A stretch of DNA of 52,753 nt, taken from Bacteroidales bacterium (GTDB taxonomy: Bacteria; Bacteroidota; Bacteroidia; Bacteroidales; F082). The stretch is taken from assembly GCA_017548125.1 (NCBI GenBank), contig JAFYNK010000045.1:1-52753 (forward strand), in the 5' to 3' direction. Each line of letters begins with the position of its first letter. Position 1 is the first letter of the stretch. Made by a program: the position numbers and the translations under genes. The notes under the pieces were generated by a model, which was given only the letters and a program-made list of their open reading frames with translations, made no database searches and was not told where the DNA came from. This document shows, in pieces, positions 1 through 52,753 of this stretch.

Positions 1-91
1 AATAAAAAAAATAAAAAAATAGATTGTTTCATTCAAATTTTATTACAAACTTTGCGACAATAAAGTATTGTTAATCAAAAAAAATTAAGCC

Positions 92-1906
92 ATGAAAATT
101 AGACATTATCTTTTGCTATTGTTACTCTTTGTTATTAACGGAGCAATATTGTCACAAAACACAGAGACACCTCAAAACCTAAGAGTAGGGTCAACTGGAT
201 TTGCATCTTGGGATGCACCTGATTCGCAAAACACCTTTGTCTATAGAATATGGATTGATAATGAATTTATTGAGGACATCACAGACACAGAATATCAAAT
301 CAACACAGATTCTTTCAACGATAACGAAAGCCATTCGTTTGCAGTGGCATCCGTACACGAAAACGAGACATCAGACATCATCTCAAAAAAATTTACATAT
401 TACAGTTGCAAACATTTTCCTAGCGCTGCGAACATCAAATTTGAATACGACAATAACAATAACGTAGTATTAAAATGGAGCAACAGCAACGAAATCATAC
501 ACGTCAATGATGTCATCACACACCCAAAATCAGGTTACAACAATTATGACATCAGTTCTTTACACAGCGGGCTGACACAATATGGATTCAATGCCGATAA
601 AGATGCCGGGTACAAAATCATGGATAAGATAAACATTAAATACGATGTCGAAAGAGATTTATTCGGAATAAGATTCTACATATACGAAGGTGCAACTTCT
701 ATTTCCACAATAACAAATGCATATTTAAGCATTTATGACGGTAACCCTGAAAATGGCGGTCAATTAGTTACAGGAAGTCAGAATGTAAATTGCTATACAC
801 CAAGCGGCTACAATGAAACAAGAATATTCAGAACCGGAGAAAACGCCTTCTCTGACGTAAATCACCCAATATTCTTTGCTGATGCATATTTGCCAGAACA
901 AATCACCATTCCTGAAGACAAGACTTATTGGTTTGTCGTTTCTTTCACTGGTTCGTTAAAAGATAAGGATGTACATATCATTCCACGCACCATTCTCAAT
1001 GAAACCACAACTGGAGAGGCTCGTATATATAGCGAAGAAACAGGATGGCAGGCAATGACAGACCCTGGCACACAGACACAACAAGGAGTTGCTTATGACC
1101 TGATAGGATACGGAAACGGCGCATTGACACCTATCGATTTTTGCGACATATATCGCAACGGAGAGTTGATTCATCGCGAGTCCGAAAACTGCGACAATTT
1201 TTCCTTCACAGACGAAAACACGCCTGATGGCATCAAGGAATATGGCATACAAAATATTTATAATGAAGACGACGGAATAGCTAAGTCCTGCATTGAAACC
1301 ATTGAGACATTTCGTTCATTTCCACCAACAAACGGCATTTTCATTGAGGCCACCACCACATATAGTGGCTTAAAAGCCATTAGAATCGATTGGTGGGACG
1401 GAATCATGATTGATATGCCACTTGACCTCTACATAACAAAAGACATTAAAATATTTTACGAAATTTACCGCAGACACGAATACGAAGACAATTTCACACT
1501 AATTTCTTGCAATGAACAAGAATATGATGCCGAAACACAAGTTTTCATGGACATAATTCCTGAAGAAGATTTCAGCGACACATATTATTATAAAATAAGA
1601 ACTTATAACCTGTACGACAGCGGTTATTCTATCAGCAATTTTTCAGAAATAATATCCTTATCTTTAGAGGAAATAAAAGAGAACTCAGAAGAGTTTTTCA
1701 AAATATTTCCTAATCCTACAGAAAACAACGTTCACATCATTATGAATGATTTCAAATTTGCTGAAATTGTTGATATGTTTGGAAGAACACAAATTGAAAG
1801 TTACGAAAAAATTATAAACATAGAACATATACCATCCGGCATTTACATGATTAAAGCATCGGATAACAATGGCACCATCTTTACAAGAAAGATAGTAAAA
1901 AAATAA
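92..1906 (+). CDS. Secreted multidomain protein with T9SS sorting domain
   Basis: A 604-residue exported protein. Residues 1-21 form a signal peptide (basic MKIR, then a leucine-rich core). The next ~80 residues look like a fibronectin type III-like beta sandwich (PQNLRV...FASWDAP opening). The middle is aromatic- and Asn-rich and resembles the adhesin-like modules of Bacteroidetes surface proteins. Residues ~535-604 match a type A T9SS C-terminal signal: the FPNPTENN start, a central FGR turn, and the ending GIYMIKASDNNG..FTRKIVKK. I infer export by Sec, transport across the outer membrane by T9SS and surface attachment or release. No catalytic motif was recognised, so the substrate is unknown. 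It is monocistronic: a strong terminator follows, and the next gene has its own promoter. PorT is encoded elsewhere in the window, which fits a working T9SS. Confidence 0.8.
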   Translation: MKIRHYLLLLLLFVINGAILSQNTETPQNLRVGSTGFASWDAPDSQNTFVYRIWIDNEFIEDITDTEYQINTDSFNDNESHSFAVASVHENETSDIISKKFTYYSCKHFPSAANIKFEYDNNNNVVLKWSNSNEIIHVNDVITHPKSGYNNYDISSLHSGLTQYGFNADKDAGYKIMDKINIKYDVERDLFGIRFYIYEGATSISTITNAYLSIYDGNPENGGQLVTGSQNVNCYTPSGYNETRIFRTGENAFSDVNHPIFFADAYLPEQITIPEDKTYWFVVSFTGSLKDKDVHIIPRTILNETTTGEARIYSEETGWQAMTDPGTQTQQGVAYDLIGYGNGALTPIDFCDIYRNGELIHRESENCDNFSFTDENTPDGIKEYGIQNIYNEDDGIAKSCIETIETFRSFPPTNGIFIEATTTYSGLKAIRIDWWDGIMIDMPLDLYITKDIKIFYEIYRRHEYEDNFTLISCNEQEYDAETQVFMDIIPEEDFSDTYYYKIRTYNLYDSGYSISNFSEIISLSLEEIKENSEEFFKIFPNPTENNVHIIMNDFKFAEIVDMFGRTQIESYEKIINIEHIPSGIYMIKASDNNGTIFTRKIVKK

Positions 1907-1924
1907 GTCATTAAACAATATGTC

Positions 1925-1957
1925 AAAAGCTGCCCAAATCAAACGGCAGCTTTTTTT
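1925..1957 (+). terminator. Rho-independent terminator after the T9SS protein
   Basis: AGCTGCC at 1928-1934 pairs perfectly with GGCAGCT at 1945-1951 across a 10-base loop, followed by a seven-T run. Confidence 0.85.
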
Positions 1958-2036
1958 ATTACACAAGCAAGAATTCATTAAAAACTTTTAACTAAAAAAA
2001 ATCTTCATTTAAGACTTTTTATATTAAATATTTTCA

Positions 2037-2044
2037 TAATTTTG
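2037..2044 (+). promoter_or_regulatory. Bacteroidetes -7 box (TAATTTTG) for the aminotransferase
   Basis: TAATTTTG matches TAnnTTTG and lies 53 bases before the ATG at 2097, in an intergenic region downstream of a terminator. Confidence 0.5.
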
Positions 2045-2096
2045 ACGTTCAAACATAATTCTGATATTTTTAATCACAAAAAGTCAACATATTATC

Positions 2097-3413
2097 ATGA
2101 AGAATAACATTGTTCCAGTTGAAATAGCTCAAAAAGTATTCAGCGACAGCAACCTTCCTTGCATAGGCAAGGCTGGCATCCGTGAAATCAACAAGCTTGC
2201 AAGAGATCTCGAAGCAGCAAGCGGCGTTAAATTTATCCACATGGAAATGGGCAACCCAGGTCTTCCTGCCGCACAAGCAGGCGTTGAAGCTCAAATAAAG
2301 GCTTTACAAGATGGCGTAGCAGCTACATATCCACCAATTGACGGAGTTCCTGCAATCAAGAATGAAGCTTCACGTTTCATCAAGAACTTCCTCAACATCA
2401 ATGTTGACGCCAAGAACTGCATTCCAACAGTAGGCTCTATGCAAGGCGCATTCGCAACATTCATGATTTGCGGACACATCAATAAAGAAAAGAACACCGT
2501 ATTATTCATCGATCCAGGTTTCCCAGTACACAAATTCCAGAACAAGGTGCTCGGCATCCCAATGGAAAACTTCGACATCTATGAATACCGCGGCGAAAAA
2601 CTTCGTGACAAATTAGAGAGCATCTTTGCAACAGGCAAGATCCACAGCGTTTTATATTCAAACCCTAACAATCCGACATGGGTTTGTTTAACAGAAGAAG
2701 AACTCCAGATCATCGGCGAACTAGCTAACAAATACGACGTCATCGTTCTTGAAGACCTCGCATACTTCGGAATGGACTTCCGTAAAGACTACAGCCATCC
2801 TGGCGTAGCTCCATATCAACCAACAGTTGGCAAATACACCGATAATTATATATTAATGATTTCAAGTTCTAAAGCATTCAGCTATGCTGGTGAACGCTGC
2901 GCTATCTTAGGTATCAGCGACAAGCTCGCAGACCGCGTATATCCAGACTTGAAAGAATTCTGCGGACAAGACATCTTCTTAAGAGGTATTCTCTTCGGAG
3001 CATTACACCCACTCAGTTCAGGCACATCACACTCAGCTCAATATGCAGTTGCAGGCGTTTTGAAAGCAGTCAACGACGGCACATACAACTACCGTGATGA
3101 CGTTTTGGAATACGGAGAAAAAGCAAAGATGATGAAAGACGCATTCTTGGCAAACGGTTTCGAGTTCACATACGACGAAGACTTAGGCGAGCCAATTGCT
3201 GACGGTTTCTACTTCACATACTGCTATCCAGGATTCACAGGACCAGAGTTATTAGAAGCGATGTTGTATTATGGTGTATCAGCCATTTCATTAGACACAT
3301 GCGGCAGCACACGTCAAGGCATCAGAGCATGTACATCATTGATTCAAAGAGATGAAATTCCAGTTTTAGCAGATAGATTAAAACGTTTCGCTGAAGATCA
3401 TCCAATAAAATAA
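2097..3413 (+). CDS. PLP-dependent aminotransferase, class I/II
   Basis: A 438-residue fold-type I aminotransferase. The PLP lysine is in SSSKAFSYAGERCAI at about residue 258. The upstream YSNPNNPTWVCLTEEEL and VLEDLAYFGMD segments supply the cofactor-binding Asn and Asp. A C-terminal Arg for carboxylate binding is plausible in TRQGIRAC. The substrate is not evident. The gene has its own promoter but directly precedes a 2-oxoacid:ferredoxin oxidoreductase operon. I therefore infer it may interconvert an amino acid and a 2-oxoacid that the oxidoreductase then decarboxylates. The length is slightly above the usual ~400 residues because of an N-terminal extension. The family call is firm; the specific reaction is open. 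Confidence 0.85.
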   Translation: MKNNIVPVEIAQKVFSDSNLPCIGKAGIREINKLARDLEAASGVKFIHMEMGNPGLPAAQAGVEAQIKALQDGVAATYPPIDGVPAIKNEASRFIKNFLNINVDAKNCIPTVGSMQGAFATFMICGHINKEKNTVLFIDPGFPVHKFQNKVLGIPMENFDIYEYRGEKLRDKLESIFATGKIHSVLYSNPNNPTWVCLTEEELQIIGELANKYDVIVLEDLAYFGMDFRKDYSHPGVAPYQPTVGKYTDNYILMISSSKAFSYAGERCAILGISDKLADRVYPDLKEFCGQDIFLRGILFGALHPLSSGTSHSAQYAVAGVLKAVNDGTYNYRDDVLEYGEKAKMMKDAFLANGFEFTYDEDLGEPIADGFYFTYCYPGFTGPELLEAMLYYGVSAISLDTCGSTRQGIRACTSLIQRDEIPVLADRLKRFAEDHPIK

Positions 3414-3453
3414 TATTTTTCGATTTTTCTAACACAGATTAAGAAAAAATATC

Positions 3454-3461
3454 TATTTTTG
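3454..3461 (+). promoter_or_regulatory. -7 box (TATTTTTG) for the oxidoreductase operon
   Basis: TATTTTTG fits TAnnTTTG and lies 65 bases before the ferredoxin ATG at 3527. A T-rich stretch about 23 bases upstream could serve as the -33 element. Confidence 0.5.
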
Positions 3462-3526
3462 TAAGTCTTGATAAAAAAGAATTAAGGAAACAATAAACAT
3501 TATAAGTAACTTAAAACTAAACAATT

Positions 3527-3751
3527 ATGGCAAGTTTCAAAGGAGCCATCGTAGTTGACACAGAACGTTGTAAAGGTTGTAGCGTATGCGTTGCAAACTG
3601 TCCGGTCGGTGTAATCAGCTTGGCAAAAGAAGTAAACGGAAAAGGTTACAATTACGCTTATATGGCGGAGCCTGACAAATGTATAGGTTGTGCATCATGC
3701 GGCATGGTATGTCCAGATGGTGTTATCACAGTTTACAAAGTCAAATTGTAA
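3527..3751 (+). CDS. 2-oxoacid:ferredoxin oxidoreductase, ferredoxin-like delta subunit
   Basis: A 74-residue protein with two complete 4Fe-4S motifs. The first has cysteines at 15, 18, 21 and 25 (CKGCSVCVANCP); the second has cysteines at 52, 55, 58 and 62 (CIGCASCGMVCP). It is the electron-transfer subunit of a four-subunit complex, passing electrons from the thiamine-bound intermediate to soluble ferredoxin. It is the first gene of a delta-alpha-beta-gamma operon with short gaps (38 bases to alpha). This order is typical of Kor/Vor enzymes in Bacteroidetes. All eight cysteines are present, so both clusters should assemble. Confidence 0.9.
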   Translation: MASFKGAIVVDTERCKGCSVCVANCPVGVISLAKEVNGKGYNYAYMAEPDKCIGCASCGMVCPDGVITVYKVKL

Positions 3752-3789
3752 TTATCAATCAATTGTCTAACATTTAAAATCAACACATA

Positions 3790-4875
3790 ATGGGAGAATT
3801 AAAACTGATGAAGGGTAACGAAGCATTAGCCGAAGCAGCAATTCGCTACGGTTGTGATGCTTATTACGGATATCCAATCACTCCACAGTCAGAAGTGATT
3901 GAATATCTTATGGAACAAAACCCTTATGAACGTACCGGTATGGTCGTTTTACAAGCAGAAAGTGAAATAGCAGCTATCAACATGGTTTATGCAGCGGGCG
4001 CATCAGGCAAACGCGTTATGACATCATCATCAAGTCCTGGTGTCAGCTTAAAACAAGAAGGTATAGCTTATATAGCAGGTGCAGAAGTACCATGCGTTTA
4101 CGCTGACGTTGTACGTGGCGGCCCGGGTTTAGGAACAATCCAACCATCACAAGCTGACTACTTCCAAGCATGTAAAGGCGGTGGTAATGGTGACTACAAA
4201 AACATCGTATTAGCTCCAGCTTCAGTACAAGAAATGGCTGACTTCGTAGCATTAGGCTTCGATTTAGCATTCAAATATCGCATGGCTTGCTGCATCTTAT
4301 CAGACGGTGCAATCGGTCAAATGATGGAAAAAGTTGTTCTTCCAGAACAAAAACCACGTATGACAGAAGAAGAAATAAAAGCTAACTATCCTTGGGCAAC
4401 AACAGGTCGTAAGAGAGGCACACAACACCGTGTCATCACATCTTTAGACTTAGACTCAACAAGAATGGAAGCTCACAACCGCCATCTCCAAGAAAAATAC
4501 AGATTAGTAGAAGAAAACGAAGTACGCTTTGAAGAAATCGAATGCGAAGATGCAGAATACATTTTCGTAGCTTATGGTTCAAGTGCTCGTATCGCTCAAA
4601 AGTCAGTACAATTGGCACGCGCAGAAGGTCTCAAGGTCGGTTTATTACGTCCTATCACCTTATTCCCATTCCCAACTAAGGCTATCCAAAACCTCATCGA
4701 CAGAGGCGCTAAAGGTTTCTTAGCAGTAGAATTAAGCTGCGGTCAAATGATTGAAGACGTCAGATTGGCTGTCAATGGTCGCGTTAAAGCAGAACACTTC
4801 GGCCGCGTAGGTGGTATCATCCACACACCAGAAGAAGTTCTCGAAGCAATGAAAAAACAAATTATAGGAGAATAA
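3790..4875 (+). CDS. vorB: 2-oxoacid:ferredoxin oxidoreductase alpha subunit (VorB/KorA type)
   Basis: A 361-residue alpha subunit carrying the pyrimidine-binding domain (about residues 1-190, with GNEALAEAAIRYGCDAYYGYPITPQSE) and a C-terminal transketolase-like domain II (about 245-361, YIFVAYGSSARIAQ). Together with the beta subunit it decarboxylates a 2-oxoacid to an acyl-CoA and reduces ferredoxin. It resembles the VorB subunit annotated for branched-chain 2-oxoacids, but 2-oxoglutarate specificity (KorA) cannot be excluded from sequence. It starts 38 bases after the ferredoxin gene and ends 4 bases before beta. The subunit assignment is firm; the substrate is uncertain. Confidence 0.88.
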   Translation: MGELKLMKGNEALAEAAIRYGCDAYYGYPITPQSEVIEYLMEQNPYERTGMVVLQAESEIAAINMVYAAGASGKRVMTSSSSPGVSLKQEGIAYIAGAEVPCVYADVVRGGPGLGTIQPSQADYFQACKGGGNGDYKNIVLAPASVQEMADFVALGFDLAFKYRMACCILSDGAIGQMMEKVVLPEQKPRMTEEEIKANYPWATTGRKRGTQHRVITSLDLDSTRMEAHNRHLQEKYRLVEENEVRFEEIECEDAEYIFVAYGSSARIAQKSVQLARAEGLKVGLLRPITLFPFPTKAIQNLIDRGAKGFLAVELSCGQMIEDVRLAVNGRVKAEHFGRVGGIIHTPEEVLEAMKKQIIGE

Positions 4876-4879
4876 GAAC

Positions 4880-5695
4880 ATGTCAATAGAAGATATCATT
4901 AAACCTGAAAACTTAGTTTATCAAAAATCTAAGTTATTGACCGAAAAACCATTCCACTATTGTCCAGGTTGCGGTCACGGTACAATTCACCGCATCGTTG
5001 CTGAAGTTATTGAAGAACTCGGCGTTGACGAAGATACAATCGGTGTAGCTCCTGTAGGTTGCTCAGTTATGGCTTACGACTATTTCGATGTTGACTTCCA
5101 AGAAGCAGCTCACGGCCGTGCTCCAGCATTGGCAACAGGTCTCAAACGCGTATGGCCTAACAAAGTTATCTTCACATACCAAGGTGACGGTGACTTGGCA
5201 GCTATCGGTACAGCAGAAACAATCCATGCTTGTAACCGCGGCGAAAACATCACAATGATTTTCGTTAACAACGGTATCTACGGTATGACAGGCGGTCAAA
5301 TGGCTCCAACAACATTGGAAGGAATGAAGACAGCTACAACTCCTTACGGACGTAAAGCTACATTACCAGCAGGCGCAGGCTTCAACGGTATTCCTTGCAA
5401 CGGTTATCCATTAAGAATAACAGAACTTATCGCTCAACTCCCAGGTACAAAATACGTTACACGTCAAGCTGTTTACAATCCTGCTTGCGTACGTAAAGCA
5501 AAAGCAGCTATCAAGAAAGCTTTTGAAAACCAAATCAACGGTAAGAGCGGCGTCAACTTCGTTGAAATCGTTTCTAACTGTAACTCTAACTGGAAGATGG
5601 AACCAGTTGCAGCTAACAATTGGTTAGTTGAAAACATGCTCCCATTCTATCCACTCGGTGACATTAAAGTTGACGGTAAGATTGTTGAAAAATAA
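4880..5695 (+). CDS. 2-oxoacid:ferredoxin oxidoreductase beta subunit (TPP-binding)
   Basis: A 271-residue thiamine diphosphate-binding subunit. It has the CPGCGHG motif (Cys28, Cys31), GCSVMAYDYFDVD, and the TPP/Mg signature beginning GDGD at about residues 101-104 and ending in NNGIYGMTGGQ. It forms the catalytic core with the alpha subunit. The start at 4880 is preceded by AGGAGAA about 11 bases upstream, a better ribosome-binding site than is usual here. It is cotranscribed with alpha (4-base gap) and gamma (13-base gap from the start chosen for gamma). Confidence 0.9.
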   Translation: MSIEDIIKPENLVYQKSKLLTEKPFHYCPGCGHGTIHRIVAEVIEELGVDEDTIGVAPVGCSVMAYDYFDVDFQEAAHGRAPALATGLKRVWPNKVIFTYQGDGDLAAIGTAETIHACNRGENITMIFVNNGIYGMTGGQMAPTTLEGMKTATTPYGRKATLPAGAGFNGIPCNGYPLRITELIAQLPGTKYVTRQAVYNPACVRKAKAAIKKAFENQINGKSGVNFVEIVSNCNSNWKMEPVAANNWLVENMLPFYPLGDIKVDGKIVEK

Positions 5696-5708
5696 AAAAT
5701 CTAAAACA

Positions 5709-6251
5709 ATGACAGAAGAAATTATTATTGCCGGTTTCGGCGGACAAGGTGTCTTGTCAATGGGTAAGATCCTTGCATATAGTGGTATCATGGAAGGCAA
5801 AGAAGTCAGCTGGATGCCATCATACGGTCCTGAAATGCGTGGCGGTACCGCTAACGTGACTGTCATCATCAGCGATGAACGCGTTTGCTCACCAATCCTC
5901 AACGCTTTCGATACAGCTGTGATTCTCAACCAACAATCACTCGACAAATTCGAATCAAAAGTAAAACCTGGCGGCGTTCTCCTTTACGATCCAAACGGTA
6001 TTACTCACAAACCAACACGTACTGACATTAAGATTTACACCATCGAAGGCGCTCAATTAGCATCAGACATGGGTAACGCTAAAGTGTTCAACATGATTAT
6101 CCTCGGCGCTTATCTTAAATTGAAACCAATCATTTCAATGGATAAAGTTAAAGAAGGTCTCGAACACTCACTCCCAGAACGTGCTCATAAACTTATCCCA
6201 TTGAACATGCAAGCTGTTGAAGTTGGTATGAACAATGTGAAAGAACAATGA
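5709..6251 (+). CDS. 2-oxoacid:ferredoxin oxidoreductase gamma subunit
   Basis: A 180-residue protein beginning MTEEIIIAGFGGQGVLSMGK, the start typical of the gamma domain. The frame is open back to 5628, but that stretch overlaps the end of the beta gene in another frame and encodes no family sequence, so I place the start at 5709. GFGGQGV and PSYGPEMRGGTANVTVIIS are hallmarks of the family. It completes the four-subunit enzyme, probably linking the CoA and ferredoxin sites. It is the last gene of the operon; a heptamer array and a strong hairpin follow. Confidence 0.9.
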   Translation: MTEEIIIAGFGGQGVLSMGKILAYSGIMEGKEVSWMPSYGPEMRGGTANVTVIISDERVCSPILNAFDTAVILNQQSLDKFESKVKPGGVLLYDPNGITHKPTRTDIKIYTIEGAQLASDMGNAKVFNMIILGAYLKLKPIISMDKVKEGLEHSLPERAHKLIPLNMQAVEVGMNNVKEQ

Positions 6252-6253
6252 TA

Positions 6254-6284
6254 AGCTATCAGCTATCAGCTGTCAGCATTTAGT
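6254..6284. repeat. Heptamer array (AGCTATC-type)
   Basis: Four in-phase 7-base units (AGCTATC, AGCTATC, AGCTGTC, AGCATTT) plus AGT lie between the gamma-subunit stop and the terminator. Confidence 0.75.
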
Positions 6285-6316
6285 AAAAAAGTCGCTTCTT
6301 AAGAGGCGACTTTTTT
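6284..6316. terminator. Bidirectional terminator between convergent operons
   Basis: A near-perfect hairpin (AGTCGC.TCTTAAGA.GCGACT) flanked by an A run and a T run can end both the plus-strand oxidoreductase operon and the minus-strand ABC export operon. Confidence 0.85.
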
Positions 6317-6349
6317 AGTTTTTAATATAATTTTATGAGTTAGTCATTT

Positions 6350-7453
6350 TCACACCTGCTTCTTATAAGTTATCGTGGCAAGTAAATTGAAAATTATCAC
6401 GAAGACACCGAGTGCTGCAAAGTTGTGCCATAATTCCATAAACACCGCTCCTTTCAAATAAACAGAACGCATAATGTCAATGTAATAGCGAGGTGGAAGC
6501 AACATTGTGAATTTCTGCGCCCAGTCAGGCATCGAACTGATAGGCGTAAGCAGTCCGCTCAACAAGATGAAAATCACGATAAAGAAAAACATCATGAACA
6601 TGGTCTGCTGAATGTTATCCGAAATATTGGCGATAGTCACGCCGAAACCTGAGAAACAGAGAATGAATAATATCGTGGCGAAATAAATATTTCCCAAAGA
6701 ACCTACAGGAACGAGATCGTAAACAAGCCAGGCAACAATCATAGCTACAGTGACGACGAACAATCCTATCAGCCAGAAAGGAATCAGTTTTGCAAGGACA
6801 AAGGTAAACTTACCAATTGGCGTGACATTGATCTGCTCAATTGTTCCATTCTCTTTTTCCGAAACGATATTAACAGACGAGAGGAAACCACATATCAAAA
6901 TAACCAACATAATCATCAGAGCTGGAATCATCAGATTGCGATAATTCAATGTAGGATTATAACGATTCTGTATTACGACAAAGTCAGAAAGGTGCGATCT
7001 TCCCTGTTCGCTCATATATTTTGACATCGTAGAAGCAATCGTCTGAACGAGATATTGACTTCCGAGTGAGCCTTTTGTAGCATTTACTGCATTCGCAGAA
7101 ATATCCAATTTCTTTGGCGAAACACTTGTGATATTACGTTCAAAATCATCAGGAATCAGAAGAATTATATCAATCTTAGAATCTTCCAACAAACGTAATG
7201 CCTCCTCATGTGTATTAGGTTCATCGTTAATTGTAAAATATTCAGCGGCACGAATATCACTCTTAATGCGATATGACAAAGTGGAACAATCGTCATCGAT
7301 AATCGCGACACCGACATTACGTACGTCCATCGTCGTAACCCAAGGCATAACAAGCATTACCATCACTGGAAATATGAGAATCAGTTTAGGTAACAATGGA
7401 TTACGAAAGATTTGGATAAACTCCTTTTGTATTAATATTAATAATTGTCGCAT
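6350..7453 (-). CDS. ABC-2 type transporter permease (YbhR-like)
   Basis: A 367-residue inner-membrane permease. An N-terminal transmembrane helix (about 20-40) precedes a large periplasmic domain (about 45-170), then five hydrophobic segments from about 175 to the end. The pattern ..SVNIVSEKENGTIEQINVTPIG is typical of drug- or polysaccharide-type ABC-2 permeases of the YbhS/YbhR/YhhJ family. It is the last gene of the TetR-TolC-HlyD-ABC operon, 3 bases after its paralogue. I infer that the two permeases form a heterodimer working with the two upstream ATPases to move substrate to the HlyD/TolC conduit. Confidence 0.87.
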   Translation of the reverse strand: MRQLLILIQKEFIQIFRNPLLPKLILIFPVMVMLVMPWVTTMDVRNVGVAIIDDDCSTLSYRIKSDIRAAEYFTINDEPNTHEEALRLLEDSKIDIILLIPDDFERNITSVSPKKLDISANAVNATKGSLGSQYLVQTIASTMSKYMSEQGRSHLSDFVVIQNRYNPTLNYRNLMIPALMIMLVILICGFLSSVNIVSEKENGTIEQINVTPIGKFTFVLAKLIPFWLIGLFVVTVAMIVAWLVYDLVPVGSLGNIYFATILFILCFSGFGVTIANISDNIQQTMFMMFFFIVIFILLSGLLTPISSMPDWAQKFTMLLPPRYYIDIMRSVYLKGAVFMELWHNFAALGVFVIIFNLLATITYKKQV

Positions 7454-7456
7454 AAT

Positions 7457-8551
7457 CTATTCAAGTTTATCTTTAAAATTCTTAAGAGAAATTCCCATCA
7501 GGACAAAAGCCATAATTACAAGTATGATTAGTTCTTTCATCACAGCCGACAGTGGCAAACCCATAATCATCAATTTACGAATCGCGTCGATATACCAGCG
7601 AGCTGGTACGATGTTAGGAAGCGGTTTCAATATCATTGGAAGGTTTTCGAGAGGGAAAAGCATTCCAGAAAGCATCATCATTGGCAGAAGCAAAACCATA
7701 GCTGATACAAGCAATGCCACAACTTGCGAAGAAGAAACCGTTGAGATAAACAATCCCAAAGCGAGAGACAACAGCAGATAAACGATAGACATTACTATTA
7801 CGCCACCCCAAACGCCATCCAAAGGAATGTAGAGCAAATAACGAGCGATAAGTAATATTGTCACAAGATTGATACAAGAGATGACGAAATAAGGTATCAT
7901 CTTAGCGAGAATGATTTTGATAGGACGCACTGGCGAAACGAGCAGCACCTCCATCGTACCGACTTCTTTTTCCCTGACAATAGAAATCGACGTCATCATC
8001 GCGCATATCAATATGAAAATAAGCCCCATGATGCCAGGCACGAAGTTATAAGCCGACTTCATCTGCGGATTGTAGAGCAAGTGCATATTCAGCATTTCCT
8101 GTTGTGAATGCTCCGTAGCGATAGCATTTTGTAAATAAATTGCGCCTGTCTGAGCTAGGTTTGTATTAGACGCATCGAAGATAAACTGCACTGCAGGTTT
8201 TGTGTCGATTCCTTCCGAACGCTGCGCCAATAACTTATCGTAATCCTCATCAAAAAGCACAACTACGTTAGCCTTTCCGCTACGCAACACCTTATCAATA
8301 TCGTTATTATCGATATAATCTATTAAGGTGAAATAAGGATTTCTTGAAAGTCGATCCACGGTCTGCCGCACACTTTCAGTACGATTCGGAGCGACTACCG
8401 CCACGTCGAGGTTATTTACCTCCGTGGAGATGGCGAAACCAAATAATATCATCAGCACCACTGGTATGAGCAGCACTATCATCATCGTACGCACATCACG
8501 CAAGATATGTAAGGACTCTTTCTTTACGAATGACAGAAAATTATTTTTCAT
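7457..8551 (-). CDS. ABC-2 type transporter permease (YbhS-like)
   Basis: A 364-residue paralogue of the downstream permease with the same plan: one N-terminal helix, a periplasmic domain (about 45-170), then a membrane domain beginning near MGLIFILICAMMTSISIVREKEVGTMEVLLVSPVRP. The charged EKEVGTME loop after the first helix of the membrane domain is the family signature. It lies 3 bases after the ATPase gene and 3 before the second permease. It probably contributes half of the inner-membrane channel of an MacB/Ybh-like tripartite exporter. Substrate unknown. Confidence 0.87.
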   Translation of the reverse strand: MKNNFLSFVKKESLHILRDVRTMMIVLLIPVVLMILFGFAISTEVNNLDVAVVAPNRTESVRQTVDRLSRNPYFTLIDYIDNNDIDKVLRSGKANVVVLFDEDYDKLLAQRSEGIDTKPAVQFIFDASNTNLAQTGAIYLQNAIATEHSQQEMLNMHLLYNPQMKSAYNFVPGIMGLIFILICAMMTSISIVREKEVGTMEVLLVSPVRPIKIILAKMIPYFVISCINLVTILLIARYLLYIPLDGVWGGVIVMSIVYLLLSLALGLFISTVSSSQVVALLVSAMVLLLPMMMLSGMLFPLENLPMILKPLPNIVPARWYIDAIRKLMIMGLPLSAVMKELIILVIMAFVLMGISLKNFKDKLE

Positions 8552-8554
8552 GAT

Positions 8555-9295
8555 CTACTCCCCTCTTTTTGCGCCGCGAGCCAGGATGCGGAACACCTCG
8601 TCCATCGACTCAGCAACGAATTGTTCTTTAAGACGTGCCGGCGTATCGAGTGCACGCACCTCGCCGTCGACCATAATAGAGACGCGAGTACAATACTCAG
8701 CCTCGTCCATATAGTGAGTCGTGACGAATATCGTAGTGCCGCTGTCTGCAGCTTCATAAATCATCTCCCAGAACTGACGACGCGTTATAGGATCGACGCC
8801 GCCCGTAGGTTCGTCGAGGAATACCACTTCAGGGCGATGTATCGTCGCCACTGCAAACGACAGTTTCTGCTTCCATCCTAAAGGCAAGGCACCAACAAGA
8901 GTGTCACGTTCCGAAGTGAAGTTAAGACGTCTCAACAACTCCGTGGCGCGACTTTCCGTCTCCGACTTCGACAGACCGTAGATCCCAGCGAAAAGTCGTA
9001 TGTTCTCCCAGACCGTCAAGTCGTTATAAAGAGAAAAACGCTGACTCATATAACCGATATGACGTTTTATCATCTCACCTTCGCGCATCACGTCATAACC
9101 TGCTACTGTGCCACTACCCGATGTCGGATAACTCAATCCGCAAAGCATACGCATCGCCGTGGTTTTGCCTGCGCCATTAGCACCGAGAAAACCAAATATC
9201 TCGCCACGCTCAACATCGAAAGTGATACGATTAACAGCAGTGAAATCACCAAAACGCTTTGTCAAATCCTTGACTGAAATTATTACGTCGCTCAT
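8555..9295 (-). CDS. ABC transporter ATPase, second (YbhF C-half-like)
   Basis: A 246-residue nucleotide-binding protein. Walker A is GANGAGKTT (about 38-46), Walker B is VVFLDEPTGGVD, with a downstream VTTHYMDEAE switch His. The signature motif is LPLGWKQ rather than LSGGxxQ, a known feature of the second ATPase half of YbhF-like proteins. In E. coli the two halves are fused as YbhF. Here they are separate genes overlapping by 4 bases, so translation is probably coupled and the proteins heterodimerise. Confidence 0.9.
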   Translation of the reverse strand: MSDVIISVKDLTKRFGDFTAVNRITFDVERGEIFGFLGANGAGKTTAMRMLCGLSYPTSGSGTVAGYDVMREGEMIKRHIGYMSQRFSLYNDLTVWENIRLFAGIYGLSKSETESRATELLRRLNFTSERDTLVGALPLGWKQKLSFAVATIHRPEVVFLDEPTGGVDPITRRQFWEMIYEAADSGTTIFVTTHYMDEAEYCTRVSIMVDGEVRALDTPARLKEQFVAESMDEVFRILARGAKRGE

Positions 9296-10227
9296 TGTTT
9301 CATCAGTTTTATAAACATATCTTCAATAGTAGGATTTATTGGTTCTATACGCAAACCTTTCATGTCTGTAAGTTCCTTTTTAAAACATTCTATATCAAAA
9401 GTTTCATCAACAACGAGATGATGCATCTCACCGAAAGGATAACATTCCACAACGCCTTTACACTTACGAGAAGATAATAATAATTGATACATATTTTCTG
9501 CGCTTATTGCGTAAAGTGTTGTGGGGACAGGGTTTGGGGACGAGTTTTGGGAATGGGAGTTAAAACCAGAAACGATGTCCTTTGGCGTATTGATGCTAAG
9601 GATACGACCTTCGTTACACAATGCGATACGGTCGCATCGTGAAGCCTCATCCATATATGGCGTTGATACAAGAATCGTTATTCCTTTCTGTTTAAGATCA
9701 GACAACATATCCCAGAACTCGCTTCGCGATACCGCATCGACGCCCGTCGTTGGTTCATCAAGAAAAAGCACACTCGGACGATGAATCAAGGCGCAGGAGA
9801 GAGCAAGTTTCTGCTTCATTCCACCAGAGAGTTTGCCAGCCTTTCGAGTCTTGAACGGCTCGATCTGACGATAGATAGGCGCGACTAAGTCGTAAGTGTC
9901 TTCCACTTTTACACCAAACAATGCAGCGAAGAAATTCAGGTTCTCCTCCACCGTCAAATCCTGATAAAGAGAGAAGCGACCTGGCATATATCCCACGCGC
10001 TTACGAATGTCGCGATACTCCTTAACAATGTCAAAACCATCGACTTCCGCACGACCAAAATCAGGATTCAATAAAGTCGTAAGCAAACGAAAAAGCGTGC
10101 TCTTCCCTGCCCCATCCGGACCTATCAAGCCGAACAGTTCGCCCCGAGCGACCTCGAAAGAGACACCGTCGAGAGCCTTCGTCTTGCCGAAACTCTTGGA
10201 AATATTTTCAACCTTTATTGCCGACAT
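9292..10227 (-). CDS. ABC transporter ATPase, first (YbhF N-half-like)
   Basis: A 311-residue nucleotide-binding protein. Walker A is GPDGAGKST (about 37-45), the signature is a canonical LSGGMKQKLAL, and Walker B is VLFLDEPTTGVD. The C-terminal part (about 215-311) is an accessory domain ending in the PTIEDMFIKLM motif typical of the family. Between the ATPase core and this domain lies a low-complexity stretch (NSHSQNSSPNPVPTT) encoded by a G-rich array with a 7-base phase (9523-9557). It looks like an in-frame insertion. The gene is 2 bases after the HlyD gene. Confidence 0.88.
   Translation of the reverse strand: MSAIKVENISKSFGKTKALDGVSFEVARGELFGLIGPDGAGKSTLFRLLTTLLNPDFGRAEVDGFDIVKEYRDIRKRVGYMPGRFSLYQDLTVEENLNFFAALFGVKVEDTYDLVAPIYRQIEPFKTRKAGKLSGGMKQKLALSCALIHRPSVLFLDEPTTGVDAVSRSEFWDMLSDLKQKGITILVSTPYMDEASRCDRIALCNEGRILSINTPKDIVSGFNSHSQNSSPNPVPTTLYAISAENMYQLLLSSRKCKGVVECYPFGEMHHLVVDETFDIECFKKELTDMKGLRIEPINPTIEDMFIKLMKQ
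9523..9557. repeat. Degenerate G-rich heptamer array inside the ABC ATPase gene
   Basis: Five 7-base units (GGGGACA, GGGTTTG, GGGACGA, GTTTTGG, GAATGGG) occur in a coding linker. The pattern also reads as a 14-base period. Confidence 0.5.
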
Positions 10228-10229
10228 AA

Positions 10230-11114
10230 TTACAATATTACTTCACCAGCAAGACCTATTTTCAAACGACCGTCATTCTTGACAGCAATCTTTACGGCAT
10301 AAACAAGATTAGCACGTGAGTCTTTTGTCTGAATATTTTTCGGCGTAAACTCACTTTCTGACGAAATCCATGACACACGACCGACATAATCATATCGTTC
10401 TTCGCCACCAAAATCAGCGATGACTTTCACTTCATCACCGAGATTAACTTTCGACAATTGGTCGGAAGTAAAATATGCTCTTAGATAAATATTATCAAGA
10501 TCTGCGAGCTTCATCATAGGTTTGCCTACAGTAGCATATTCCCCTGCTTCCGCATACTTAACCAAGACCGTTCCTCTAACAGCAGAAGTGATACGGCATT
10601 TTTCGATGCGATCGTTTAGAGCAGCGATCTGTGCTTCAAGAGCAGCAGCGTTCTCGTTTATTGTCAAAGTATTATTATCCAGAGTAGACAGATTTGCCGA
10701 CAGCTGACCTTCAAGTATATTGATCTGCGACGCTATATCATCATACTGTTTCTGCGTTGCAGCTCCATCACGGAGCATATTATCAACACGCTTCAACTCA
10801 TTTTTCATTGTCGCAATCTGTTTACGTAACGACGCCACTTGTTTTTCCTTATCAGGACGACTGCTAAGAAGAGCCGACTGCTGCGCGACAAGCTGTTTAC
10901 GCTGTAAATGCAACTGCATACTATCAATAGCACCGACAACCGTGCTCGCCTCGACAAGTTCACCTTCCGCCACATTGAAATTCAAGATTCTTCCCGTCGC
11001 CTCCGATGAAATTATCACTTCAGTTGCTTCAAATATTCCCTGTGCGTCATAAGTGACGTTTTGTTCACAAGACACTAAAAATAGTATTGTCAAAATATAA
11101 AATAATCGTCTCAT
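10230..11114 (-). CDS. HlyD/YbhG-family periplasmic adaptor lipoprotein
   Basis: A 294-residue membrane fusion protein. The N-terminus has a lipobox (LFLVSC, Cys16), so it is probably a lipoprotein anchored facing the periplasm. Next come a half-lipoyl segment (ATGRILNFNVAEGELVEA), a coiled-coil hairpin (about 75-170, rich in Gln, Lys and Leu, with DNMLRDGAATQKQYDD), the second lipoyl half (ITSAVRGTVLVKYAEAGEYATVGKP) and a beta-barrel domain. It should link the inner-membrane ABC complex with the TolC-like protein encoded 3 bases upstream. Confidence 0.87.
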   Translation of the reverse strand: MRRLFYILTILFLVSCEQNVTYDAQGIFEATEVIISSEATGRILNFNVAEGELVEASTVVGAIDSMQLHLQRKQLVAQQSALLSSRPDKEKQVASLRKQIATMKNELKRVDNMLRDGAATQKQYDDIASQINILEGQLSANLSTLDNNTLTINENAAALEAQIAALNDRIEKCRITSAVRGTVLVKYAEAGEYATVGKPMMKLADLDNIYLRAYFTSDQLSKVNLGDEVKVIADFGGEERYDYVGRVSWISSESEFTPKNIQTKDSRANLVYAVKIAVKNDGRLKIGLAGEVIL

Positions 11115-11117
11115 AGT

Positions 11118-12395
11118 TTATTGATTTAATGTTGTTTTTAATCTGTAAATTGCTTGTAATAATTCTATTTCGTGCATGCTGCGATTAAGTATTGCCGTCG
11201 TTTCGTCAGCTATCTTAGTCAATAATTCCGTTGCATCGATGACACCATTTTCTAGTTTCGACTCTGCCGCCACGCGTACCGAGCGACGCAGTTCCACGAT
11301 GCGTTTGTCGTCATCCACAGCAGTGCGCAGTCGTGCTATTTCACCATCATCCTGTGTGGTCTGCATTTGCGTATTAAAAAGAAAAACATCACGTTGTATC
11401 GCTATCTGTCGTTCAGCGACATTCAGCTTATTCATATTATTTTTCTTGGAATAAAACGCCCCGACGTTCCACATCATACGCACTCCTGCCATCGCATTAA
11501 GTGTCCATTCTGACGACACCATACTTTTAAACATATCCAGCCCAGGATATCCGTAGTAAGCCTGAGCGAAGGCACTGAACTGCGGCATCAGCGAGACGTT
11601 TATAGCATTACGCTGCGCATTGAGTTTAGCCGCCTGCGCTTCAAACAAAGCGAGTTCTGGACGTGCCGAATTACGGTCAACAACGTCCGTCATTTCTGGT
11701 CGCTGCAGTTTTTCATCAGTGAGTTCCTGTCCGATAAAGACTTCCAACATTCTGCGATAACTTGTACGCGACGCCTCGACCTGAGATAGAGTCTGACGAG
11801 CGACCAACAATTCAGCCTCAACTGCATCGACATCCGACTGCATCGCGACACCATTATTATAATATACGCGCATACGATTCAAGTTACTTTCCAACACCTC
11901 GATCAAAGACTCAGTCTGAGCGACGCGTTCATCGAGCAATAATATTCCGAAATAAATATTATCCACTCTAGACTGCAAGTCATACAAAGCGACATCAACA
12001 CGACTACGCTGCTCAGCCGCATCAGCCTGCGCTATTTCACGATTCGCTTTCGACAGACCACCGTCCCAAATGTTTTGTGTAACATCTATTGCAAGTTTAT
12101 ACTGATCCTTACGAATTCCCGACATATCCAATCCATTCGCTGCGATCATAGCATTGAACGCCTCTGGATAAGTAGGAGTTGCAGACTGATACGTCGCCTG
12201 TCCCGACAACACGACTTGCGGTATCCAGGCACGCTTGGCATTTGAAATGCTGTACTGCTCCGTTTCCGATATCAGATCATACTGCTGTATCTCCGGATAA
12301 TGTTCACGCGCCAATCTACGGCACTCTTCTAGCGACTGCGACGTTGAAACGAATGCAGTCTGAATAATAAATAAAAATAATAAAATCCGTTTCAT
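11118..12395 (-). CDS. TolC-family outer membrane efflux protein
   Basis: A 425-residue TolC homologue. The frame is open further upstream, but the ATG at 12395 begins a clean signal peptide (MKRILLFLFIIQTAFVSTS) followed by QSLEECRRLAREHYPEIQQYDL, the usual TolC-family opening. The upstream extension runs through the TetR gene and is discarded. Two long alpha-helical repeats rich in Arg, Glu and Ala are visible (about 150-215 and 335-425), as expected for the trimeric tunnel. It lies 4 bases after the TetR gene and 3 before the adaptor gene. Confidence 0.88.
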   Translation of the reverse strand: MKRILLFLFIIQTAFVSTSQSLEECRRLAREHYPEIQQYDLISETEQYSISNAKRAWIPQVVLSGQATYQSATPTYPEAFNAMIAANGLDMSGIRKDQYKLAIDVTQNIWDGGLSKANREIAQADAAEQRSRVDVALYDLQSRVDNIYFGILLLDERVAQTESLIEVLESNLNRMRVYYNNGVAMQSDVDAVEAELLVARQTLSQVEASRTSYRRMLEVFIGQELTDEKLQRPEMTDVVDRNSARPELALFEAQAAKLNAQRNAINVSLMPQFSAFAQAYYGYPGLDMFKSMVSSEWTLNAMAGVRMMWNVGAFYSKKNNMNKLNVAERQIAIQRDVFLFNTQMQTTQDDGEIARLRTAVDDDKRIVELRRSVRVAAESKLENGVIDATELLTKIADETTAILNRSMHEIELLQAIYRLKTTLNQ

Positions 12396-12399
12396 AGCA

Positions 12400-13023
12400 T
12401 TATATTTTTCTAATTCTTCGCATGATAATCTCAATATTCTCTGCCTTGCGTGCTGCAAGAAACGCCTTAGTCTCCACCATATCGTCACACATCATATTTT
12501 CGGCAAACTGTGTCATCATCGACGTACAAATATTAAGAGAGAGTATCGTCTGGAACAAAGACATCACGTTAAACTGCTCCACCTCGCCCCTTGATGCTGC
12601 AGCATCGACCTCATTTTGCAGTTGACCAAAAAGATGATAAAAACTCTCTATCTTAGACCTGAACATATCACAACGTTCCTTGTTCGGCAAAACTTCATTC
12701 ATCAAAAATTTAGGAAGTCCAGGATTTGCAATAATAAAATCAAAATGAACAGACACCGCTTCTTTGATACGTTCCGTCAATGGAAGATTCGCATTGCCGA
12801 ACAGATAAGTCAGCACCGGTGTTATCTCCGACATCTTCTTCTCAATGATACGTTCAAAGAGCTGTTCTTTGGTACGGAAATAATAATGTAACATCGCGTG
12901 TGTCACACCTGCCGATTTCGCGATAGAAGTCGTTCGCGCGCCATCATAACCCTTTGCTACAAACTCATATTCAGCCGCTTCAAGTATCTGTTGCTCTTTA
13001 CTTTGATTCACTTGCTCTTTCAT
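12400..13023 (-). CDS. TetR-family repressor of the export operon
   Basis: A TetR/AcrR regulator. The DNA-binding domain is within about residues 10-55 of the protein starting MKEQVNQSKEQQILEAA, with the HTH around TTSIAKSAGVTHAMLHYYFRTKEQLF. The C-terminal ligand-binding region is alpha-helical and ends in a basic RRIRKI tail. A start at 13053 is possible, but its first codons lie in a 16-bp palindrome (13034-13049) that looks like the operator. I therefore prefer the ATG at 13023, giving 207 residues. As first gene of the operon it probably represses itself and the six downstream genes until a substrate binds. Confidence 0.87.
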   Translation of the reverse strand: MKEQVNQSKEQQILEAAEYEFVAKGYDGARTTSIAKSAGVTHAMLHYYFRTKEQLFERIIEKKMSEITPVLTYLFGNANLPLTERIKEAVSVHFDFIIANPGLPKFLMNEVLPNKERCDMFRSKIESFYHLFGQLQNEVDAAASRGEVEQFNVMSLFQTILSLNICTSMMTQFAENMMCDDMVETKAFLAARKAENIEIIMRRIRKI

Positions 13024-13033
13024 ATCAATATTA

Positions 13034-13049
13034 TTAACAATATTGTTAA
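13034..13049. promoter_or_regulatory. Perfect 16-bp palindrome, probable TetR operator
   Basis: TTAACAATATTGTTAA is identical to its reverse complement. It sits about 15-30 bases downstream of the -7 box at 13065-13072 and just before the preferred regulator start. An operator there would block transcription of the whole export operon. Confidence 0.6.
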
Positions 13050-13064
13050 ACATTTTTGTTAGCG

Positions 13065-13072
13065 CAAAGATA
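13065..13072 (-). promoter_or_regulatory. -7 box (TATCTTTG) of the TetR/export operon
   Basis: On the minus strand TATCTTTG matches TAnnTTTG exactly and is followed by GCG, placing the start of transcription near 13058. Confidence 0.6.
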
Positions 13073-13200
13073 TATAATTTTTCTAAAGTGTATAAAACAT
13101 TTTCAAAAAAAAACTACTGAACAATACACGACATAAGATTGTCTAATGTATCTTGTATGGAAACTCTCTTTTTGATCTAAATTTATATACAAAAAAGAAA

Positions 13201-13231
13201 CCGCCTAACTTTTTGTTGTTAGACGGCCTCT
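13201..13231 (-). terminator. Terminator of the lipoprotein gene
   Basis: On the minus strand CCGTCTAAC pairs with GTTAGGCGG (one G-U pair) and is followed by a T-rich tail. On the plus strand a T run also follows at 13231. Confidence 0.75.
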
Positions 13232-13255
13232 TTTTTTACTTAAACAAGAATAACT

Positions 13256-13627
13256 TTATTCTGTAAATTCTACTACATATCCTGAGACTGTGACTTTTAC
13301 ATTGCTGTATATACCAGCAAATGTTGTTGCACTTGTTTCTACTGTTTCATTAATAACAGCTCTTGATGAACCAACCAAGTTCGCATTTTCAAGCATATTA
13401 GCTCTTGCTTCTTCAATTAAACCTTTCTTTCTAAAACCACCAAAACCAAAGAAATAATCTGCTTGTGCTTCACCTCTCACTTTTGCAACAATTTTGTAAT
13501 TGTTATCTTGCAAAACAACATTGGTTGAATTTTGATTAAGGTTTCTTGTCAAAGGATCATGAAGAGAACAACTTGAAGCGCCTACAAGCATAACTGCTAA
13601 AACGAATAACATTAATAATTTTCTCAT
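13256..13627 (-). CDS. Small lipoprotein, DUF6567-like
   Basis: A 123-residue protein starting MRKLLMLFVLAVMLVGASSCS, a lipoprotein signal peptide with a lipobox ending at Cys20. The frame is open to a GTG at 13651, but that would place the start inside the promoter box, so the ATG at 13627 is chosen. The mature part (LHDPLTRNLNQNSTNVVLQDNNYKIV, then a GFGGFRKKG loop and AVINETVETS) resembles small Bacteroidetes lipoproteins I associate with DUF6567; this name is from memory. Function unknown. It is monocistronic, with its own promoter and terminator. Confidence 0.7.
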   Translation of the reverse strand: MRKLLMLFVLAVMLVGASSCSLHDPLTRNLNQNSTNVVLQDNNYKIVAKVRGEAQADYFFGFGGFRKKGLIEEARANMLENANLVGSSRAVINETVETSATTFAGIYSNVKVTVSGYVVEFTE

Positions 13628-13650
13628 AACAATTAATTTTTTAAACATCA

Positions 13651-13658
13651 CAAAGATA
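13651..13658 (-). promoter_or_regulatory. -7 box (TATCTTTG) of the lipoprotein gene
   Basis: The minus strand reads TATCTTTG, an exact match to TAnnTTTG, 24 bases before the ATG at 13627. Confidence 0.55.
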
Positions 13659-13766
13659 GAAATTATTTACTTTCATTTTACATTTTTCGGGGGAAAAAAA
13701 AACTTTTCCTATAAAAATAAAAATCAACAACTTATCAATTCACCAACCAATTAATTCATATATAAA

Positions 13767-13798
13767 AAAAGCACCCAGCGGGGAACTGAAGTGCTTTT
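13767..13798. terminator. Orphan hairpin between divergent genes
   Basis: AAAAGCAC pairs with GTGCTTTT across a 16-base loop. Both neighbouring genes point away from it, so it does not end an obvious gene. It might end a small RNA or be a bidirectional insulator. Confidence 0.5.
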
Positions 13799-13888
13799 CA
13801 TCATTTGAGAAAATTGAAATGTATAACCAAAACCGAACATAATACAAATTATCAGATAATTTTGTTCAATAGAAAGAAAAAAAAACTA

Positions 13889-13896
13889 TATTTTTG
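13889..13896 (+). promoter_or_regulatory. -7 box (TATTTTTG) of the 156-residue hypothetical gene
   Basis: TATTTTTG matches TAnnTTTG, with a TTTG at 13861-13864 as a possible -33 element. The gene start at 13915 lies 18 bases downstream. Confidence 0.55.
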
Positions 13897-13914
13897 CAAA
13901 AAAGAAAATTTATT

Positions 13915-14385
13915 ATGACACACAAATATTACGACTTTTATATGCGTTTCCCTTCTTTTGAAGATGCTACTAAAGCGCAGGAATTTTACAACAACACACA
14001 CAAAGCACGCATAGGCGGAAAATTCGTCATCAACGACAATGGAGTCTGCTCTCTTTCAATAACAGACGAATGCGAATTAATCTGCGACATGTATCAATTC
14101 GGAATGAAACGTTTTATAGTTGTCGATAATTATCACGGTCAGAACAGAAAAGACGGCAAGATGTATTTCGACGTACAGACTGACACCGACGTTCTTGTTT
14201 CATTCTTATATGACGACGAAATCTTTGAAAACATCAACCAATTCTTAAAAGAAGACATTTACAAAGACGGTTACGTCAATGAAGGCAGCAATTTCCCTCC
14301 TATCATCAAACGCATCATCGACGGAATGGGAATCGATGACCTTTATGATATGCTCAGCGTCAATGCACCGGGATTTGATATTTAA
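13915..14385 (+). CDS. Hypothetical cytosolic protein
   Basis: A 156-residue protein, starting at the ATG at 13915 (MTHKYYDFYMRFPSF). The earlier in-frame ATG at 13894 overlaps the promoter box. It has no signal peptide or membrane segment. It is acidic (TDTDVLVSFLYDDEIF, GIDDLYDM) and aromatic-rich, with a compact alpha/beta look and two halves. I do not recognise a family. It is monocistronic, with a promoter directly upstream and a heptamer array plus hairpin downstream. It may be one of the many Bacteroidales-restricted conserved proteins. Confidence 0.6.
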   Translation: MTHKYYDFYMRFPSFEDATKAQEFYNNTHKARIGGKFVINDNGVCSLSITDECELICDMYQFGMKRFIVVDNYHGQNRKDGKMYFDVQTDTDVLVSFLYDDEIFENINQFLKEDIYKDGYVNEGSNFPPIIKRIIDGMGIDDLYDMLSVNAPGFDI

Positions 14386-14392
14386 ATTAATT

Positions 14393-14420
14393 CATAATTC
14401 ACAATGCATAATGCATAATT
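14393..14420. repeat. Heptamer array (CATAATT-type)
   Basis: Four in-phase units (CATAATT, CACAATG, CATAATG, CATAATT). The same family occurs at 23901-23928. Confidence 0.75.
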
Positions 14421-14431
14421 TATTTATGTAG

Positions 14432-14477
14432 AGACGCATCAATTACACCTTAAAAATAAACACACATTGAAGCGTCT
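14432..14477. repeat. GTAGAGACG-type inverted repeat
   Basis: AGACGC and TCAA at 14432-14442 pair with TTGA and GCGTCT at 14467-14477. GTAGAGACG-headed hairpins are a recurrent intergenic motif in Bacteroidetes and cyanobacteria (from memory). Related pieces occur at 49369-49388 and 52541-52549. Confidence 0.5.
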
Positions 14478-14512
14478 TATTATTTAAAATTGAAAATGGA
14501 AAATTAAAAGTT

Positions 14513-17302
14513 ATGAAAAAATTATTTCTCATCATTATATTGGCTTTATTCGTTAATGTCAACGGACAACAGACAACAGACAACAGTAGTGAGCCATCAG
14601 CCATCAGCTATCAGCAATCAGTAAATACCGGAATTATTCCAACTCCACAATTTGCTGAAATTTGTGATTTTAATAATTCAACAAATAATTTTGTTATAGA
14701 CGAGTCTTGCTTACTCGTTGATATTGGTGAAAATGAAGAAATATCTAAAATCATCAATACTTTCAAAAATGACATCCAAGAAATAACAGGTATTGATTTA
14801 AAAGTTTCTAAAAAAGGAAACAAAAAAAGAAATAATATCGTTTTTGGTATATATGATCCTGAAAAAATTGAACAAATCCAAAATGGTCCTAAAGATATAA
14901 TAGGATTAGATAGTAGAGAAATAAATCCTCAAGAATATCATATAATTGTTATTGGAAACTATATAATGGTATCAGCACCAACTCCTCAAGGTCTTTTCTA
15001 CGGAGCTCAAAGTTTGAAACAGATAATCCGTCACCAACTTCTCACAGAAAACAATCTGAATATTCCTTGGTATTACATCTTCGACTATCCTTCTCTTGAA
15101 TATCGCGGATGGATGGATGACATCAGTCGCGGTCCTATTCCAACAACGGAATTTATCAAAGAAGAAATTCGTCGCCTCGCTGAATATAAATTCAATTTCT
15201 TCAACCTTTACACCGAACATCTTTTCAAACTCGACGAATATCCTGACATCGCTCCTACCGACGGTCTCACTGCCGAAGAAATCAAAGAGCTGACAGAATA
15301 CGCAAAGGATTATTACATAGAATTCATCGGTAACCAACAATGTTTCGCTCATGCCGAAAAGACTCTCGACAATCCTTTCTATAACGACATCAAAGACACT
15401 CGTTTCAACTTCAATCCTGGTGTTGAAGACACTTACGAGTTTTTAGAAACATTACTCGGAGAGACAGCACAAGCATACGAATCAAAATATTTTAACATCA
15501 ACTGCGACGAGACAGAAAGTCTCGGCAACGGAAACGCTAAGTCATACGTCGATAGCCTCGGCGCTGAGAACGCATACTGCCAACATATAAATAAGGTATA
15601 TGACATTTTGCAAAAATATGACAAAGATGTCATGATGTGGGGCGACATCCTCGCCAAGAATCCTGAGATGATCAAACAGCTTCCAGAAAACATGCAGTTC
15701 ATCGTTTGGAGCTACGGCGGTCGTGAAAGTTTCGACGAGATGATAGCACCTTTCAAAAACTCAGGACATACTTTCTGGGTAGCTCCTGGAGCAAGCTGCT
15801 GGGCAAGCTGTTTCCCTAACATGGACAACTACATCGTCAATATCGCCAACTTCGCTCGCGACGGTTATAAGAACGGAGCTAAAGGTGTCATCAACACCGC
15901 TTGGGACGACTACGGCGAAACAATGTTCAACGAGGTATGGCACGCGATGGTATGGTGCGCAGAAACAAGCTGGAACACATTGAAGACTAATGACAACGAA
16001 GAGAGAATCGCTAGAGAAGAGATTTTCAATAAGAATTTCAATATTCAATATTTCCAACAGCAAACAGCAAACAGCCAAAGTTATGTACTTGATCATCTAT
16101 ATGAATTAAACAGAATGATTGACGAGAGCGATATGACTAACCTTATGAACTTCACCGTTCTAAACTCTCCTCTTTTGGAGTTTTATCCTTCACAATTAGA
16201 TTCAGCAGCGATTGCAAAAAATGAACATGAGAAACAACAAGCTTTCGATATTTATCAAAAACTTTTGAAAGACAGACAAGAAGTCAAAGCAAATCCAGAA
16301 ATCATTGATGTTGCAATATTGGCTGCTTATAGAGCATATATCGTGACACTGAAGAATGAATTGAGAGTCAATCTTTATAAAACAATGCTCAACCCAACTG
16401 AAGAAAATGTAGCATCAACACGAAATATGTCTGCACAGTTCTTAGATTCACTTCATTGCTTGAAGAAAAGATTTGTCAAGGCATGGGATATGGAGTCACG
16501 TTCATACTACAGAAACGTTTTCACTGAACGCTATGACAAAATAGCTAAAGACGTTTTGAATGCAGGAAACCATGTTTTTATAGAGACTACAAGACTACAA
16601 GACTACAAGACTACAAGTAATGGTCAACAGACTTTGGTTTCTTTAAAGACTATATTTAACGATAGAGATATTTATTACACTATAGACGGCAGCGAGCCTG
16701 ACAAGAACAGTAAGGTTTATACTGGTCCTTTTGCCATTGAACGCTCTTGTATCGTGAAGGCTACTTGTTTTGAAGACAACAGAGACAAAATCATCAGCGA
16801 GAAATACATCCTCTATCATAAGGGCATGGGACATTTCAAAAAGTTGAATACTGTTGCTGGCAACTACAGACCAGAATATTCTGGAGGTAGCGAAGACGCA
16901 TTGCTCAACGGAGCTGTCGGCACGAACAACTACAAAGACGGCAACTGGCAAGGATTCTATGGCAACGACTGCGACATTGAACTCGACTTCGGCAAAAAGG
17001 AAAAACTTAATTCATTAAAGATTAATTTCATTACTAATCCATACGACTGGATTTTGATGCCTAAGAGAATGTCGGTATATCACTCTGACAACGGCATTCA
17101 TTATCAATTATTCAAATCATACGACCTCTACGAAGAAGTGCCAACATCAAGAAGCACAATCGTGACAAAGACAATAGATGTAAGCGGTTTATCAAGCAGA
17201 TATGTCAGAATCATGATTGAAAACCCTGGATTCATTCCACAAGGACTTCCAGGATACAATAATCCATCATGGATGTTTATGGATGAAATCGTTGTGGAAT
17301 AG
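14513..17302 (+). CDS. GH20 beta-N-acetylhexosaminidase, multidomain, secreted
   Basis: A 929-residue exported glycosidase. A signal peptide covers residues 1-18 (MKKLFLIIILALFVNVNG). An N-terminal GH20b-like domain (about 38-175) ends in the APTPQGLFYGAQSLKQI motif. The GH20 barrel (about 190-510) holds the catalytic Asp332-Glu333 pair in FNINCDETES. A chitobiase C-like segment (YYTIDGSEPDKNSKVYTGPF, about 718-740) and a C-terminal discoidin/CBM32-like domain (about 780-929) follow. It probably removes terminal GlcNAc or GalNAc from host or dietary glycans in the periplasm or on the surface; no T9SS signal or lipobox is seen. Three repeat arrays are read through in frame: 14565-14627, 16056-16076 and 16585-16616. 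Confidence 0.88.
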   Translation: MKKLFLIIILALFVNVNGQQTTDNSSEPSAISYQQSVNTGIIPTPQFAEICDFNNSTNNFVIDESCLLVDIGENEEISKIINTFKNDIQEITGIDLKVSKKGNKKRNNIVFGIYDPEKIEQIQNGPKDIIGLDSREINPQEYHIIVIGNYIMVSAPTPQGLFYGAQSLKQIIRHQLLTENNLNIPWYYIFDYPSLEYRGWMDDISRGPIPTTEFIKEEIRRLAEYKFNFFNLYTEHLFKLDEYPDIAPTDGLTAEEIKELTEYAKDYYIEFIGNQQCFAHAEKTLDNPFYNDIKDTRFNFNPGVEDTYEFLETLLGETAQAYESKYFNINCDETESLGNGNAKSYVDSLGAENAYCQHINKVYDILQKYDKDVMMWGDILAKNPEMIKQLPENMQFIVWSYGGRESFDEMIAPFKNSGHTFWVAPGASCWASCFPNMDNYIVNIANFARDGYKNGAKGVINTAWDDYGETMFNEVWHAMVWCAETSWNTLKTNDNEERIAREEIFNKNFNIQYFQQQTANSQSYVLDHLYELNRMIDESDMTNLMNFTVLNSPLLEFYPSQLDSAAIAKNEHEKQQAFDIYQKLLKDRQEVKANPEIIDVAILAAYRAYIVTLKNELRVNLYKTMLNPTEENVASTRNMSAQFLDSLHCLKKRFVKAWDMESRSYYRNVFTERYDKIAKDVLNAGNHVFIETTRLQDYKTTSNGQQTLVSLKTIFNDRDIYYTIDGSEPDKNSKVYTGPFAIERSCIVKATCFEDNRDKIISEKYILYHKGMGHFKKLNTVAGNYRPEYSGGSEDALLNGAVGTNNYKDGNWQGFYGNDCDIELDFGKKEKLNSLKINFITNPYDWILMPKRMSVYHSDNGIHYQLFKSYDLYEEVPTSRSTIVTKTIDVSGLSSRYVRIMIENPGFIPQGLPGYNNPSWMFMDEIVVE
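14565..14627. repeat. Nine-unit heptamer array in the GH20 gene, after the signal peptide
   Basis: Nine 7-base units in strict phase: three GACAACA, one GTAGTGA, two GCCATCA, then GCTATCA, GCAATCA, GTAAATA. The 63 bases encode 21 residues of Gln/Ser/Thr-rich linker without breaking the frame. Confidence 0.85.
16056..16076. repeat. Three-unit heptamer array in the GH20 gene
   Basis: AACAGCA, AACAGCA, AACAGCC encode part of FQQQTANSQS. Twenty-one bases keep the frame. Confidence 0.7.
16585..16616. repeat. Four perfect octamers (GACTACAA) in the GH20 gene
   Basis: Four identical copies of GACTACAA encode TTRLQDYKTTS between domains. The same octamer appears between genes at 38117-38148. Confidence 0.85.
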
Positions 17303-17312
17303 TTAGGGGTGT

Positions 17313-17382
17313 GGAATTAGGAATTAGGAATTAGAAATTAGAAATTAGGAGTTATGAATTAGGAATTAGGAGTGTAGAGTTA
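17313..17382. repeat. Ten-unit heptamer array (GGAATTA-type)
   Basis: In-phase 7-base units (GGAATTA, GAAATTA, GGAGTTA, TGAATTA and variants) fill the whole gap between GH20 and the next gene. The last unit supplies the A of the start codon at 17382. Confidence 0.85.
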
Positions 17383-17831
17383 TGAAGAGGGTTATAATAC
17401 TTTTAACGATATTCTTTTTTTGTACTAATTCTTATTCTCAAGAATACAAAGGTTTGTATGCCAAAGCGTCTGCTAGCATTGCGTATCCTTGTCCGACATT
17501 CATTGTATCTGGCGGTTATGAATTCAACAGGCATCTGGCATTAGGTGTCGGTGTTGGAGTATTATCTCCTGCTTTTTACGATATATGTTTTCCGCTCAGC
17601 ATCGAGATAAGCGGTGACATAACAAAAAAGAATATCATAGGAAACGCAGCGCTTTGCTATAGCATCGAACCTATGATATTCGGTCGTAATTTTTATTGGA
17701 TATTACCTAAAATAGGATTAAGAAATAACAACTTCCATTTTTATCTCACGACGATAGGATTTAATGTCGGATATAAGATTCCTTTTAAAAGTCACCGAGT
17801 CACTGAGTCTCTAAGTATTTTCACTTGGTGA
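17382..17831 (+). CDS. Small outer-membrane beta-barrel-like protein
   Basis: A 149-residue exported protein. The signal peptide is MKRVIILLTIFFFCTNSYSQ. The rest is glycine- and aromatic-rich with alternating hydrophobic residues (GGYEFNRHLALGVGVGV, IGFNVGYKIPFK), which suggests a small beta barrel. The final ~13 residues after GYKIPFK (SHRVTESLSIFTW) are encoded by an octamer-like repeat array, and the stop codon lies in the hairpin formed by that array. The original stop may have been just after IPFK. The start codon also touches the preceding heptamer array. No function recognised. Confidence 0.55.
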   Translation: MKRVIILLTIFFFCTNSYSQEYKGLYAKASASIAYPCPTFIVSGGYEFNRHLALGVGVGVLSPAFYDICFPLSIEISGDITKKNIIGNAALCYSIEPMIFGRNFYWILPKIGLRNNNFHFYLTTIGFNVGYKIPFKSHRVTESLSIFTW

Positions 17832-17841
17832 CTCGGTGACT
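17790..17841. terminator. Repeat-derived hairpin between convergent genes
   Basis: AGTCACCGAGTCAC (17790-17803) pairs perfectly with GTGACTCGGTGACT (17828-17841). The arms consist of ~8-base repeat units, and the upstream gene's stop codon lies in the second arm. Poor T runs, so its strength as a terminator is uncertain. Confidence 0.6.
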
Positions 17842-17863
17842 CGGCGTCTGGGTGACTTTGACT

Positions 17864-20800
17864 TTATTCTCCCCAATAATTATAATTCTCTACATCTTTC
17901 ATCAACTCTCTCACTGCTGCTTCAAGTTGTTCGTCAATGCCTTCAGCGAGTTTCTCAGGTGTGTTTCTTACCTTAACATCTGGTTCGAGTTGTGAGTTTT
18001 CAAGATAAAAACCTTCTTGTGTTCTGTAGCCAACCACTGGCAATCCGAAGTACAAGTCAGTGTCTTGCAATGTCTCCCAAGTAACGCTACTCATTGTTCC
18101 TGGCACTGGCATACCGACGAGCTTACCCATTTTCTTATGTTTGTAAACCCAAGGTGTTCCGTGAGCGTTGCTGTAGTTAGCCTCACACATCAACATGATT
18201 GAAGGTTTGACATAACGACGTGATGGCATCACACAGGCGACGCTGTCGCGGATCACTTGTTCAAGATATTTCTCGCCGCTGAACAATATTTCAATGTCTT
18301 CGTGCAAACGACCGCCGCCATTGAAACGAGTGTCGATGACAATACCTTTTCTCCTGTTATATTTACCTAAGATGTCGGCATATACGTCACGATAGCTAGC
18401 GTCGCCCATGCTACGGATATGGACATAACCCAATGTTCCATTAGAGAGGCTGTCAACGATTTCGGCATTACGTTTAATCCAGCGTTGATATAACAACTCA
18501 TTCTGTGTTCCTTTTGAAATAAGCTTAACAATCTCTTCCCAACGTTTCTTTGTATCAGGATTATAAACTGTCACCAAGACTTGTTTTCCCACTTTTTTAT
18601 TGAGAAGAGGACAATAATCCATGTCTTTTGTTATCTCGACGCCGTCAATTTTTTCAATGATGTTTCCAGCTTCCACTTTAGAATGTTTCTTGTCGAATGG
18701 ACCTTTTTCCAAAACTTCATCAATCAAAAGTCCGTCGCCTTCATAGTTGACATCGAAGAGAAGTCCGAAATAAGCAGTCACGTCGCCGCTCTTGCCATTG
18801 CTACGCATTCCGCAACCAGAGTGAGAAACATTGAGTTCACCGAGAATCTCGCTCATCATTTCTGTGAAGTCATAATTATTATTGATATGTTCCAAAAATG
18901 GATAGAAGTCCTTCTTTATTTGAGCGAAGTCGGCTCCGTTGCTGTCTTTTCTGAAGAGGCGTTTGTTTTCTTGCAAGAAAATGTGATTGTACATATATTC
19001 ACGTTCAGCGGCACGGTCGAGTGTCATTGTCGCATCATATTTAATAGGTGTTGACTTGCCACCTTTTGTTTCAATTGTCTGAAGGTTACCACCAGACAAG
19101 ACAAATAATTTATCGCCTTTTTTATTCAATTTTATTTCAGCTCCGCCCATTCCAAGTTTTTTCAAAACCTTGGTAGATTTCTCGCGCACGTCAAATTCCC
19201 AGAGGTCGTAGCCTTTTTCAAAAGCGCTCAAGAAGAACAACTTGTCGCCATCTTTTGAAAGTGACACTCCAGAGAGTCGTGACGACATTGGAGTAAGACG
19301 AATGATACGTTCTTCGAGTCCGTCGAGTTCAACGACGATGTCTTTTTTCTCTTCAGCTTTCTTATCGTCTTTTTTATCTTTTTTGTCTTTCTTGTCGTTA
19401 GATTTCTCTGCCAAGTCCTTAGCCATTTTCTCTTCTTTTTTCAAAAGGTCGTAATCTTCTTTTGAGAGACGGAATTTATCGTAAGCCTCCTGATTCAAGA
19501 AAGCGATGAATGCATCATCCTGGCTACCCCACGAAGCATGAGAGCGCAATCCATAACGGTTTGAGATGAAAGTGACGGCGTTGCCATCCATAGCCCATTG
19601 AGGAGACGATGTAATATATGCGCTGTTAGTGATATTGTAAATCTTCATATCGCCGTTTGCAGAAACGATGCCGACATCTGAATAAGGGTCGTGCATGTTG
19701 GTTATCAATGTAAGAGCGAACCATTTACCGTCAGGTGACCATTCATATTCGAAGCAATAATCGTCATTACGATAATGTTGAGTTCCGTCGGTTATCTGAC
19801 GTACTTTCTTTGTCTCGAGGTTAATGACTTTTAAGATATTTCTGTTTTCGAGATAAGCGAGTTCTTTGCCATCAGGAGAAAACTTAGGGACGCCGCGTTC
19901 GATGCCGTCCTTTTCAAACAAAGGCTCTTCATTAATTAATGTAGCGTATGTGAAGTTAATGTCTTCCTTACGAGCCATCTCAGCTTTGTAAAGACTGAAG
20001 TAACCATCGCGTTCAGAGACATATACGAGAGTTCTACCGTCAGGTGAGAATGTTGGATAAGCCTCTGCTTCTGGAGTATGAGTAATCTGTTTTGTTGTCT
20101 GATATTCTTCTGATGTAACGAATATTTCGCCACGAGAAACGAAAGCGATGAGGTCACCTTCAGGTGTGATTGTGATGTCTTTAGCGCTGCCGAACTTACC
20201 TATGACTGGTGTTTCTTCTTGGTCGTTAACGATTTGTATTTCAACTTTCTTAGGTTCGCCTCCGATAGTCTGAGTATATATCTCGCCTTGGAATCCGTAG
20301 CATAACAAACCATCGTTAGATACTGTCAGGAATCTTACAGGATATGTTGGGAAGTCAGTGATTTGCTCAGCATTGTTGATGTCATTCATCTTTGCTTTAT
20401 AAACGTTAAAGTTGCCACCTTCGCCTTCACTGAGGAACACTATTTCCTCTTTACCAGGAAGATAACGAGGGTCGCGGTCTTCGCCGATATTTGTTGTTAA
20501 GATTGTATGTGTCTTTTCTTTAGCATCATAATAAACTATGTCGCGAGCCATTGAAGAGATCTGATGTTTACGCCATTCGTCTTCGCCGCCTTTTTCATCA
20601 TAATAAAGGAAAGACTCGTTGTCATTATCAAAAGAGATGCTGCAGACGTTAGTAGCGCACACTTGTTGAGGACGGCCGCCATCCACCGACACCTTATATA
20701 ATTCGCGCATCCATCCAGCTGGGAACTGAGCATTGGAAGCGTCTCTTTGGATGTTAGCTCTATAATAAATCATAGAGTCGTCGGCTGAGAAAGCGAGAGG

Positions 20801-21172
20801 AATCTCTGAGGTTGAGTTCGTTGTGACACGCTTTGCCACGCCTCCATCAACAGAAACGACATAGATGTCGAAGTTAGCATTTCTGTCGGTAGAGAATGCG
20901 ATGTATTTACCATCATTAGACCAGATAGGATTGAAGTCGTACGATGAGTTCGTTGTAATCTGACGAGCCAAGCCTCCTTCTGCGTCAACGACATAAATAT
21001 CACCTTTATAAGCGAAAGCTATCTTATCGCCCTGAGGAGATATTGCGTTATAACGCATCCATAAAGGCTGTGAGCCTTGAGCCATGAGCTGTGAGCCTTG
21101 GAACAAGATAATAAACAAAAATGCCAAAAATCTTGTTGTCTTGTTGACTTGTTGTCTTGTTGTCTTTTTCAT
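17864..21172 (-). CDS. Tricorn-like S41 protease with beta-propeller and PDZ domain
   Basis: A 1102-residue exported protease. After a signal peptide (to about residue 32) come TolB/WD40-like propeller blades (SPQGDKIAFAYKGDIYVVDAEGG, SPDGRTLVYVSERDG and others) to about residue 720, interrupted by a Lys/Asp-rich linker (about 577-607). A PDZ-like domain (about 815-850) and an S41 domain (about 905-1090) follow. The likely nucleophile Ser is in ANYSNAHGTP (about residue 1000), with the GIVIDTRFNGGGR loop upstream. It resembles tricorn-type peptidases of Bacteroidetes acting in the periplasm on peptides. Both ends of the signal peptide are repeat-encoded. It lies 11 bases downstream of the exonuclease gene and is probably cotranscribed. 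Confidence 0.85.
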   Translation of the reverse strand: MKKTTRQQVNKTTRFLAFLFIILFQGSQLMAQGSQPLWMRYNAISPQGDKIAFAYKGDIYVVDAEGGLARQITTNSSYDFNPIWSNDGKYIAFSTDRNANFDIYVVSVDGGVAKRVTTNSTSEIPLAFSADDSMIYYRANIQRDASNAQFPAGWMRELYKVSVDGGRPQQVCATNVCSISFDNDNESFLYYDEKGGEDEWRKHQISSMARDIVYYDAKEKTHTILTTNIGEDRDPRYLPGKEEIVFLSEGEGGNFNVYKAKMNDINNAEQITDFPTYPVRFLTVSNDGLLCYGFQGEIYTQTIGGEPKKVEIQIVNDQEETPVIGKFGSAKDITITPEGDLIAFVSRGEIFVTSEEYQTTKQITHTPEAEAYPTFSPDGRTLVYVSERDGYFSLYKAEMARKEDINFTYATLINEEPLFEKDGIERGVPKFSPDGKELAYLENRNILKVINLETKKVRQITDGTQHYRNDDYCFEYEWSPDGKWFALTLITNMHDPYSDVGIVSANGDMKIYNITNSAYITSSPQWAMDGNAVTFISNRYGLRSHASWGSQDDAFIAFLNQEAYDKFRLSKEDYDLLKKEEKMAKDLAEKSNDKKDKKDKKDDKKAEEKKDIVVELDGLEERIIRLTPMSSRLSGVSLSKDGDKLFFLSAFEKGYDLWEFDVREKSTKVLKKLGMGGAEIKLNKKGDKLFVLSGGNLQTIETKGGKSTPIKYDATMTLDRAAEREYMYNHIFLQENKRLFRKDSNGADFAQIKKDFYPFLEHINNNYDFTEMMSEILGELNVSHSGCGMRSNGKSGDVTAYFGLLFDVNYEGDGLLIDEVLEKGPFDKKHSKVEAGNIIEKIDGVEITKDMDYCPLLNKKVGKQVLVTVYNPDTKKRWEEIVKLISKGTQNELLYQRWIKRNAEIVDSLSNGTLGYVHIRSMGDASYRDVYADILGKYNRRKGIVIDTRFNGGGRLHEDIEILFSGEKYLEQVIRDSVACVMPSRRYVKPSIMLMCEANYSNAHGTPWVYKHKKMGKLVGMPVPGTMSSVTWETLQDTDLYFGLPVVGYRTQEGFYLENSQLEPDVKVRNTPEKLAEGIDEQLEAAVRELMKDVENYNYWGE
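21064..21098. repeat. Heptamer array in the signal-peptide end of the S41 protease
   Basis: Five in-phase units (AAGGCTG, TGAGCCT, TGAGCCA, TGAGCTG, TGAGCCT on the plus strand) encode the cleavage region GSQLMAQGSQPL. Confidence 0.75.
21133..21164. repeat. Octamer array in the signal-peptide start of the S41 protease
   Basis: Four 8-base units (TTGTTGTC, TTGTTGAC, TTGTTGTC, TTGTTGTC) encode the basic n-region TTRQQVNKTTR. On the minus strand this is the GACAACAA octamer also seen at 22042 and 33127. Confidence 0.8.
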
Positions 21173-21183
21173 ATTATTACTTT

Positions 21184-22002
21184 TTAAAACTTAATATTCT
21201 TACCACTCATTCTTAATTTGATGCCTGTTATCACCTTTTTGGTGTATTCTGGGAAATCGCTTCTCATGATCCAGTCGTAATATTGAGGTTCGATTTTAAA
21301 TACGTCTTCCACTCTTTTATCCTTATGTTTTCCGAATTTGAACACTTCCTTGCCTTCCTCATCAAACACAATCTGGCCTGCGAGGTCAGCGTTTTTATTA
21401 TGAGAAGAAAACTGAGAGAGAGCCTGCATATCATTCTGCACCGGCACTGAAGTCACGCCGCGATTATCGGTATATTCTGCGTCTTGATATTTGTCGAGCA
21501 TAGCCATAAGAACTTCGTAAGTAGCAGAGGTATCGGCAGAAGCAGAGTGAGCGTCTTCTAATTCTTTATTGACGAAGAAACGATACGCGCCCTTGAGAGT
21601 GCGAGGCTCCATCTTCATAAAGATATTCATCACATCGATGAGGTTACGCGACTTGATGTCGAAATCGATGCCAGCGCGGATAAACTCCTCCATGAGAAAA
21701 GGCACGTCAAATTTCAAGATATTATAACCAGCAATATCACTGGAGCCAAAAAACTTAGCAATCTCTGGAGCCAGTTCCTTGAACGACTTGCAATCTTTCA
21801 CATCGGCATCGGATATATGATGAACCGCCGTTGTTTCTGACGGAATATGACAACCCGGATTTACGAGCCACGTCTTCTGTTCTTCTTCGCCGTTAGTATT
21901 GATTTTCAACACACTTATTTCAACAATACGATCATGAGAGATATTTAATCCCGTAGTCTCAAGATCGAAAAACGCTATAGGTTTTCTTAAATTTAACTTC
22001 AT
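21184..22002 (-). CDS. DnaQ-like 3'-5' exonuclease (DEDDh)
   Basis: A 272-residue exonuclease. Motif I is FFDLETTGL (Asp13, Glu15). Motif II is GYNILKFDVPFL, and motif III is DAHSASADTSATYEVL with the DEDDh His. This is the proofreading fold of the DNA polymerase III epsilon family. A C-terminal tail (about 215-272, FKFGKHKDKRVEDVF..YYDWIMRSDFP) resembles the small DUF3820-like module seen on Bacteroidetes exonucleases. Whether it acts with polymerase III or in repair or RNA trimming is not visible. It has its own promoter box and precedes the S41 protease by 11 bases. Confidence 0.88.
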   Translation of the reverse strand: MKLNLRKPIAFFDLETTGLNISHDRIVEISVLKINTNGEEEQKTWLVNPGCHIPSETTAVHHISDADVKDCKSFKELAPEIAKFFGSSDIAGYNILKFDVPFLMEEFIRAGIDFDIKSRNLIDVMNIFMKMEPRTLKGAYRFFVNKELEDAHSASADTSATYEVLMAMLDKYQDAEYTDNRGVTSVPVQNDMQALSQFSSHNKNADLAGQIVFDEEGKEVFKFGKHKDKRVEDVFKIEPQYYDWIMRSDFPEYTKKVITGIKLRMSGKNIKF

Positions 22003-22025
22003 AACTCAAATAAAATATTTGTTGT

Positions 22026-22033
22026 CAAAGATA
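22026..22033 (-). promoter_or_regulatory. -7 box (TATCTTTG) of the exonuclease gene
   Basis: An exact TAnnTTTG match on the minus strand, 23 bases before the ATG at 22002. Confidence 0.55.
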
Positions 22034-22041
22034 TAAAAAAA

Positions 22042-22073
22042 GACCACAAGTCAACAAGACAACAAGACAACAA
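22042..22073. repeat. Octamer array (GACAACAA-type), intergenic
   Basis: Four in-phase 8-base units (GACCACAA, GTCAACAA, GACAACAA, GACAACAA) just upstream of the exonuclease promoter box. Confidence 0.8.
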
Positions 22074-22116
22074 GTATTTTTTTAATGACAAATGTCAAAT
22101 GTCCAAAGGAAATTGA

Positions 22117-23214
22117 TTATCTTTTCACTACAAACTTCGCTGTTTTAATTGCATCTTCTTCCTTGATTTGCAAGAAGTAAAGTCCAGATTCCAATTCCGT
22201 AACAGCAATCGTTCCGGAAGAAAAGCCATCACTTACTTCTTGACCAACGATATTGAAAATTGAATATTCAAATTCATTTGAGACATTTTTTATATTAAGC
22301 ACGTCCGAAACTGGATTAGGATATATTTCCAATGATTGCTCAGCGAGCAACTCATCAACGACTGTAGCAGAAGGAATGATATCCAGTATAATACCTTCCA
22401 TTTTAGTCATTCCATAATAAAAATCAGGGTCAGGGATGTAATACCATCCGTCCCAAGCACCACCGTAACCAAAGTTGATATGAAACTTGCCATCTTCTAT
22501 GCGATAGCCATCCACCACGACGTTATGACCTATTGTGCCTTCTGGATTCTCAACAGCCAAGTGAGCTGGATAACCATCTTGCAGATTGGATATCAAAGTC
22601 GCATACATGACGGAATCAGGCTCGCGAAACAACACGCAATTTTCAAAGCCGAATCTCTTGTATGCATCAAAAGCCTGATCCACATAAAAGGTTCCAGAAC
22701 CTTCTGAAGTATAGACCTGCTTACAAGCTGTGCCACAAGCGAAAATAAGCGCAGCGGCTTGCATGTCGGAAAGCGTCTCTCCGCGCATCAAAGCAGCATC
22801 AATGGAATCCAACATCCTGTTCAGCTGAGGAAACGGAAGAAATTCCAAAGTTTTATAATCGTCATCGATATTATAATTACGACCAGCATATTGATGCACA
22901 TAGTCGTCGCTATCAGAAAAGCGAGTACCTTGCGTTGTTCGTAAATAATTTATTATCTGACCCATAGCGACAGCAGGACAGCCAGCATAACTATATGAGT
23001 TATCATTTAAAGGATCTTTCGGGCAATGCTGATTGTAAGGATAATCTTGACTCCAATGAGATTCCATGAATCCTCCCGACCTAATCATAGACGTGTCGGA
23101 ATACATATCATCAACGACATCAATTCTTGGAGTCTGCGCCATAACATTAGAAGCGTTAAAACTTAACAAAAAGATTCCGCATACAATCATAAAATAAAGT
23201 ATTGTTTTTCTCAT
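22117..23214 (-). CDS. C10-family cysteine protease with T9SS sorting domain
   Basis: A 365-residue exported protease of the streptopain/interpain type. Signal peptide residues 1-26 end in VMAQ. The catalytic Cys79 is in YAGCPAVAMGQI. The catalytic His230 is in GTIGHNVVVDGY, followed by FHINFGYGGAWDGWYYIPD, the conserved C10 loop with the active-site Trp. Residues ~290-365 are a T9SS C-terminal signal (LEIYPNPVSDVLNI..GLYFLQIKEED). The segment between signal peptide and catalytic domain is only ~25 residues, while streptopain has a propeptide of over 100. How activity is held in check is therefore unclear. It probably degrades extracellular protein. It is monocistronic. Confidence 0.87.
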   Translation of the reverse strand: MRKTILYFMIVCGIFLLSFNASNVMAQTPRIDVVDDMYSDTSMIRSGGFMESHWSQDYPYNQHCPKDPLNDNSYSYAGCPAVAMGQIINYLRTTQGTRFSDSDDYVHQYAGRNYNIDDDYKTLEFLPFPQLNRMLDSIDAALMRGETLSDMQAAALIFACGTACKQVYTSEGSGTFYVDQAFDAYKRFGFENCVLFREPDSVMYATLISNLQDGYPAHLAVENPEGTIGHNVVVDGYRIEDGKFHINFGYGGAWDGWYYIPDPDFYYGMTKMEGIILDIIPSATVVDELLAEQSLEIYPNPVSDVLNIKNVSNEFEYSIFNIVGQEVSDGFSSGTIAVTELESGLYFLQIKEEDAIKTAKFVVKR

Positions 23215-23285
23215 AAGCCATTTATTTTTTTTGCCGTTGCTAAATTAAGATTATTTTTCAAAAGAAGCAAACAAATTAAACCATT

Positions 23286-23334
23286 GAACTTTGAACTTTG
23301 AACTTTAGACTTTAGACTTTAGACTTTAGACTTT
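23286..23334. repeat. Seven-unit heptamer array (GAACTTT/AGACTTT)
   Basis: Three GAACTTT then four AGACTTT units in perfect phase, upstream of the divergent C10 protease and PUR-alpha genes. Confidence 0.88.
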
Positions 23335-23430
23335 CAAACTACGAACTATATGTTTAAGGTCTGTTAGAAGATTCAACTGTCGGCAGATTATTTTTTTTCA
23401 AAAAAAAGTTCGTGTTATAATATTTTTCTT

Positions 23431-23438
23431 TATTTTTG
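23431..23438 (+). promoter_or_regulatory. -7 box (TATTTTTG) of the PUR-alpha gene
   Basis: TATTTTTG followed by C matches TAnnTTTG, 42 bases before the ATG at 23481. Confidence 0.5.
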
Positions 23439-23480
23439 CTAAATCAAAATTGATAGGTAGAACACAAATTTTTGACAGTT

Positions 23481-23831
23481 ATGGAAAATGAAAAGATGAA
23501 CAATCGTGAAGAATTGTTTTCAAAAGCAATACGTGCTGGTAAACGTACTTACTTTTTCGACGTGAAGACAACAAAAGGTGAAGAGAAGTATATGACAATC
23601 ACAGAGAGCAAACGTCGTTTCAGCAACGAGCAAAATCGTTTTTTCTATGAGAAACACAAACTTTTCCTCTATAAAGAAGACTTCGAAAAATTCAGCAATG
23701 CATTGAAAGAAACATTGAATTTCATTGAAACAGGTGAATATCCAGAAGGATACTTCGACCAGCCAAGACACGAAGACTTCGAAGACGACGACAGATCATT
23801 AGAAGAATGGTTTGACGATTTAGATAAATAA
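23481..23831 (+). CDS. PUR-alpha family nucleic-acid-binding protein (DUF3276)
   Basis: A 116-residue protein. The frame opens with TTG at 23472, but the ATG at 23481 (MENEKMNNREELFSKAIRAGKRTYFFDVK) fits the family start. The core GKRTYFFDVKTTKGEEKYMTITESKRRF..FEKHKLFLYKEDFEKF is the single PUR repeat of Bacteroidetes DUF3276 proteins, related to PUR-alpha of Borrelia. It should dimerise and bind single-stranded DNA or RNA. The C-terminal tail is highly acidic (EDFEDDDRSLEEWFDDLDK). A heptamer array and terminator follow directly. Confidence 0.88.
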   Translation: MENEKMNNREELFSKAIRAGKRTYFFDVKTTKGEEKYMTITESKRRFSNEQNRFFYEKHKLFLYKEDFEKFSNALKETLNFIETGEYPEGYFDQPRHEDFEDDDRSLEEWFDDLDK

Positions 23832-23859
23832 GACCAAAGTCTGAAGGCAAAAGACTAAA
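23832..23859. repeat. Heptamer array (GACTAAA/GGCAAAA-type)
   Basis: Four in-phase units (GACCAAA, GTCTGAA, GGCAAAA, GACTAAA) begin at the base after the PUR-alpha stop codon. Confidence 0.65.
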
Positions 23860-23860
23860 G

Positions 23861-23893
23861 GGAGCTGCTATAAAAAATGGCAGCTCTTTTTTT
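23861..23893 (+). terminator. Terminator of the PUR-alpha gene
   Basis: GAGCTGC (23862-23868) pairs with GCAGCTC (23880-23886), followed by an eight-T run. Confidence 0.88.
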
Positions 23894-23900
23894 TAAAATT

Positions 23901-23928
23901 CATAATGCATAATTCACAATTCATAATT
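23901..23928. repeat. Heptamer array (CATAATT-type), second copy
   Basis: CATAATG, CATAATT, CACAATT, CATAATT in phase; the same unit family as at 14393-14420. Confidence 0.78.
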
Positions 23929-24004
23929 TGGAGTACTGTTGTCTGACAGTTAAAATTGTTGATAACTTATGCCAAAACATCTTCGTTTTTTACAATAAAA
24001 ATCG

Positions 24005-24012
24005 TACCTTTG
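24005..24012 (+). promoter_or_regulatory. -7 box (TACCTTTG) of the parA operon
   Basis: TACCTTTG matches TAnnTTTG, 26 bases before the parA ATG. A T-rich stretch ~20 bases upstream could be the -33 element. It would drive seven closely packed genes to 31839. Confidence 0.6.
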
Positions 24013-24038
24013 TAGTTTGATAAATAAATCAACAAGAT

Positions 24039-24821
24039 ATGGGAAAGATAATAGCGATAGCGAATCAAAAAGGCGGTGTAGGTAAAACAACCACAGCGAT
24101 TAACCTGGCAGCAAGCCTTGCAGTCCTTGAACACAAAACACTTCTTATAGACGCCGACCCACAGGCCAACTCAACCTCAGGCGTGGGCTTCGATCCTAAG
24201 GAAATCGACGGCAGCATATATGAATGCATCATCGATAATCTTAATCCTAAAGACATCATCAAGGAGACAGAGACTCCTAACCTCTACCTGCTCCCTGCTC
24301 ACATCGACCTCGTCGGTGCTGAGATAGAAATGATCAACCTGCCTCATCGCGAGAAAATGATGGGCGACGCGCTCGCTGAGATAAAGGAAGAATACGACTA
24401 CATCATCATCGACTGTTCCCCTTCTCTCGGACTCATCACCGTTAACGCATTAACGGCAGCCGACTCCGTCATCATTCCCGTACAATGCCAATACTTCGCT
24501 CTCGAAGGTCTCGGCAAACTGCTCAACACAATAAAAATCGTACAGAGCCGTTTCAACCCCGAACTCGACATCGAAGGCATCTTGTTGACCATGTTCGATT
24601 CAAGAACTAGAATATCAAAACAGGTAGTCAGCGAGGTCAAGACTCACTTCCAAAGCATGGTGTTCGACACTATCATCAACGTCAACACACGTCTCAGCGA
24701 AGCACCAAGCTACGGACAGACTGCCATCATGCACGACGCGACAAGTATCGGCGCCATCAATTATCTTAACCTAGCAAGAGAAATATTAAAAAACAACGCA
24801 GAAGATGTCATTACAGAATAA
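24039..24821 (+). CDS. parA: Chromosome-partitioning ATPase ParA/Soj
   Basis: A 260-residue ParA. The deviant Walker A KGGVGKTTT (Lys11, Gly15-Lys16-Thr17) opens the protein. Walker A' is LLIDADPQANST and Walker B is YIIIDCSPSLG. ATP-bound dimers bind DNA nonspecifically and are stimulated by ParB. The start at 24039 is the only one that keeps the N-terminal strand before Walker A. It overlaps parB by 17 bases. As there is no plasmid content nearby and housekeeping genes follow, it is most likely the chromosomal copy. Confidence 0.95.
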   Translation: MGKIIAIANQKGGVGKTTTAINLAASLAVLEHKTLLIDADPQANSTSGVGFDPKEIDGSIYECIIDNLNPKDIIKETETPNLYLLPAHIDLVGAEIEMINLPHREKMMGDALAEIKEEYDYIIIDCSPSLGLITVNALTAADSVIIPVQCQYFALEGLGKLLNTIKIVQSRFNPELDIEGILLTMFDSRTRISKQVVSEVKTHFQSMVFDTIINVNTRLSEAPSYGQTAIMHDATSIGAINYLNLAREILKNNAEDVITE

Positions 24822-25698
24822 AAGAAGAGGATTAGGCCGCGGACTCGACGCCATATTGCAAAGTCCAGAGACCGACATAACATCGACAGACATTTCAGGC
24901 AACTACGTAGCAGGCGCCGTTGCCGAACTCAATATAGACTTCATTGAAGCCAACCCTTTCCAGCCAAGAACCGATTTTGACGAAACAGCTCTCAACGAAC
25001 TGGCAGAGTCAATAAAAGTACAAGGCGTCATCCAGCCTGTCACAGTGAGAAAGATGGGCCGCGACAAATATCAGCTCATCTCCGGCGAACGCCGTCTCCG
25101 CGCATCAAAACTCGCAGGTCTTAAATCCATACCTGTCTATATCCGCGTGGCTAACGACGAACAGATGCTAGAGATGGCATTGATAGAAAACACTCACCGC
25201 GAAGGACTCAACGCAATAGAGGTGGCTCTCTCATACCAACGTCTCATCGAAGAATGTAACATAACACAAGAAGAACTCAGCGAGAAAGTGGGAAAAGACC
25301 GCTCCACCGTAACCAACTTCTTGCGTCTTCTCAAACTGCCTCCTGAAGTACAGGTGGCTCTACGCGACGGCTTCATCTCAATGAGCCAGGCTCGCGCCAT
25401 AATAAACATTGAAGACAAGACAAAACAGCTCATCATTTTAAAAGAGATAATAGACAAAGACCTTAGCGTAAGACAGGTGGAAGAACTCGTACGTTCTCTT
25501 AACACAAAAAATGTCAAAGCTAAAAAACAGAAGAATGTTTTACCAGAAACTTTCATATATAAAGTTGACTCTTTGTCAAAAGCACTCGACGCTAAAATAA
25601 AAGTCGATCGCAACAGCAAAGGCAAAGGCTCCTTGACAATAAGCTTCAAAAACGATGAAGATTTCGAAAGACTTATCTCTTTAATCAACAAAAACTGA
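24805..25698 (+). CDS. parB: Chromosome-partitioning protein ParB/Spo0J
   Basis: A 297-residue ParB. It opens with KRRGLGRGLDAIL, the ParA-stimulating N-terminus. The CTP-binding ParB/Srx motif GERRLRASKLAGL is at about 97-110, ENTHREGLNAIEVALSYQRLIEE is the second box, and an HTH follows (TQEELSEKVGKDRSTVTNFLRLLKLP). The C-terminal ~50 residues form the dimerisation domain. It should load at parS sites and spread as a clamp. I saw no parS-like palindrome in this window. It overlaps parA by 17 bases. Confidence 0.95.
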   Translation: MSLQNKRRGLGRGLDAILQSPETDITSTDISGNYVAGAVAELNIDFIEANPFQPRTDFDETALNELAESIKVQGVIQPVTVRKMGRDKYQLISGERRLRASKLAGLKSIPVYIRVANDEQMLEMALIENTHREGLNAIEVALSYQRLIEECNITQEELSEKVGKDRSTVTNFLRLLKLPPEVQVALRDGFISMSQARAIINIEDKTKQLIILKEIIDKDLSVRQVEELVRSLNTKNVKAKKQKNVLPETFIYKVDSLSKALDAKIKVDRNSKGKGSLTISFKNDEDFERLISLINKN

Positions 25699-25706
25699 TT
25701 CTCAGA

Positions 25707-26273
25707 ATGTTAAGACGTTTTCTGATATTATTATTGTTATCAATAAGCTCTTTCTCTCTTTTAGCAAAGAACGACAGCATCGTGATGGAGAAAAAGCACG
25801 AGCCTCAAAAGGCCACTTTGTATTCGGCTGTACTGCCAGGTCTCGGTCAGGCTTATAACAAAAAATATTGGAAAGTGCCTATAGTATATGCCGGCATAGG
25901 AACAATAGCTTACTTCATCGACATGAACCACGACGGATATAGAGACTACCGGCAGGCATACGACTACAAAACAGGAATAAACACAGACGTAAGCGACGAG
26001 GTAATCAGCATCGCCAACCGCTACTCCAACGAAAACCTTATCACAATAAGGGATTATTACAGACGTAATGTTGAACTTAGCTGGATAATAATGGCATTAT
26101 GGTACGGCCTCAACATCATCGACGCCACCGTCGATGCCCACTTCTTTGAATACGACATAGGCGACGACTTGTCATTAAAGGTAGAACCGATGATACAGAG
26201 CGACTACGCTTATTGGGAAACAGGAATGGGTTATGGAAAAAGCTGCGGAGTTTCACTTAAACTAAAATTTTAA
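25707..26273 (+). CDS. DUF5683-family membrane protein
   Basis: A 188-residue envelope protein. An N-terminal signal or anchor (MLRRFLILLLLSISSFSLLA) is followed by KATLYSAVLPGLGQAYNKKYWKVPIVYAGIGTIAYFI, a glycine-rich hydrophobic hairpin typical of DUF5683. Another hydrophobic segment (LSWIIMALWYGLNIIDATVDAHFF) is near residue 135. Function unknown. In many Bacteroidetes it sits between parB and dapB as here, 8 bases after parB and 4 before dapB. Confidence 0.82.
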   Translation: MLRRFLILLLLSISSFSLLAKNDSIVMEKKHEPQKATLYSAVLPGLGQAYNKKYWKVPIVYAGIGTIAYFIDMNHDGYRDYRQAYDYKTGINTDVSDEVISIANRYSNENLITIRDYYRRNVELSWIIMALWYGLNIIDATVDAHFFEYDIGDDLSLKVEPMIQSDYAYWETGMGYGKSCGVSLKLKF

Positions 26274-26277
26274 CTCA

Positions 26278-27012
26278 ATGAAAATAATATTGTTAGGATA
26301 CGGCAAAATGGGACACGAGATAGAGAAGATAGCTCTTCAACGTGGACACGACATCATTGCCGCCATTGATAATGAAGATGATTTCAGGAATTCAGGAATT
26401 CAGAATTTCAAGAATTCAGGAAATGTCGTTGCTATTGAATTCAGCACTCCTGCGACAGCATTCGAGAATATAAAACGCTGCTTCGACTTAAACATACCCG
26501 TCGTTTGCGGAACAACAGCATGGTACGAGCATTTCAACGAAGTAAAAGAAAGATGCGAGAAAGAAGGTCAGACGTTGTTCTACGCTCCTAACTTCAGCAT
26601 CGGAATGAACATCATGTTCATGCTCAACCGCCAGCTCGCTAAAATAACAGAGAAATACGACTATAAGCTAAGTCTCACAGAGACACATCACATACATAAA
26701 CTCGACAAGCCTAGCGGCACAGCTGTTAAACTCGCTGACGACATTTTAGCCAACAACAAAAAATACAATTCGTGGGAGTTGGCGACAGACTGCGAACAGA
26801 TGACAGCAGACGGCACACTGCCAGTCACAGCGATTCGTGAAGGAGAATACTTCGGCATCCACGAGGTGCAGGCTCAGTCAGACTGCGACATCATAAGACT
26901 CAGCCATGAGGCATTCAGCCGCAAAGGATTCGCCACAGGCGCCGTGATAGCAGCCGAATTCGTACAAGGCAAAAAAGGAATATTCACAATGAACGACTTA
27001 TTAAACTGTTAA
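26278..27012 (+). CDS. dapB: 4-hydroxy-tetrahydrodipicolinate reductase
   Basis: A 244-residue DapB reducing hydroxy-tetrahydrodipicolinate with NAD(P)H in the lysine and diaminopimelate pathway. The Rossmann motif is LLGYGKMGHEI (about 4-14). ETHHIHKLDKPSGTAVKLAD (about 139-158) holds the catalytic His-His and Lys. GFATGAVIAAEF is the C-terminal family motif. A loop at about 36-49 (FRNSGIQNFKNSG) is encoded by an octamer-type array (26383-26422), in a place where homologues have a variable loop. It is part of the parA-lolA gene run. Confidence 0.93.
   Translation: MKIILLGYGKMGHEIEKIALQRGHDIIAAIDNEDDFRNSGIQNFKNSGNVVAIEFSTPATAFENIKRCFDLNIPVVCGTTAWYEHFNEVKERCEKEGQTLFYAPNFSIGMNIMFMLNRQLAKITEKYDYKLSLTETHHIHKLDKPSGTAVKLADDILANNKKYNSWELATDCEQMTADGTLPVTAIREGEYFGIHEVQAQSDCDIIRLSHEAFSRKGFATGAVIAAEFVQGKKGIFTMNDLLNC
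26383..26422. repeat. Octamer-type array (TTCAGGAA) in dapB
   Basis: Two perfect TTCAGGAA units then degenerate copies encode a surface loop. The reading frame is kept. Confidence 0.65.
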
Positions 27013-27023
27013 AATTTCATATC

Positions 27024-28532
27024 ATGATAGCATTCATCTTAATCGTACCGATTCTGTTTACAATACCAATCGCATTCTGCTGGAAACTTTTCGAAAAAGC
27101 TGGCTATAAAGGATTCTATTCTGCAATTCCTTACTATAACCTATTCGTTCTTTCTAAAATAGTCAACTGCACAAAATGGTGGTGGTATCTTCTACTTTTA
27201 TTACCATACATCAACTTCTTCACCTTGATGCTGATGTTCATCGACTTGGCAAAATCATTCGGAAGATTCAAGATATGGGAGGTAGTATGCGCAGCCGTTG
27301 TACCATTCATCTTCTTCCCTTTAGTTGCAGCACAGAACTCAAAATACAGCGACCCACGCGTAACAGCTTATCCACCAAAAGGAACAGTGCGCGAATGGCT
27401 AGACTCCATCGTTTGGGCTATAGTAGCAGCATTGATTATCAGGACATTCATTTTTGAAGCATATACCATTCCATCATCAAGCATGGAGAAATCGTTATTA
27501 GTAGGCGACTATCTCGTCGTTAGCAAGATAGGCTACGGACCAAGAATACCTAACACACCGCTCTCATTCCCGTTCGTACACCACACATTGCCTTGGTCAA
27601 AGACAGCCAAGTCATACATCGAAAAGCCACAAGTTCCATACAAACGCATGCCTGGAACTACAGAGATAAAACGCAACGACCCAATAGTGTTCAACTTCCC
27701 TGCCGGCGACACAGTGAGCGAAGTATATCAAAGTAACGTCACATTCTATCAGCTCGTTCGTCATTTCGGAAGAGACAACGTCATGAACAACAAGGCACAA
27801 TTCGGCGACATAATCACACGTCCTGTCGATAAGAGAGAGAATTATGTAAAACGCCTCATCGGCATGCCTGGAGATACATTACAGATAATCGACGGCGTGG
27901 TTTATATAAATGGAGAAATCGGCGAACAGCCTGAAGAGATGCAACATAACTATTTAGTAAAGATTACAAGCAACGGCATCAACTCAAAGATTCTTGAAAA
28001 ATATAACATCACAGAAGGTTACAGAACTCCTAATCCAAACGAGTTGATTTTCAACATGACAGGCGACATCGCCAAGGAATTCGAAAAGCTTCCTTTCGTG
28101 ACATCAGCCGAGAGAATGATAGCTCCTGCAGGAACTGACATTTCTGAAGACATCTTCCCTAACGACACCACACACTTCAAATGGAACGCCGACAACTTCG
28201 GCCCTATCATAATACCACAAGAAGGCGCGACAGTAAAGATTAACAAGGAAAACATCGCCCTTTATGACAGAGTGATAAGAGCTTACGAACTCAACGACAT
28301 GAGAATCGTAGGAGACAAGATTTTCATCAACGGAGAAGAAACAGACGAATATACATTCAAAATGGACTATTACTGGATGATGGGCGACAACCGTCATAAC
28401 TCACAAGACTCACGCTTCTGGGGATATGTACCAATCGACCACATCGTAGGTAAACCTGTATTCGTCTGGTTATCAATCGACAAAAACACTGGCAAAATAC
28501 GTTTAAACAAAACATTCAGATTTGTAAAATAA
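27024..28532 (+). CDS. lepB: Signal peptidase I with N-terminal DUF5684-like membrane domain
   Basis: A 502-residue S26 signal peptidase cleaving Sec signal peptides at the outer face of the inner membrane. An N-terminal two- to three-helix domain (about 1-110, MIAFILIVPILFTIPIAF.., KWWWYLLLLLPYINFF) resembles DUF5684 fused to LepB in Bacteroidetes. The protease part begins near residue 120 with an anchoring helix. The nucleophile is Ser153 in PSSSMEKSLL and the general base is Lys276 in ENYVKRLIGMPGD. The final box is MMGDNRHNSQDSRFWGYV. The ~150-residue insertion before the last box is usual for the phylum. Confidence 0.93.
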   Translation: MIAFILIVPILFTIPIAFCWKLFEKAGYKGFYSAIPYYNLFVLSKIVNCTKWWWYLLLLLPYINFFTLMLMFIDLAKSFGRFKIWEVVCAAVVPFIFFPLVAAQNSKYSDPRVTAYPPKGTVREWLDSIVWAIVAALIIRTFIFEAYTIPSSSMEKSLLVGDYLVVSKIGYGPRIPNTPLSFPFVHHTLPWSKTAKSYIEKPQVPYKRMPGTTEIKRNDPIVFNFPAGDTVSEVYQSNVTFYQLVRHFGRDNVMNNKAQFGDIITRPVDKRENYVKRLIGMPGDTLQIIDGVVYINGEIGEQPEEMQHNYLVKITSNGINSKILEKYNITEGYRTPNPNELIFNMTGDIAKEFEKLPFVTSAERMIAPAGTDISEDIFPNDTTHFKWNADNFGPIIIPQEGATVKINKENIALYDRVIRAYELNDMRIVGDKIFINGEETDEYTFKMDYYWMMGDNRHNSQDSRFWGYVPIDHIVGKPVFVWLSIDKNTGKIRLNKTFRFVK

Positions 28533-28536
28533 TATT

Positions 28537-31200
28537 ATGAGCTATAACAAAAACAAACCTATCGTTACAAAAGTAGAAACTGAAGAAAAGAAAGAGGAAA
28601 AGAAAAAAGAAGAAAAGAAACCAGTTCCTACAAAAAAAACTGATAGCAAAAAGAAAAAGACAAAAGTCAGCAAAACTGCCGCTCGCAAGAAAGAAAGCGA
28701 CCCTCGCATCCGCATAGCTTTTGGAGCTTTTCTTTTATTATTCAGCATATATATCTTATTATCAACAGTCTCCTATTTCATAGGATACAACCTCACTGGA
28801 AATTTCGGTGAAAAGATAGGCATGTTTTTAAGCGAATACACTTTCGGCATAGGCTCATTCTATCTGATATTGCTACTCACTCTAGCAGGATCGTTGTTGA
28901 CTTTCAAAGGTCCTAAAGTGGCAATAACGACAATATGCAAATATTGTTTCGCCTTTCTCTTGTGGCTGCCATTGCTGTTAGCCACAGTACTACCACAATC
29001 AATGGAGAAATACTTCGGCCTCGTAGGCGAAAAAACTCACAGCTTACTAGAGCCTTACATCATGAACATCGGTATTTATATCTTATTGATATTCTTTTTA
29101 TTCCTTTACATCATCTATACATTCGACATAAAAATGCCGACAATAAGCAGCCGCAAAGAGGTTGAGGTTGATGAGGAAGTTAAAGATGTTGATGGTGATG
29201 ATGACGTTGAGGATGATGAGGATAATGAAGTAGTTGAGGACATTGAGGACGTTGAGGATGCTATAGATGTTGAAGATGTTGAAGATGTTGAGGATGTTGA
29301 GGATGTGTTCGAAGATGAAGATGAAGATGAAGATGACTACGAGGATGTTGAAATCACTGTAATTCATAAGGGCAAGAAGGATGAACCTAAAGAGATAGAA
29401 TTAGAAGTAGAGCCTCAAGTAGAAGCTGAAACTGAAACTAAAGCAGCAGAAACAGAAACAGAAACAGAAGCAGAAACAGAAGCAGAAGCAGAAAATGAGG
29501 ACGAAGACGATGGTTTTGAGGTAGTCGTTCCTGAGACTAAGAGCGCTGCGACTGAAGCAAAAGACAATGGCGAAGGTAATAGTGCAGACGACATCGACAT
29601 GGAGATTACCAAACCTATCGAAGAGAAGCAAGCTATTGAAATAGGCGAGCATTTCGGCCTTGACACTGACTTCGACCCTAAACTCGAACTTTCTAACTTC
29701 AAGTTTCCTCCATTGGATTTGCTTAGAGACTACGGAGAAAGCACAAGTAACGTTGACAAAGAAGAACTTGAAGCCAACAAGAAACGCATCGTCGATACTT
29801 TGGCAAACTACAATATTGCCATTGAAAAAATTAAAGCTACAATCGGGCCAACTGTAACATTATATGAAATAATTCCGGCTGCCGGCGTAAGAATCGCTAA
29901 GATAAAGAATCTGCAAGATGACATAGCGCTTTGTCTCTCAGCAATCGGCATCCGTATCATAGCTCCTATTCCAGGAAAAGGCACTGTTGGTATCGAAGTA
30001 CCAAACCAAAAGCCACAGACGGTTTCAATGAAGAGCGTCTTGGGTTCAGAGCGCTTCCAAAAATGTGGATACGAACTTCCATTCGGCGTCGGCAAAACTA
30101 TCTCAAACGAAAGTTACGTAGCCGACCTCGCTAAAATGCCTCACATCCTCATGGCTGGCGCCACAGGACAGGGTAAGTCTGTCGGTATCAACGCTATCAT
30201 TTCTTCATTGTTATATAGCAAACATCCTGCAGAACTCAAGCTGGTTCTCATCGACCCTAAAAAAGTTGAGTTAAGTCTTTATAAAAAAATCGAAAGACAT
30301 TATCTTGCAAAACTCCCAGATGCAGAAGAAGCTATCATCACAGACGTAAGAAAAGTCGTACGTACTCTCAATTCATTATGCATTGAGATGGACAACCGTT
30401 ATGAGTTGTTGAAAAACGCTCAAGTGCGTAACATCAAGGAATACAACGCGAAATTCATAGCACGTAAATTGAACCCATACGAAGGTCACCGATTCCTTCC
30501 TTATATCGTTTTGGTCGTTGACGAGTTCGCTGACCTTATCATGACAGCAGGTAAAGAAATTGAAGCACCTATAGCACGTCTTGCACAGCTCGCTCGTGCC
30601 ATCGGCATCCACCTCATCATCGCGACACAGCGTCCTTCTGTCAACATCATCACAGGTTCAATCAAGGCAAACTTCCCTGCTCGTATAGCGTTCCGCGTAA
30701 CATCACGCATCGACTCAATGACAATCCTCGATAGCAATGGCGCTGACCAACTCATAGGTCGCGGCGATATGCTGTTATCTACTGGCAACGACTTGGTACG
30801 TATCCAATGCGCCTTCATCGACACCCCAGAAGTAGAAGAGATAACAGACTTCATAGGATCACAGAGAGCATATCCTGAAGCATATAACCTCCCTGATTGC
30901 CCTGATGAAAAAGAAGAAGGCGGCAGCAAGGAAAATATCAACCCTGACGAACGCGACCCTCTCTTTGAAGAAGCCGCTTATATCATTGTCCAAACTCAAC
31001 AAGGCTCAACTTCAATGTTGCAACGTAAGCTAAAACTCGGTTACAACAGAGCCGGCAGAATAATCGACCAACTCGAAAAAGCTGGCATCGTAGGTCCTTT
31101 CGCAGGCAGCAAACAACGTGAGGTGAGAGTGGCTAACGAAATGGCTCTCGAACAATTCCTCAAAGACTTGAACATGGATAACGACAACGATGATTATTAA
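28537..31200 (+). CDS. ftsK: DNA translocase FtsK
   Basis: An 887-residue septal DNA pump. A Lys/Glu-rich cytoplasmic tail (1-60) precedes four membrane helices (about 65-200). A very acidic low-complexity linker (about 208-365) follows, encoded by short repeats. The motor has Walker A GATGQGKSV (Lys547) and Walker B VLVVDEFADLIM. The C-terminal gamma winged helix (GSTSMLQRKLKLGYNRAGRIIDQLEKAGIVG, about 825-860) reads KOPS-like sites. It starts 4 bases after lepB and is followed by a lolA-like gene. It coordinates chromosome segregation with division. Confidence 0.94.
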   Translation: MSYNKNKPIVTKVETEEKKEEKKKEEKKPVPTKKTDSKKKKTKVSKTAARKKESDPRIRIAFGAFLLLFSIYILLSTVSYFIGYNLTGNFGEKIGMFLSEYTFGIGSFYLILLLTLAGSLLTFKGPKVAITTICKYCFAFLLWLPLLLATVLPQSMEKYFGLVGEKTHSLLEPYIMNIGIYILLIFFLFLYIIYTFDIKMPTISSRKEVEVDEEVKDVDGDDDVEDDEDNEVVEDIEDVEDAIDVEDVEDVEDVEDVFEDEDEDEDDYEDVEITVIHKGKKDEPKEIELEVEPQVEAETETKAAETETETEAETEAEAENEDEDDGFEVVVPETKSAATEAKDNGEGNSADDIDMEITKPIEEKQAIEIGEHFGLDTDFDPKLELSNFKFPPLDLLRDYGESTSNVDKEELEANKKRIVDTLANYNIAIEKIKATIGPTVTLYEIIPAAGVRIAKIKNLQDDIALCLSAIGIRIIAPIPGKGTVGIEVPNQKPQTVSMKSVLGSERFQKCGYELPFGVGKTISNESYVADLAKMPHILMAGATGQGKSVGINAIISSLLYSKHPAELKLVLIDPKKVELSLYKKIERHYLAKLPDAEEAIITDVRKVVRTLNSLCIEMDNRYELLKNAQVRNIKEYNAKFIARKLNPYEGHRFLPYIVLVVDEFADLIMTAGKEIEAPIARLAQLARAIGIHLIIATQRPSVNIITGSIKANFPARIAFRVTSRIDSMTILDSNGADQLIGRGDMLLSTGNDLVRIQCAFIDTPEVEEITDFIGSQRAYPEAYNLPDCPDEKEEGGSKENINPDERDPLFEEAAYIIVQTQQGSTSMLQRKLKLGYNRAGRIIDQLEKAGIVGPFAGSKQREVRVANEMALEQFLKDLNMDNDNDDY
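29160..29495. repeat. Codon-phased repeats encoding the acidic FtsK linker
   Basis: Runs of GTTGAGGAT-like 9-mers (29160-29345) and ACAGAA/GCAGAA hexamers (29444-29492) encode Val-Glu-Asp and Glu-Thr-Glu-Ala repeats. The period is a multiple of three, unlike the 7/8-base arrays elsewhere. Confidence 0.75.
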
Positions 31201-31221
31201 TTTATAGATAATAATACAGCT

Positions 31222-31839
31222 ATGAAAAAGACGCTCTTAATAATAATCAGCTTGCTGCTAAACATAAACTTAGCAGCTCAATCAGCACAAGATTATCTTA
31301 ATAATGTCATTGAGAAAACCAAAGCTTACAACGACATCAATATCATCTTCAATCATAGAATTATCAACAAAGAAGCTGGTATCAATGAAAGCATGAGCGG
31401 TTACGGCTCGATGAAAGGCAACTCATACAAAATCAACGTCAACGGTCAGGAATTGATTAGCAATGGCGAACTGCTCTGGACTTATCTCATCGAAGAAGGA
31501 GAAGTAATGATCAGCGAAGTGACAGAAGACAACAACTCCTCCCCTATCGCAATCATAAGCTCATTCTCTCAAAACATAAAAGCTAATTTCATAAACAGCA
31601 ACGACAACAATATCAAAGTAATTGAAGTTGAAGAAATAGAAGGCGAAACATTTGAAAAGATAATCATTAGCATAGATAACAACGATTATAAAATCAAGAA
31701 AATCCATATCTATGGAACTGACAACAACGAGTTCGTTTATGAAATAATAGATTTTACAACAAACCAAGACCTTCCCGACAGCATGTTCATCTTCAATGAA
31801 AGCCTGCATCCTAATGTAGAGGTTATTGATATGAGATGA
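31222..31839 (+). CDS. LolA-like outer-membrane lipoprotein carrier
   Basis: A 205-residue periplasmic protein. The signal peptide is MKKTLLIIISLLLNINLAAQ. The mature part has the LolA/LolB-like open barrel pattern: YNDINIIFNHRI, SGYGSMKGNSYKINVNGQELISNGELLWTYLIEEGEVMISEV and a C-terminal NQDLPDSMFIFN. It probably ferries lipoproteins from the inner to the outer membrane. It is 21 bases after ftsK and ends the run begun at parA. A lolA-like gene next to ftsK is common in Bacteroidetes. Distant similarity only, so confidence is moderate. Confidence 0.8.
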   Translation: MKKTLLIIISLLLNINLAAQSAQDYLNNVIEKTKAYNDINIIFNHRIINKEAGINESMSGYGSMKGNSYKINVNGQELISNGELLWTYLIEEGEVMISEVTEDNNSSPIAIISSFSQNIKANFINSNDNNIKVIEVEEIEGETFEKIIISIDNNDYKIKKIHIYGTDNNEFVYEIIDFTTNQDLPDSMFIFNESLHPNVEVIDMR

Positions 31840-31847
31840 TTTTAATT

Positions 31848-31924
31848 AGTTAGGAGTTGAGAGTTAGAAGTTGGGAGTTGGGACTTATAATAATTATGAA
31901 TTATGAATTATGAATTAATAATTG
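31848..31924. repeat. Eleven-unit heptamer array running into pnuC
   Basis: In-phase units AGTTAGG, AGTTGAG, AGTTAGA, AGTTGGG, AGTTGGG, ACTTATA, ATAATTA, three TGAATTA and ATAATTG. The pnuC start codon (31903-31905) spans the junction of two TGAATTA units. Confidence 0.85.
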
Positions 31925-32472
31925 AATCAATCGCTGTGGCAACGGGTTTGATCAGCGTCTGGTATTCCAAGAAAATCAATATTCTGGTCTTCCCTATTGG
32001 AATCATCAGCGTTCTGTTATATGTATTCATATTCATAAAAAACGGTCTGTTCGCCAATGCTGGAATAAATTTTCTTTATTTCGTGATAAGCGTTTTCGGT
32101 TGGTGGAATTGGCAAAAGACAAAAGACAAAAGACAAAAGACTGAAGACCTTGCAGTGACTTTTTTAAACTCAAGACAAAGGTTTGTAACATTGACGATTG
32201 TCTTGGTTTTGTTATTCACATCTAAGATATTCTCTTCTGACACAACGACATTCCTTGATTATATCACTGGCATTTTAGGTTTGGGAGGAATGTTACTTAC
32301 CGCTTTAAAGAAAGTCGAGAATTGGGTTTTATATTTACTCTGCGATATAATATTAATTCCATTATGCATCTATAACGGATTATATCTCACCGTTTTACAA
32401 TATATAATTTACGCAATCATTGCAGTTATGGGTTACATCAGCTGGAGCAAGGAGGCGAAGAAAAATGTTTAA
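31903..32472 (+). CDS. pnuC: Nicotinamide riboside transporter PnuC
   Basis: A 189-residue membrane protein with six to seven hydrophobic helices. It has the family's FGWWNWQ motif (about 62-68) and a terminal AVMGYISWSK. It facilitates uptake of nicotinamide riboside, trapped by phosphorylation. The downstream gene, overlapping by 8 bases, encodes a NadR-type kinase, supporting this substrate. The start codon lies in a heptamer array (31848-31924). A second array of AAAAGAC units (32114-32148) encodes the loop QKTKDKRQKTED after the WNWQ motif. Confidence 0.88.
   Translation: MNYELIIESIAVATGLISVWYSKKINILVFPIGIISVLLYVFIFIKNGLFANAGINFLYFVISVFGWWNWQKTKDKRQKTEDLAVTFLNSRQRFVTLTIVLVLLFTSKIFSSDTTTFLDYITGILGLGGMLLTALKKVENWVLYLLCDIILIPLCIYNGLYLTVLQYIIYAIIAVMGYISWSKEAKKNV
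32114..32148. repeat. Five-unit heptamer array (AAAAGAC) in pnuC
   Basis: Four AAAAGAC and one TGAAGAC unit encode a basic cytoplasmic loop. The array is read through all three codon phases, giving KTKDKRQKTED. Confidence 0.85.
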
Positions 32473-32986
32473 GATTGCCATCACCGGACCTGAGTCAACA
32501 GGAAAATCGACACTTGCCGAAAAATTGGCAAAACATTTTGACACCAATTATATACCCGAATACTCAAGGACTTACCTCGAAAATTTCGAAGGTCAATATA
32601 CAGAAAACGACGTCGTTGAGATTGCGAAAGGACAATATCATCTTATCTTAGAAGAAGTAAAAAAAACTCCTGAGATATTGATAGCCGATACTGAAACTAT
32701 TGTCTGCAAAATTTGGGTTGAATATGTGTTCAAACATTCAAATGAAACGATTGACAATATCTTAAAAAAACAAGACTTCGACCTTTATCTTCTCTGCGAC
32801 ATCGACTTGCCATGGGTTTATGACCCACTGAGAGAAAATCCTAACATAGAGGAACGTAAGGAACTTTTTGATATATATAAAAACACATTGACAAAGATGA
32901 ACGTTCCTTTCGGAATCGTGAAAGGCTCCGATGATGAAAGAGTTAACAATGCTTTAGAAATAATAAAACAATATCGTCATGGATAA
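32465..32986 (+). CDS. nadR: NadR-type ATP-binding kinase (ribosylnicotinamide kinase-like)
   Basis: A 173-residue P-loop protein. Walker A is GPESTGKSTLAEKLA (about 7-21), with YIPEYSRTYLENFEG after it, the pattern of the C-terminal kinase domain of NadR. DTETIVCKIWVEYVF and DIDLPWVYDPLRENP are further family motifs. The start at 32465 overlaps the end of pnuC; the longer frame runs through pnuC and is discarded. It has no N-terminal HTH or adenylyltransferase domain. It probably phosphorylates imported nicotinamide riboside to NMN. It overlaps the glycosyltransferase gene by 8 bases. Confidence 0.82.
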   Translation: MFKIAITGPESTGKSTLAEKLAKHFDTNYIPEYSRTYLENFEGQYTENDVVEIAKGQYHLILEEVKKTPEILIADTETIVCKIWVEYVFKHSNETIDNILKKQDFDLYLLCDIDLPWVYDPLRENPNIEERKELFDIYKNTLTKMNVPFGIVKGSDDERVNNALEIIKQYRHG

Positions 32987-34187
32987 AGAAAGAAAACACA
33001 TCATCTTTTTAGCTCGCTGGTATCCGCATCGCTACGACCCTATGTTCGGTCTGTTCGTGCAGCGTCATGCCGAGGCTGCAGCATTATTCAACGATATTAC
33101 TGTTATTTATTGTCATTCTTGCGAAAGACAACAAGACAACAAGACAAGTAGAGACATATCAACAACACCTATAGTTAATAAACAAGATGTTGATGATGCG
33201 TCTAACAATAAAAACAAATTTGAAATCGTAAGGACGTTAGAGAATAATGTCGATACGATTCGTGTTTATTATAAGAAACCAAAAAACAAGATTTTATCAT
33301 TGATTCGTTTCTATCGTGCCAACATGAAGGCGTTGAAGTTATGCAAAAAACCGGATTTGATTCACGTCCACATCCTGACACGATTAGGCGTCATCGCATG
33401 GATTCAGAAGTTGTTACATAAGACACCTTATATCATTACAGAACATTGGTCGAGATATTTGCCAGGCAACGACTTCAGTGGATTCTTAAGAAAATTATTT
33501 ACCAAGATTGTCGTCTGTAATGCAGAGACCATCACCACTGTGACAGAGAATCTCGCCATCGCGATGAAGAACCACGGACTGAAGAACGACAATTACGTCG
33601 TGCTGCCTAATGTGGTGAATCTCGACATGTTTCATATCAGCGAGAGAAACAACAATCCGCGCAAGATAATCCACATCAGCTGTTTTGAAGACAAATCCAA
33701 GAACATAAGCGGACTTCTGGAGTCATTGAAAATCATTGAGGAGAAAGGCATCGACTTTCAATGCAAGCTCATCGGTGAAGGCATGGATTTGGAACTGATG
33801 AAAGAAAAAGCTAAGAATCTGCAATTAATTAATAAGGTGTCATTTACAGGCTTATTGCAAGGACAAGCACTAGCCGACGAACTCTCTTCTGGCGACTTCC
33901 TAGTCTTATCAAGCAACTATGAAAACATGCCTGTCGTGATTCTTGAAGCATTAGCATCAGGATTGCCAGTAGTAAGCACCAATGTAGGCGGCATCAAGGA
34001 GATGGTCGATGAAACAAAAGGTATTTTGGTCGAACCAAGAAACCAAGAAGCCTTGGCAGAAGCAATGATAAAAATGATAGAGACACATAAAAACTACGAC
34101 GCGAATTATTTAAGGAACAGCGTCATAGAGAAATACGGATACGAAAGCGTCGGAAGATTTCTATCGGGATTGTATAATAATGGCTAA
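32979..34187 (+). CDS. Glycosyltransferase family 4 protein
   Basis: A 402-residue GT-B glycosyltransferase. The N-terminal acceptor domain (ARWYPHRYDPMFGLFVQRHAEA) contains a variable loop near residues 48-70 partly encoded by GACAACAA octamers (ERQQDNKTSRD). The nucleotide-sugar-binding C-terminal half has GEGMDLELMKEKAKNLQL, LVLSSNYENMPVVILEALASGLPVVSTNVGGIKEMV, the EX7E-type box. It probably adds a sugar to a lipid-linked or surface glycan. The last codons and stop fall in a GGCTAA-type heptamer array. Confidence 0.87.
   Translation: MDKERKHIIFLARWYPHRYDPMFGLFVQRHAEAAALFNDITVIYCHSCERQQDNKTSRDISTTPIVNKQDVDDASNNKNKFEIVRTLENNVDTIRVYYKKPKNKILSLIRFYRANMKALKLCKKPDLIHVHILTRLGVIAWIQKLLHKTPYIITEHWSRYLPGNDFSGFLRKLFTKIVVCNAETITTVTENLAIAMKNHGLKNDNYVVLPNVVNLDMFHISERNNNPRKIIHISCFEDKSKNISGLLESLKIIEEKGIDFQCKLIGEGMDLELMKEKAKNLQLINKVSFTGLLQGQALADELSSGDFLVLSSNYENMPVVILEALASGLPVVSTNVGGIKEMVDETKGILVEPRNQEALAEAMIKMIETHKNYDANYLRNSVIEKYGYESVGRFLSGLYNNG
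33127..33150. repeat. Octamer array (GACAACAA) in the glycosyltransferase gene
   Basis: GACAACAA, GACAACAA, GACAAGTA encode a variable surface loop (QQDNKTS). Confidence 0.75.
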
Positions 34188-34201
34188 GGGCAAATGACTA
34201 A
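34181..34201. repeat. Heptamer array at the end of the glycosyltransferase gene
   Basis: TGGCTAA, GGGCAAA, TGACTAA in phase. The gene's TAA stop is in the first unit. In reverse complement it is the same family as the array at 34283-34310. Confidence 0.65.
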
Positions 34202-34252
34202 AGTTTTTAGAGGATTGAAATGGACTAAAGTTGAATCTCATATACAAAAAAC

Positions 34253-34281
34253 GCTGCCGTTAATTAACAGCAGCTATTTTT
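34253..34281. terminator. Bidirectional terminator between convergent glycosyltransferase and lpxC
   Basis: GCTGC (34253-34257) pairs with GCAGC (34270-34274) around a GTTAATTAAC inner palindrome; A-rich before, T-rich after. Confidence 0.8.
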
Positions 34282-34282
34282 C

Positions 34283-34310
34283 TTTAGCCTTTTGCCATTA
34301 GTCATTAGCC
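34283..34310. repeat. Heptamer array covering the end of lpxC
   Basis: TTTAGCC, TTTTGCC, ATTAGTC, ATTAGCC in phase. The lpxC stop codon (34298-34300, minus strand) lies in the third unit. Confidence 0.8.
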
Positions 34311-35209
34311 AAATTCTCCAAAACCAACTTCACAAATTCCGTATTAGCGAGATGTCCTGGTTTGAATGCCTTGACATGACCGAGAATAGGTTTTCCTAAC
34401 AACGCCATATCACCGATGAGGTCGAGGAGTTTATGGCGTGCAGGTTCGTTTTCAAAATGAAGAGTGGTGTTATTCAAGATACCGCCTTGATGTATGCCGA
34501 CAGACTCCATATTAAAAAGCTTTGCCACACGTTGAAGTTCCTCTTCACCAACGAAGTTCTCAACAAAAACGATGGCAGTTGACAAATCGCCGCCTTTTAT
34601 AAGATTATGTTTAAGAAGCATTTCCAGTTCTTGGAAGAAAACGAAGGTACGGCAAGGAGCGATCTCTTTTTCAAAGTCAGCCATATCTTCAAGCACTGCG
34701 GTCTGAGGCTTAAGAACCTGCGAGTTATAATCCACGCTCACCTCTATTCTGAAGTCATCTGCTGGCTTAATATTTATTTCGCAACCTATTTTTGCATTGA
34801 CATAAGTCACTTCTTTATTAACTTTTAGATATTCACGCTCAGCGTCTTGTTCCATTATGCCAGCCGACTTAAGAGCTTCTATCATATAACGCGAACTGCC
34901 GTCTTGGATTGGAGGCTCTTCGCAGTCTATGTCTATCAACACGTTATCAACGCCAGCTCCGCGTAACGATGCGAGAATATGTTCAACGGTATATACTCTA
35001 ACACCGTTTTGGGCGATGGTTGTACCGCGTGAGGTATCCACCACGTTTTCCACTTTCGCCTCAACGATAGGAAAGCCTTCAACGTCTATTCTCCTGAATT
35101 TTATTCCATGATTCACTTCAGCCGGACGAAATATCAGTGTTCCTTTTTGTCCTGTATGAAGTCCAGTACCGCTAAGGCTTACGTCTTGTTTTATTGTTTG
35201 TTGTTTCAT
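34298..35209 (-). CDS. lpxC: UDP-3-O-acyl-N-acetylglucosamine deacetylase, LpxC only
   Basis: A 303-residue zinc deacetylase catalysing the committed step of lipid A synthesis. It has the LSGTGLHTG opening, the zinc ligand region TVEHILASLRGAGVDN, HKLLDLIGDMALLG with the second His and the Asp, and KPGHLANTEF with the catalytic His. Most Bacteroidetes have LpxC fused to the dehydratase FabZ (~460 residues). Here the protein ends just after LpxC, and the stop lies in a heptamer array. The gene overlaps lpxD by 4 bases. Confidence 0.92.
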   Translation of the reverse strand: MKQQTIKQDVSLSGTGLHTGQKGTLIFRPAEVNHGIKFRRIDVEGFPIVEAKVENVVDTSRGTTIAQNGVRVYTVEHILASLRGAGVDNVLIDIDCEEPPIQDGSSRYMIEALKSAGIMEQDAEREYLKVNKEVTYVNAKIGCEINIKPADDFRIEVSVDYNSQVLKPQTAVLEDMADFEKEIAPCRTFVFFQELEMLLKHNLIKGGDLSTAIVFVENFVGEEELQRVAKLFNMESVGIHQGGILNNTTLHFENEPARHKLLDLIGDMALLGKPILGHVKAFKPGHLANTEFVKLVLENLAND

Positions 35210-36240
35210 TGCTGTTTTTCGTTTAATCTTTTCTCAAGTTCATCAACACGTTTCACCAGCTTCTCGATATTTTTCATATAAACCGACATTCTTAAAAAGT
35301 CTTTCAGTTTCATCGCTGGAGATCCCATCAGCTCTTCGCCTTCTTTTTTAACATTACCCAACACACCTGACTGAGCGCCTATCTTAGTTCCGTCAGCGAC
35401 GTTGATATGACCGGCAAAGCCCACCTGACCACCTATTATGCAGTTAGATCCAAGCTTAGTCGATCCGCTCACTCCTGTCTGTGCCGCGATGGCTGTATTC
35501 TTTCCAAGCTCCACATTATGAGCTATCTGGATAAGATTATCCAGTTTCACTCCATCTTGAATTCTTGTAGAACCCATTGTAGCACAGTCAACGCAAGTAT
35601 TAGCGCCTATTTCAACATTATCGCCTAAGACGACATTACCTATCTGAGGAATTTTTCTATAAGAGCCGTCTTCCTGAGGCGCGAAGCCGAAGCCGTCAGC
35701 GCCTATAACGCAGCCTGAATGCAAGACGCAGCATTTTCCAACCACGGTCTGAGCATAAAGTTTAGCGCCAGCGTAGATGACAGTATCATCACCAATAACG
35801 ACATCGTCGCCGATATAAGCCTGTGGGTAAATCTTGACTCTGTCGCCAATTTTAACTCTGTCGCCAATGAATGCGAACTCGCCAATATAAACATCGTCGC
35901 CGTAAGACGCGTCTTTAGAAATGAACGACAACGAAGACACTCCGGTCTTAGATTGAATGAACTGCTGATACAAGCCAAGCAACTGGGCGAAAGCCGCGTA
36001 TGCATCTGGCACTCTGATAAGCGTTGCAGCCACTTCGCCTTGAAGCTCAAAATCGTTATTGATAAGAACTATCGACGATTGTGTTGTATAAAGATATTGA
36101 GAATATTTCGGGTTGGCGAGGAAGCTCAACATACCAGGAGCGCCCTCTTCTATTTTTGCTACGTTATATACTTTTACTTCAGGATCGCCTTCAACTGTTC
36201 CTGACAGAAATGTCGCTATTTGTATTGCTGAAAATTCCAT
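35206..36240 (-). CDS. lpxD: UDP-3-O-acylglucosamine N-acyltransferase
   Basis: A 344-residue left-handed beta-helix acyltransferase. The N-terminal uridine-binding domain (about 1-100) is followed by hexapeptide repeats (about 105-290; VYIGEFAFIGDRVKIGDRVKI, HSGCVIGADGFGF) and a C-terminal helical tail (KNIEKLVKRVDELEKRL). The catalytic His is likely in QIAHNVELGKN. It adds the second acyl chain in lipid A synthesis, right after LpxC. It lies 5 bases after the upstream membrane-protein gene and overlaps lpxC by 4 bases. Confidence 0.95.
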   Translation of the reverse strand: MEFSAIQIATFLSGTVEGDPEVKVYNVAKIEEGAPGMLSFLANPKYSQYLYTTQSSIVLINNDFELQGEVAATLIRVPDAYAAFAQLLGLYQQFIQSKTGVSSLSFISKDASYGDDVYIGEFAFIGDRVKIGDRVKIYPQAYIGDDVVIGDDTVIYAGAKLYAQTVVGKCCVLHSGCVIGADGFGFAPQEDGSYRKIPQIGNVVLGDNVEIGANTCVDCATMGSTRIQDGVKLDNLIQIAHNVELGKNTAIAAQTGVSGSTKLGSNCIIGGQVGFAGHINVADGTKIGAQSGVLGNVKKEGEELMGSPAMKLKDFLRMSVYMKNIEKLVKRVDELEKRLNEKQQ

Positions 36241-36245
36241 ACTTA

Positions 36246-36764
36246 TTATAACGAGTTAAATTCTTTTTTAATATTAACGACTGCTTTTTCAGCCATAGGG
36301 TTTTCAAATGAAGCAAGCCGCTGTGCAATAAGCGCTACATCAGCATCCGGATTGTCTCCAAATACAGCATTCAAATTCTGAAGGACCTCTTCCTTTGCCA
36401 ACAAGATGAGCTGCCATGTCGCTTCCGACACATAAAGACGCTGCGCCAAATTATGCTCAAACTCATCCTGAACATTCTGCAACAATGAAAACTGAAAATC
36501 ATTTCTTGAAATGCCTGGATAAAAAACACGCTTCACCAGAACAGGAAACTGAATACGTTCAATATAAAGAATCAATCGCTCGTATGCCTGTATTCTCAAT
36601 GGAACTGTCAATTTATAAGAAACGACTTTTATATCATCATCGCCTTTAATTCGCTGCGGAATATGATTGTTTTCTGATGATTTCGACTTGCCGAAAAACA
36701 TGAAATAACCCAATACCAACAACACTATTATACAACCTATACTTAATAATGTTCCTATTTCCAT
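36246..36764 (-). CDS. Small membrane-anchored protein, DUF7935-like
   Basis: A 172-residue protein from the ATG at 36764 (MEIGTLLSIGCIIVLLVLGYFMFF). The frame is open to 36800, but the promoter box lies there. One N-terminal membrane helix is followed by a cytoplasmic domain: PLRIQAYERLILYIERIQFPVLVKRVF, and NVQDEFEHNLAQRLYVSEATWQLI. I have seen this pattern upstream of lipid A genes in Bacteroidetes and associate it with DUF7935; the name is uncertain. Function unknown. It is the first gene of an operon with lpxD and lpxC. Confidence 0.7.
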   Translation of the reverse strand: MEIGTLLSIGCIIVLLVLGYFMFFGKSKSSENNHIPQRIKGDDDIKVVSYKLTVPLRIQAYERLILYIERIQFPVLVKRVFYPGISRNDFQFSLLQNVQDEFEHNLAQRLYVSEATWQLILLAKEEVLQNLNAVFGDNPDADVALIAQRLASFENPMAEKAVVNIKKEFNSL

Positions 36765-36781
36765 AAACCAATTTTTTGTTG

Positions 36782-36789
36782 CAAATATA
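36782..36789 (-). promoter_or_regulatory. -7 box (TATATTTG) of the lpxD-lpxC operon
   Basis: TATATTTG on the minus strand matches TAnnTTTG, 17 bases before the ATG at 36764. It is divergent from the aminotransferase promoter at 36847. Confidence 0.55.
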
Positions 36790-36846
36790 AGCAAAAACAT
36801 TTTATTAAATTTAAAAAAAATTATGTGGTTCTATTGTAAAAAATAC

Positions 36847-36854
36847 TACTTTTG
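36847..36854 (+). promoter_or_regulatory. -7 box (TACTTTTG) of the aminotransferase gene
   Basis: TACTTTTG matches TAnnTTTG, 50 bases before the ATG at 36905. Confidence 0.55.
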
Positions 36855-36904
36855 TAAAATCGAAATTAAGTAGTTTTTTAATATAAACCTAAAAATAAAT
36901 ACAA

Positions 36905-38113
36905 ATGGGAAACATCATTTTATCACAAAGAGTCAACAACATGGCAGAATCAGCCACATTGAAAATGACTCAATTAAGTCGTGAATTAAAAGCTCAAGGA
37001 ATCGACGTTATTTCATTAAGCATTGGCGAACCTGACTTCAACACACCTGTTGCAGCAAAACAAGCAGGTATCGATGCTATCAACAATAATGACACACACT
37101 ATCCTCCTGTTCCTGGAACACCAGCATTGCGCAAAGCTATCGCTGAAAAATTAAAACGCGACAACGGCCTCGACTATACAGATGCTGACATCATCGTTTC
37201 AAACGGTGCAAAACAAGCTATCACAAACGTTTTCATGGCTATCGTTGACAAAGGTGATGAAGTCATCATCCCTGCTCCTTTCTGGGTATCATATCCTGAA
37301 ATGGTGAAATTAGCTGACGGTACTCCTGTTTTCATCAACACAACAGCTGAACAAAACTTCAAAATCACAGCTGAACAATTAGAAGCAGCTATCACTCCTA
37401 AAACAAAAGCTTTCATCTTCAGCACACCATGTAACCCAAGCGGTTCTGTATATACAAAAGAAGAATTAGCTTCTTTAGCAGAAGTATTCAAAAAATATCC
37501 TAACATCATCATCTTGTCTGACGAAATCTATGAATTCATCCAATACGAACAAAAACACGAAAGCATGGGTCAATTCACAGAATTGAAAGACAGACTCGTC
37601 ATCATCAACGGCGTCGCTAAAGGTTATGCTATGACTGGCTGGCGTATCGGTTACATCGCAGCTCCTAAAGCTATCGTTTCAGCATGCAACAAAATCCAAG
37701 GTCAATACACATCTGGTATCTGTACAATCGCTCAAGCCGCTTCTTTAGAAGCTATGAAGATGTCTCCTGAAAACTCAGAAGAAATCCAAACTATGCTCAA
37801 GGCTTTCAGAAACCGCCGCGACATGTTCTTCGAACTCTTAAGCGAAATCCCTGGAATTAAATTAAGCAAACCAGCTGGCGCTTTCTATATGTTCCCAGAA
37901 ATCAAATCATACTTCGGCAAAACTGACGGCGAAACAACAATCAACAACAGCGACGACCTCTGCTTGTACTTGTTAGACAAAGCTCACGTTGCTTGCGTTG
38001 GCGGCGCTGCTTTCGGCAACGACGAATGTATCCGTCTTTCTTACGCTACATCAGAAGATAAACTCCGCGATGCAGCAGCAAGAATTAAAGAAGCTTTAAG
38101 CAAACTTAAATAA
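36905..38113 (+). CDS. Aspartate-type aminotransferase, class I (Ib)
   Basis: A 402-residue PLP enzyme. SLSIGEPDFNTPVAAKQAGIDAI is the class Ib opening. STPCNPSGSVY holds the cofactor Asn, ILSDEIYE the Asp-Tyr pair, and NGVAKGYAMTGWRIGYIAAP the PLP lysine (about residue 240). The Arg in ECIRLSYA binds the substrate carboxylate. Most likely it transfers amino groups between aspartate and 2-oxoglutarate. It is transcribed alone and ends at a repeat-derived terminator. Confidence 0.92.
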   Translation: MGNIILSQRVNNMAESATLKMTQLSRELKAQGIDVISLSIGEPDFNTPVAAKQAGIDAINNNDTHYPPVPGTPALRKAIAEKLKRDNGLDYTDADIIVSNGAKQAITNVFMAIVDKGDEVIIPAPFWVSYPEMVKLADGTPVFINTTAEQNFKITAEQLEAAITPKTKAFIFSTPCNPSGSVYTKEELASLAEVFKKYPNIIILSDEIYEFIQYEQKHESMGQFTELKDRLVIINGVAKGYAMTGWRIGYIAAPKAIVSACNKIQGQYTSGICTIAQAASLEAMKMSPENSEEIQTMLKAFRNRRDMFFELLSEIPGIKLSKPAGAFYMFPEIKSYFGKTDGETTINNSDDLCLYLLDKAHVACVGGAAFGNDECIRLSYATSEDKLRDAAARIKEALSKLK

Positions 38114-38116
38114 TAA

Positions 38117-38148
38117 GACCACAAGACAACGAGACTACAAGACTACAA
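38117..38148. repeat. Octamer array (GACTACAA-type)
   Basis: GACCACAA, GACAACGA, GACTACAA, GACTACAA in phase. The last unit forms one arm of the terminator hairpin at 38141-38172. Confidence 0.8.
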
Positions 38149-38177
38149 GCAAACGCTTGTTGGCTTGTAGTCTTTTT
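38141..38177 (+). terminator. Terminator built from repeat units
   Basis: GACTACAAGC (38141-38150) pairs perfectly with GCTTGTAGTC (38163-38172), followed by TTTTT. Confidence 0.85.
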
Positions 38178-38196
38178 GACTTTTAGACTTAAAAAA

Positions 38197-39183
38197 ATGG
38201 AAAACCTATTCAATTCTTTTAACGAAAAAAAAATCATGATTGTCGGCGATGTCATGCTCGACATTTACATGAAAGGAAAAGTTGAAAGAATTTCTCCAGA
38301 AGCTCCAGTGCCTATCGTCTCCGTGACAGAAACGTTTTCACGTTTGGGCGGAGCTGCTAACGTAGCACAAAACCTTAAATCATTAGGAACAAAACCTATA
38401 TTATGCTCGATCATCGGAAACGATGACAAAGCTAATGAGTTGCTTAAACTGATGCATGAACAGAACATGACCATATCAGGAATAGTGAAAAGCAACGAAA
38501 GAATAACAACAAGAAAAGTCAGAATCATCAGCAACAACGCCCAGATGCTGAGAGTCGATACTGAAGACACTTTCGACCTGACTGAAAAAGAACACGATTT
38601 ATTGATGACCGAAATAAAAAACATCATCAATAATGAAAAAATCGACGGAATAATTCTACAGGATTATAACAAAGGTGTTTTGACAGAAAGCATCATCAAA
38701 GAAACCGTTGCATTGGCAAACGAAAGAAACATACCTGTCGGTGTCGATCCTAAGAAAAAGAACTTCCTGGCATACAAGAACGTCACATTATTCAAACCCA
38801 ATTTAAAGGAATTAAGAGAAGGCATCGGAATTCCTTCTAAAGACGAAGGCATCGACGACATCATAAAAGCCGTAGATGCATTACAGGAAAAACTAAATTG
38901 CAGATATTTGATGACCACTTTATCAGAACGCGGCGTCTTGATAAAAGATTACAAAACAAACAATTGTCACCATATCCCTGCTCACATTAGAAAAATAGCC
39001 GACGTATCAGGCGCCGGAGATACCGTCTTAAGCGTAGCAATGTTATGCCTCGTATGCAAACAAAACGCTTATAACATTGCAGCTCTGTCAAACCTAGCCG
39101 GCGGTCTCGTCTGCGAAGAACTCGGAGCCGTACCTATTAATAAAGATAGACTAAAAGAAGAAAGTAAAAAAATATATTCGTAA
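38197..39183 (+). CDS. rfaE1: PfkB-family heptose 7-phosphate kinase (HldE kinase domain)
   Basis: A 328-residue sugar kinase. The start is the ATG at 38197 (MENLFNSFNEKKIMIVGDVMLDIY); the TTG at 38176 lies in repeat-like sequence. GDVMLDIYMKGKVERISPEAPVPI is the RfaE/HldE opening, RLGGAANVAQNL binds substrate, and DVSGAGDTVLSV contains the catalytic Asp. The cytidylyltransferase domain of bifunctional HldE is absent, as in many Bacteroidetes. It should phosphorylate D-glycero-manno-heptose 7-phosphate for LPS core synthesis. Confidence 0.87.
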   Translation: MENLFNSFNEKKIMIVGDVMLDIYMKGKVERISPEAPVPIVSVTETFSRLGGAANVAQNLKSLGTKPILCSIIGNDDKANELLKLMHEQNMTISGIVKSNERITTRKVRIISNNAQMLRVDTEDTFDLTEKEHDLLMTEIKNIINNEKIDGIILQDYNKGVLTESIIKETVALANERNIPVGVDPKKKNFLAYKNVTLFKPNLKELREGIGIPSKDEGIDDIIKAVDALQEKLNCRYLMTTLSERGVLIKDYKTNNCHHIPAHIRKIADVSGAGDTVLSVAMLCLVCKQNAYNIAALSNLAGGLVCEELGAVPINKDRLKEESKKIYS

Positions 39184-39212
39184 TAATAAACATCTTTATT
39201 CGTTACACCTTT

Positions 39213-40019
39213 ATGAAAAAAGAAACTATTAATAAATTTTTGATAAGCATCTGCCTTATCCTATGCTTAATGCCTAATGCTTTGAATGCACAAAGCAAAA
39301 AGCCTTTAAACATGCCATTATATGACGACGAACCTTACCATTTTGGTTTTATCTTGGGTATAAACCAGATGATGTTTACAATGGATTTTATAGACAACTA
39401 CCAAAGTGTCATCCATCAACCAAATGAATTACCATATCAACCTGATGGAACAGATGACTTATTCATGGAATCTCCTTTTAAGGTTTATGACATCTACTCC
39501 GAACCAAAATATGGATTTACAGTCGGAGTTATCGGAAATCTTCGTCTTGCAAGACATTTCGACTTACGTTTTTCCCCATCACTTAGTTTCGGCGAAAGAG
39601 AAATCAGATATACAATTGCATCATTACAGGCAGACCTCGACAATGTTGTGCTTAAACAACTTACATCATCAATACAATCTGCATTCGGTGAATTTCCTTT
39701 ACATATAAAATACAAATCAAAAAGAAACTACAACACCGCTGCATATATCTTGGCAGGCGTAAACTACAAAATGGACATGTCTTTTAAAAAAGATATAGAT
39801 AAAAACGAACAGCTCAAAGAACTCAACGTTAAACGCCATGACATCGCTGCTGAAATTGGCGCAGGCTTCGATTTCTACACTGGATATTTCAAACTCGGCG
39901 TCGAACTAAAGATGAGTTACGGCCTCTTAGACGTGGCTAAAGATAAAGATTATATGTTTACAAGCAGCTTCGACAGCCTTAGAAATAAAGGCTTCCAAAT
40001 ATCATTTACATTCGAATAA
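39213..40019 (+). CDS. porT: Type IX secretion protein PorT (outer membrane beta-barrel)
   Basis: A 268-residue exported beta-barrel. The signal peptide ends in LNAQ. YHFGFILGINQMMFTMDF, PKYGFTVGVIGNLRLARHFDLRFSPSLSFGER and the terminal KGFQISFTFE match the PorT/SprT family. PorT is needed for assembly of the T9SS machinery in Porphyromonas and Flavobacterium. It lies 29 bases after the heptose kinase, so it may be cotranscribed. Two proteins in this window carry T9SS signals. Confidence 0.85.
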   Translation: MKKETINKFLISICLILCLMPNALNAQSKKPLNMPLYDDEPYHFGFILGINQMMFTMDFIDNYQSVIHQPNELPYQPDGTDDLFMESPFKVYDIYSEPKYGFTVGVIGNLRLARHFDLRFSPSLSFGEREIRYTIASLQADLDNVVLKQLTSSIQSAFGEFPLHIKYKSKRNYNTAAYILAGVNYKMDMSFKKDIDKNEQLKELNVKRHDIAAEIGAGFDFYTGYFKLGVELKMSYGLLDVAKDKDYMFTSSFDSLRNKGFQISFTFE

Positions 40020-40080
40020 TTTACATTTTGTGATATTTTATCTCTAAAACAGGTTAAAAAATCATCAAAAACATATAAAT

Positions 40081-40113
40081 AAAGTAGAAAAACAAGACTT
40101 TTCTACTTTATTT
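40081..40113 (+). terminator. Terminator of porT
   Basis: AAAGTAGAAAA (40081-40091) pairs with TTTTCTACTTT (40099-40109); T-rich tail. Confidence 0.8.
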
Positions 40114-40199
40114 CTTTTACACAAACACCTAACAATCAATACAATAAAAAATATTTTAAAAAAAGTTTATTTTTTTGTTGCACGGAATATAATTTTGTG

Positions 40200-40207
40200 T
40201 ACTTTTG
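40200..40207 (+). promoter_or_regulatory. -7 box (TACTTTTG) of the tRNA-Glu genes
   Basis: TACTTTTG matches TAnnTTTG, 17 bases before the tRNA. A TTTG at 40174-40177 gives a 22-base spacing to a -33 element. Confidence 0.65.
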
Positions 40208-40224
40208 CAATCACAAAACACGGC

Positions 40225-40298
40225 GGTCTCTTCGTCTAGTCTGGTCAGGACGTCAGGTTTTCATCCTGGTAACAGGGGTTCAAATCCCCTAGAGACTA
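40225..40298 (+). tRNA. tRNA-Glu (anticodon TTC), copy 1
   Basis: A 74-base cloverleaf. GGTCTCT pairs with AGAGACT (one G-U pair). The anticodon stem TCAGG/CCTGG holds loop TTTTCAT with anticodon TTC. The T arm AGGGG-TTCAAAT-CCCCT is perfect. CCA is not encoded. It is followed 42 bases later by an identical copy. Confidence 0.95.
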
Positions 40299-40340
40299 CA
40301 AAAGTTCTCCACTACTTTAAAAGGTGGTCATTTAATGGGC

Positions 40341-40414
40341 GGTCTCTTCGTCTAGTCTGGTCAGGACGTCAGGTTTTCATCCTGGTAACAGGGGTTCAAA
40401 TCCCCTAGAGACTA
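40341..40414 (+). tRNA. tRNA-Glu (anticodon TTC), copy 2
   Basis: Identical over all 74 bases to the copy at 40225, with a few identical flanking bases (GGCG before, CAAA after), which suggests a recent tandem duplication. CCA is not encoded. Confidence 0.95.
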
Positions 40415-40430
40415 CAAATAAAAATCACAG

Positions 40431-40460
40431 AGCCACTTACAATTTGCAGGTGGCTTTTTT
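40431..40460 (+). terminator. Terminator of the tRNA-Glu transcript
   Basis: AGCCAC (40431-40436) pairs with GTGGCT (40450-40455), followed by a T run. The next gene's start must therefore be downstream of it. Confidence 0.8.
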
Positions 40461-40467
40461 AGTGCTT

Positions 40468-41157
40468 ATGGTAAATCTATTTTTATCAATAAAACACATT
40501 CTTCCTAAAAAGAGATTATTTTCTCTTTCAATTTTCCTATTGATGTTTTTCTTCTGTAACACAAAACTCAATTCACAAGAGTTATTGTTCGGATTTACAG
40601 GCGGACTGAACATGAATACCATATCTACTAAAAGCGACGACGGTGGACTTAAAATAGGAATCAACCTAGGAGGTTTGACTCAATACAAAATAGACCAAAA
40701 CAAAAGCATCATCGCCAACCTTAAATTCTCCACAAAAGGTCAGCAATTCTCAAAAATACAAGAGAACCAACACGAACATTTTAAAATATACCACACCACT
40801 ACCCTTTACTACATCGACATTCCTATCATGTTCCAATATCACATAAAAGACCTTATAGGAATAGGCGCAGGCCCATCATTCAACTTCTGCCTCGGAGGAA
40901 AAGACAAATCACAGATAGGCAACGATCCTTGGAACATCAGAAAATTCGAAAAAGAACTATATAACCCATTTGAATTTGGACTAGCTTTCGGAGTCTTCAC
41001 CAACGACCTCGGACAAAGTTCTTTCAATAATATCTTCATAGAATTCAACTGCTTCCTCGGTCTGACTAATATTTTCAAAAACTACGACCGTAACACTAAC
41101 ACTGGCGTATTCGTCAACATAGGATACATCATCGAACAACCTTTAAAAAAGAAATAA
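40468..41157 (+). CDS. Outer membrane beta-barrel protein (PorT/OMP_b-brl family)
   Basis: A 229-residue protein. The start at 40468 is chosen because the earlier in-frame ATG at 40444 lies in the tRNA terminator. An N-terminal hydrophobic signal (LFSLSIFLLMFFFCNTKLNSQ) precedes ELLFGFTGGLNMNTIS, YYIDIPIMFQYHIKDLIGIGAGPSFNFCLGG and GVFVNIGYII, the alternating pattern of an eight-stranded barrel. Members of this family are abundant in Bacteroidetes and mostly of unknown function. It overlaps the start of lplA by one base. Confidence 0.75.
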   Translation: MVNLFLSIKHILPKKRLFSLSIFLLMFFFCNTKLNSQELLFGFTGGLNMNTISTKSDDGGLKIGINLGGLTQYKIDQNKSIIANLKFSTKGQQFSKIQENQHEHFKIYHTTTLYYIDIPIMFQYHIKDLIGIGAGPSFNFCLGGKDKSQIGNDPWNIRKFEKELYNPFEFGLAFGVFTNDLGQSSFNNIFIEFNCFLGLTNIFKNYDRNTNTGVFVNIGYIIEQPLKKK

Positions 41158-42125
41158 TGACACACGAAAAACCAAACTTACAAATCATCATAGGAAACCA
41201 ATACAACCCATATATCAACCTAGCAGTAGAAAGCTATCTTCTCGACAATTTTCTTCCTAACACAATAACAATGTTCCTCTGGAAAAACAGCAAGACTGTC
41301 GTCATCGGAACAAACCAGAATCCATATAGCGAATGCGACATAGAAACGCTTTTCGCAGATGACGGCTTCATTGCAAGAAGAAGAACAGGTGGCGGCTCCG
41401 TATATCACGACCTCGGAAACCTTAACTTCTCTTTCATAGCCGATAAAGAAATATATGATGTAAAGAGACAGATGCAAGTCATCCAGAACGCTCTTCTTGA
41501 CTTTAACTTAACGACAGAAGTAAGCGGAAGAAACGACATCACCTACGAAGGACGCAAGTTCTCAGGCAACGCTTTCGCAAAGACAAGACACCAAGGCCTG
41601 CACCACGGAACAATCTTGATAAAGACCGACGGCGAACGTTTGCAGAAAGTCCTCAAGGTAAAACCCGCTAAATTACACAAACACGGCGTGAAGTCAGTAG
41701 CCAGCAGAGTGATAAACCTTTCTGAAGTAGCAGACATAACTTCCGACAATATCATTCCACATCTCGTCAAAGCTTTTGAAAAAGTCTATGACAACGAAGC
41801 CAAAGTCATAGAGTTCGATTCACTACTCACAGACGAGGTCATAAAATTCAGCCAGCACATCGGCAGCGACGAATATCTCTTCGGCAAATGGAAAGAATTC
41901 AGCACCAAGAAAAGCGACACCTTTGACTGGGGCAGCGTTGACATCGACCTTAACATCGACGAAGCAAACGGAATAATAAAAGACATCAACATCGCATCCG
42001 ACAGCCTAGAACCAGCCTCCATCAACGCAGCGATGGAATTATTAAAAGGAGCCAATATCAAAGAAACTCCATCATTACCTTCCGACAATAAAATCATAAA
42101 CGATATTATCAGATTGATTTATTAA
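41157..42125 (+). CDS. lplA: Lipoate-protein ligase A
   Basis: A 322-residue ligase activating lipoate with ATP and attaching it to lipoyl domains. RRTGGGSVYHDLGNLNFSFI (about 76-95) is the lipoate-adenylate site. GRNDITYEGRKFSGNAF contains the catalytic Lys region, and GTILIKTDGERLQKVLKV is conserved. A C-terminal accessory domain (about 245-322) is present. It starts on the last base of the beta-barrel gene's stop, so translation is likely coupled. A long repeat hairpin begins at its stop. Confidence 0.92.
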   Translation: MTHEKPNLQIIIGNQYNPYINLAVESYLLDNFLPNTITMFLWKNSKTVVIGTNQNPYSECDIETLFADDGFIARRRTGGGSVYHDLGNLNFSFIADKEIYDVKRQMQVIQNALLDFNLTTEVSGRNDITYEGRKFSGNAFAKTRHQGLHHGTILIKTDGERLQKVLKVKPAKLHKHGVKSVASRVINLSEVADITSDNIIPHLVKAFEKVYDNEAKVIEFDSLLTDEVIKFSQHIGSDEYLFGKWKEFSTKKSDTFDWGSVDIDLNIDEANGIIKDINIASDSLEPASINAAMELLKGANIKETPSLPSDNKIINDIIRLIY

Positions 42126-42208
42126 GTCTATGAGACTATGAGTCAATAAGTCTATAAGTTAAAAAATACTCATAGACTCATAGACTTATTGACTTATAGA
42201 CTTTTTTT
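42124..42208 (+). terminator. Long repeat-derived terminator hairpin after lplA
   Basis: Two 36-base arms (42124-42159 and 42168-42203) around an 8-base loop pair almost throughout, with a few G-U pairs and mismatches. Both arms are tandem variants of AGTCTATR/AGTCAATA. T run at 42202-42208. The first arm starts within the lplA stop codon. Confidence 0.85.
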
Positions 42209-42210
42209 CT

Positions 42211-42218
42211 TATCTTTG
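42211..42218 (+). promoter_or_regulatory. -7 box (TATCTTTG) of the miaB-mtaB operon
   Basis: TATCTTTG matches TAnnTTTG, immediately after the T run of the hairpin. The -33 region falls in the hairpin's second arm (around TTATTGAC). Confidence 0.6.
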
Positions 42219-42247
42219 CGAACTAATAAATTTAAATTTTAAGATAG

Positions 42248-43645
42248 ATGAAATACTTCCTGCTTCCATTAGGATGCCAAATGAATCAAAGTGACACTGA
42301 ACGTGTTAGAACAGTATTGCACAATATGGGTTTTACGCCTACCGAGAACGAAGAAGAGGCAACATTATTAGGAATCATCGCATGCTCCGTTCGTCAGAAA
42401 GGCATCGACAAGGTTTACAGCCGCATCGTGAAATGGAACGAACAGAGAGAACACAAAAACTGCATCACTTTCGTGTCAGGATGTATCCTTCCTGCTGACA
42501 GGGAGCGTTTCTTAAAACTTTTCGACTTGGTGTTCACAATGAACGACTTGCCAGAACTTCCTGACATGATACGTCAATATGGAATCAACATTCCAACAAG
42601 ACCTATTGACAACACCCCAATAAGTGAACAAATAACAGTCAATATCCAAAAACCATTAGTGCCTCTTTTCAGCAAAAAAGATAAGATAAATCCATCTGCC
42701 AATATGGACAGATTCTGGGTCATCGAACCAGATCATATCTCCGATTTCGAGGCATTCATCCCAATTCAAAACGGATGTAACAAGTTCTGTACTTACTGCG
42801 CTGTTCCTTACACAAGAGGCCGCGAAGTATCACGTAAGTCAGAAGATATTTTAGAAGAACTTAAAGAATTAGTACAAAAAGATTATAAATCAATAACATT
42901 GCTCGGTCAAAACGTCAATTCATACGGATTGGACAAGAAAGGCGAAGAAATCAATTTCGCTGAATTGTTACGTAGAATAGGCGAATACGGAAACAGCGTG
43001 GATAAAGAATTCTGGGTATATTTCACTTCCCCTCACCCACGCGACATGAGCGACGAAGTGATTGAAGTCATATCTCAATACAAATGTCTCGCTAAACAGA
43101 TTCACCTCCCAATACAATCTGGCGACAATGCCATGTTAGACAGAATGAATCGTAAGCACACTATCGACGACTATCGTCATATCATCCACACAATCAGAAC
43201 AGTGATTCCTGAAGCAACAATCTTCACAGACATCATCGTTGGCTTCACTGGCGAGACTGAAGAAGAATTTGAAAACTCAAGAAAGGCCATGGAAGAATTC
43301 AAATATAACATGGCTTACATCGCGCAATATAGCGTACGTCCAGGCGCAGTAGCTTCTACATGGGCTGACGATGTTCCAAAAATCACAAAGAAAAAACGCT
43401 ACCACATCCTCACCGACGAACTGATGAAACATTCATTGGTCTATAATCAAGGCCTCGTCGGCAAGACAGTGAAAGTCCTTGTCAACGGCATCGACAGAAA
43501 CAGCGCTTATTTGACAGGTCACACCGAAGGAAAAATCGTCATCAGATTCAAATCTAACGACAGAAGACTCATCGGCAAGATCGTCAAAGTTGAAGTAACA
43601 TCAGCCACACCATTATCAATAGAAGGTAACCTCATTACAGAATGA
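42248..43645 (+). CDS. miaB: tRNA 2-methylthio-N6-isopentenyladenosine synthase MiaB
   Basis: A 465-residue radical SAM methylthiotransferase. The N-terminal domain has Cys10 (PLGCQMNQSD), Cys46 (IIACSVRQKG) and a Cys in FVSGCILP for one cluster. The radical SAM motif is NGCNKFCTYC (about Cys177, 181, 184) with VPYTRGREVSR. A TRAM domain follows (about 395-465). It adds a methylthio group to isopentenyl-A37 of tRNA. The N-terminal region (IACSVRQKGIDKVYSRI) departs from the common NTCSVREKAE form. It overlaps mtaB by 4 bases. Confidence 0.9.
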   Translation: MKYFLLPLGCQMNQSDTERVRTVLHNMGFTPTENEEEATLLGIIACSVRQKGIDKVYSRIVKWNEQREHKNCITFVSGCILPADRERFLKLFDLVFTMNDLPELPDMIRQYGINIPTRPIDNTPISEQITVNIQKPLVPLFSKKDKINPSANMDRFWVIEPDHISDFEAFIPIQNGCNKFCTYCAVPYTRGREVSRKSEDILEELKELVQKDYKSITLLGQNVNSYGLDKKGEEINFAELLRRIGEYGNSVDKEFWVYFTSPHPRDMSDEVIEVISQYKCLAKQIHLPIQSGDNAMLDRMNRKHTIDDYRHIIHTIRTVIPEATIFTDIIVGFTGETEEEFENSRKAMEEFKYNMAYIAQYSVRPGAVASTWADDVPKITKKKRYHILTDELMKHSLVYNQGLVGKTVKVLVNGIDRNSAYLTGHTEGKIVIRFKSNDRRLIGKIVKVEVTSATPLSIEGNLITE

Positions 43646-44934
43646 AGATAGCATTTAAGACATTAGGTTGCAGAGTAAATCTTTATGAAACAGATGCTTT
43701 GGCGTCGCGTTTCAAAGAAGCAGGTTATGAAATAGTGGAAACTAACGAAGACGCCGACGTCTTTGTAGTCAACACTTGTACTGTCACAAACCAAAGCGAC
43801 CAAAAATGTCGCCAAGCGCTTCATCAGATTCGCCGCCAGCACCCAAACAGCTTGATAGTAGCTACAGGATGCATGGTGAATCACAGAAAGAACGAGTTAC
43901 TGGAAAACAAAACCGTCGATTACGCCATCGATAATGAAAGAAAATACGCTCTTTTCAATATTATCGACAAACACTTCAAAGGCGAAACTTTAGACCCTGA
44001 AGGCTTGGACATCGACCTTTTCGGCTACCAGCCTGCTTTCGACACATTCCATACGAGAAGTCTCATAAAAATTCACGACGGTTGCAACAACTTCTGCTCT
44101 TACTGTTTGATTCCAATGGTAAGAGGAAGAGCCACAAGCCGTAACGACAAAGACATTTACGACAATATACGCAAAGTCGTGGATTATGGTTTTAAAGAAA
44201 TAGTTCTGACTGGCGTCAATATGGGACGCTACCAATATCAAGATGTTAACTTTGAAAATTTGATTGAAAACATCTTAAAAATTGATGGCGATTTCAGATT
44301 AAGAATATCATCAATAGAACCTGACAATTTCAGCGACAGATTTTTAAGTCTTTTTGAAAACGAAAAACTAGCGCCACACATGCATATCTGCCTTCAAAGC
44401 GGTGCAGAAAACACTTTAAAAGCGATGAACCGCCATTACACAGCGGCTGACTTCAGAAAAATGTGCGATAGAATCAAGACTGCAATTCCAGATTTCAACA
44501 TCACAACAGACTTAATAGTAGGATTCCCTGGCGAAACTGAAGAAGACTTTTTGGAAAGCGCAGAAATGTGTAGAACAATAGGATTCAGTCATATACACAC
44601 TTTCAAATATTCAATAAGAAACGGAACCAAAGCAGCTAGAATGCCAAACCAAGTTCCAGATAAAATAAAGACTGAACGCAGCGCCATCATAAGACAAATA
44701 TCAGCAGAAAACAAAAAGAGATATTTTGAACAAATGCTTGGCAAAAATCAAAAGATGCTCATTGAACGTATCAGTGCAGATGGCATAGCACAAGGATATG
44801 GAGAAAATTATATCCCGATGAGACTCAAAAATAAAGATTTAGAAAAAAACACCTTCGTCAATGTCGTTGTTGACAGCATAATAGAAAAAGGCGACAACTC
44901 AGAAGTACGTGCAAATCAACAAATTAAACAATGA
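43642..44934 (+). CDS. mtaB: tRNA t6A37 methylthiotransferase MtaB
   Basis: A 430-residue radical SAM methylthiotransferase. The opening KIAFKTLGCRVNLYETDAL, VVNTCTVTNQSDQKCRQ and ATGCMV supply the first cluster cysteines. DGCNNFCSYCLIPMVRGRATSR is the radical SAM motif. The TLGCRVN and NTCTVTNQSD forms are typical of MtaB rather than MiaB or RimO. It converts t6A37 to ms2t6A37 in tRNAs reading ANN codons. It is translated in overlap with miaB. Confidence 0.93.
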   Translation: MKIAFKTLGCRVNLYETDALASRFKEAGYEIVETNEDADVFVVNTCTVTNQSDQKCRQALHQIRRQHPNSLIVATGCMVNHRKNELLENKTVDYAIDNERKYALFNIIDKHFKGETLDPEGLDIDLFGYQPAFDTFHTRSLIKIHDGCNNFCSYCLIPMVRGRATSRNDKDIYDNIRKVVDYGFKEIVLTGVNMGRYQYQDVNFENLIENILKIDGDFRLRISSIEPDNFSDRFLSLFENEKLAPHMHICLQSGAENTLKAMNRHYTAADFRKMCDRIKTAIPDFNITTDLIVGFPGETEEDFLESAEMCRTIGFSHIHTFKYSIRNGTKAARMPNQVPDKIKTERSAIIRQISAENKKRYFEQMLGKNQKMLIERISADGIAQGYGENYIPMRLKNKDLEKNTFVNVVVDSIIEKGDNSEVRANQQIKQ

Positions 44935-44999
44935 AAATATATTTTCAAAAAAAAGAAAAAAAATTCATTAAAAAATGTAATTTGTAACGATAATTTAAG

Positions 45000-45007
45000 T
45001 AATTTTG
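45000..45007 (+). promoter_or_regulatory. -7 box (TAATTTTG) of rpsT
   Basis: TAATTTTG matches TAnnTTTG, 46 bases before the rpsT start, with TTTG at 44981-44984 upstream at short spacing. Confidence 0.55.
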
Positions 45008-45053
45008 CACCCCGAATATTGGTATAGAATTCATAAAAAATAAAAATATAGAT

Positions 45054-45308
45054 ATGGCAAATCACAAATCATCAATCAAAAGAATCCGTCAAACAGAAAA
45101 AAGACGCTTACGCAACCGCTTCTACGCTAGAGCAATGCGCGCTGCTGTTAGAGGATTCAGAGCTTTAACAGAAAAAGCTGAAGCTGAAGCAAAACTTTCA
45201 GAAATGTACAAAATTATTGACAAAACAGCTAAACGCGGTATCATCCACAGAAATAAAGCTGCTAACTTAAAGTCAAAACTTGCACATCACACAGCAAAAT
45301 TAGCATAA
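45054..45308 (+). CDS. rpsT: 30S ribosomal protein S20
   Basis: An 84-residue basic protein. [26 protein letters not shown] is the S20 signature, with the conserved [23 protein letters not shown] ending (here KTAKRG). It binds 16S rRNA early in small-subunit assembly. The gene stands alone with its own promoter and a clear terminator. Confidence 0.97.
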
Positions 45309-45329
45309 CAAAATTACACAACAATAAAA

Positions 45330-45353
45330 ACCGGCCTTATGGTCGGTTTTTTT
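45330..45353 (+). terminator. Terminator of rpsT
   Basis: ACCGGCC (45330-45336) pairs with GGTCGGT (45341-45347), one G-U pair, then seven T. Confidence 0.9.
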
Positions 45354-45453
45354 GTTAATATTTATTAAGAACTCTCTTACTAGCCTGAAAGGCTATAACA
45401 GAAATAACATACGATACATCGTATGACTTAAAAACCACCAACCAAAATAAATC

Positions 45454-46134
45454 ATGAAAACCATAAAATCGTGGGCAGAAGAAGACCGCCCCAGAGAAAA
45501 AATGCTATCCAAAGGAAAAGAAGCATTAAGCAATGCCGAACTGATCGCAATATTAATCGGCTCAGGCAACAGCAAAGAATCAGCCGTCGATTTGTCAAGA
45601 CGAATCCTCAGCGACAAAAACGACAACCTTATAGAATTATCAAAATTAAGCATCAACGACCTGATGAAATACAACGGCATAGGTGAAGCCAAAGCCGTTT
45701 CAATCATGGCAGCATTGGAACTAGGCCGACGACGTCGCTACAGCGAAGCATTGGAACAACCTTCAATCAAAAACAGTAAAATCGCCTACGATTGTTTCTA
45801 CGCATACCTCTCCGACCTCGACCACGAACAATTCTGGATTATGCTTTTAAACAACGCCAATAAAGTCATCAAACTAGAACAAATAGGCGTAGGAGGATTG
45901 ACAGGAACAACCGCCGACCCAAAGAAAATTTTCAAATGTGCACTGGAAAACAACGCCGCAAGCATCATGCTTTGCCACAACCATCCTTCTGGCAATATAA
46001 ATCCAAGCAATGCCGACAAACAAATCACCAATAATCTAATAAACGCAGGAAAATTTCTAGAAATGAAAATTTTGGATCATATTATCATTGGTAACGATAA
46101 TTATTTTAGTTTTGCAGATGAAGGATTATTGTAA
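45454..46134 (+). CDS. radC: RadC-family JAB-domain protein
   Basis: A 226-residue protein. The N-terminal HhH-like region (LIAILIGSGNSKESAVDLSRRIL, KYNGIGEAKAVSIMAALELGRR) is followed by a JAB1/MPN metalloprotease-like domain. Its JAMM motif is HNHPSGNINPSNAD (about 173-186). The family is widespread, but its function is unsettled; a simple role in DNA repair is doubted. It lies 4 bases before wecB and is probably cotranscribed. Confidence 0.93.
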   Translation: MKTIKSWAEEDRPREKMLSKGKEALSNAELIAILIGSGNSKESAVDLSRRILSDKNDNLIELSKLSINDLMKYNGIGEAKAVSIMAALELGRRRRYSEALEQPSIKNSKIAYDCFYAYLSDLDHEQFWIMLLNNANKVIKLEQIGVGGLTGTTADPKKIFKCALENNAASIMLCHNHPSGNINPSNADKQITNNLINAGKFLEMKILDHIIIGNDNYFSFADEGLL

Positions 46135-46138
46135 GAAA

Positions 46139-47260
46139 ATGATTAAAATTGTCACTATAATAGGAGCGAGACCGCAGATTATCAAAGCAGCAGCATTAAG
46201 CCGCGCCATCAAGGAAAACTTCTCAAATGAAATAAACGAAGTAATAGTTCACACCGGACAACATTACGACGAGAATATGTCGCAAGTGTTTTTCGACGAA
46301 CTCGGCATACCAACACCCAATTATAACCTTGGAGTAGGTTCCGGAAGCCACGGCATTCAGACTTCAAAGATGATTGAAGGAATTGAAGAAATACTCCTAA
46401 AAGAAAATCCAGATTACCTCGTTGTCTATGGCGATACAAATTCCACATTGGCAGGCGCCATTGCAGCTTCTAAAATACATATTCCAATCGTACATATAGA
46501 AGCAGGATTGCGTTCATTCAACAAAGCAATGCCCGAAGAAATAAACAGAATCTGCTGCGACCATTGTTCAACAATGCTCTTCTCTCCTACTGCGACTGGC
46601 TACAAAAACCTCATCAACGAAGGCTTCAACCCTGAAAACAAAAGACCATACACCATCGACAATCCAGGCATTTATCATTGTGGCGATGTAATGTACGACA
46701 ACAGTCTATATTTCAGTTCAAAGGCCAACAGCATACAGCCAAAAGCCTACGACAAATACATCCTTTGCACTATTCATAGAAATAACAACACCGATGAACC
46801 TGAAAGATTAAGTTCTATTATCAGAGCTTTATTAAAATTATCTAAAGAAAAAGACATAATCATTCCACTGCATCCAAGAACAAAAAAACTATTAGATATA
46901 AATTTAAGTGCAGATATTTACAACGAACTCATCAATAATGAGAAGATACACATAATTCCGCCAGCTTCATTTTTAGAAATGATAAGATTAGAAAAGAATG
47001 CCGATTTAGTTATAACAGATTCGGGCGGAGTTCAAAAAGAAGCATTTTTCTTCAAAAAACCATGTATAATAATAAGGAGCGAGACCGAATGGAAGGAAAT
47101 TGTTGAATGCGGTGCTGCCGTTATCGCAGATGCAAACGAAGACAGAATCATTGACGCATATTATCAATTTAATAAGAAAGAAAATCAAGAATATCCAGAA
47201 TATTTCGGTGACGGAAAAGCCGCAATTTTTATATGTAAAGAATTGATTAGCAATAGATAA
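46139..47260 (+). CDS. wecB: UDP-N-acetylglucosamine 2-epimerase (non-hydrolysing)
   Basis: A 373-residue GT-B-fold epimerase interconverting UDP-GlcNAc and UDP-ManNAc for surface glycans. The start is at 46139 (MIKIVTIIGARPQIIKAAALSRAI); the longer frame overlaps radC. HTGQHYDENMSQVFFDELG, VVYGDTNSTLAGA, HIEAGLRSFNKAMPEEINR and ITDSGGVQKEAFFFKKPC are the family's active-site motifs. No other glycan-synthesis genes are adjacent. Confidence 0.93.
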   Translation: MIKIVTIIGARPQIIKAAALSRAIKENFSNEINEVIVHTGQHYDENMSQVFFDELGIPTPNYNLGVGSGSHGIQTSKMIEGIEEILLKENPDYLVVYGDTNSTLAGAIAASKIHIPIVHIEAGLRSFNKAMPEEINRICCDHCSTMLFSPTATGYKNLINEGFNPENKRPYTIDNPGIYHCGDVMYDNSLYFSSKANSIQPKAYDKYILCTIHRNNNTDEPERLSSIIRALLKLSKEKDIIIPLHPRTKKLLDINLSADIYNELINNEKIHIIPPASFLEMIRLEKNADLVITDSGGVQKEAFFFKKPCIIIRSETEWKEIVECGAAVIADANEDRIIDAYYQFNKKENQEYPEYFGDGKAAIFICKELISNR

Positions 47261-47312
47261 CAAAATATTACATATTTTTTAAAAAATTCTTTCTTTTTAA
47301 AAGAAAAAGTAT

Positions 47313-47320
47313 TATTTTTG
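47313..47320 (+). promoter_or_regulatory. -7 box (TATTTTTG) of the rpsF-rpsR-rplI operon
   Basis: TATTTTTG followed by C matches TAnnTTTG, 60 bases before rpsF. The -33 region is T-rich. Confidence 0.6.
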
Positions 47321-47380
47321 CAAAACTAAAATAGAACACAGAAGTTCAACTTAATTGTTTAATTATCAATAAAATAAATT

Positions 47381-47737
47381 ATGAATCAGTACGAAACCGT
47401 TTTCATTTTAACTCCCGTTTTATCTGATGAACAGATGAAGGAAGCGGTGAAGAAATTCGAAGACATTCTCACCAAAAATGGTGCTGAAATCGTTTTTGAA
47501 GATTTCTGGGGAATGCGCAAATTAGCTTATCCAATTCAGAAAAAATCTTCAGGTTTTTATCAATTGATTGAGTTCAAAGCCGAAGGTAATGTTATCGAAA
47601 CAGTTGAAACAGAATTAAAACGTGATGAACGCGTTTTACGTTTCTTAACAGTGAAACTCGACAAACATGCTGTTGCTTACAACGAGAAAAAACGTAGAAA
47701 AGCACAAGAGGCACAAGTTGAAGCTCAAGCCAACTAA
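47381..47737 (+). CDS. rpsF: 30S ribosomal protein S6
   Basis: A 118-residue S6. [30 protein letters not shown] and [27 protein letters not shown] are conserved. It forms a heterodimer with S18 on the 16S rRNA platform. The Glu/Ala/Gln-rich C-terminal tail ([11 protein letters not shown]) is a common extension. First gene of the S6-S18-L9 operon. Confidence 0.97.
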
Positions 47738-47764
47738 TTGTTTAACATTTAAAATTTAGAAGAA

Positions 47765-48034
47765 ATGGCACAAGCTAACTCAGAAATTAAATATTTGACT
47801 CCAATAGCAGTCGATACAAAAAAGAAAAAATACTGCCGCTTCAAAAAGAACCGCATCAAATATATCGATTATAAAGATGCTGATTTCCTTTTGAGATTCG
47901 TGAACGAACAAGGTAAAATTTTACCACGCCGTATCACAGGTACTTCAACAAAATATCAAAGAAAAGTTGCTCAAGCTATCAAGAGAGCACGTCATCTTGC
48001 ATTGATGCCTTACGTAGCTGACTTATTGAAATAA
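47765..48034 (+). CDS. rpsR: 30S ribosomal protein S18
   Basis: An 89-residue S18. [64 protein letters not shown] covers the whole conserved core. It is between S6 and L9, as in most bacteria. The conserved Cys may be a zinc-ligand remnant; the full zinc motif is absent. Confidence 0.97.
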
Positions 48035-48035
48035 T

Positions 48036-48041
48036 AGGAGG
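48036..48041 (+). promoter_or_regulatory. Strong Shine-Dalgarno (AGGAGG) before rplI
   Basis: AGGAGG lies 7 bases before the rplI ATG at 48049. Such a perfect site is rare in Bacteroidetes, where most genes in this window have none. Confidence 0.7.
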
Positions 48042-48048
48042 ACAAGAC

Positions 48049-48498
48049 ATGGAAATTATTCTTAAACAAGATGTTAAAAATTTGGGATATAAAAACGATA
48101 TCGTAACAGTAAAACCAGGTTACGCTCGTAATTTCTTAATTCCACAAGGTATGGCTATCTTAGCCACTCCATCAGCACGTAAAGTTTTGGCTGAAGAAAT
48201 CCGCCAACAAGCTTTCAAACAAGAAAAAATAAAGAAAGAAGCTACAGAATTAGCACAAGTTTTAGAAGGTTTATCATTACGTATCCCTACTAAAGCTGCT
48301 GAAAGTGGCAAAATCTATGGTTCAGTGAACAACGTTCAAATCGCTAACGCAATTAAAGAAGCTAAAGACTTAACAATTGACCGTAAGCAAATCATCATCA
48401 AAGAAGACAGCATTAAAGAAGTTGGTACTTACAACGCTGTTATCAGATTACACAAAGAAGTTTCTGTTGAAATTTCATTTGAAGTTTTCGCTGAATAA
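48049..48498 (+). CDS. rplI: 50S ribosomal protein L9
   Basis: A 149-residue L9. MEIILKQDVKNLGYKNDIVTVKPGYARNFLIPQGMA is the rRNA-binding N-domain. A long connecting helix (about 45-75) leads to the C-domain (IYGSVNNVQIANAIKEA..VEISFEVFAE). Last gene of the ribosomal operon, with a strong terminator after it. Confidence 0.97.
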   Translation: MEIILKQDVKNLGYKNDIVTVKPGYARNFLIPQGMAILATPSARKVLAEEIRQQAFKQEKIKKEATELAQVLEGLSLRIPTKAAESGKIYGSVNNVQIANAIKEAKDLTIDRKQIIIKEDSIKEVGTYNAVIRLHKEVSVEISFEVFAE

Positions 48499-48542
48499 AC
48501 CAAAGCTGAAAGATTTTTCATATTAAGGTTTTTTGTATTTGG

Positions 48543-48572
48543 GCCGAAGAATTCATTTCTTCGGCTTTTTTT
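48543..48572 (+). terminator. Terminator of the S6-S18-L9 operon
   Basis: GCCGAAGAA (48543-48551) pairs perfectly with TTCTTCGGC (48557-48565), then seven T. Confidence 0.92.
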
Positions 48573-48590
48573 ACAAATAAAGAAATCACA

Positions 48591-48618
48591 ACTCATAGAC
48601 TTATCGTCTCATAAACTT
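48591..48618. repeat. Degenerate array (CTCATAGACTTA-like)
   Basis: ACTCATAGACTT followed by a variant GTCTCATAAACTT; the same word family as the arms of the hairpin at 42124-42203. It directly precedes the methyltransferase start. Confidence 0.5.
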
Positions 48619-48621
48619 GAA

Positions 48622-49362
48622 ATGACAAAGAACGACATAAAATTCATACAATCTCTCAAACAAACAAAATTCCGTAAAGAAAACAAAATGTTTGTCGTTG
48701 AAGGCAACAAACTCGTCAGCGAACTAATAGCTTCTGATTTTAAAATCGAAAACATCTTAGTTACTGAGACTTGGTTGGAGAAGTTCCCCGAAATGACAGC
48801 AAGTCTGAATTACGAAATTGTCAATGCTAAACAAATGGAACAGATGAGCAGCATGGTGACACCTCCTGGCATCATCGCCACAGCTCATACTCCTTCTTAT
48901 AATATAAGACCTGAAAATGCTGAAAACGAATTTATACTCGCTTTAGACGGTATCAACGACCCAGGCAATCTCGGTACTATGATAAGAACTGCCGACTGGT
49001 TCGGAATCAATAAAATTGTCTGTAGCAACGATTGCACCGATGCATGGCAAGCAAAGACAATACAATCTACAATGGGTTCCATATTCAGGACACAGATAAT
49101 GGAGACTGATTTAAGAGAATTCTTATCCAATGTCAATGTTCCTATATACGGTGCCTTGATGGAAGGTGAAAATATTTTCACAAAAAAAATCGAAAATAAA
49201 AACGGCGTCATAATCATTGGCAGCGAGTCTCACGGAATTAGAAAAGACGTGCTTCCTCTTGTCACCTCTCCTATTCACATTCCAAGAGGTAAAGGAAGCC
49301 TGACAGAATCACTGAACGCTTCTGTTGCTGCAGCGATTATTATGGCTGAAGTTTGCAGGTAA
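48622..49362 (+). CDS. TrmH/SpoU-family RNA 2'-O-methyltransferase
   Basis: A 246-residue SPOUT methyltransferase. An N-terminal substrate-binding domain (about 1-95, KFRKENKMFVVEGNKLVSELI) precedes the knot domain. Its motifs are DGINDPGNLGTMIRTADWFGI (motif 1), IIIGSESHGIRKDVL (motif 2) and HIPRGKGSLTESLNASVAAAIIMAE (motif 3). It probably methylates a ribose in 23S rRNA or tRNA; the target base cannot be told. It is transcribed apart from the ribosomal operon. Confidence 0.9.
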   Translation: MTKNDIKFIQSLKQTKFRKENKMFVVEGNKLVSELIASDFKIENILVTETWLEKFPEMTASLNYEIVNAKQMEQMSSMVTPPGIIATAHTPSYNIRPENAENEFILALDGINDPGNLGTMIRTADWFGINKIVCSNDCTDAWQAKTIQSTMGSIFRTQIMETDLREFLSNVNVPIYGALMEGENIFTKKIENKNGVIIIGSESHGIRKDVLPLVTSPIHIPRGKGSLTESLNASVAAAIIMAEVCR

Positions 49363-49370
49363 AAACATAG

Positions 49371-49395
49371 AGACGTGATATCACGTCTTTTTTTA
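49371..49395 (+). terminator. Palindromic terminator of the GAGACG family
   Basis: AGACGTGATATCACGTCT (49371-49388) is a perfect 18-base palindrome followed by a T run. It may be a terminator derived from the GTAGAGACG repeat family. Confidence 0.75.
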
Positions 49396-49449
49396 TTTAT
49401 ACATAATTAAAAAATTATAAAATAAACCAACTTCACAACAATTTTACAT

Positions 49450-49457
49450 TACTTTTG
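49450..49457 (+). promoter_or_regulatory. -7 box (TACTTTTG) of the SIMPL gene
   Basis: TACTTTTG matches TAnnTTTG, 23 bases before the ATG at 49481. Confidence 0.55.
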
Positions 49458-49480
49458 TTAATAATAAAAAAGGATGTTTT

Positions 49481-50182
49481 ATGAAGAATTACATTATTGA
49501 ATCTATCATCATCGCAGCAGGATTATTCCTGATGGGATTATTTCTAAAAAACGGATTAGACAGCTTTTCTAACAAAGATCGAGTCGTTAATGTCAAAGGT
49601 CTCGCAGAGATGGAAGTCATGGCAAATAAAGTCACATGGCCTCTTATGTACAAACAAATTGGCAATGATTTGAATTCTCTTTACAACGATATAAATTCAA
49701 ACAATGAAGCCATATTAAGATTCCTTCAAGCAAAAGGCTTAAATAATGATGAAATCGCTGTCAATGCGCCAGAACTAATAGACCTTAATGCAGACAGATA
49801 TTCATCAAATAAAAACGACTATAGGTATATTGCAACACAAGTGATAACTGTAACAACCACAAATGTAGATTTAGTAAGACGCCTAATTAAAGAACAAAGC
49901 GAGCTGTTAAAACAAGGTATAGCCATCACAGGCGGCGACTATATGTATAATGTGCGATATGAATATACTGATTTAAATAACATAAAACCACAGATGATTG
50001 AAGAAGCAACAAAAAACGCTCGAGCAGCTGCTGAGAAATTCGCTTCCGACAGCGACAGCAAATTAGGAAAGATAAAACGAGCTTCTCAAGGACAATTCAG
50101 CATTAACGACAGAGATGAGTTCACACCTTATATTAAAAAAGTAAGAGTTGTAACCACAATTGATTATTATTTGGAAGATTAA
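49481..50182 (+). CDS. SIMPL-domain (DUF541) periplasmic protein
   Basis: A 233-residue protein. An N-terminal helix (IIESIIIAAGLFLMGLFLKNGL) serves as anchor or signal. The rest, from VVNVKGLAEMEVMANKVTWPL to KVRVVTTIDYYLED, fits the SIMPL/DUF541 fold, a periplasmic beta/alpha domain found from BP26-like to SIMPL proteins. Function unknown, possibly oligomeric or protective. Monocistronic with a strong terminator. Confidence 0.85.
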   Translation: MKNYIIESIIIAAGLFLMGLFLKNGLDSFSNKDRVVNVKGLAEMEVMANKVTWPLMYKQIGNDLNSLYNDINSNNEAILRFLQAKGLNNDEIAVNAPELIDLNADRYSSNKNDYRYIATQVITVTTTNVDLVRRLIKEQSELLKQGIAITGGDYMYNVRYEYTDLNNIKPQMIEEATKNARAAAEKFASDSDSKLGKIKRASQGQFSINDRDEFTPYIKKVRVVTTIDYYLED

Positions 50183-50206
50183 CTATCACACGAAAATATT
50201 ATAATT

Positions 50207-50248
50207 AAAGTAAAGTCTCTTTAAAACATAAGAGACTTTACTTTTTTT
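50207..50248 (+). terminator. Terminator of the SIMPL gene
   Basis: AAAGTAAAGTCTCTT (50207-50221) pairs perfectly with AAGAGACTTTACTTT (50230-50244), followed by Ts. Confidence 0.92.
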
Positions 50249-50292
50249 GCGTATTTTATACACATATATTTATATTGTAAAGAAAATATTCT

Positions 50293-50300
50293 TATCTTTG
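50293..50300 (+). promoter_or_regulatory. -7 box (TATCTTTG) of the Nudix gene
   Basis: TATCTTTG matches TAnnTTTG, 24 bases before the ATG at 50325. It overlaps the inverted repeat at 50298-50316. Confidence 0.6.
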
Positions 50301-50316
50301 CGCAAAAATTACGCAA
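50298..50316. promoter_or_regulatory. Inverted repeat TTGCG-N9-CGCAA, candidate operator
   Basis: Five-base arms at 50298-50302 and 50312-50316, centred at the expected transcription start of a Nudix-winged-helix gene. A plausible self-regulation site. Confidence 0.4.
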
Positions 50317-50324
50317 TAATAAAT

Positions 50325-51068
50325 ATGGAAAATTATTCATTAGAAAAAGTTCAACAGATAACAGACAACAGCCAAGGGTCTAATTCACAATATTGTTATA
50401 AGTATCCACACCCTGCCGTCACTTCTGACTGTATTATATTTGGTTATGACGGCATAAATATTAAAGTATTATTGATTCAACGAGGCATAGAACCTTACAA
50501 AGGTTCTTGGGCATTTCCTGGTGGTTTTATGAATATGAATGAGACAGCAGAGCAATGCGCTCGTCGTGAATTGGAAGAAGAAACAGGATTGAAAAATGTT
50601 GCAGTAGAACAATTTTATGCTTTTACTGATGTCAATAGAGACCCTCGCGAACGTGTTATCACAATAGCACATTACGCATTAGTTAGATTATCAGAAGTAA
50701 AAGGCAACGACGATGCTGATGCTGCTCAATGGTTTACATTAGATGAAGTTCCAAGTCTCGCCTTCGACCATGATCTCATTCTTCGTAAAGCAATGAACAA
50801 GTTAAAAGAACGTATCTGCTTCGAACCTGTAGGTTTTGAATTATTACCAGAAACATTCAAGATGTCTGAATTACAAAACTTATATGAAGCAATCTTAGGC
50901 ATCAAATTCGATAGACGTAATTTCTATAATAAAATGAACAAATTAGGAATCCTCACTGAAGTTGAAGAGCGAGCAAAAGATGCATCACGACGCACTCCGA
51001 TAATGTATCGTTTCAATGCTGAAAAATATGCTGAATTAAAAAGTAAAGGTTTTAGATTAGAATTTTAA
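50325..51068 (+). CDS. Nudix hydrolase with C-terminal winged helix (NrtR-like)
   Basis: A 247-residue protein from the ATG at 50325; the longer frame runs into the SIMPL terminator. The Nudix domain (about 25-150) has an intact box GGFMNMNETAEQCARRELEEETGL, so it may still hydrolyse ADP-ribose-like substrates. The C-terminal part (about 165-247, LPETFKMSELQNLYEAILG..FDRRNFYNKMNKLGIL) matches the winged helix of NrtR-type regulators. In Bacteroidetes some relatives control sugar genes rather than NAD genes. The next gene, 9 bases on, is an ADP-ribosylglycohydrolase, which favours an ADP-ribose signal. A heptamer array encodes QQITDNSQG near the N-terminus. Confidence 0.85.
   Translation: MENYSLEKVQQITDNSQGSNSQYCYKYPHPAVTSDCIIFGYDGINIKVLLIQRGIEPYKGSWAFPGGFMNMNETAEQCARRELEEETGLKNVAVEQFYAFTDVNRDPRERVITIAHYALVRLSEVKGNDDADAAQWFTLDEVPSLAFDHDLILRKAMNKLKERICFEPVGFELLPETFKMSELQNLYEAILGIKFDRRNFYNKMNKLGILTEVEERAKDASRRTPIMYRFNAEKYAELKSKGFRLEF
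50353..50380. repeat. Heptamer array (AACAGAC-type) in the Nudix gene
   Basis: AACAGAT, AACAGAC, AACAGCC, then AAGGGTC; encodes a polar N-terminal stretch. Same unit type as 16056-16076. Confidence 0.6.
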
Positions 51069-51077
51069 AATAATAAT

Positions 51078-52256
51078 ATGAATAATAAAGGAATTATCGG
51101 TGCTATCATCGGAGACATTGCAGGATCTCGTTTTGAATTTAACAATTACCGTTCAACAGATTTTCAACTATTTAATGACAAATGCTTTTTCACAGACGAC
51201 AGTGTTATGACAATTGCTGTTGCTGATTGGATTACGAATAAAAGCAAAACACCGAAACAACTCTCCAGCTATATGAGAGAATGGGGACGCAAATACCCTA
51301 ATAGTGGTTATGGTGGTATGTTTTTTAGATGGTTGTTCTCAAGAGATTTATTGCCTGCTTATAATAGTTTTGGCAATGGTTCTGCAATGCGTGTCAGTCC
51401 TTGTGGATTTTTTGCACATTCTCTTCAAGAAGCATTGGATTTAGCCAAACAAAGTGCTGAGATTACACACAATCATCCAGAAGGTATAAAAGGTGCTCAA
51501 AGTGTTGCAGCGGCGATATATCTCGCAAAAAGTGGTTATAACAAAGATGCAATAAAAGAATATATCGAACTTAATTTCCACTATGACTTGAATCGTACTT
51601 GTGATGATATACGGAAGGTTTACAAATTCAATGAAACATGTCAAGAAACTTGTCCTGAAGCCATCATTGCTTTTTTAGAAAGTCATGATTACGAATCTGC
51701 AATAAAATTAGGTATATCAATTGGAGGTGACAGCGATACAATTGGAGCAATAACAGGAAGTATTGCCGCCGCTTTTTATGGTGTCCCTAATTCAATAATA
51801 AATGAAGCAAAAAAATTTATACCTTATGATTTTATAGAAATAATTGAAAAATTTGAAGGAAATAATATAGAAAAAAGAATATCACCAGAGTTTATCAATA
51901 AATTGGAAAACAACGAAATTTTCGTCTTCGGAAGTAACCTTAAAGGCATGCACGGAGGAGGTGCAGCTCGCATCGCTTATGATAAATTCGGCGCCATCTG
52001 GGGACAAGGCGTAGGTTTACAAGGACAAAGTTACGGCATCCCAACAATGCACGGTGGAACAGATGTCATAAAACCATACGTCGATGAGTTCATAGACTTT
52101 GCAAAACAGCATCCAGAATTAAAGTTTTTAGTCACAAGAATTGGTTGTGGTATTGCTGGTTTCAGTGATGAAGAAATGGCACCTCTTTTTAAAGATGCGA
52201 TCGAAATTGAAAACATTTATTTACCTAAAAGTTTTTATTATATTTTAGTCAAGTAA
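51078..52256 (+). CDS. ADP-ribosylglycohydrolase fused to a macro-like C-terminal domain
   Basis: A 392-residue two-domain protein. Residues 1-265 are a DraG/ARH-type hydrolase with intact metal sites: FTDDSVMTIA near the start and GGDSDTIGAITGSIAAAFYG near 225-240. Residues ~272-392 (NEIFVFGSNLKGMHGGGAARIAYDKFGAIWGQGVGLQ, then FLVTRIGCGIAGF) resemble the small macro-like domain of A1S_2505-type phage proteins. The fusion could both remove ADP-ribose from a target and bind or process the product. It is 9 bases after the Nudix gene and probably cotranscribed. A terminator follows. Confidence 0.85.
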   Translation: MNNKGIIGAIIGDIAGSRFEFNNYRSTDFQLFNDKCFFTDDSVMTIAVADWITNKSKTPKQLSSYMREWGRKYPNSGYGGMFFRWLFSRDLLPAYNSFGNGSAMRVSPCGFFAHSLQEALDLAKQSAEITHNHPEGIKGAQSVAAAIYLAKSGYNKDAIKEYIELNFHYDLNRTCDDIRKVYKFNETCQETCPEAIIAFLESHDYESAIKLGISIGGDSDTIGAITGSIAAAFYGVPNSIINEAKKFIPYDFIEIIEKFEGNNIEKRISPEFINKLENNEIFVFGSNLKGMHGGGAARIAYDKFGAIWGQGVGLQGQSYGIPTMHGGTDVIKPYVDEFIDFAKQHPELKFLVTRIGCGIAGFSDEEMAPLFKDAIEIENIYLPKSFYYILVK

Positions 52257-52278
52257 ATTGAATCTTAAATAATAATAG

Positions 52279-52309
52279 AAAGCAGTGGAATGTATCTACT
52301 GCTTTTTTT
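52279..52309 (+). terminator. Terminator of the ADP-ribosylglycohydrolase operon
   Basis: AGCAGT (52281-52286) pairs with ACTGCT (52298-52303), flanked by A and T runs. Confidence 0.82.
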
Positions 52310-52368
52310 ATATTCACAGTCCTTAACCTCAATTCCTCAAGCCATAAATTTCTCATAGCCACAGATCC

Positions 52369-52396
52369 TTAGCCATTAGCCTTTTGTCTTTAGTCT
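52369..52396. repeat. Heptamer array (TTAGCCA/TTAGTCT-type)
   Basis: TTAGCCA, TTAGCCT, TTTGTCT, TTAGTCT in phase; the same word family as the array ending lpxC at 34283-34310. Confidence 0.75.
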
Positions 52397-52404
52397 TTTA
52401 TTTT

Positions 52405-52488
52405 GGGCGTTACGGCTATCGCCGTCGGGCTTTCCGCTATATCTTTTTCCGCTTCGCTTCAAAAGGATGCCGCTCCAATCCCTAACGC
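52405..52488. repeat. GC-rich intergenic element with GCGTTA/TAACGC ends
   Basis: An 84-base block starting GGGCGTTACGG and ending CCAATCCCTAACGC, clearly richer in G+C than its surroundings. GCGTTA at 52407-52412 and TAACGC at 52483-52488 are inverted. I recall similar GGGCGTT...CCCTAACGC blocks between genes in other Bacteroidetes genomes; not checked. Confidence 0.5.
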
Positions 52489-52704
52489 TTCAGATGAGGC
52501 AATCGTAAAAAAGCTGCCATAAATTACAGGCAACGCCACGTAGAGACATCAATACATGTTCATTTCTTCGAAAACGATTAAATTAATTCAAAGGCACAGT
52601 TGAAGCAAGTATTTATTTTATTAGAATAAAATATACTCTAGGACACGTGCGAAGTCTAAGATTCTCAAGCACTGCGTTTCTTTGTGCGGAGAGGTGAATG
52701 CATT

Positions 52705-52737
52705 AAAACAGAAAAGCCCCAGCTGATTGCTGAGGCT
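52705..52737 (-). terminator. Minus-strand terminator for a gene beyond the right edge
   Basis: On the minus strand AGCCTCAGC pairs with GCTGGGGCT through a G-U pair, then a T-rich tail. On the plus strand the same position is an A-C mismatch, so the minus-strand RNA is the better folder. Confidence 0.6.
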
Positions 52738-52753
52738 TCCGTTATAAGGGCGG

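Follow-up and report, generated by a model that had tools for sequence, protein, structure and literature searches.

The window analysed here, a stretch of 52,753 nucleotides from the genome (G000) of a Bacteroidales bacterium, carries short tandem arrays of 7- and 8-bp units, which are found in intergenic DNA, in ordinary genes with open frames and in terminator-like hairpins:

6254..6277, + strand: 7-bp array AGCTATC, intergenic (TRF and scan)
14388..14420, + strand: 7-bp array, a mix of TAATTCA and CATAATG, directly 3' of a stop codon
14560..14586, + strand: 7-bp array CAACAGA, near the 5' end of a GH20-type gene (14513-17302)
14592..14621, + strand: 7-bp array GCNATCA, within the same GH20-type gene
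16056..16075, + strand: 7-bp array AACAGCA, within the same gene
16584..16618, + strand: 8-bp array GACTACAA, within the same gene
17313..17371, + strand: 7-bp array GGAATTA, 59 bp, intergenic
17790..17857, + strand: inverted pair of 8-bp arrays, AGTCACCG / CGGTGACT, hairpin
21071..21100, - strand: 7-bp array in a tricorn-like gene (17864-21172)
21131..21166, - strand: AAGACAAC units over 36 bp, at the start of the tricorn-like gene
22040..22075, + strand: 8-bp array AAGNCNAC, intergenic
23284..23334, + strand: 7-bp array whose word shifts midway from TTGAACT to TTAGACT
23897..23928, + strand: 7-bp array CATAATT
26383..26422, + strand: 8-bp array AATTCAGG inside dapB
31848..31923, + strand: 7-bp arrays GTTGGGA and AATTATG, reaching into the start codon of the gene 31903-32472
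32113..32142, + strand: 7-bp array CAAAAGA inside a PnuC-like transporter gene
33125..33152, + strand: 8-bp array AAGACAAC inside a glycosyltransferase gene, adjoining a GTAGAGAC element
38115..38190, + strand: inverted pair of 8-bp arrays, terminator-like hairpin
42123..42204, + strand: inverted pair of 8-bp arrays, AAGTCTAT / ATAGACTT, hairpin
52369..52398, + strand: degenerate 7-bp array TTAGCCA / TTTGTCT (scan)

TRF assigned period 7 or 8 to 36 of its 66 rows for the window, and a stricter scan retained 20 arrays (period 7 in 11, period 8 in 9), eight of them lying inside predicted genes. Arrays quoted in an earlier sequence-only reading were recovered by the scan within a few bases, at 6254, 14388, 14560, 17313, 22040, 23284, 32113 and 38115; those it placed at 31848 (TRF period 7, 75% matches) and 52369 (score 11) are present in weaker form, and the one at 34283 consists of degenerate 7-base words (TTAGCCT TTTGCCA TTAGTCA TTAGCC) visible by eye and listed by neither scan. 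The recurrence of words at distant sites was likewise borne out, with GACAACAA at 21133 (minus strand), 22042 and 33127, GACTACAA at 16585 and 38117, and the CATAATT type at 14393 and 23901.

Plain autocorrelation over the whole window (0.2697 at lag 7, 0.2668 at lag 8, 0.2670 at lag 5 and 0.2610 at lag 10) gave no clear excess at lags 7 and 8, and lags that are multiples of 3 were raised by coding sequence. As the periodic signal sits in local runs, the lag test was made on runs, in a 452,753 bp sample of the source genome that comprised the window and 20 further stretches, about one-sixth of the genome. Perfect runs numbered 49 at lag 7 and 47 at lag 8, where third-order Markov sequence gave 3.0 and 1.7; at lags 5, 6, 9 and 10 the sample had 0, 14, 8 and 7, so that the excess over these lags for which the sequence-only reading had called was found. 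Degenerate arrays numbered 28 for period 7 and 24 for period 8, with at most four for any other period from 4 to 13. Altogether, 53 arrays of period 7 and 46 of period 8 were counted in G000, dispersed over many sites of its genome, with 26 distinct seven-base and 24 distinct eight-base words in the sample, the commonest being AAGACTAC (12), AACAAGAC (9), AATTATG (8) and AATTAGG (6). Chance, codon periodicity or an assembly artefact might be invoked, since coding sequence raises lags of multiples of 3 and the related records are metagenome assemblies; this reading is refuted by the Markov controls and by the presence of arrays at the same sites in separate genomes, with frames open over the compared parts, and we accord it next to no probability.

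Arrays of four units form the mode in both classes (77 of 129 8-bp and 86 of 196 7-bp arrays), within a length distribution from which the detection thresholds drop arrays shorter than about 2.5 units. An inverted partner lay no more than 70 bp away for 50 of 325 arrays, compared with 1, 4 and 2 of 325 in controls, and the hairpins at 17784-17862, 38112-38195 and 42120-42212 reached z values of -6.9, -7.4 and -6.5, respectively. By eye, some of the 8-bp arrays are immediately followed by a TATCTTTG box, which we take to be a promoter-like element.

In order to follow individual arrays between genomes, 16 window sites were submitted to comparison with ten related species and three outgroups. 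Over 14 sites the period was the same in 132 of 151 orthologous array pairs and differed in 19, whereas 5000 shuffles of the period labels gave a mean agreement of 49.5% and a maximum of 67.5%; these pairs are not independent, as the species are related and 36 pairs come from one site, in dapB, without which the period still agreed in 96 of 115. The period was uniform at 9 of the 14 sites. The word, in contrast, was identical in only 19 of the 132 period-sharing pairs, and the arrays are thus not identical across relatives; identity across them would have overturned the sequence-only reading. The dapB site showed period 8 in all nine readable species with six word types (AATTCAGG, AATTCTGG, ATTCTCAG, CTCAGAAG, AAGTCACC and AGAGACTC) and no array in outgroup G024. 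At 16584, the 8-bp words were AATTCAGA in G079, GACNACAA in G081 and GTCAACAA in G063, a complete change even between the close species G000 and G079, while G026 carried 7-bp GACAACA and in G024 an array was not seen. The 16056 site bore GACAACA (7) in G081 and GTCAACGA/GTCAACAA (8) in G063; the 21131 site AAGACTAC in G081, AAGACTAC/AAGACCAC in G068 and 7-bp GACAACR in G026; and the 21071 site TGTTGGC-type words in G081, G068 and G026. Different 7-bp words occupied 23897 in G081, G068, G063 and G077, with an 8-bp array in G062, and GGCTAAA, GACAACG, GTCAACA and, more weakly, GTCTAAA were read at 32113 in relatives. The 14388 array was the same in G079 and longer in G068. At 33125, 7-bp words were present in G064, G073 and G077 and, more weakly, in G072; at 22040 they were present in G026 and G081. 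The 38115 site held 8-bp arrays in six further species of the group, and array-free gaps of 11-44 bp in G024, G070 and G078. An 8-to-7 difference was thus seen at 16584, 21131 and 22040 (G026) and at 33125 (G064, G073), and 7-bp words also occur in 8-rich species (G081 at 16056 and 22040). Orthologous arrays differ by whole-unit swaps, for example AAGTCAAC to AAGACTAC, and in unit number (7 versus 4). In phase-variation simple sequence repeats, a change of unit number within a strain switches a gene; at the coding sites examined here, the frame was open over the compared part in every species in which the gene was recovered.

Each species favours its own words, which recur at unrelated sites. 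Matches to AAGWCNAC and GACAACR, overlapping ones included, stood at 191:2 in G000, 196:2 in G081, 81:3 in G068, 50:6 in G063 and 41:18 in G079, and in the reverse balance at 3:26 in G026, 2:31 in G064, 7:20 in G072, 0:47 in G073 and 1:68 in G077. For 8-bp words, the share of pairs that matched with one mismatch or none was 27.6% within species, 14.6% between species and 1.1% after shuffling, and for 7-bp words 18.3%, 11.3% and 4.6%; these percentages are descriptive. Among the 99 genomes of the genus, two of the array words single out a set of 11 closely similar species of gut Bacteroidales; it is here that the expansion is centred, and arrays elsewhere are sporadic. The proposal of a class that keeps its period in this Bacteroidales lineage is supported in a narrower form, the process behind it being inferred. 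The dapB word AATTCAGG occurs once in the 452,753-bp sample, a case of drift at a single site, which counts against a genome-wide exchange of words.

Within G000, the 8-bp units fall into few whole-unit types. Among 24 matches to three AAGACAAC units, 50 of 53 mismatches fell at unit positions 4 and 6, where the combinations A-A, A-T, T-A and T-T were counted 140, 95, 41 and 0 times (~14 T-T expected); with the chosen loci excluded, the counts were 36, 41, 18 and 0 (~8 expected), and in RGIG9490 records 19, 63, 25 and 0. The two positions were unlinked in G063 (p 1.0), showed no significant linkage in G079 (p 0.15) and were weakly linked in G068 (p 0.007), these probabilities being overstated because units within one array are not independent. 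The other positions varied by 2-3% in the four-unit set, which is partly built in, as the scan penalised changes there. Of 85 detected AAGWCNAC arrays in G000, 45 measured 35 or 36 bp, 76 began with AAG or an AGG/AAG-like A[AG]G and 67 ended with AAG or AAG plus one base, in a table that includes 40 loci chosen for containing a match and whose ends were counted by hand. A GNC triplet was present in 52% of words versus 21% of shuffled words; its centre is the variable position (107 of 728 letters, 14.7%, versus 6.3% elsewhere), and complement flips made up 67% of the changes there, compared with 9-32% at the remaining positions of the arrays and 23-24% in aligned genome sequence.

Plain local replication slippage, whereby each array arises and turns over alone and shared words stem from seed sequences and composition, accounts for the inheritance of period and the change in unit number. 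The N-terminal domain of MutS was found in all 11 species, so that absence of MutS does not explain the arrays, and MutS is not known to repair loops of this size. By eye, the gene start in G026 already has a 7-base periodicity, which the array at 31892 prolongs. Mrazek (2007) proposed that the period reflects the length with which the replicating polymerase engages (as reported in PMC4679880 and PMC4692102). Against slippage alone stand the species-specific lexicons at unrelated sites, the missing T-T type in G000, neighbouring units not significantly more alike than in shuffled order (0.512 versus 0.483, with 158 of 2000 shuffles as high), and a four-unit mode in place of a falling distribution, as read above the 2.5-unit limit; we regard it as a real, if minority, possibility.

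The fixed unit number and the AAG...AAG boundaries would also be explained if blocks of ~28-36 bp were written from a short template by a dedicated enzyme, such as a transposase or reverse transcriptase, and the 35-36 bp lengths and recurrent AAG-type ends fit this. However, words also change within arrays that stay put, and of the 11 array-rich species only 7 had RVT_1 (56 of 99 genomes genus-wide) and 6 the Y1 transposase (70 of 99), absences that weigh little, since completeness is 79-91% in some of these genomes and the profiles may miss divergent enzymes. A common reverse transcriptase and a common REP transposase (RAYT) were rejected as the cause on these counts, and REP elements moved by RAYT because the arrays are direct repeats and not a palindromic element. 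We consider enzyme-written blocks improbable. Ribbon-helix-helix proteins bind tandem operators, and by analogy the arrays might be selected binding sites of a protein stepping 7 or 8 bp and reading a two-fold symmetric core. The GNC enrichment and the flips at its centre, which a dimer centred on N would not distinguish, and the arrays next to the TATCTTTG box would suit such sites, whereas arrays inside ordinary genes and in hairpins, and the entire word change at 16584 between G000 and G079, speak against them; there is little likelihood in this explanation either.

The explanation that we favour, at roughly even chances, is that the arrays form a scattered population whose 7- and 8-bp units evolve in concert genome-wide through two processes, both of which would shift DNA in whole-unit steps. 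Slippage would add, remove and homogenise units within one array, and copying between arrays, by template switching or short-tract gene conversion, would replace residents with units or whole arrays from other sites, which is possible because the arrays of one species are alike in every register. Since both would act in phase, the period would be passed on, with words drifting and sweeping through the common pool. An 8-bp lexicon could become a 7-bp one through an infrequent one-base indel, and insertions would survive where harm is small, in intergenic DNA, in-frame tolerant protein parts and terminator-like hairpins. Slippage and inter-array copying leave unexplained the choice of 7 and 8 and the four-unit mode. 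Were inter-site copying true, it would mean that a bacterium harbours a dispersed satellite evolving in concert, which yields new in-frame stretches of protein and terminator-like hairpins along the way. Distant bacteria are known to carry short heptamer arrays, on whose origin there is no agreement, and 11 species with alignable sites can separate slippage, inter-site copying, dedicated enzymes and binding-site selection, which single genomes cannot.

Cyanobacterial STRR are heptanucleotide tandem arrays at many genome places. The present arrays are similarly dispersed, although the 7-bp unit holds for about half of them (53 versus 46), and the 8-bp class, the site-wise inheritance of period with word replacement and the unit types were examined in Bacteroidales only. 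The GGGAATC / GGGGAYT heptamers of Xanthomonas and Nostoc, as described by Rehm (2015, PMC4692102), are dispersed and mostly intergenic with fixed and variable unit positions, mostly have four units (in Xcc 186 repeats, with 70 inverted-pair cases), mostly have the same neighbouring genes in two related species, with variation in length and sequence, and form one G-rich word family discussed via G-quadruplexes. The four-unit mode and frequent inverted pairs are common to both systems, but here periods 7 and 8 coexist, words are replaced between species and 8 of 20 arrays lie in genes. No 7- or 8-bp word of the G000 sample (452,753 bp) contains GGG or CCC, and the G026 sample has one G-tract word, AACGGGG; as arrays without G-tracts share the four-unit mode, the G-quadruplex account of four-unit arrays is weakened. 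TAACTGA direct repeats occur in Beggiatoaceae, Cyanobacteria and five Bacteroidetes, mostly intergenic and in sets of 2-6 copies in the Guaymas genome, and are lineage-specific and missing in some relatives (MacGregor 2015, PMC4679880). Heptamer arrays being described in several phyla, the earlier label "little-described" is only partly apt. The TAACTGA repeats share with the present arrays their shortness, mostly intergenic position and lineage specificity; they keep one fixed word, with similar heptamers rarely repeated, whereas here many site-matched words differ between species and 8-bp units occur, and TAACTGA in any rotation or strand is absent from the G000 word list (452,753-bp sample). 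Mrazek (2007), as reported in PMC4679880, found long simple sequence repeats of 5-11 bp units with a heptanucleotide excess, and proposed slippage; here 7 and 8 are about equally frequent in G000 (53 and 46) and words agree species-wide, an agreement not given by slippage alone. The kind of array is already known from STRR, Xanthomonas GGGAATC and Beggiatoaceae TAACTGA repeats, and the form in which the period is kept and the word replaced is new. More tentatively, and with appreciable doubt, a genome-wide in-phase writing or exchange of arrays may have intensified once in the ancestor of the 11 species, turning dispersed sites into a satellite-like unit population with period and block size (~4 units) fixed and the word replaced between species, and the same process may underlie the heptamers of Nostoc, Xanthomonas and Beggiatoaceae.

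Period 7 or 8 prevails among the tandem repeats of the window, which is contig C34 of the 2.73 Mb draft genome G000. A scan for periods 4 to 12 revealed 11 degenerate arrays of period 7 and nine of period 8, together with two of period 6, four of period 9, two of period 12 and none of periods 4, 5, 10 or 11, and Tandem Repeats Finder assigned period 7 or 8 in 36 of its 66 rows. The analysis was extended to a G000 sample of 452,753 bp, composed of the window and 20 further 20-kb stretches sited on contigs already known to contain a AAGACAAC-type word. Perfect lag runs, counted at a length of at least 9, numbered 49 at lag 7 and 47 at lag 8, against 3.0 and 1.7 expected from a third-order Markov sequence. 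At lags 5, 6, 9 and 10, respectively, 0, 14, 8 and 7 runs were observed and 4.0, 4.3, 4.7 and 1.7 expected; lags 14, 15, 16, 21 and 24 were also raised, as were other multiples of 3 (12, 18, 27 and 30). A mismatch-tolerant count gave 28 arrays of period 7 and 24 of period 8, with at most four for every other period from 4 to 13. Thus, the excess at lags 7 and 8 for which the sequence-only reading had proposed an autocorrelation check was confirmed in run-based counts, but not as a plain whole-window signal, because the arrays cover little of the sequence.

The 99 genomes of the genus were compared by the identity of one protein, the aminotransferase encoded at 36905-38113, for which 93 genomes gave a match and six did not. 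Eleven genomes, including G000 and hereafter termed the group, were 96-100% identical, and the remaining genus reached at most 87%. The 8-bp skeleton AAGWCNAC was present in 10 of the 11 group genomes and in one of the 88 others (G061, with three overlapping 8-mer matches at a single place), the 7-bp word GACAACR in 10 of 11 and 0 of 88, and each group genome possesses at least one of the two. The reversed-pattern control for GACAACR is not independent, since reversing this word yields one of its own rotations. The reversed skeleton pattern matched species lacking the word (12 times in G009, six in G074, and also in G100, G004 and others), which may reflect other 8-bp words. At a score of at least 11, 325 arrays of period 7 or 8 were detected in ∼946 kb of group stretches, a density that may be high as several stretches of G026, G063, G068 and G079 were taken from contigs, or from the vicinity of places, where matches were already known. 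Other genus members had 15 arrays in ∼475 kb of loci, of which ∼8 kb was counted twice, with two each in the outgroups G070 and G078; a looser word filter gave three arrays in G070, two in G078 and two in a third outgroup, G024.

Sporadic 7- and 8-bp arrays elsewhere in the genus rule out an origin confined strictly to the 11 species and suggest that the array tendency predates the expansion in the group. Scattered examples were seen in the loci L059 (G023), L056 (G016), L248 (G013), L279 (G070) and L281 (G078), and G023 has two 8-bp arrays apparently inverted relative to each other. Among the matches listed, the 8-bp skeleton occurred mostly in gut Bacteroidales assemblies (cattle, yak, buffalo, sheep, deer and horse), some filed as Lentimicrobiaceae. 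The matches listed also included one viral contig (L208, IMG/VR) and contigs titled Spirochaetia, Akkermansiaceae and Saprospiraceae (L143, L146, L170 and L171).

Orthologous stretches from ten group species, G024 and the next most similar genomes, G070 and G078, were then compared at 16 window sites, excluding anchors looser than 140 bases and, at 21131, the entries for G026 and G077, whose extracted segment returned the neighbouring array. Arrays in two or more species were found at fourteen of these sites, which account for 67 of 68 entries; site 34188 showed an array in no species compared, and site 23284 in G000 only. The period agreed in 132 of 151 orthologous pairs, as against a mean of 49.5% and a maximum of 67.5% in 5000 shufflings. 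The dapB site accounts for 36 of these pairs, and without it 96 of 115 agreed. Only 19 of the 132 period-matched pairs had identical words, and mean word likeness on the same strand was 0.72 (7 bp) and 0.67 (8 bp) between orthologues, compared with 0.61 and 0.63 for all array pairs between different species on either strand. The period is therefore inherited per site and the word weakly, which supports the initial proposal that period rather than sequence is kept. A preceding count, which overlaps in part with this one, covered 138 tight comparisons inside the group: 91 showed a 7- or 8-bp array, 45 none and two another period, and none of eight G024 comparisons showed a 7- or 8-bp array.

Individual sites illustrate this turnover. 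At 38115-38190, seven group species including G000 carry 8-bp arrays (score at least 11) of GACNACAA, GTCAATAA and GTCACCAA types; the arrays of G026 and G064 are weaker, G073 has none, and the corresponding gaps of 11, 38 and 44 bp in G024, G070 and G078 are array-free. In dapB, an 8-bp array was found in all nine readable species, with six word types among them, and none in G024. At 32113 every word is of 7 bp (CAAAAGA, GGCTAAA, GACAACG and GTCAACA); the array in G063, of GTCTAAA, is weaker, and G062 had none that scored. At 16584, GACTACAA in G000 is replaced by AATTCAGA in G079 between flanks that are 91-92% identical. Among 25 orthologous comparisons of 8-bp skeleton arrays, some differed by whole-unit swaps, some in unit number, and others were replaced or absent. 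No target-site duplication was established in 17 empty-site comparisons, several of which had weak arrays in the ‘empty’ species. In G081, at the site of the 8-bp hairpin arrays of window 42123-42204, the strongest array was a long period-9 one of GGATTAGAG type.

Replacement words follow the species. The ratio of skeleton to GACAACR matches was 191:2 in G000, 196:2 in G081, 81:3 in G068, 50:6 in G063, 41:18 in G079 and 9:0 in G062, and 3:26 in G026, 2:31 in G064, 7:20 in G072, 0:47 in G073 and 1:68 in G077. Likewise, at sites 16584, 21131, 22040 and 33125 the species rich in the skeleton word carry it and those rich in GACAACR carry that one, except for 7-bp words of G081 at 16056 and 22040 and a different 8-bp word of G079 at 16584. 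Such species-wide agreement would not be expected if slippage acted independently at every site.

The G000 sample contained 26 seven-base and 24 eight-base words, the commonest being AAGACTAC (12), AACAAGAC (9), AATTATG (8) and AATTAGG (6). Three AAGACAAC units with at most two mismatches matched 121 times in the G000 genome (overlaps counted) and the reversed control not once. In 24 separate triplet matches from unselected stretches (up to three mismatches), 50 of 53 mismatches fell at unit positions 4 and 6. A skeleton scan across all G000 stretches, including 40 chosen loci, gave 85 arrays, of which 45 measured 35 or 36 bp, corresponding to an AAG with four WCNACAAG units after it; lesser classes were 20, 28, 44, 52 and 60 bp, with further lengths in between. 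When aligned, 43 of 46 four-unit skeleton arrays were distinct. Four units were also the commonest class across group arrays (86 of 196 for period 7 and 77 of 129 for period 8). A 190-bp array of 27 GAATGAA/GAATGTA units in G026 (L042:8625-8814) lies far beyond this size, and at 23284-23334 of the window the word switches mid-array from TTGAACT to TTAGACT with the phase retained.

At its two free positions, the G000 8-bp unit was A-A 140, A-T 95, T-A 41 and T-T 0 times, or 36, 41, 18 and 0 times without the 40 chosen loci (Fisher p 9e-6), and the RGIG9490 records gave 19, 63, 25 and 0. A tentative assignment of these records to G081 gained no support from a shared-60-mer comparison with two G081 contigs. 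A looser unit count found T-T twice against 293 units of the other three types. In G063, T-T is permitted (14 of 75 such units) and the two positions are unlinked; linkage had p 0.15 in G079 and 0.007 in G068. Neighbouring units were not significantly more alike than under shuffled within-array order (0.512 versus 0.483, with 158 of 2000 shuffles as high). The triplet GNC occurred in 52% of array words versus 21% of shuffled words, and its centre is the free position, variable in 14.7% versus 6.3% elsewhere. Of 107 changes at this centre, 67% were to the complementary base; the corresponding share was 23-24% in genome sequence alignments and 9-32% for the remaining array positions. These flips hint at hairpin copying or at a reader blind to GAC versus GTC, for example a symmetric dimeric protein. 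Array words were enriched neither in self-complementary 4-mers (34% versus 42% of shuffled words) nor in stop-codon-free words (65% versus 76%).

Arrays of the window occur after stop codons and occupy intergenic gaps; eight of the 20 lie within predicted genes, where they contribute polar stretches to the proteins. These genes keep an open frame across the available part, in some cases cut by a contig end, in every group species where the gene was found; a different frame of the array is translated in some species. Some arrays are paired in inverted orientation and fold into strong hairpins. The features concerned are as follows.

Array-bearing window genes: GH20-type hexosaminidase, tricorn-like protease, DapB, PnuC-like transporter and glycosyltransferase
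17784-17862: inverted-pair hairpin, z -6.9
38112-38195: inverted-pair hairpin, z -7.4
42120-42212: inverted-pair hairpin, z -6.5

An inverted partner within 70 bp was present for 50 of the 325 group arrays, as against 1, 4 and 2 of 325 in controls. Dispersed REP-like hairpin elements, GTAGAGACG...CGTCT, were seen at 14428-14480 of the window and in L022, L024, L043, L047 and L050, and by eye the GTAG end touches or nearly touches a 7- or 8-bp array in several copies. A second recurrent hairpin-like sequence, approximately GGAGCGCTGCTGTTAAAGTGGCGCT, adjoins the downstream flank of several 8-bp arrays (L022, L065, L070, L071 and L092, by eye). The low-complexity 6/9-bp coding repeat at 29161-29506, in the ORF 28537-31200, is a different phenomenon. 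The window also carries a tandem pair of tRNA-Glu(TTC) genes (40225-40299 and 40341-40415) alike in sequence.

Sites persist with an inherited period while words are replaced and agree species-wide, and units in G000 fall into a few types. Slippage inside arrays, acting together with in-phase copying between arrays, is the favoured proposal for how this pattern arises. The polymerase-contact idea of Mrazek 2007, as reported in PMC4679880 and PMC4692102, would fit period 7. A REP/RAYT link was rejected, as only 15 TAGAGACG matches, not all of them elements, were found versus 99 arrays in the G000 sample, and a Y1 transposase, present in six of the 11 group species, does not track the array-rich species. 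Writing by a telomerase-like reverse transcriptase was likewise rejected, RVT_1 being found in seven of 11 species and not in G026, G068, G079 or G081, as was loss of mismatch repair, MutS_I being present in all 11 (as a domain, which does not speak for function).

A limited search of the open-licence literature found no description of words being replaced between species while the period stays fixed. The arrays are of the same general kind as the heptamers of cyanobacteria, Xanthomonas and Beggiatoaceae. Their words place them in neither the TAACTGA family (MacGregor 2015, PMC4679880) nor a G-quadruplex family. In Rehm 2015 (PMC4692102), four units are commonest, many arrays are inverted pairs, and intergenic sites are mostly shared with varying length and sequence; the four-unit size is tied there to G-quadruplexes. 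The arrays described here lack G-tracts and yet have the same four-unit size, and a relation to G-quadruplexes is therefore not needed for it.
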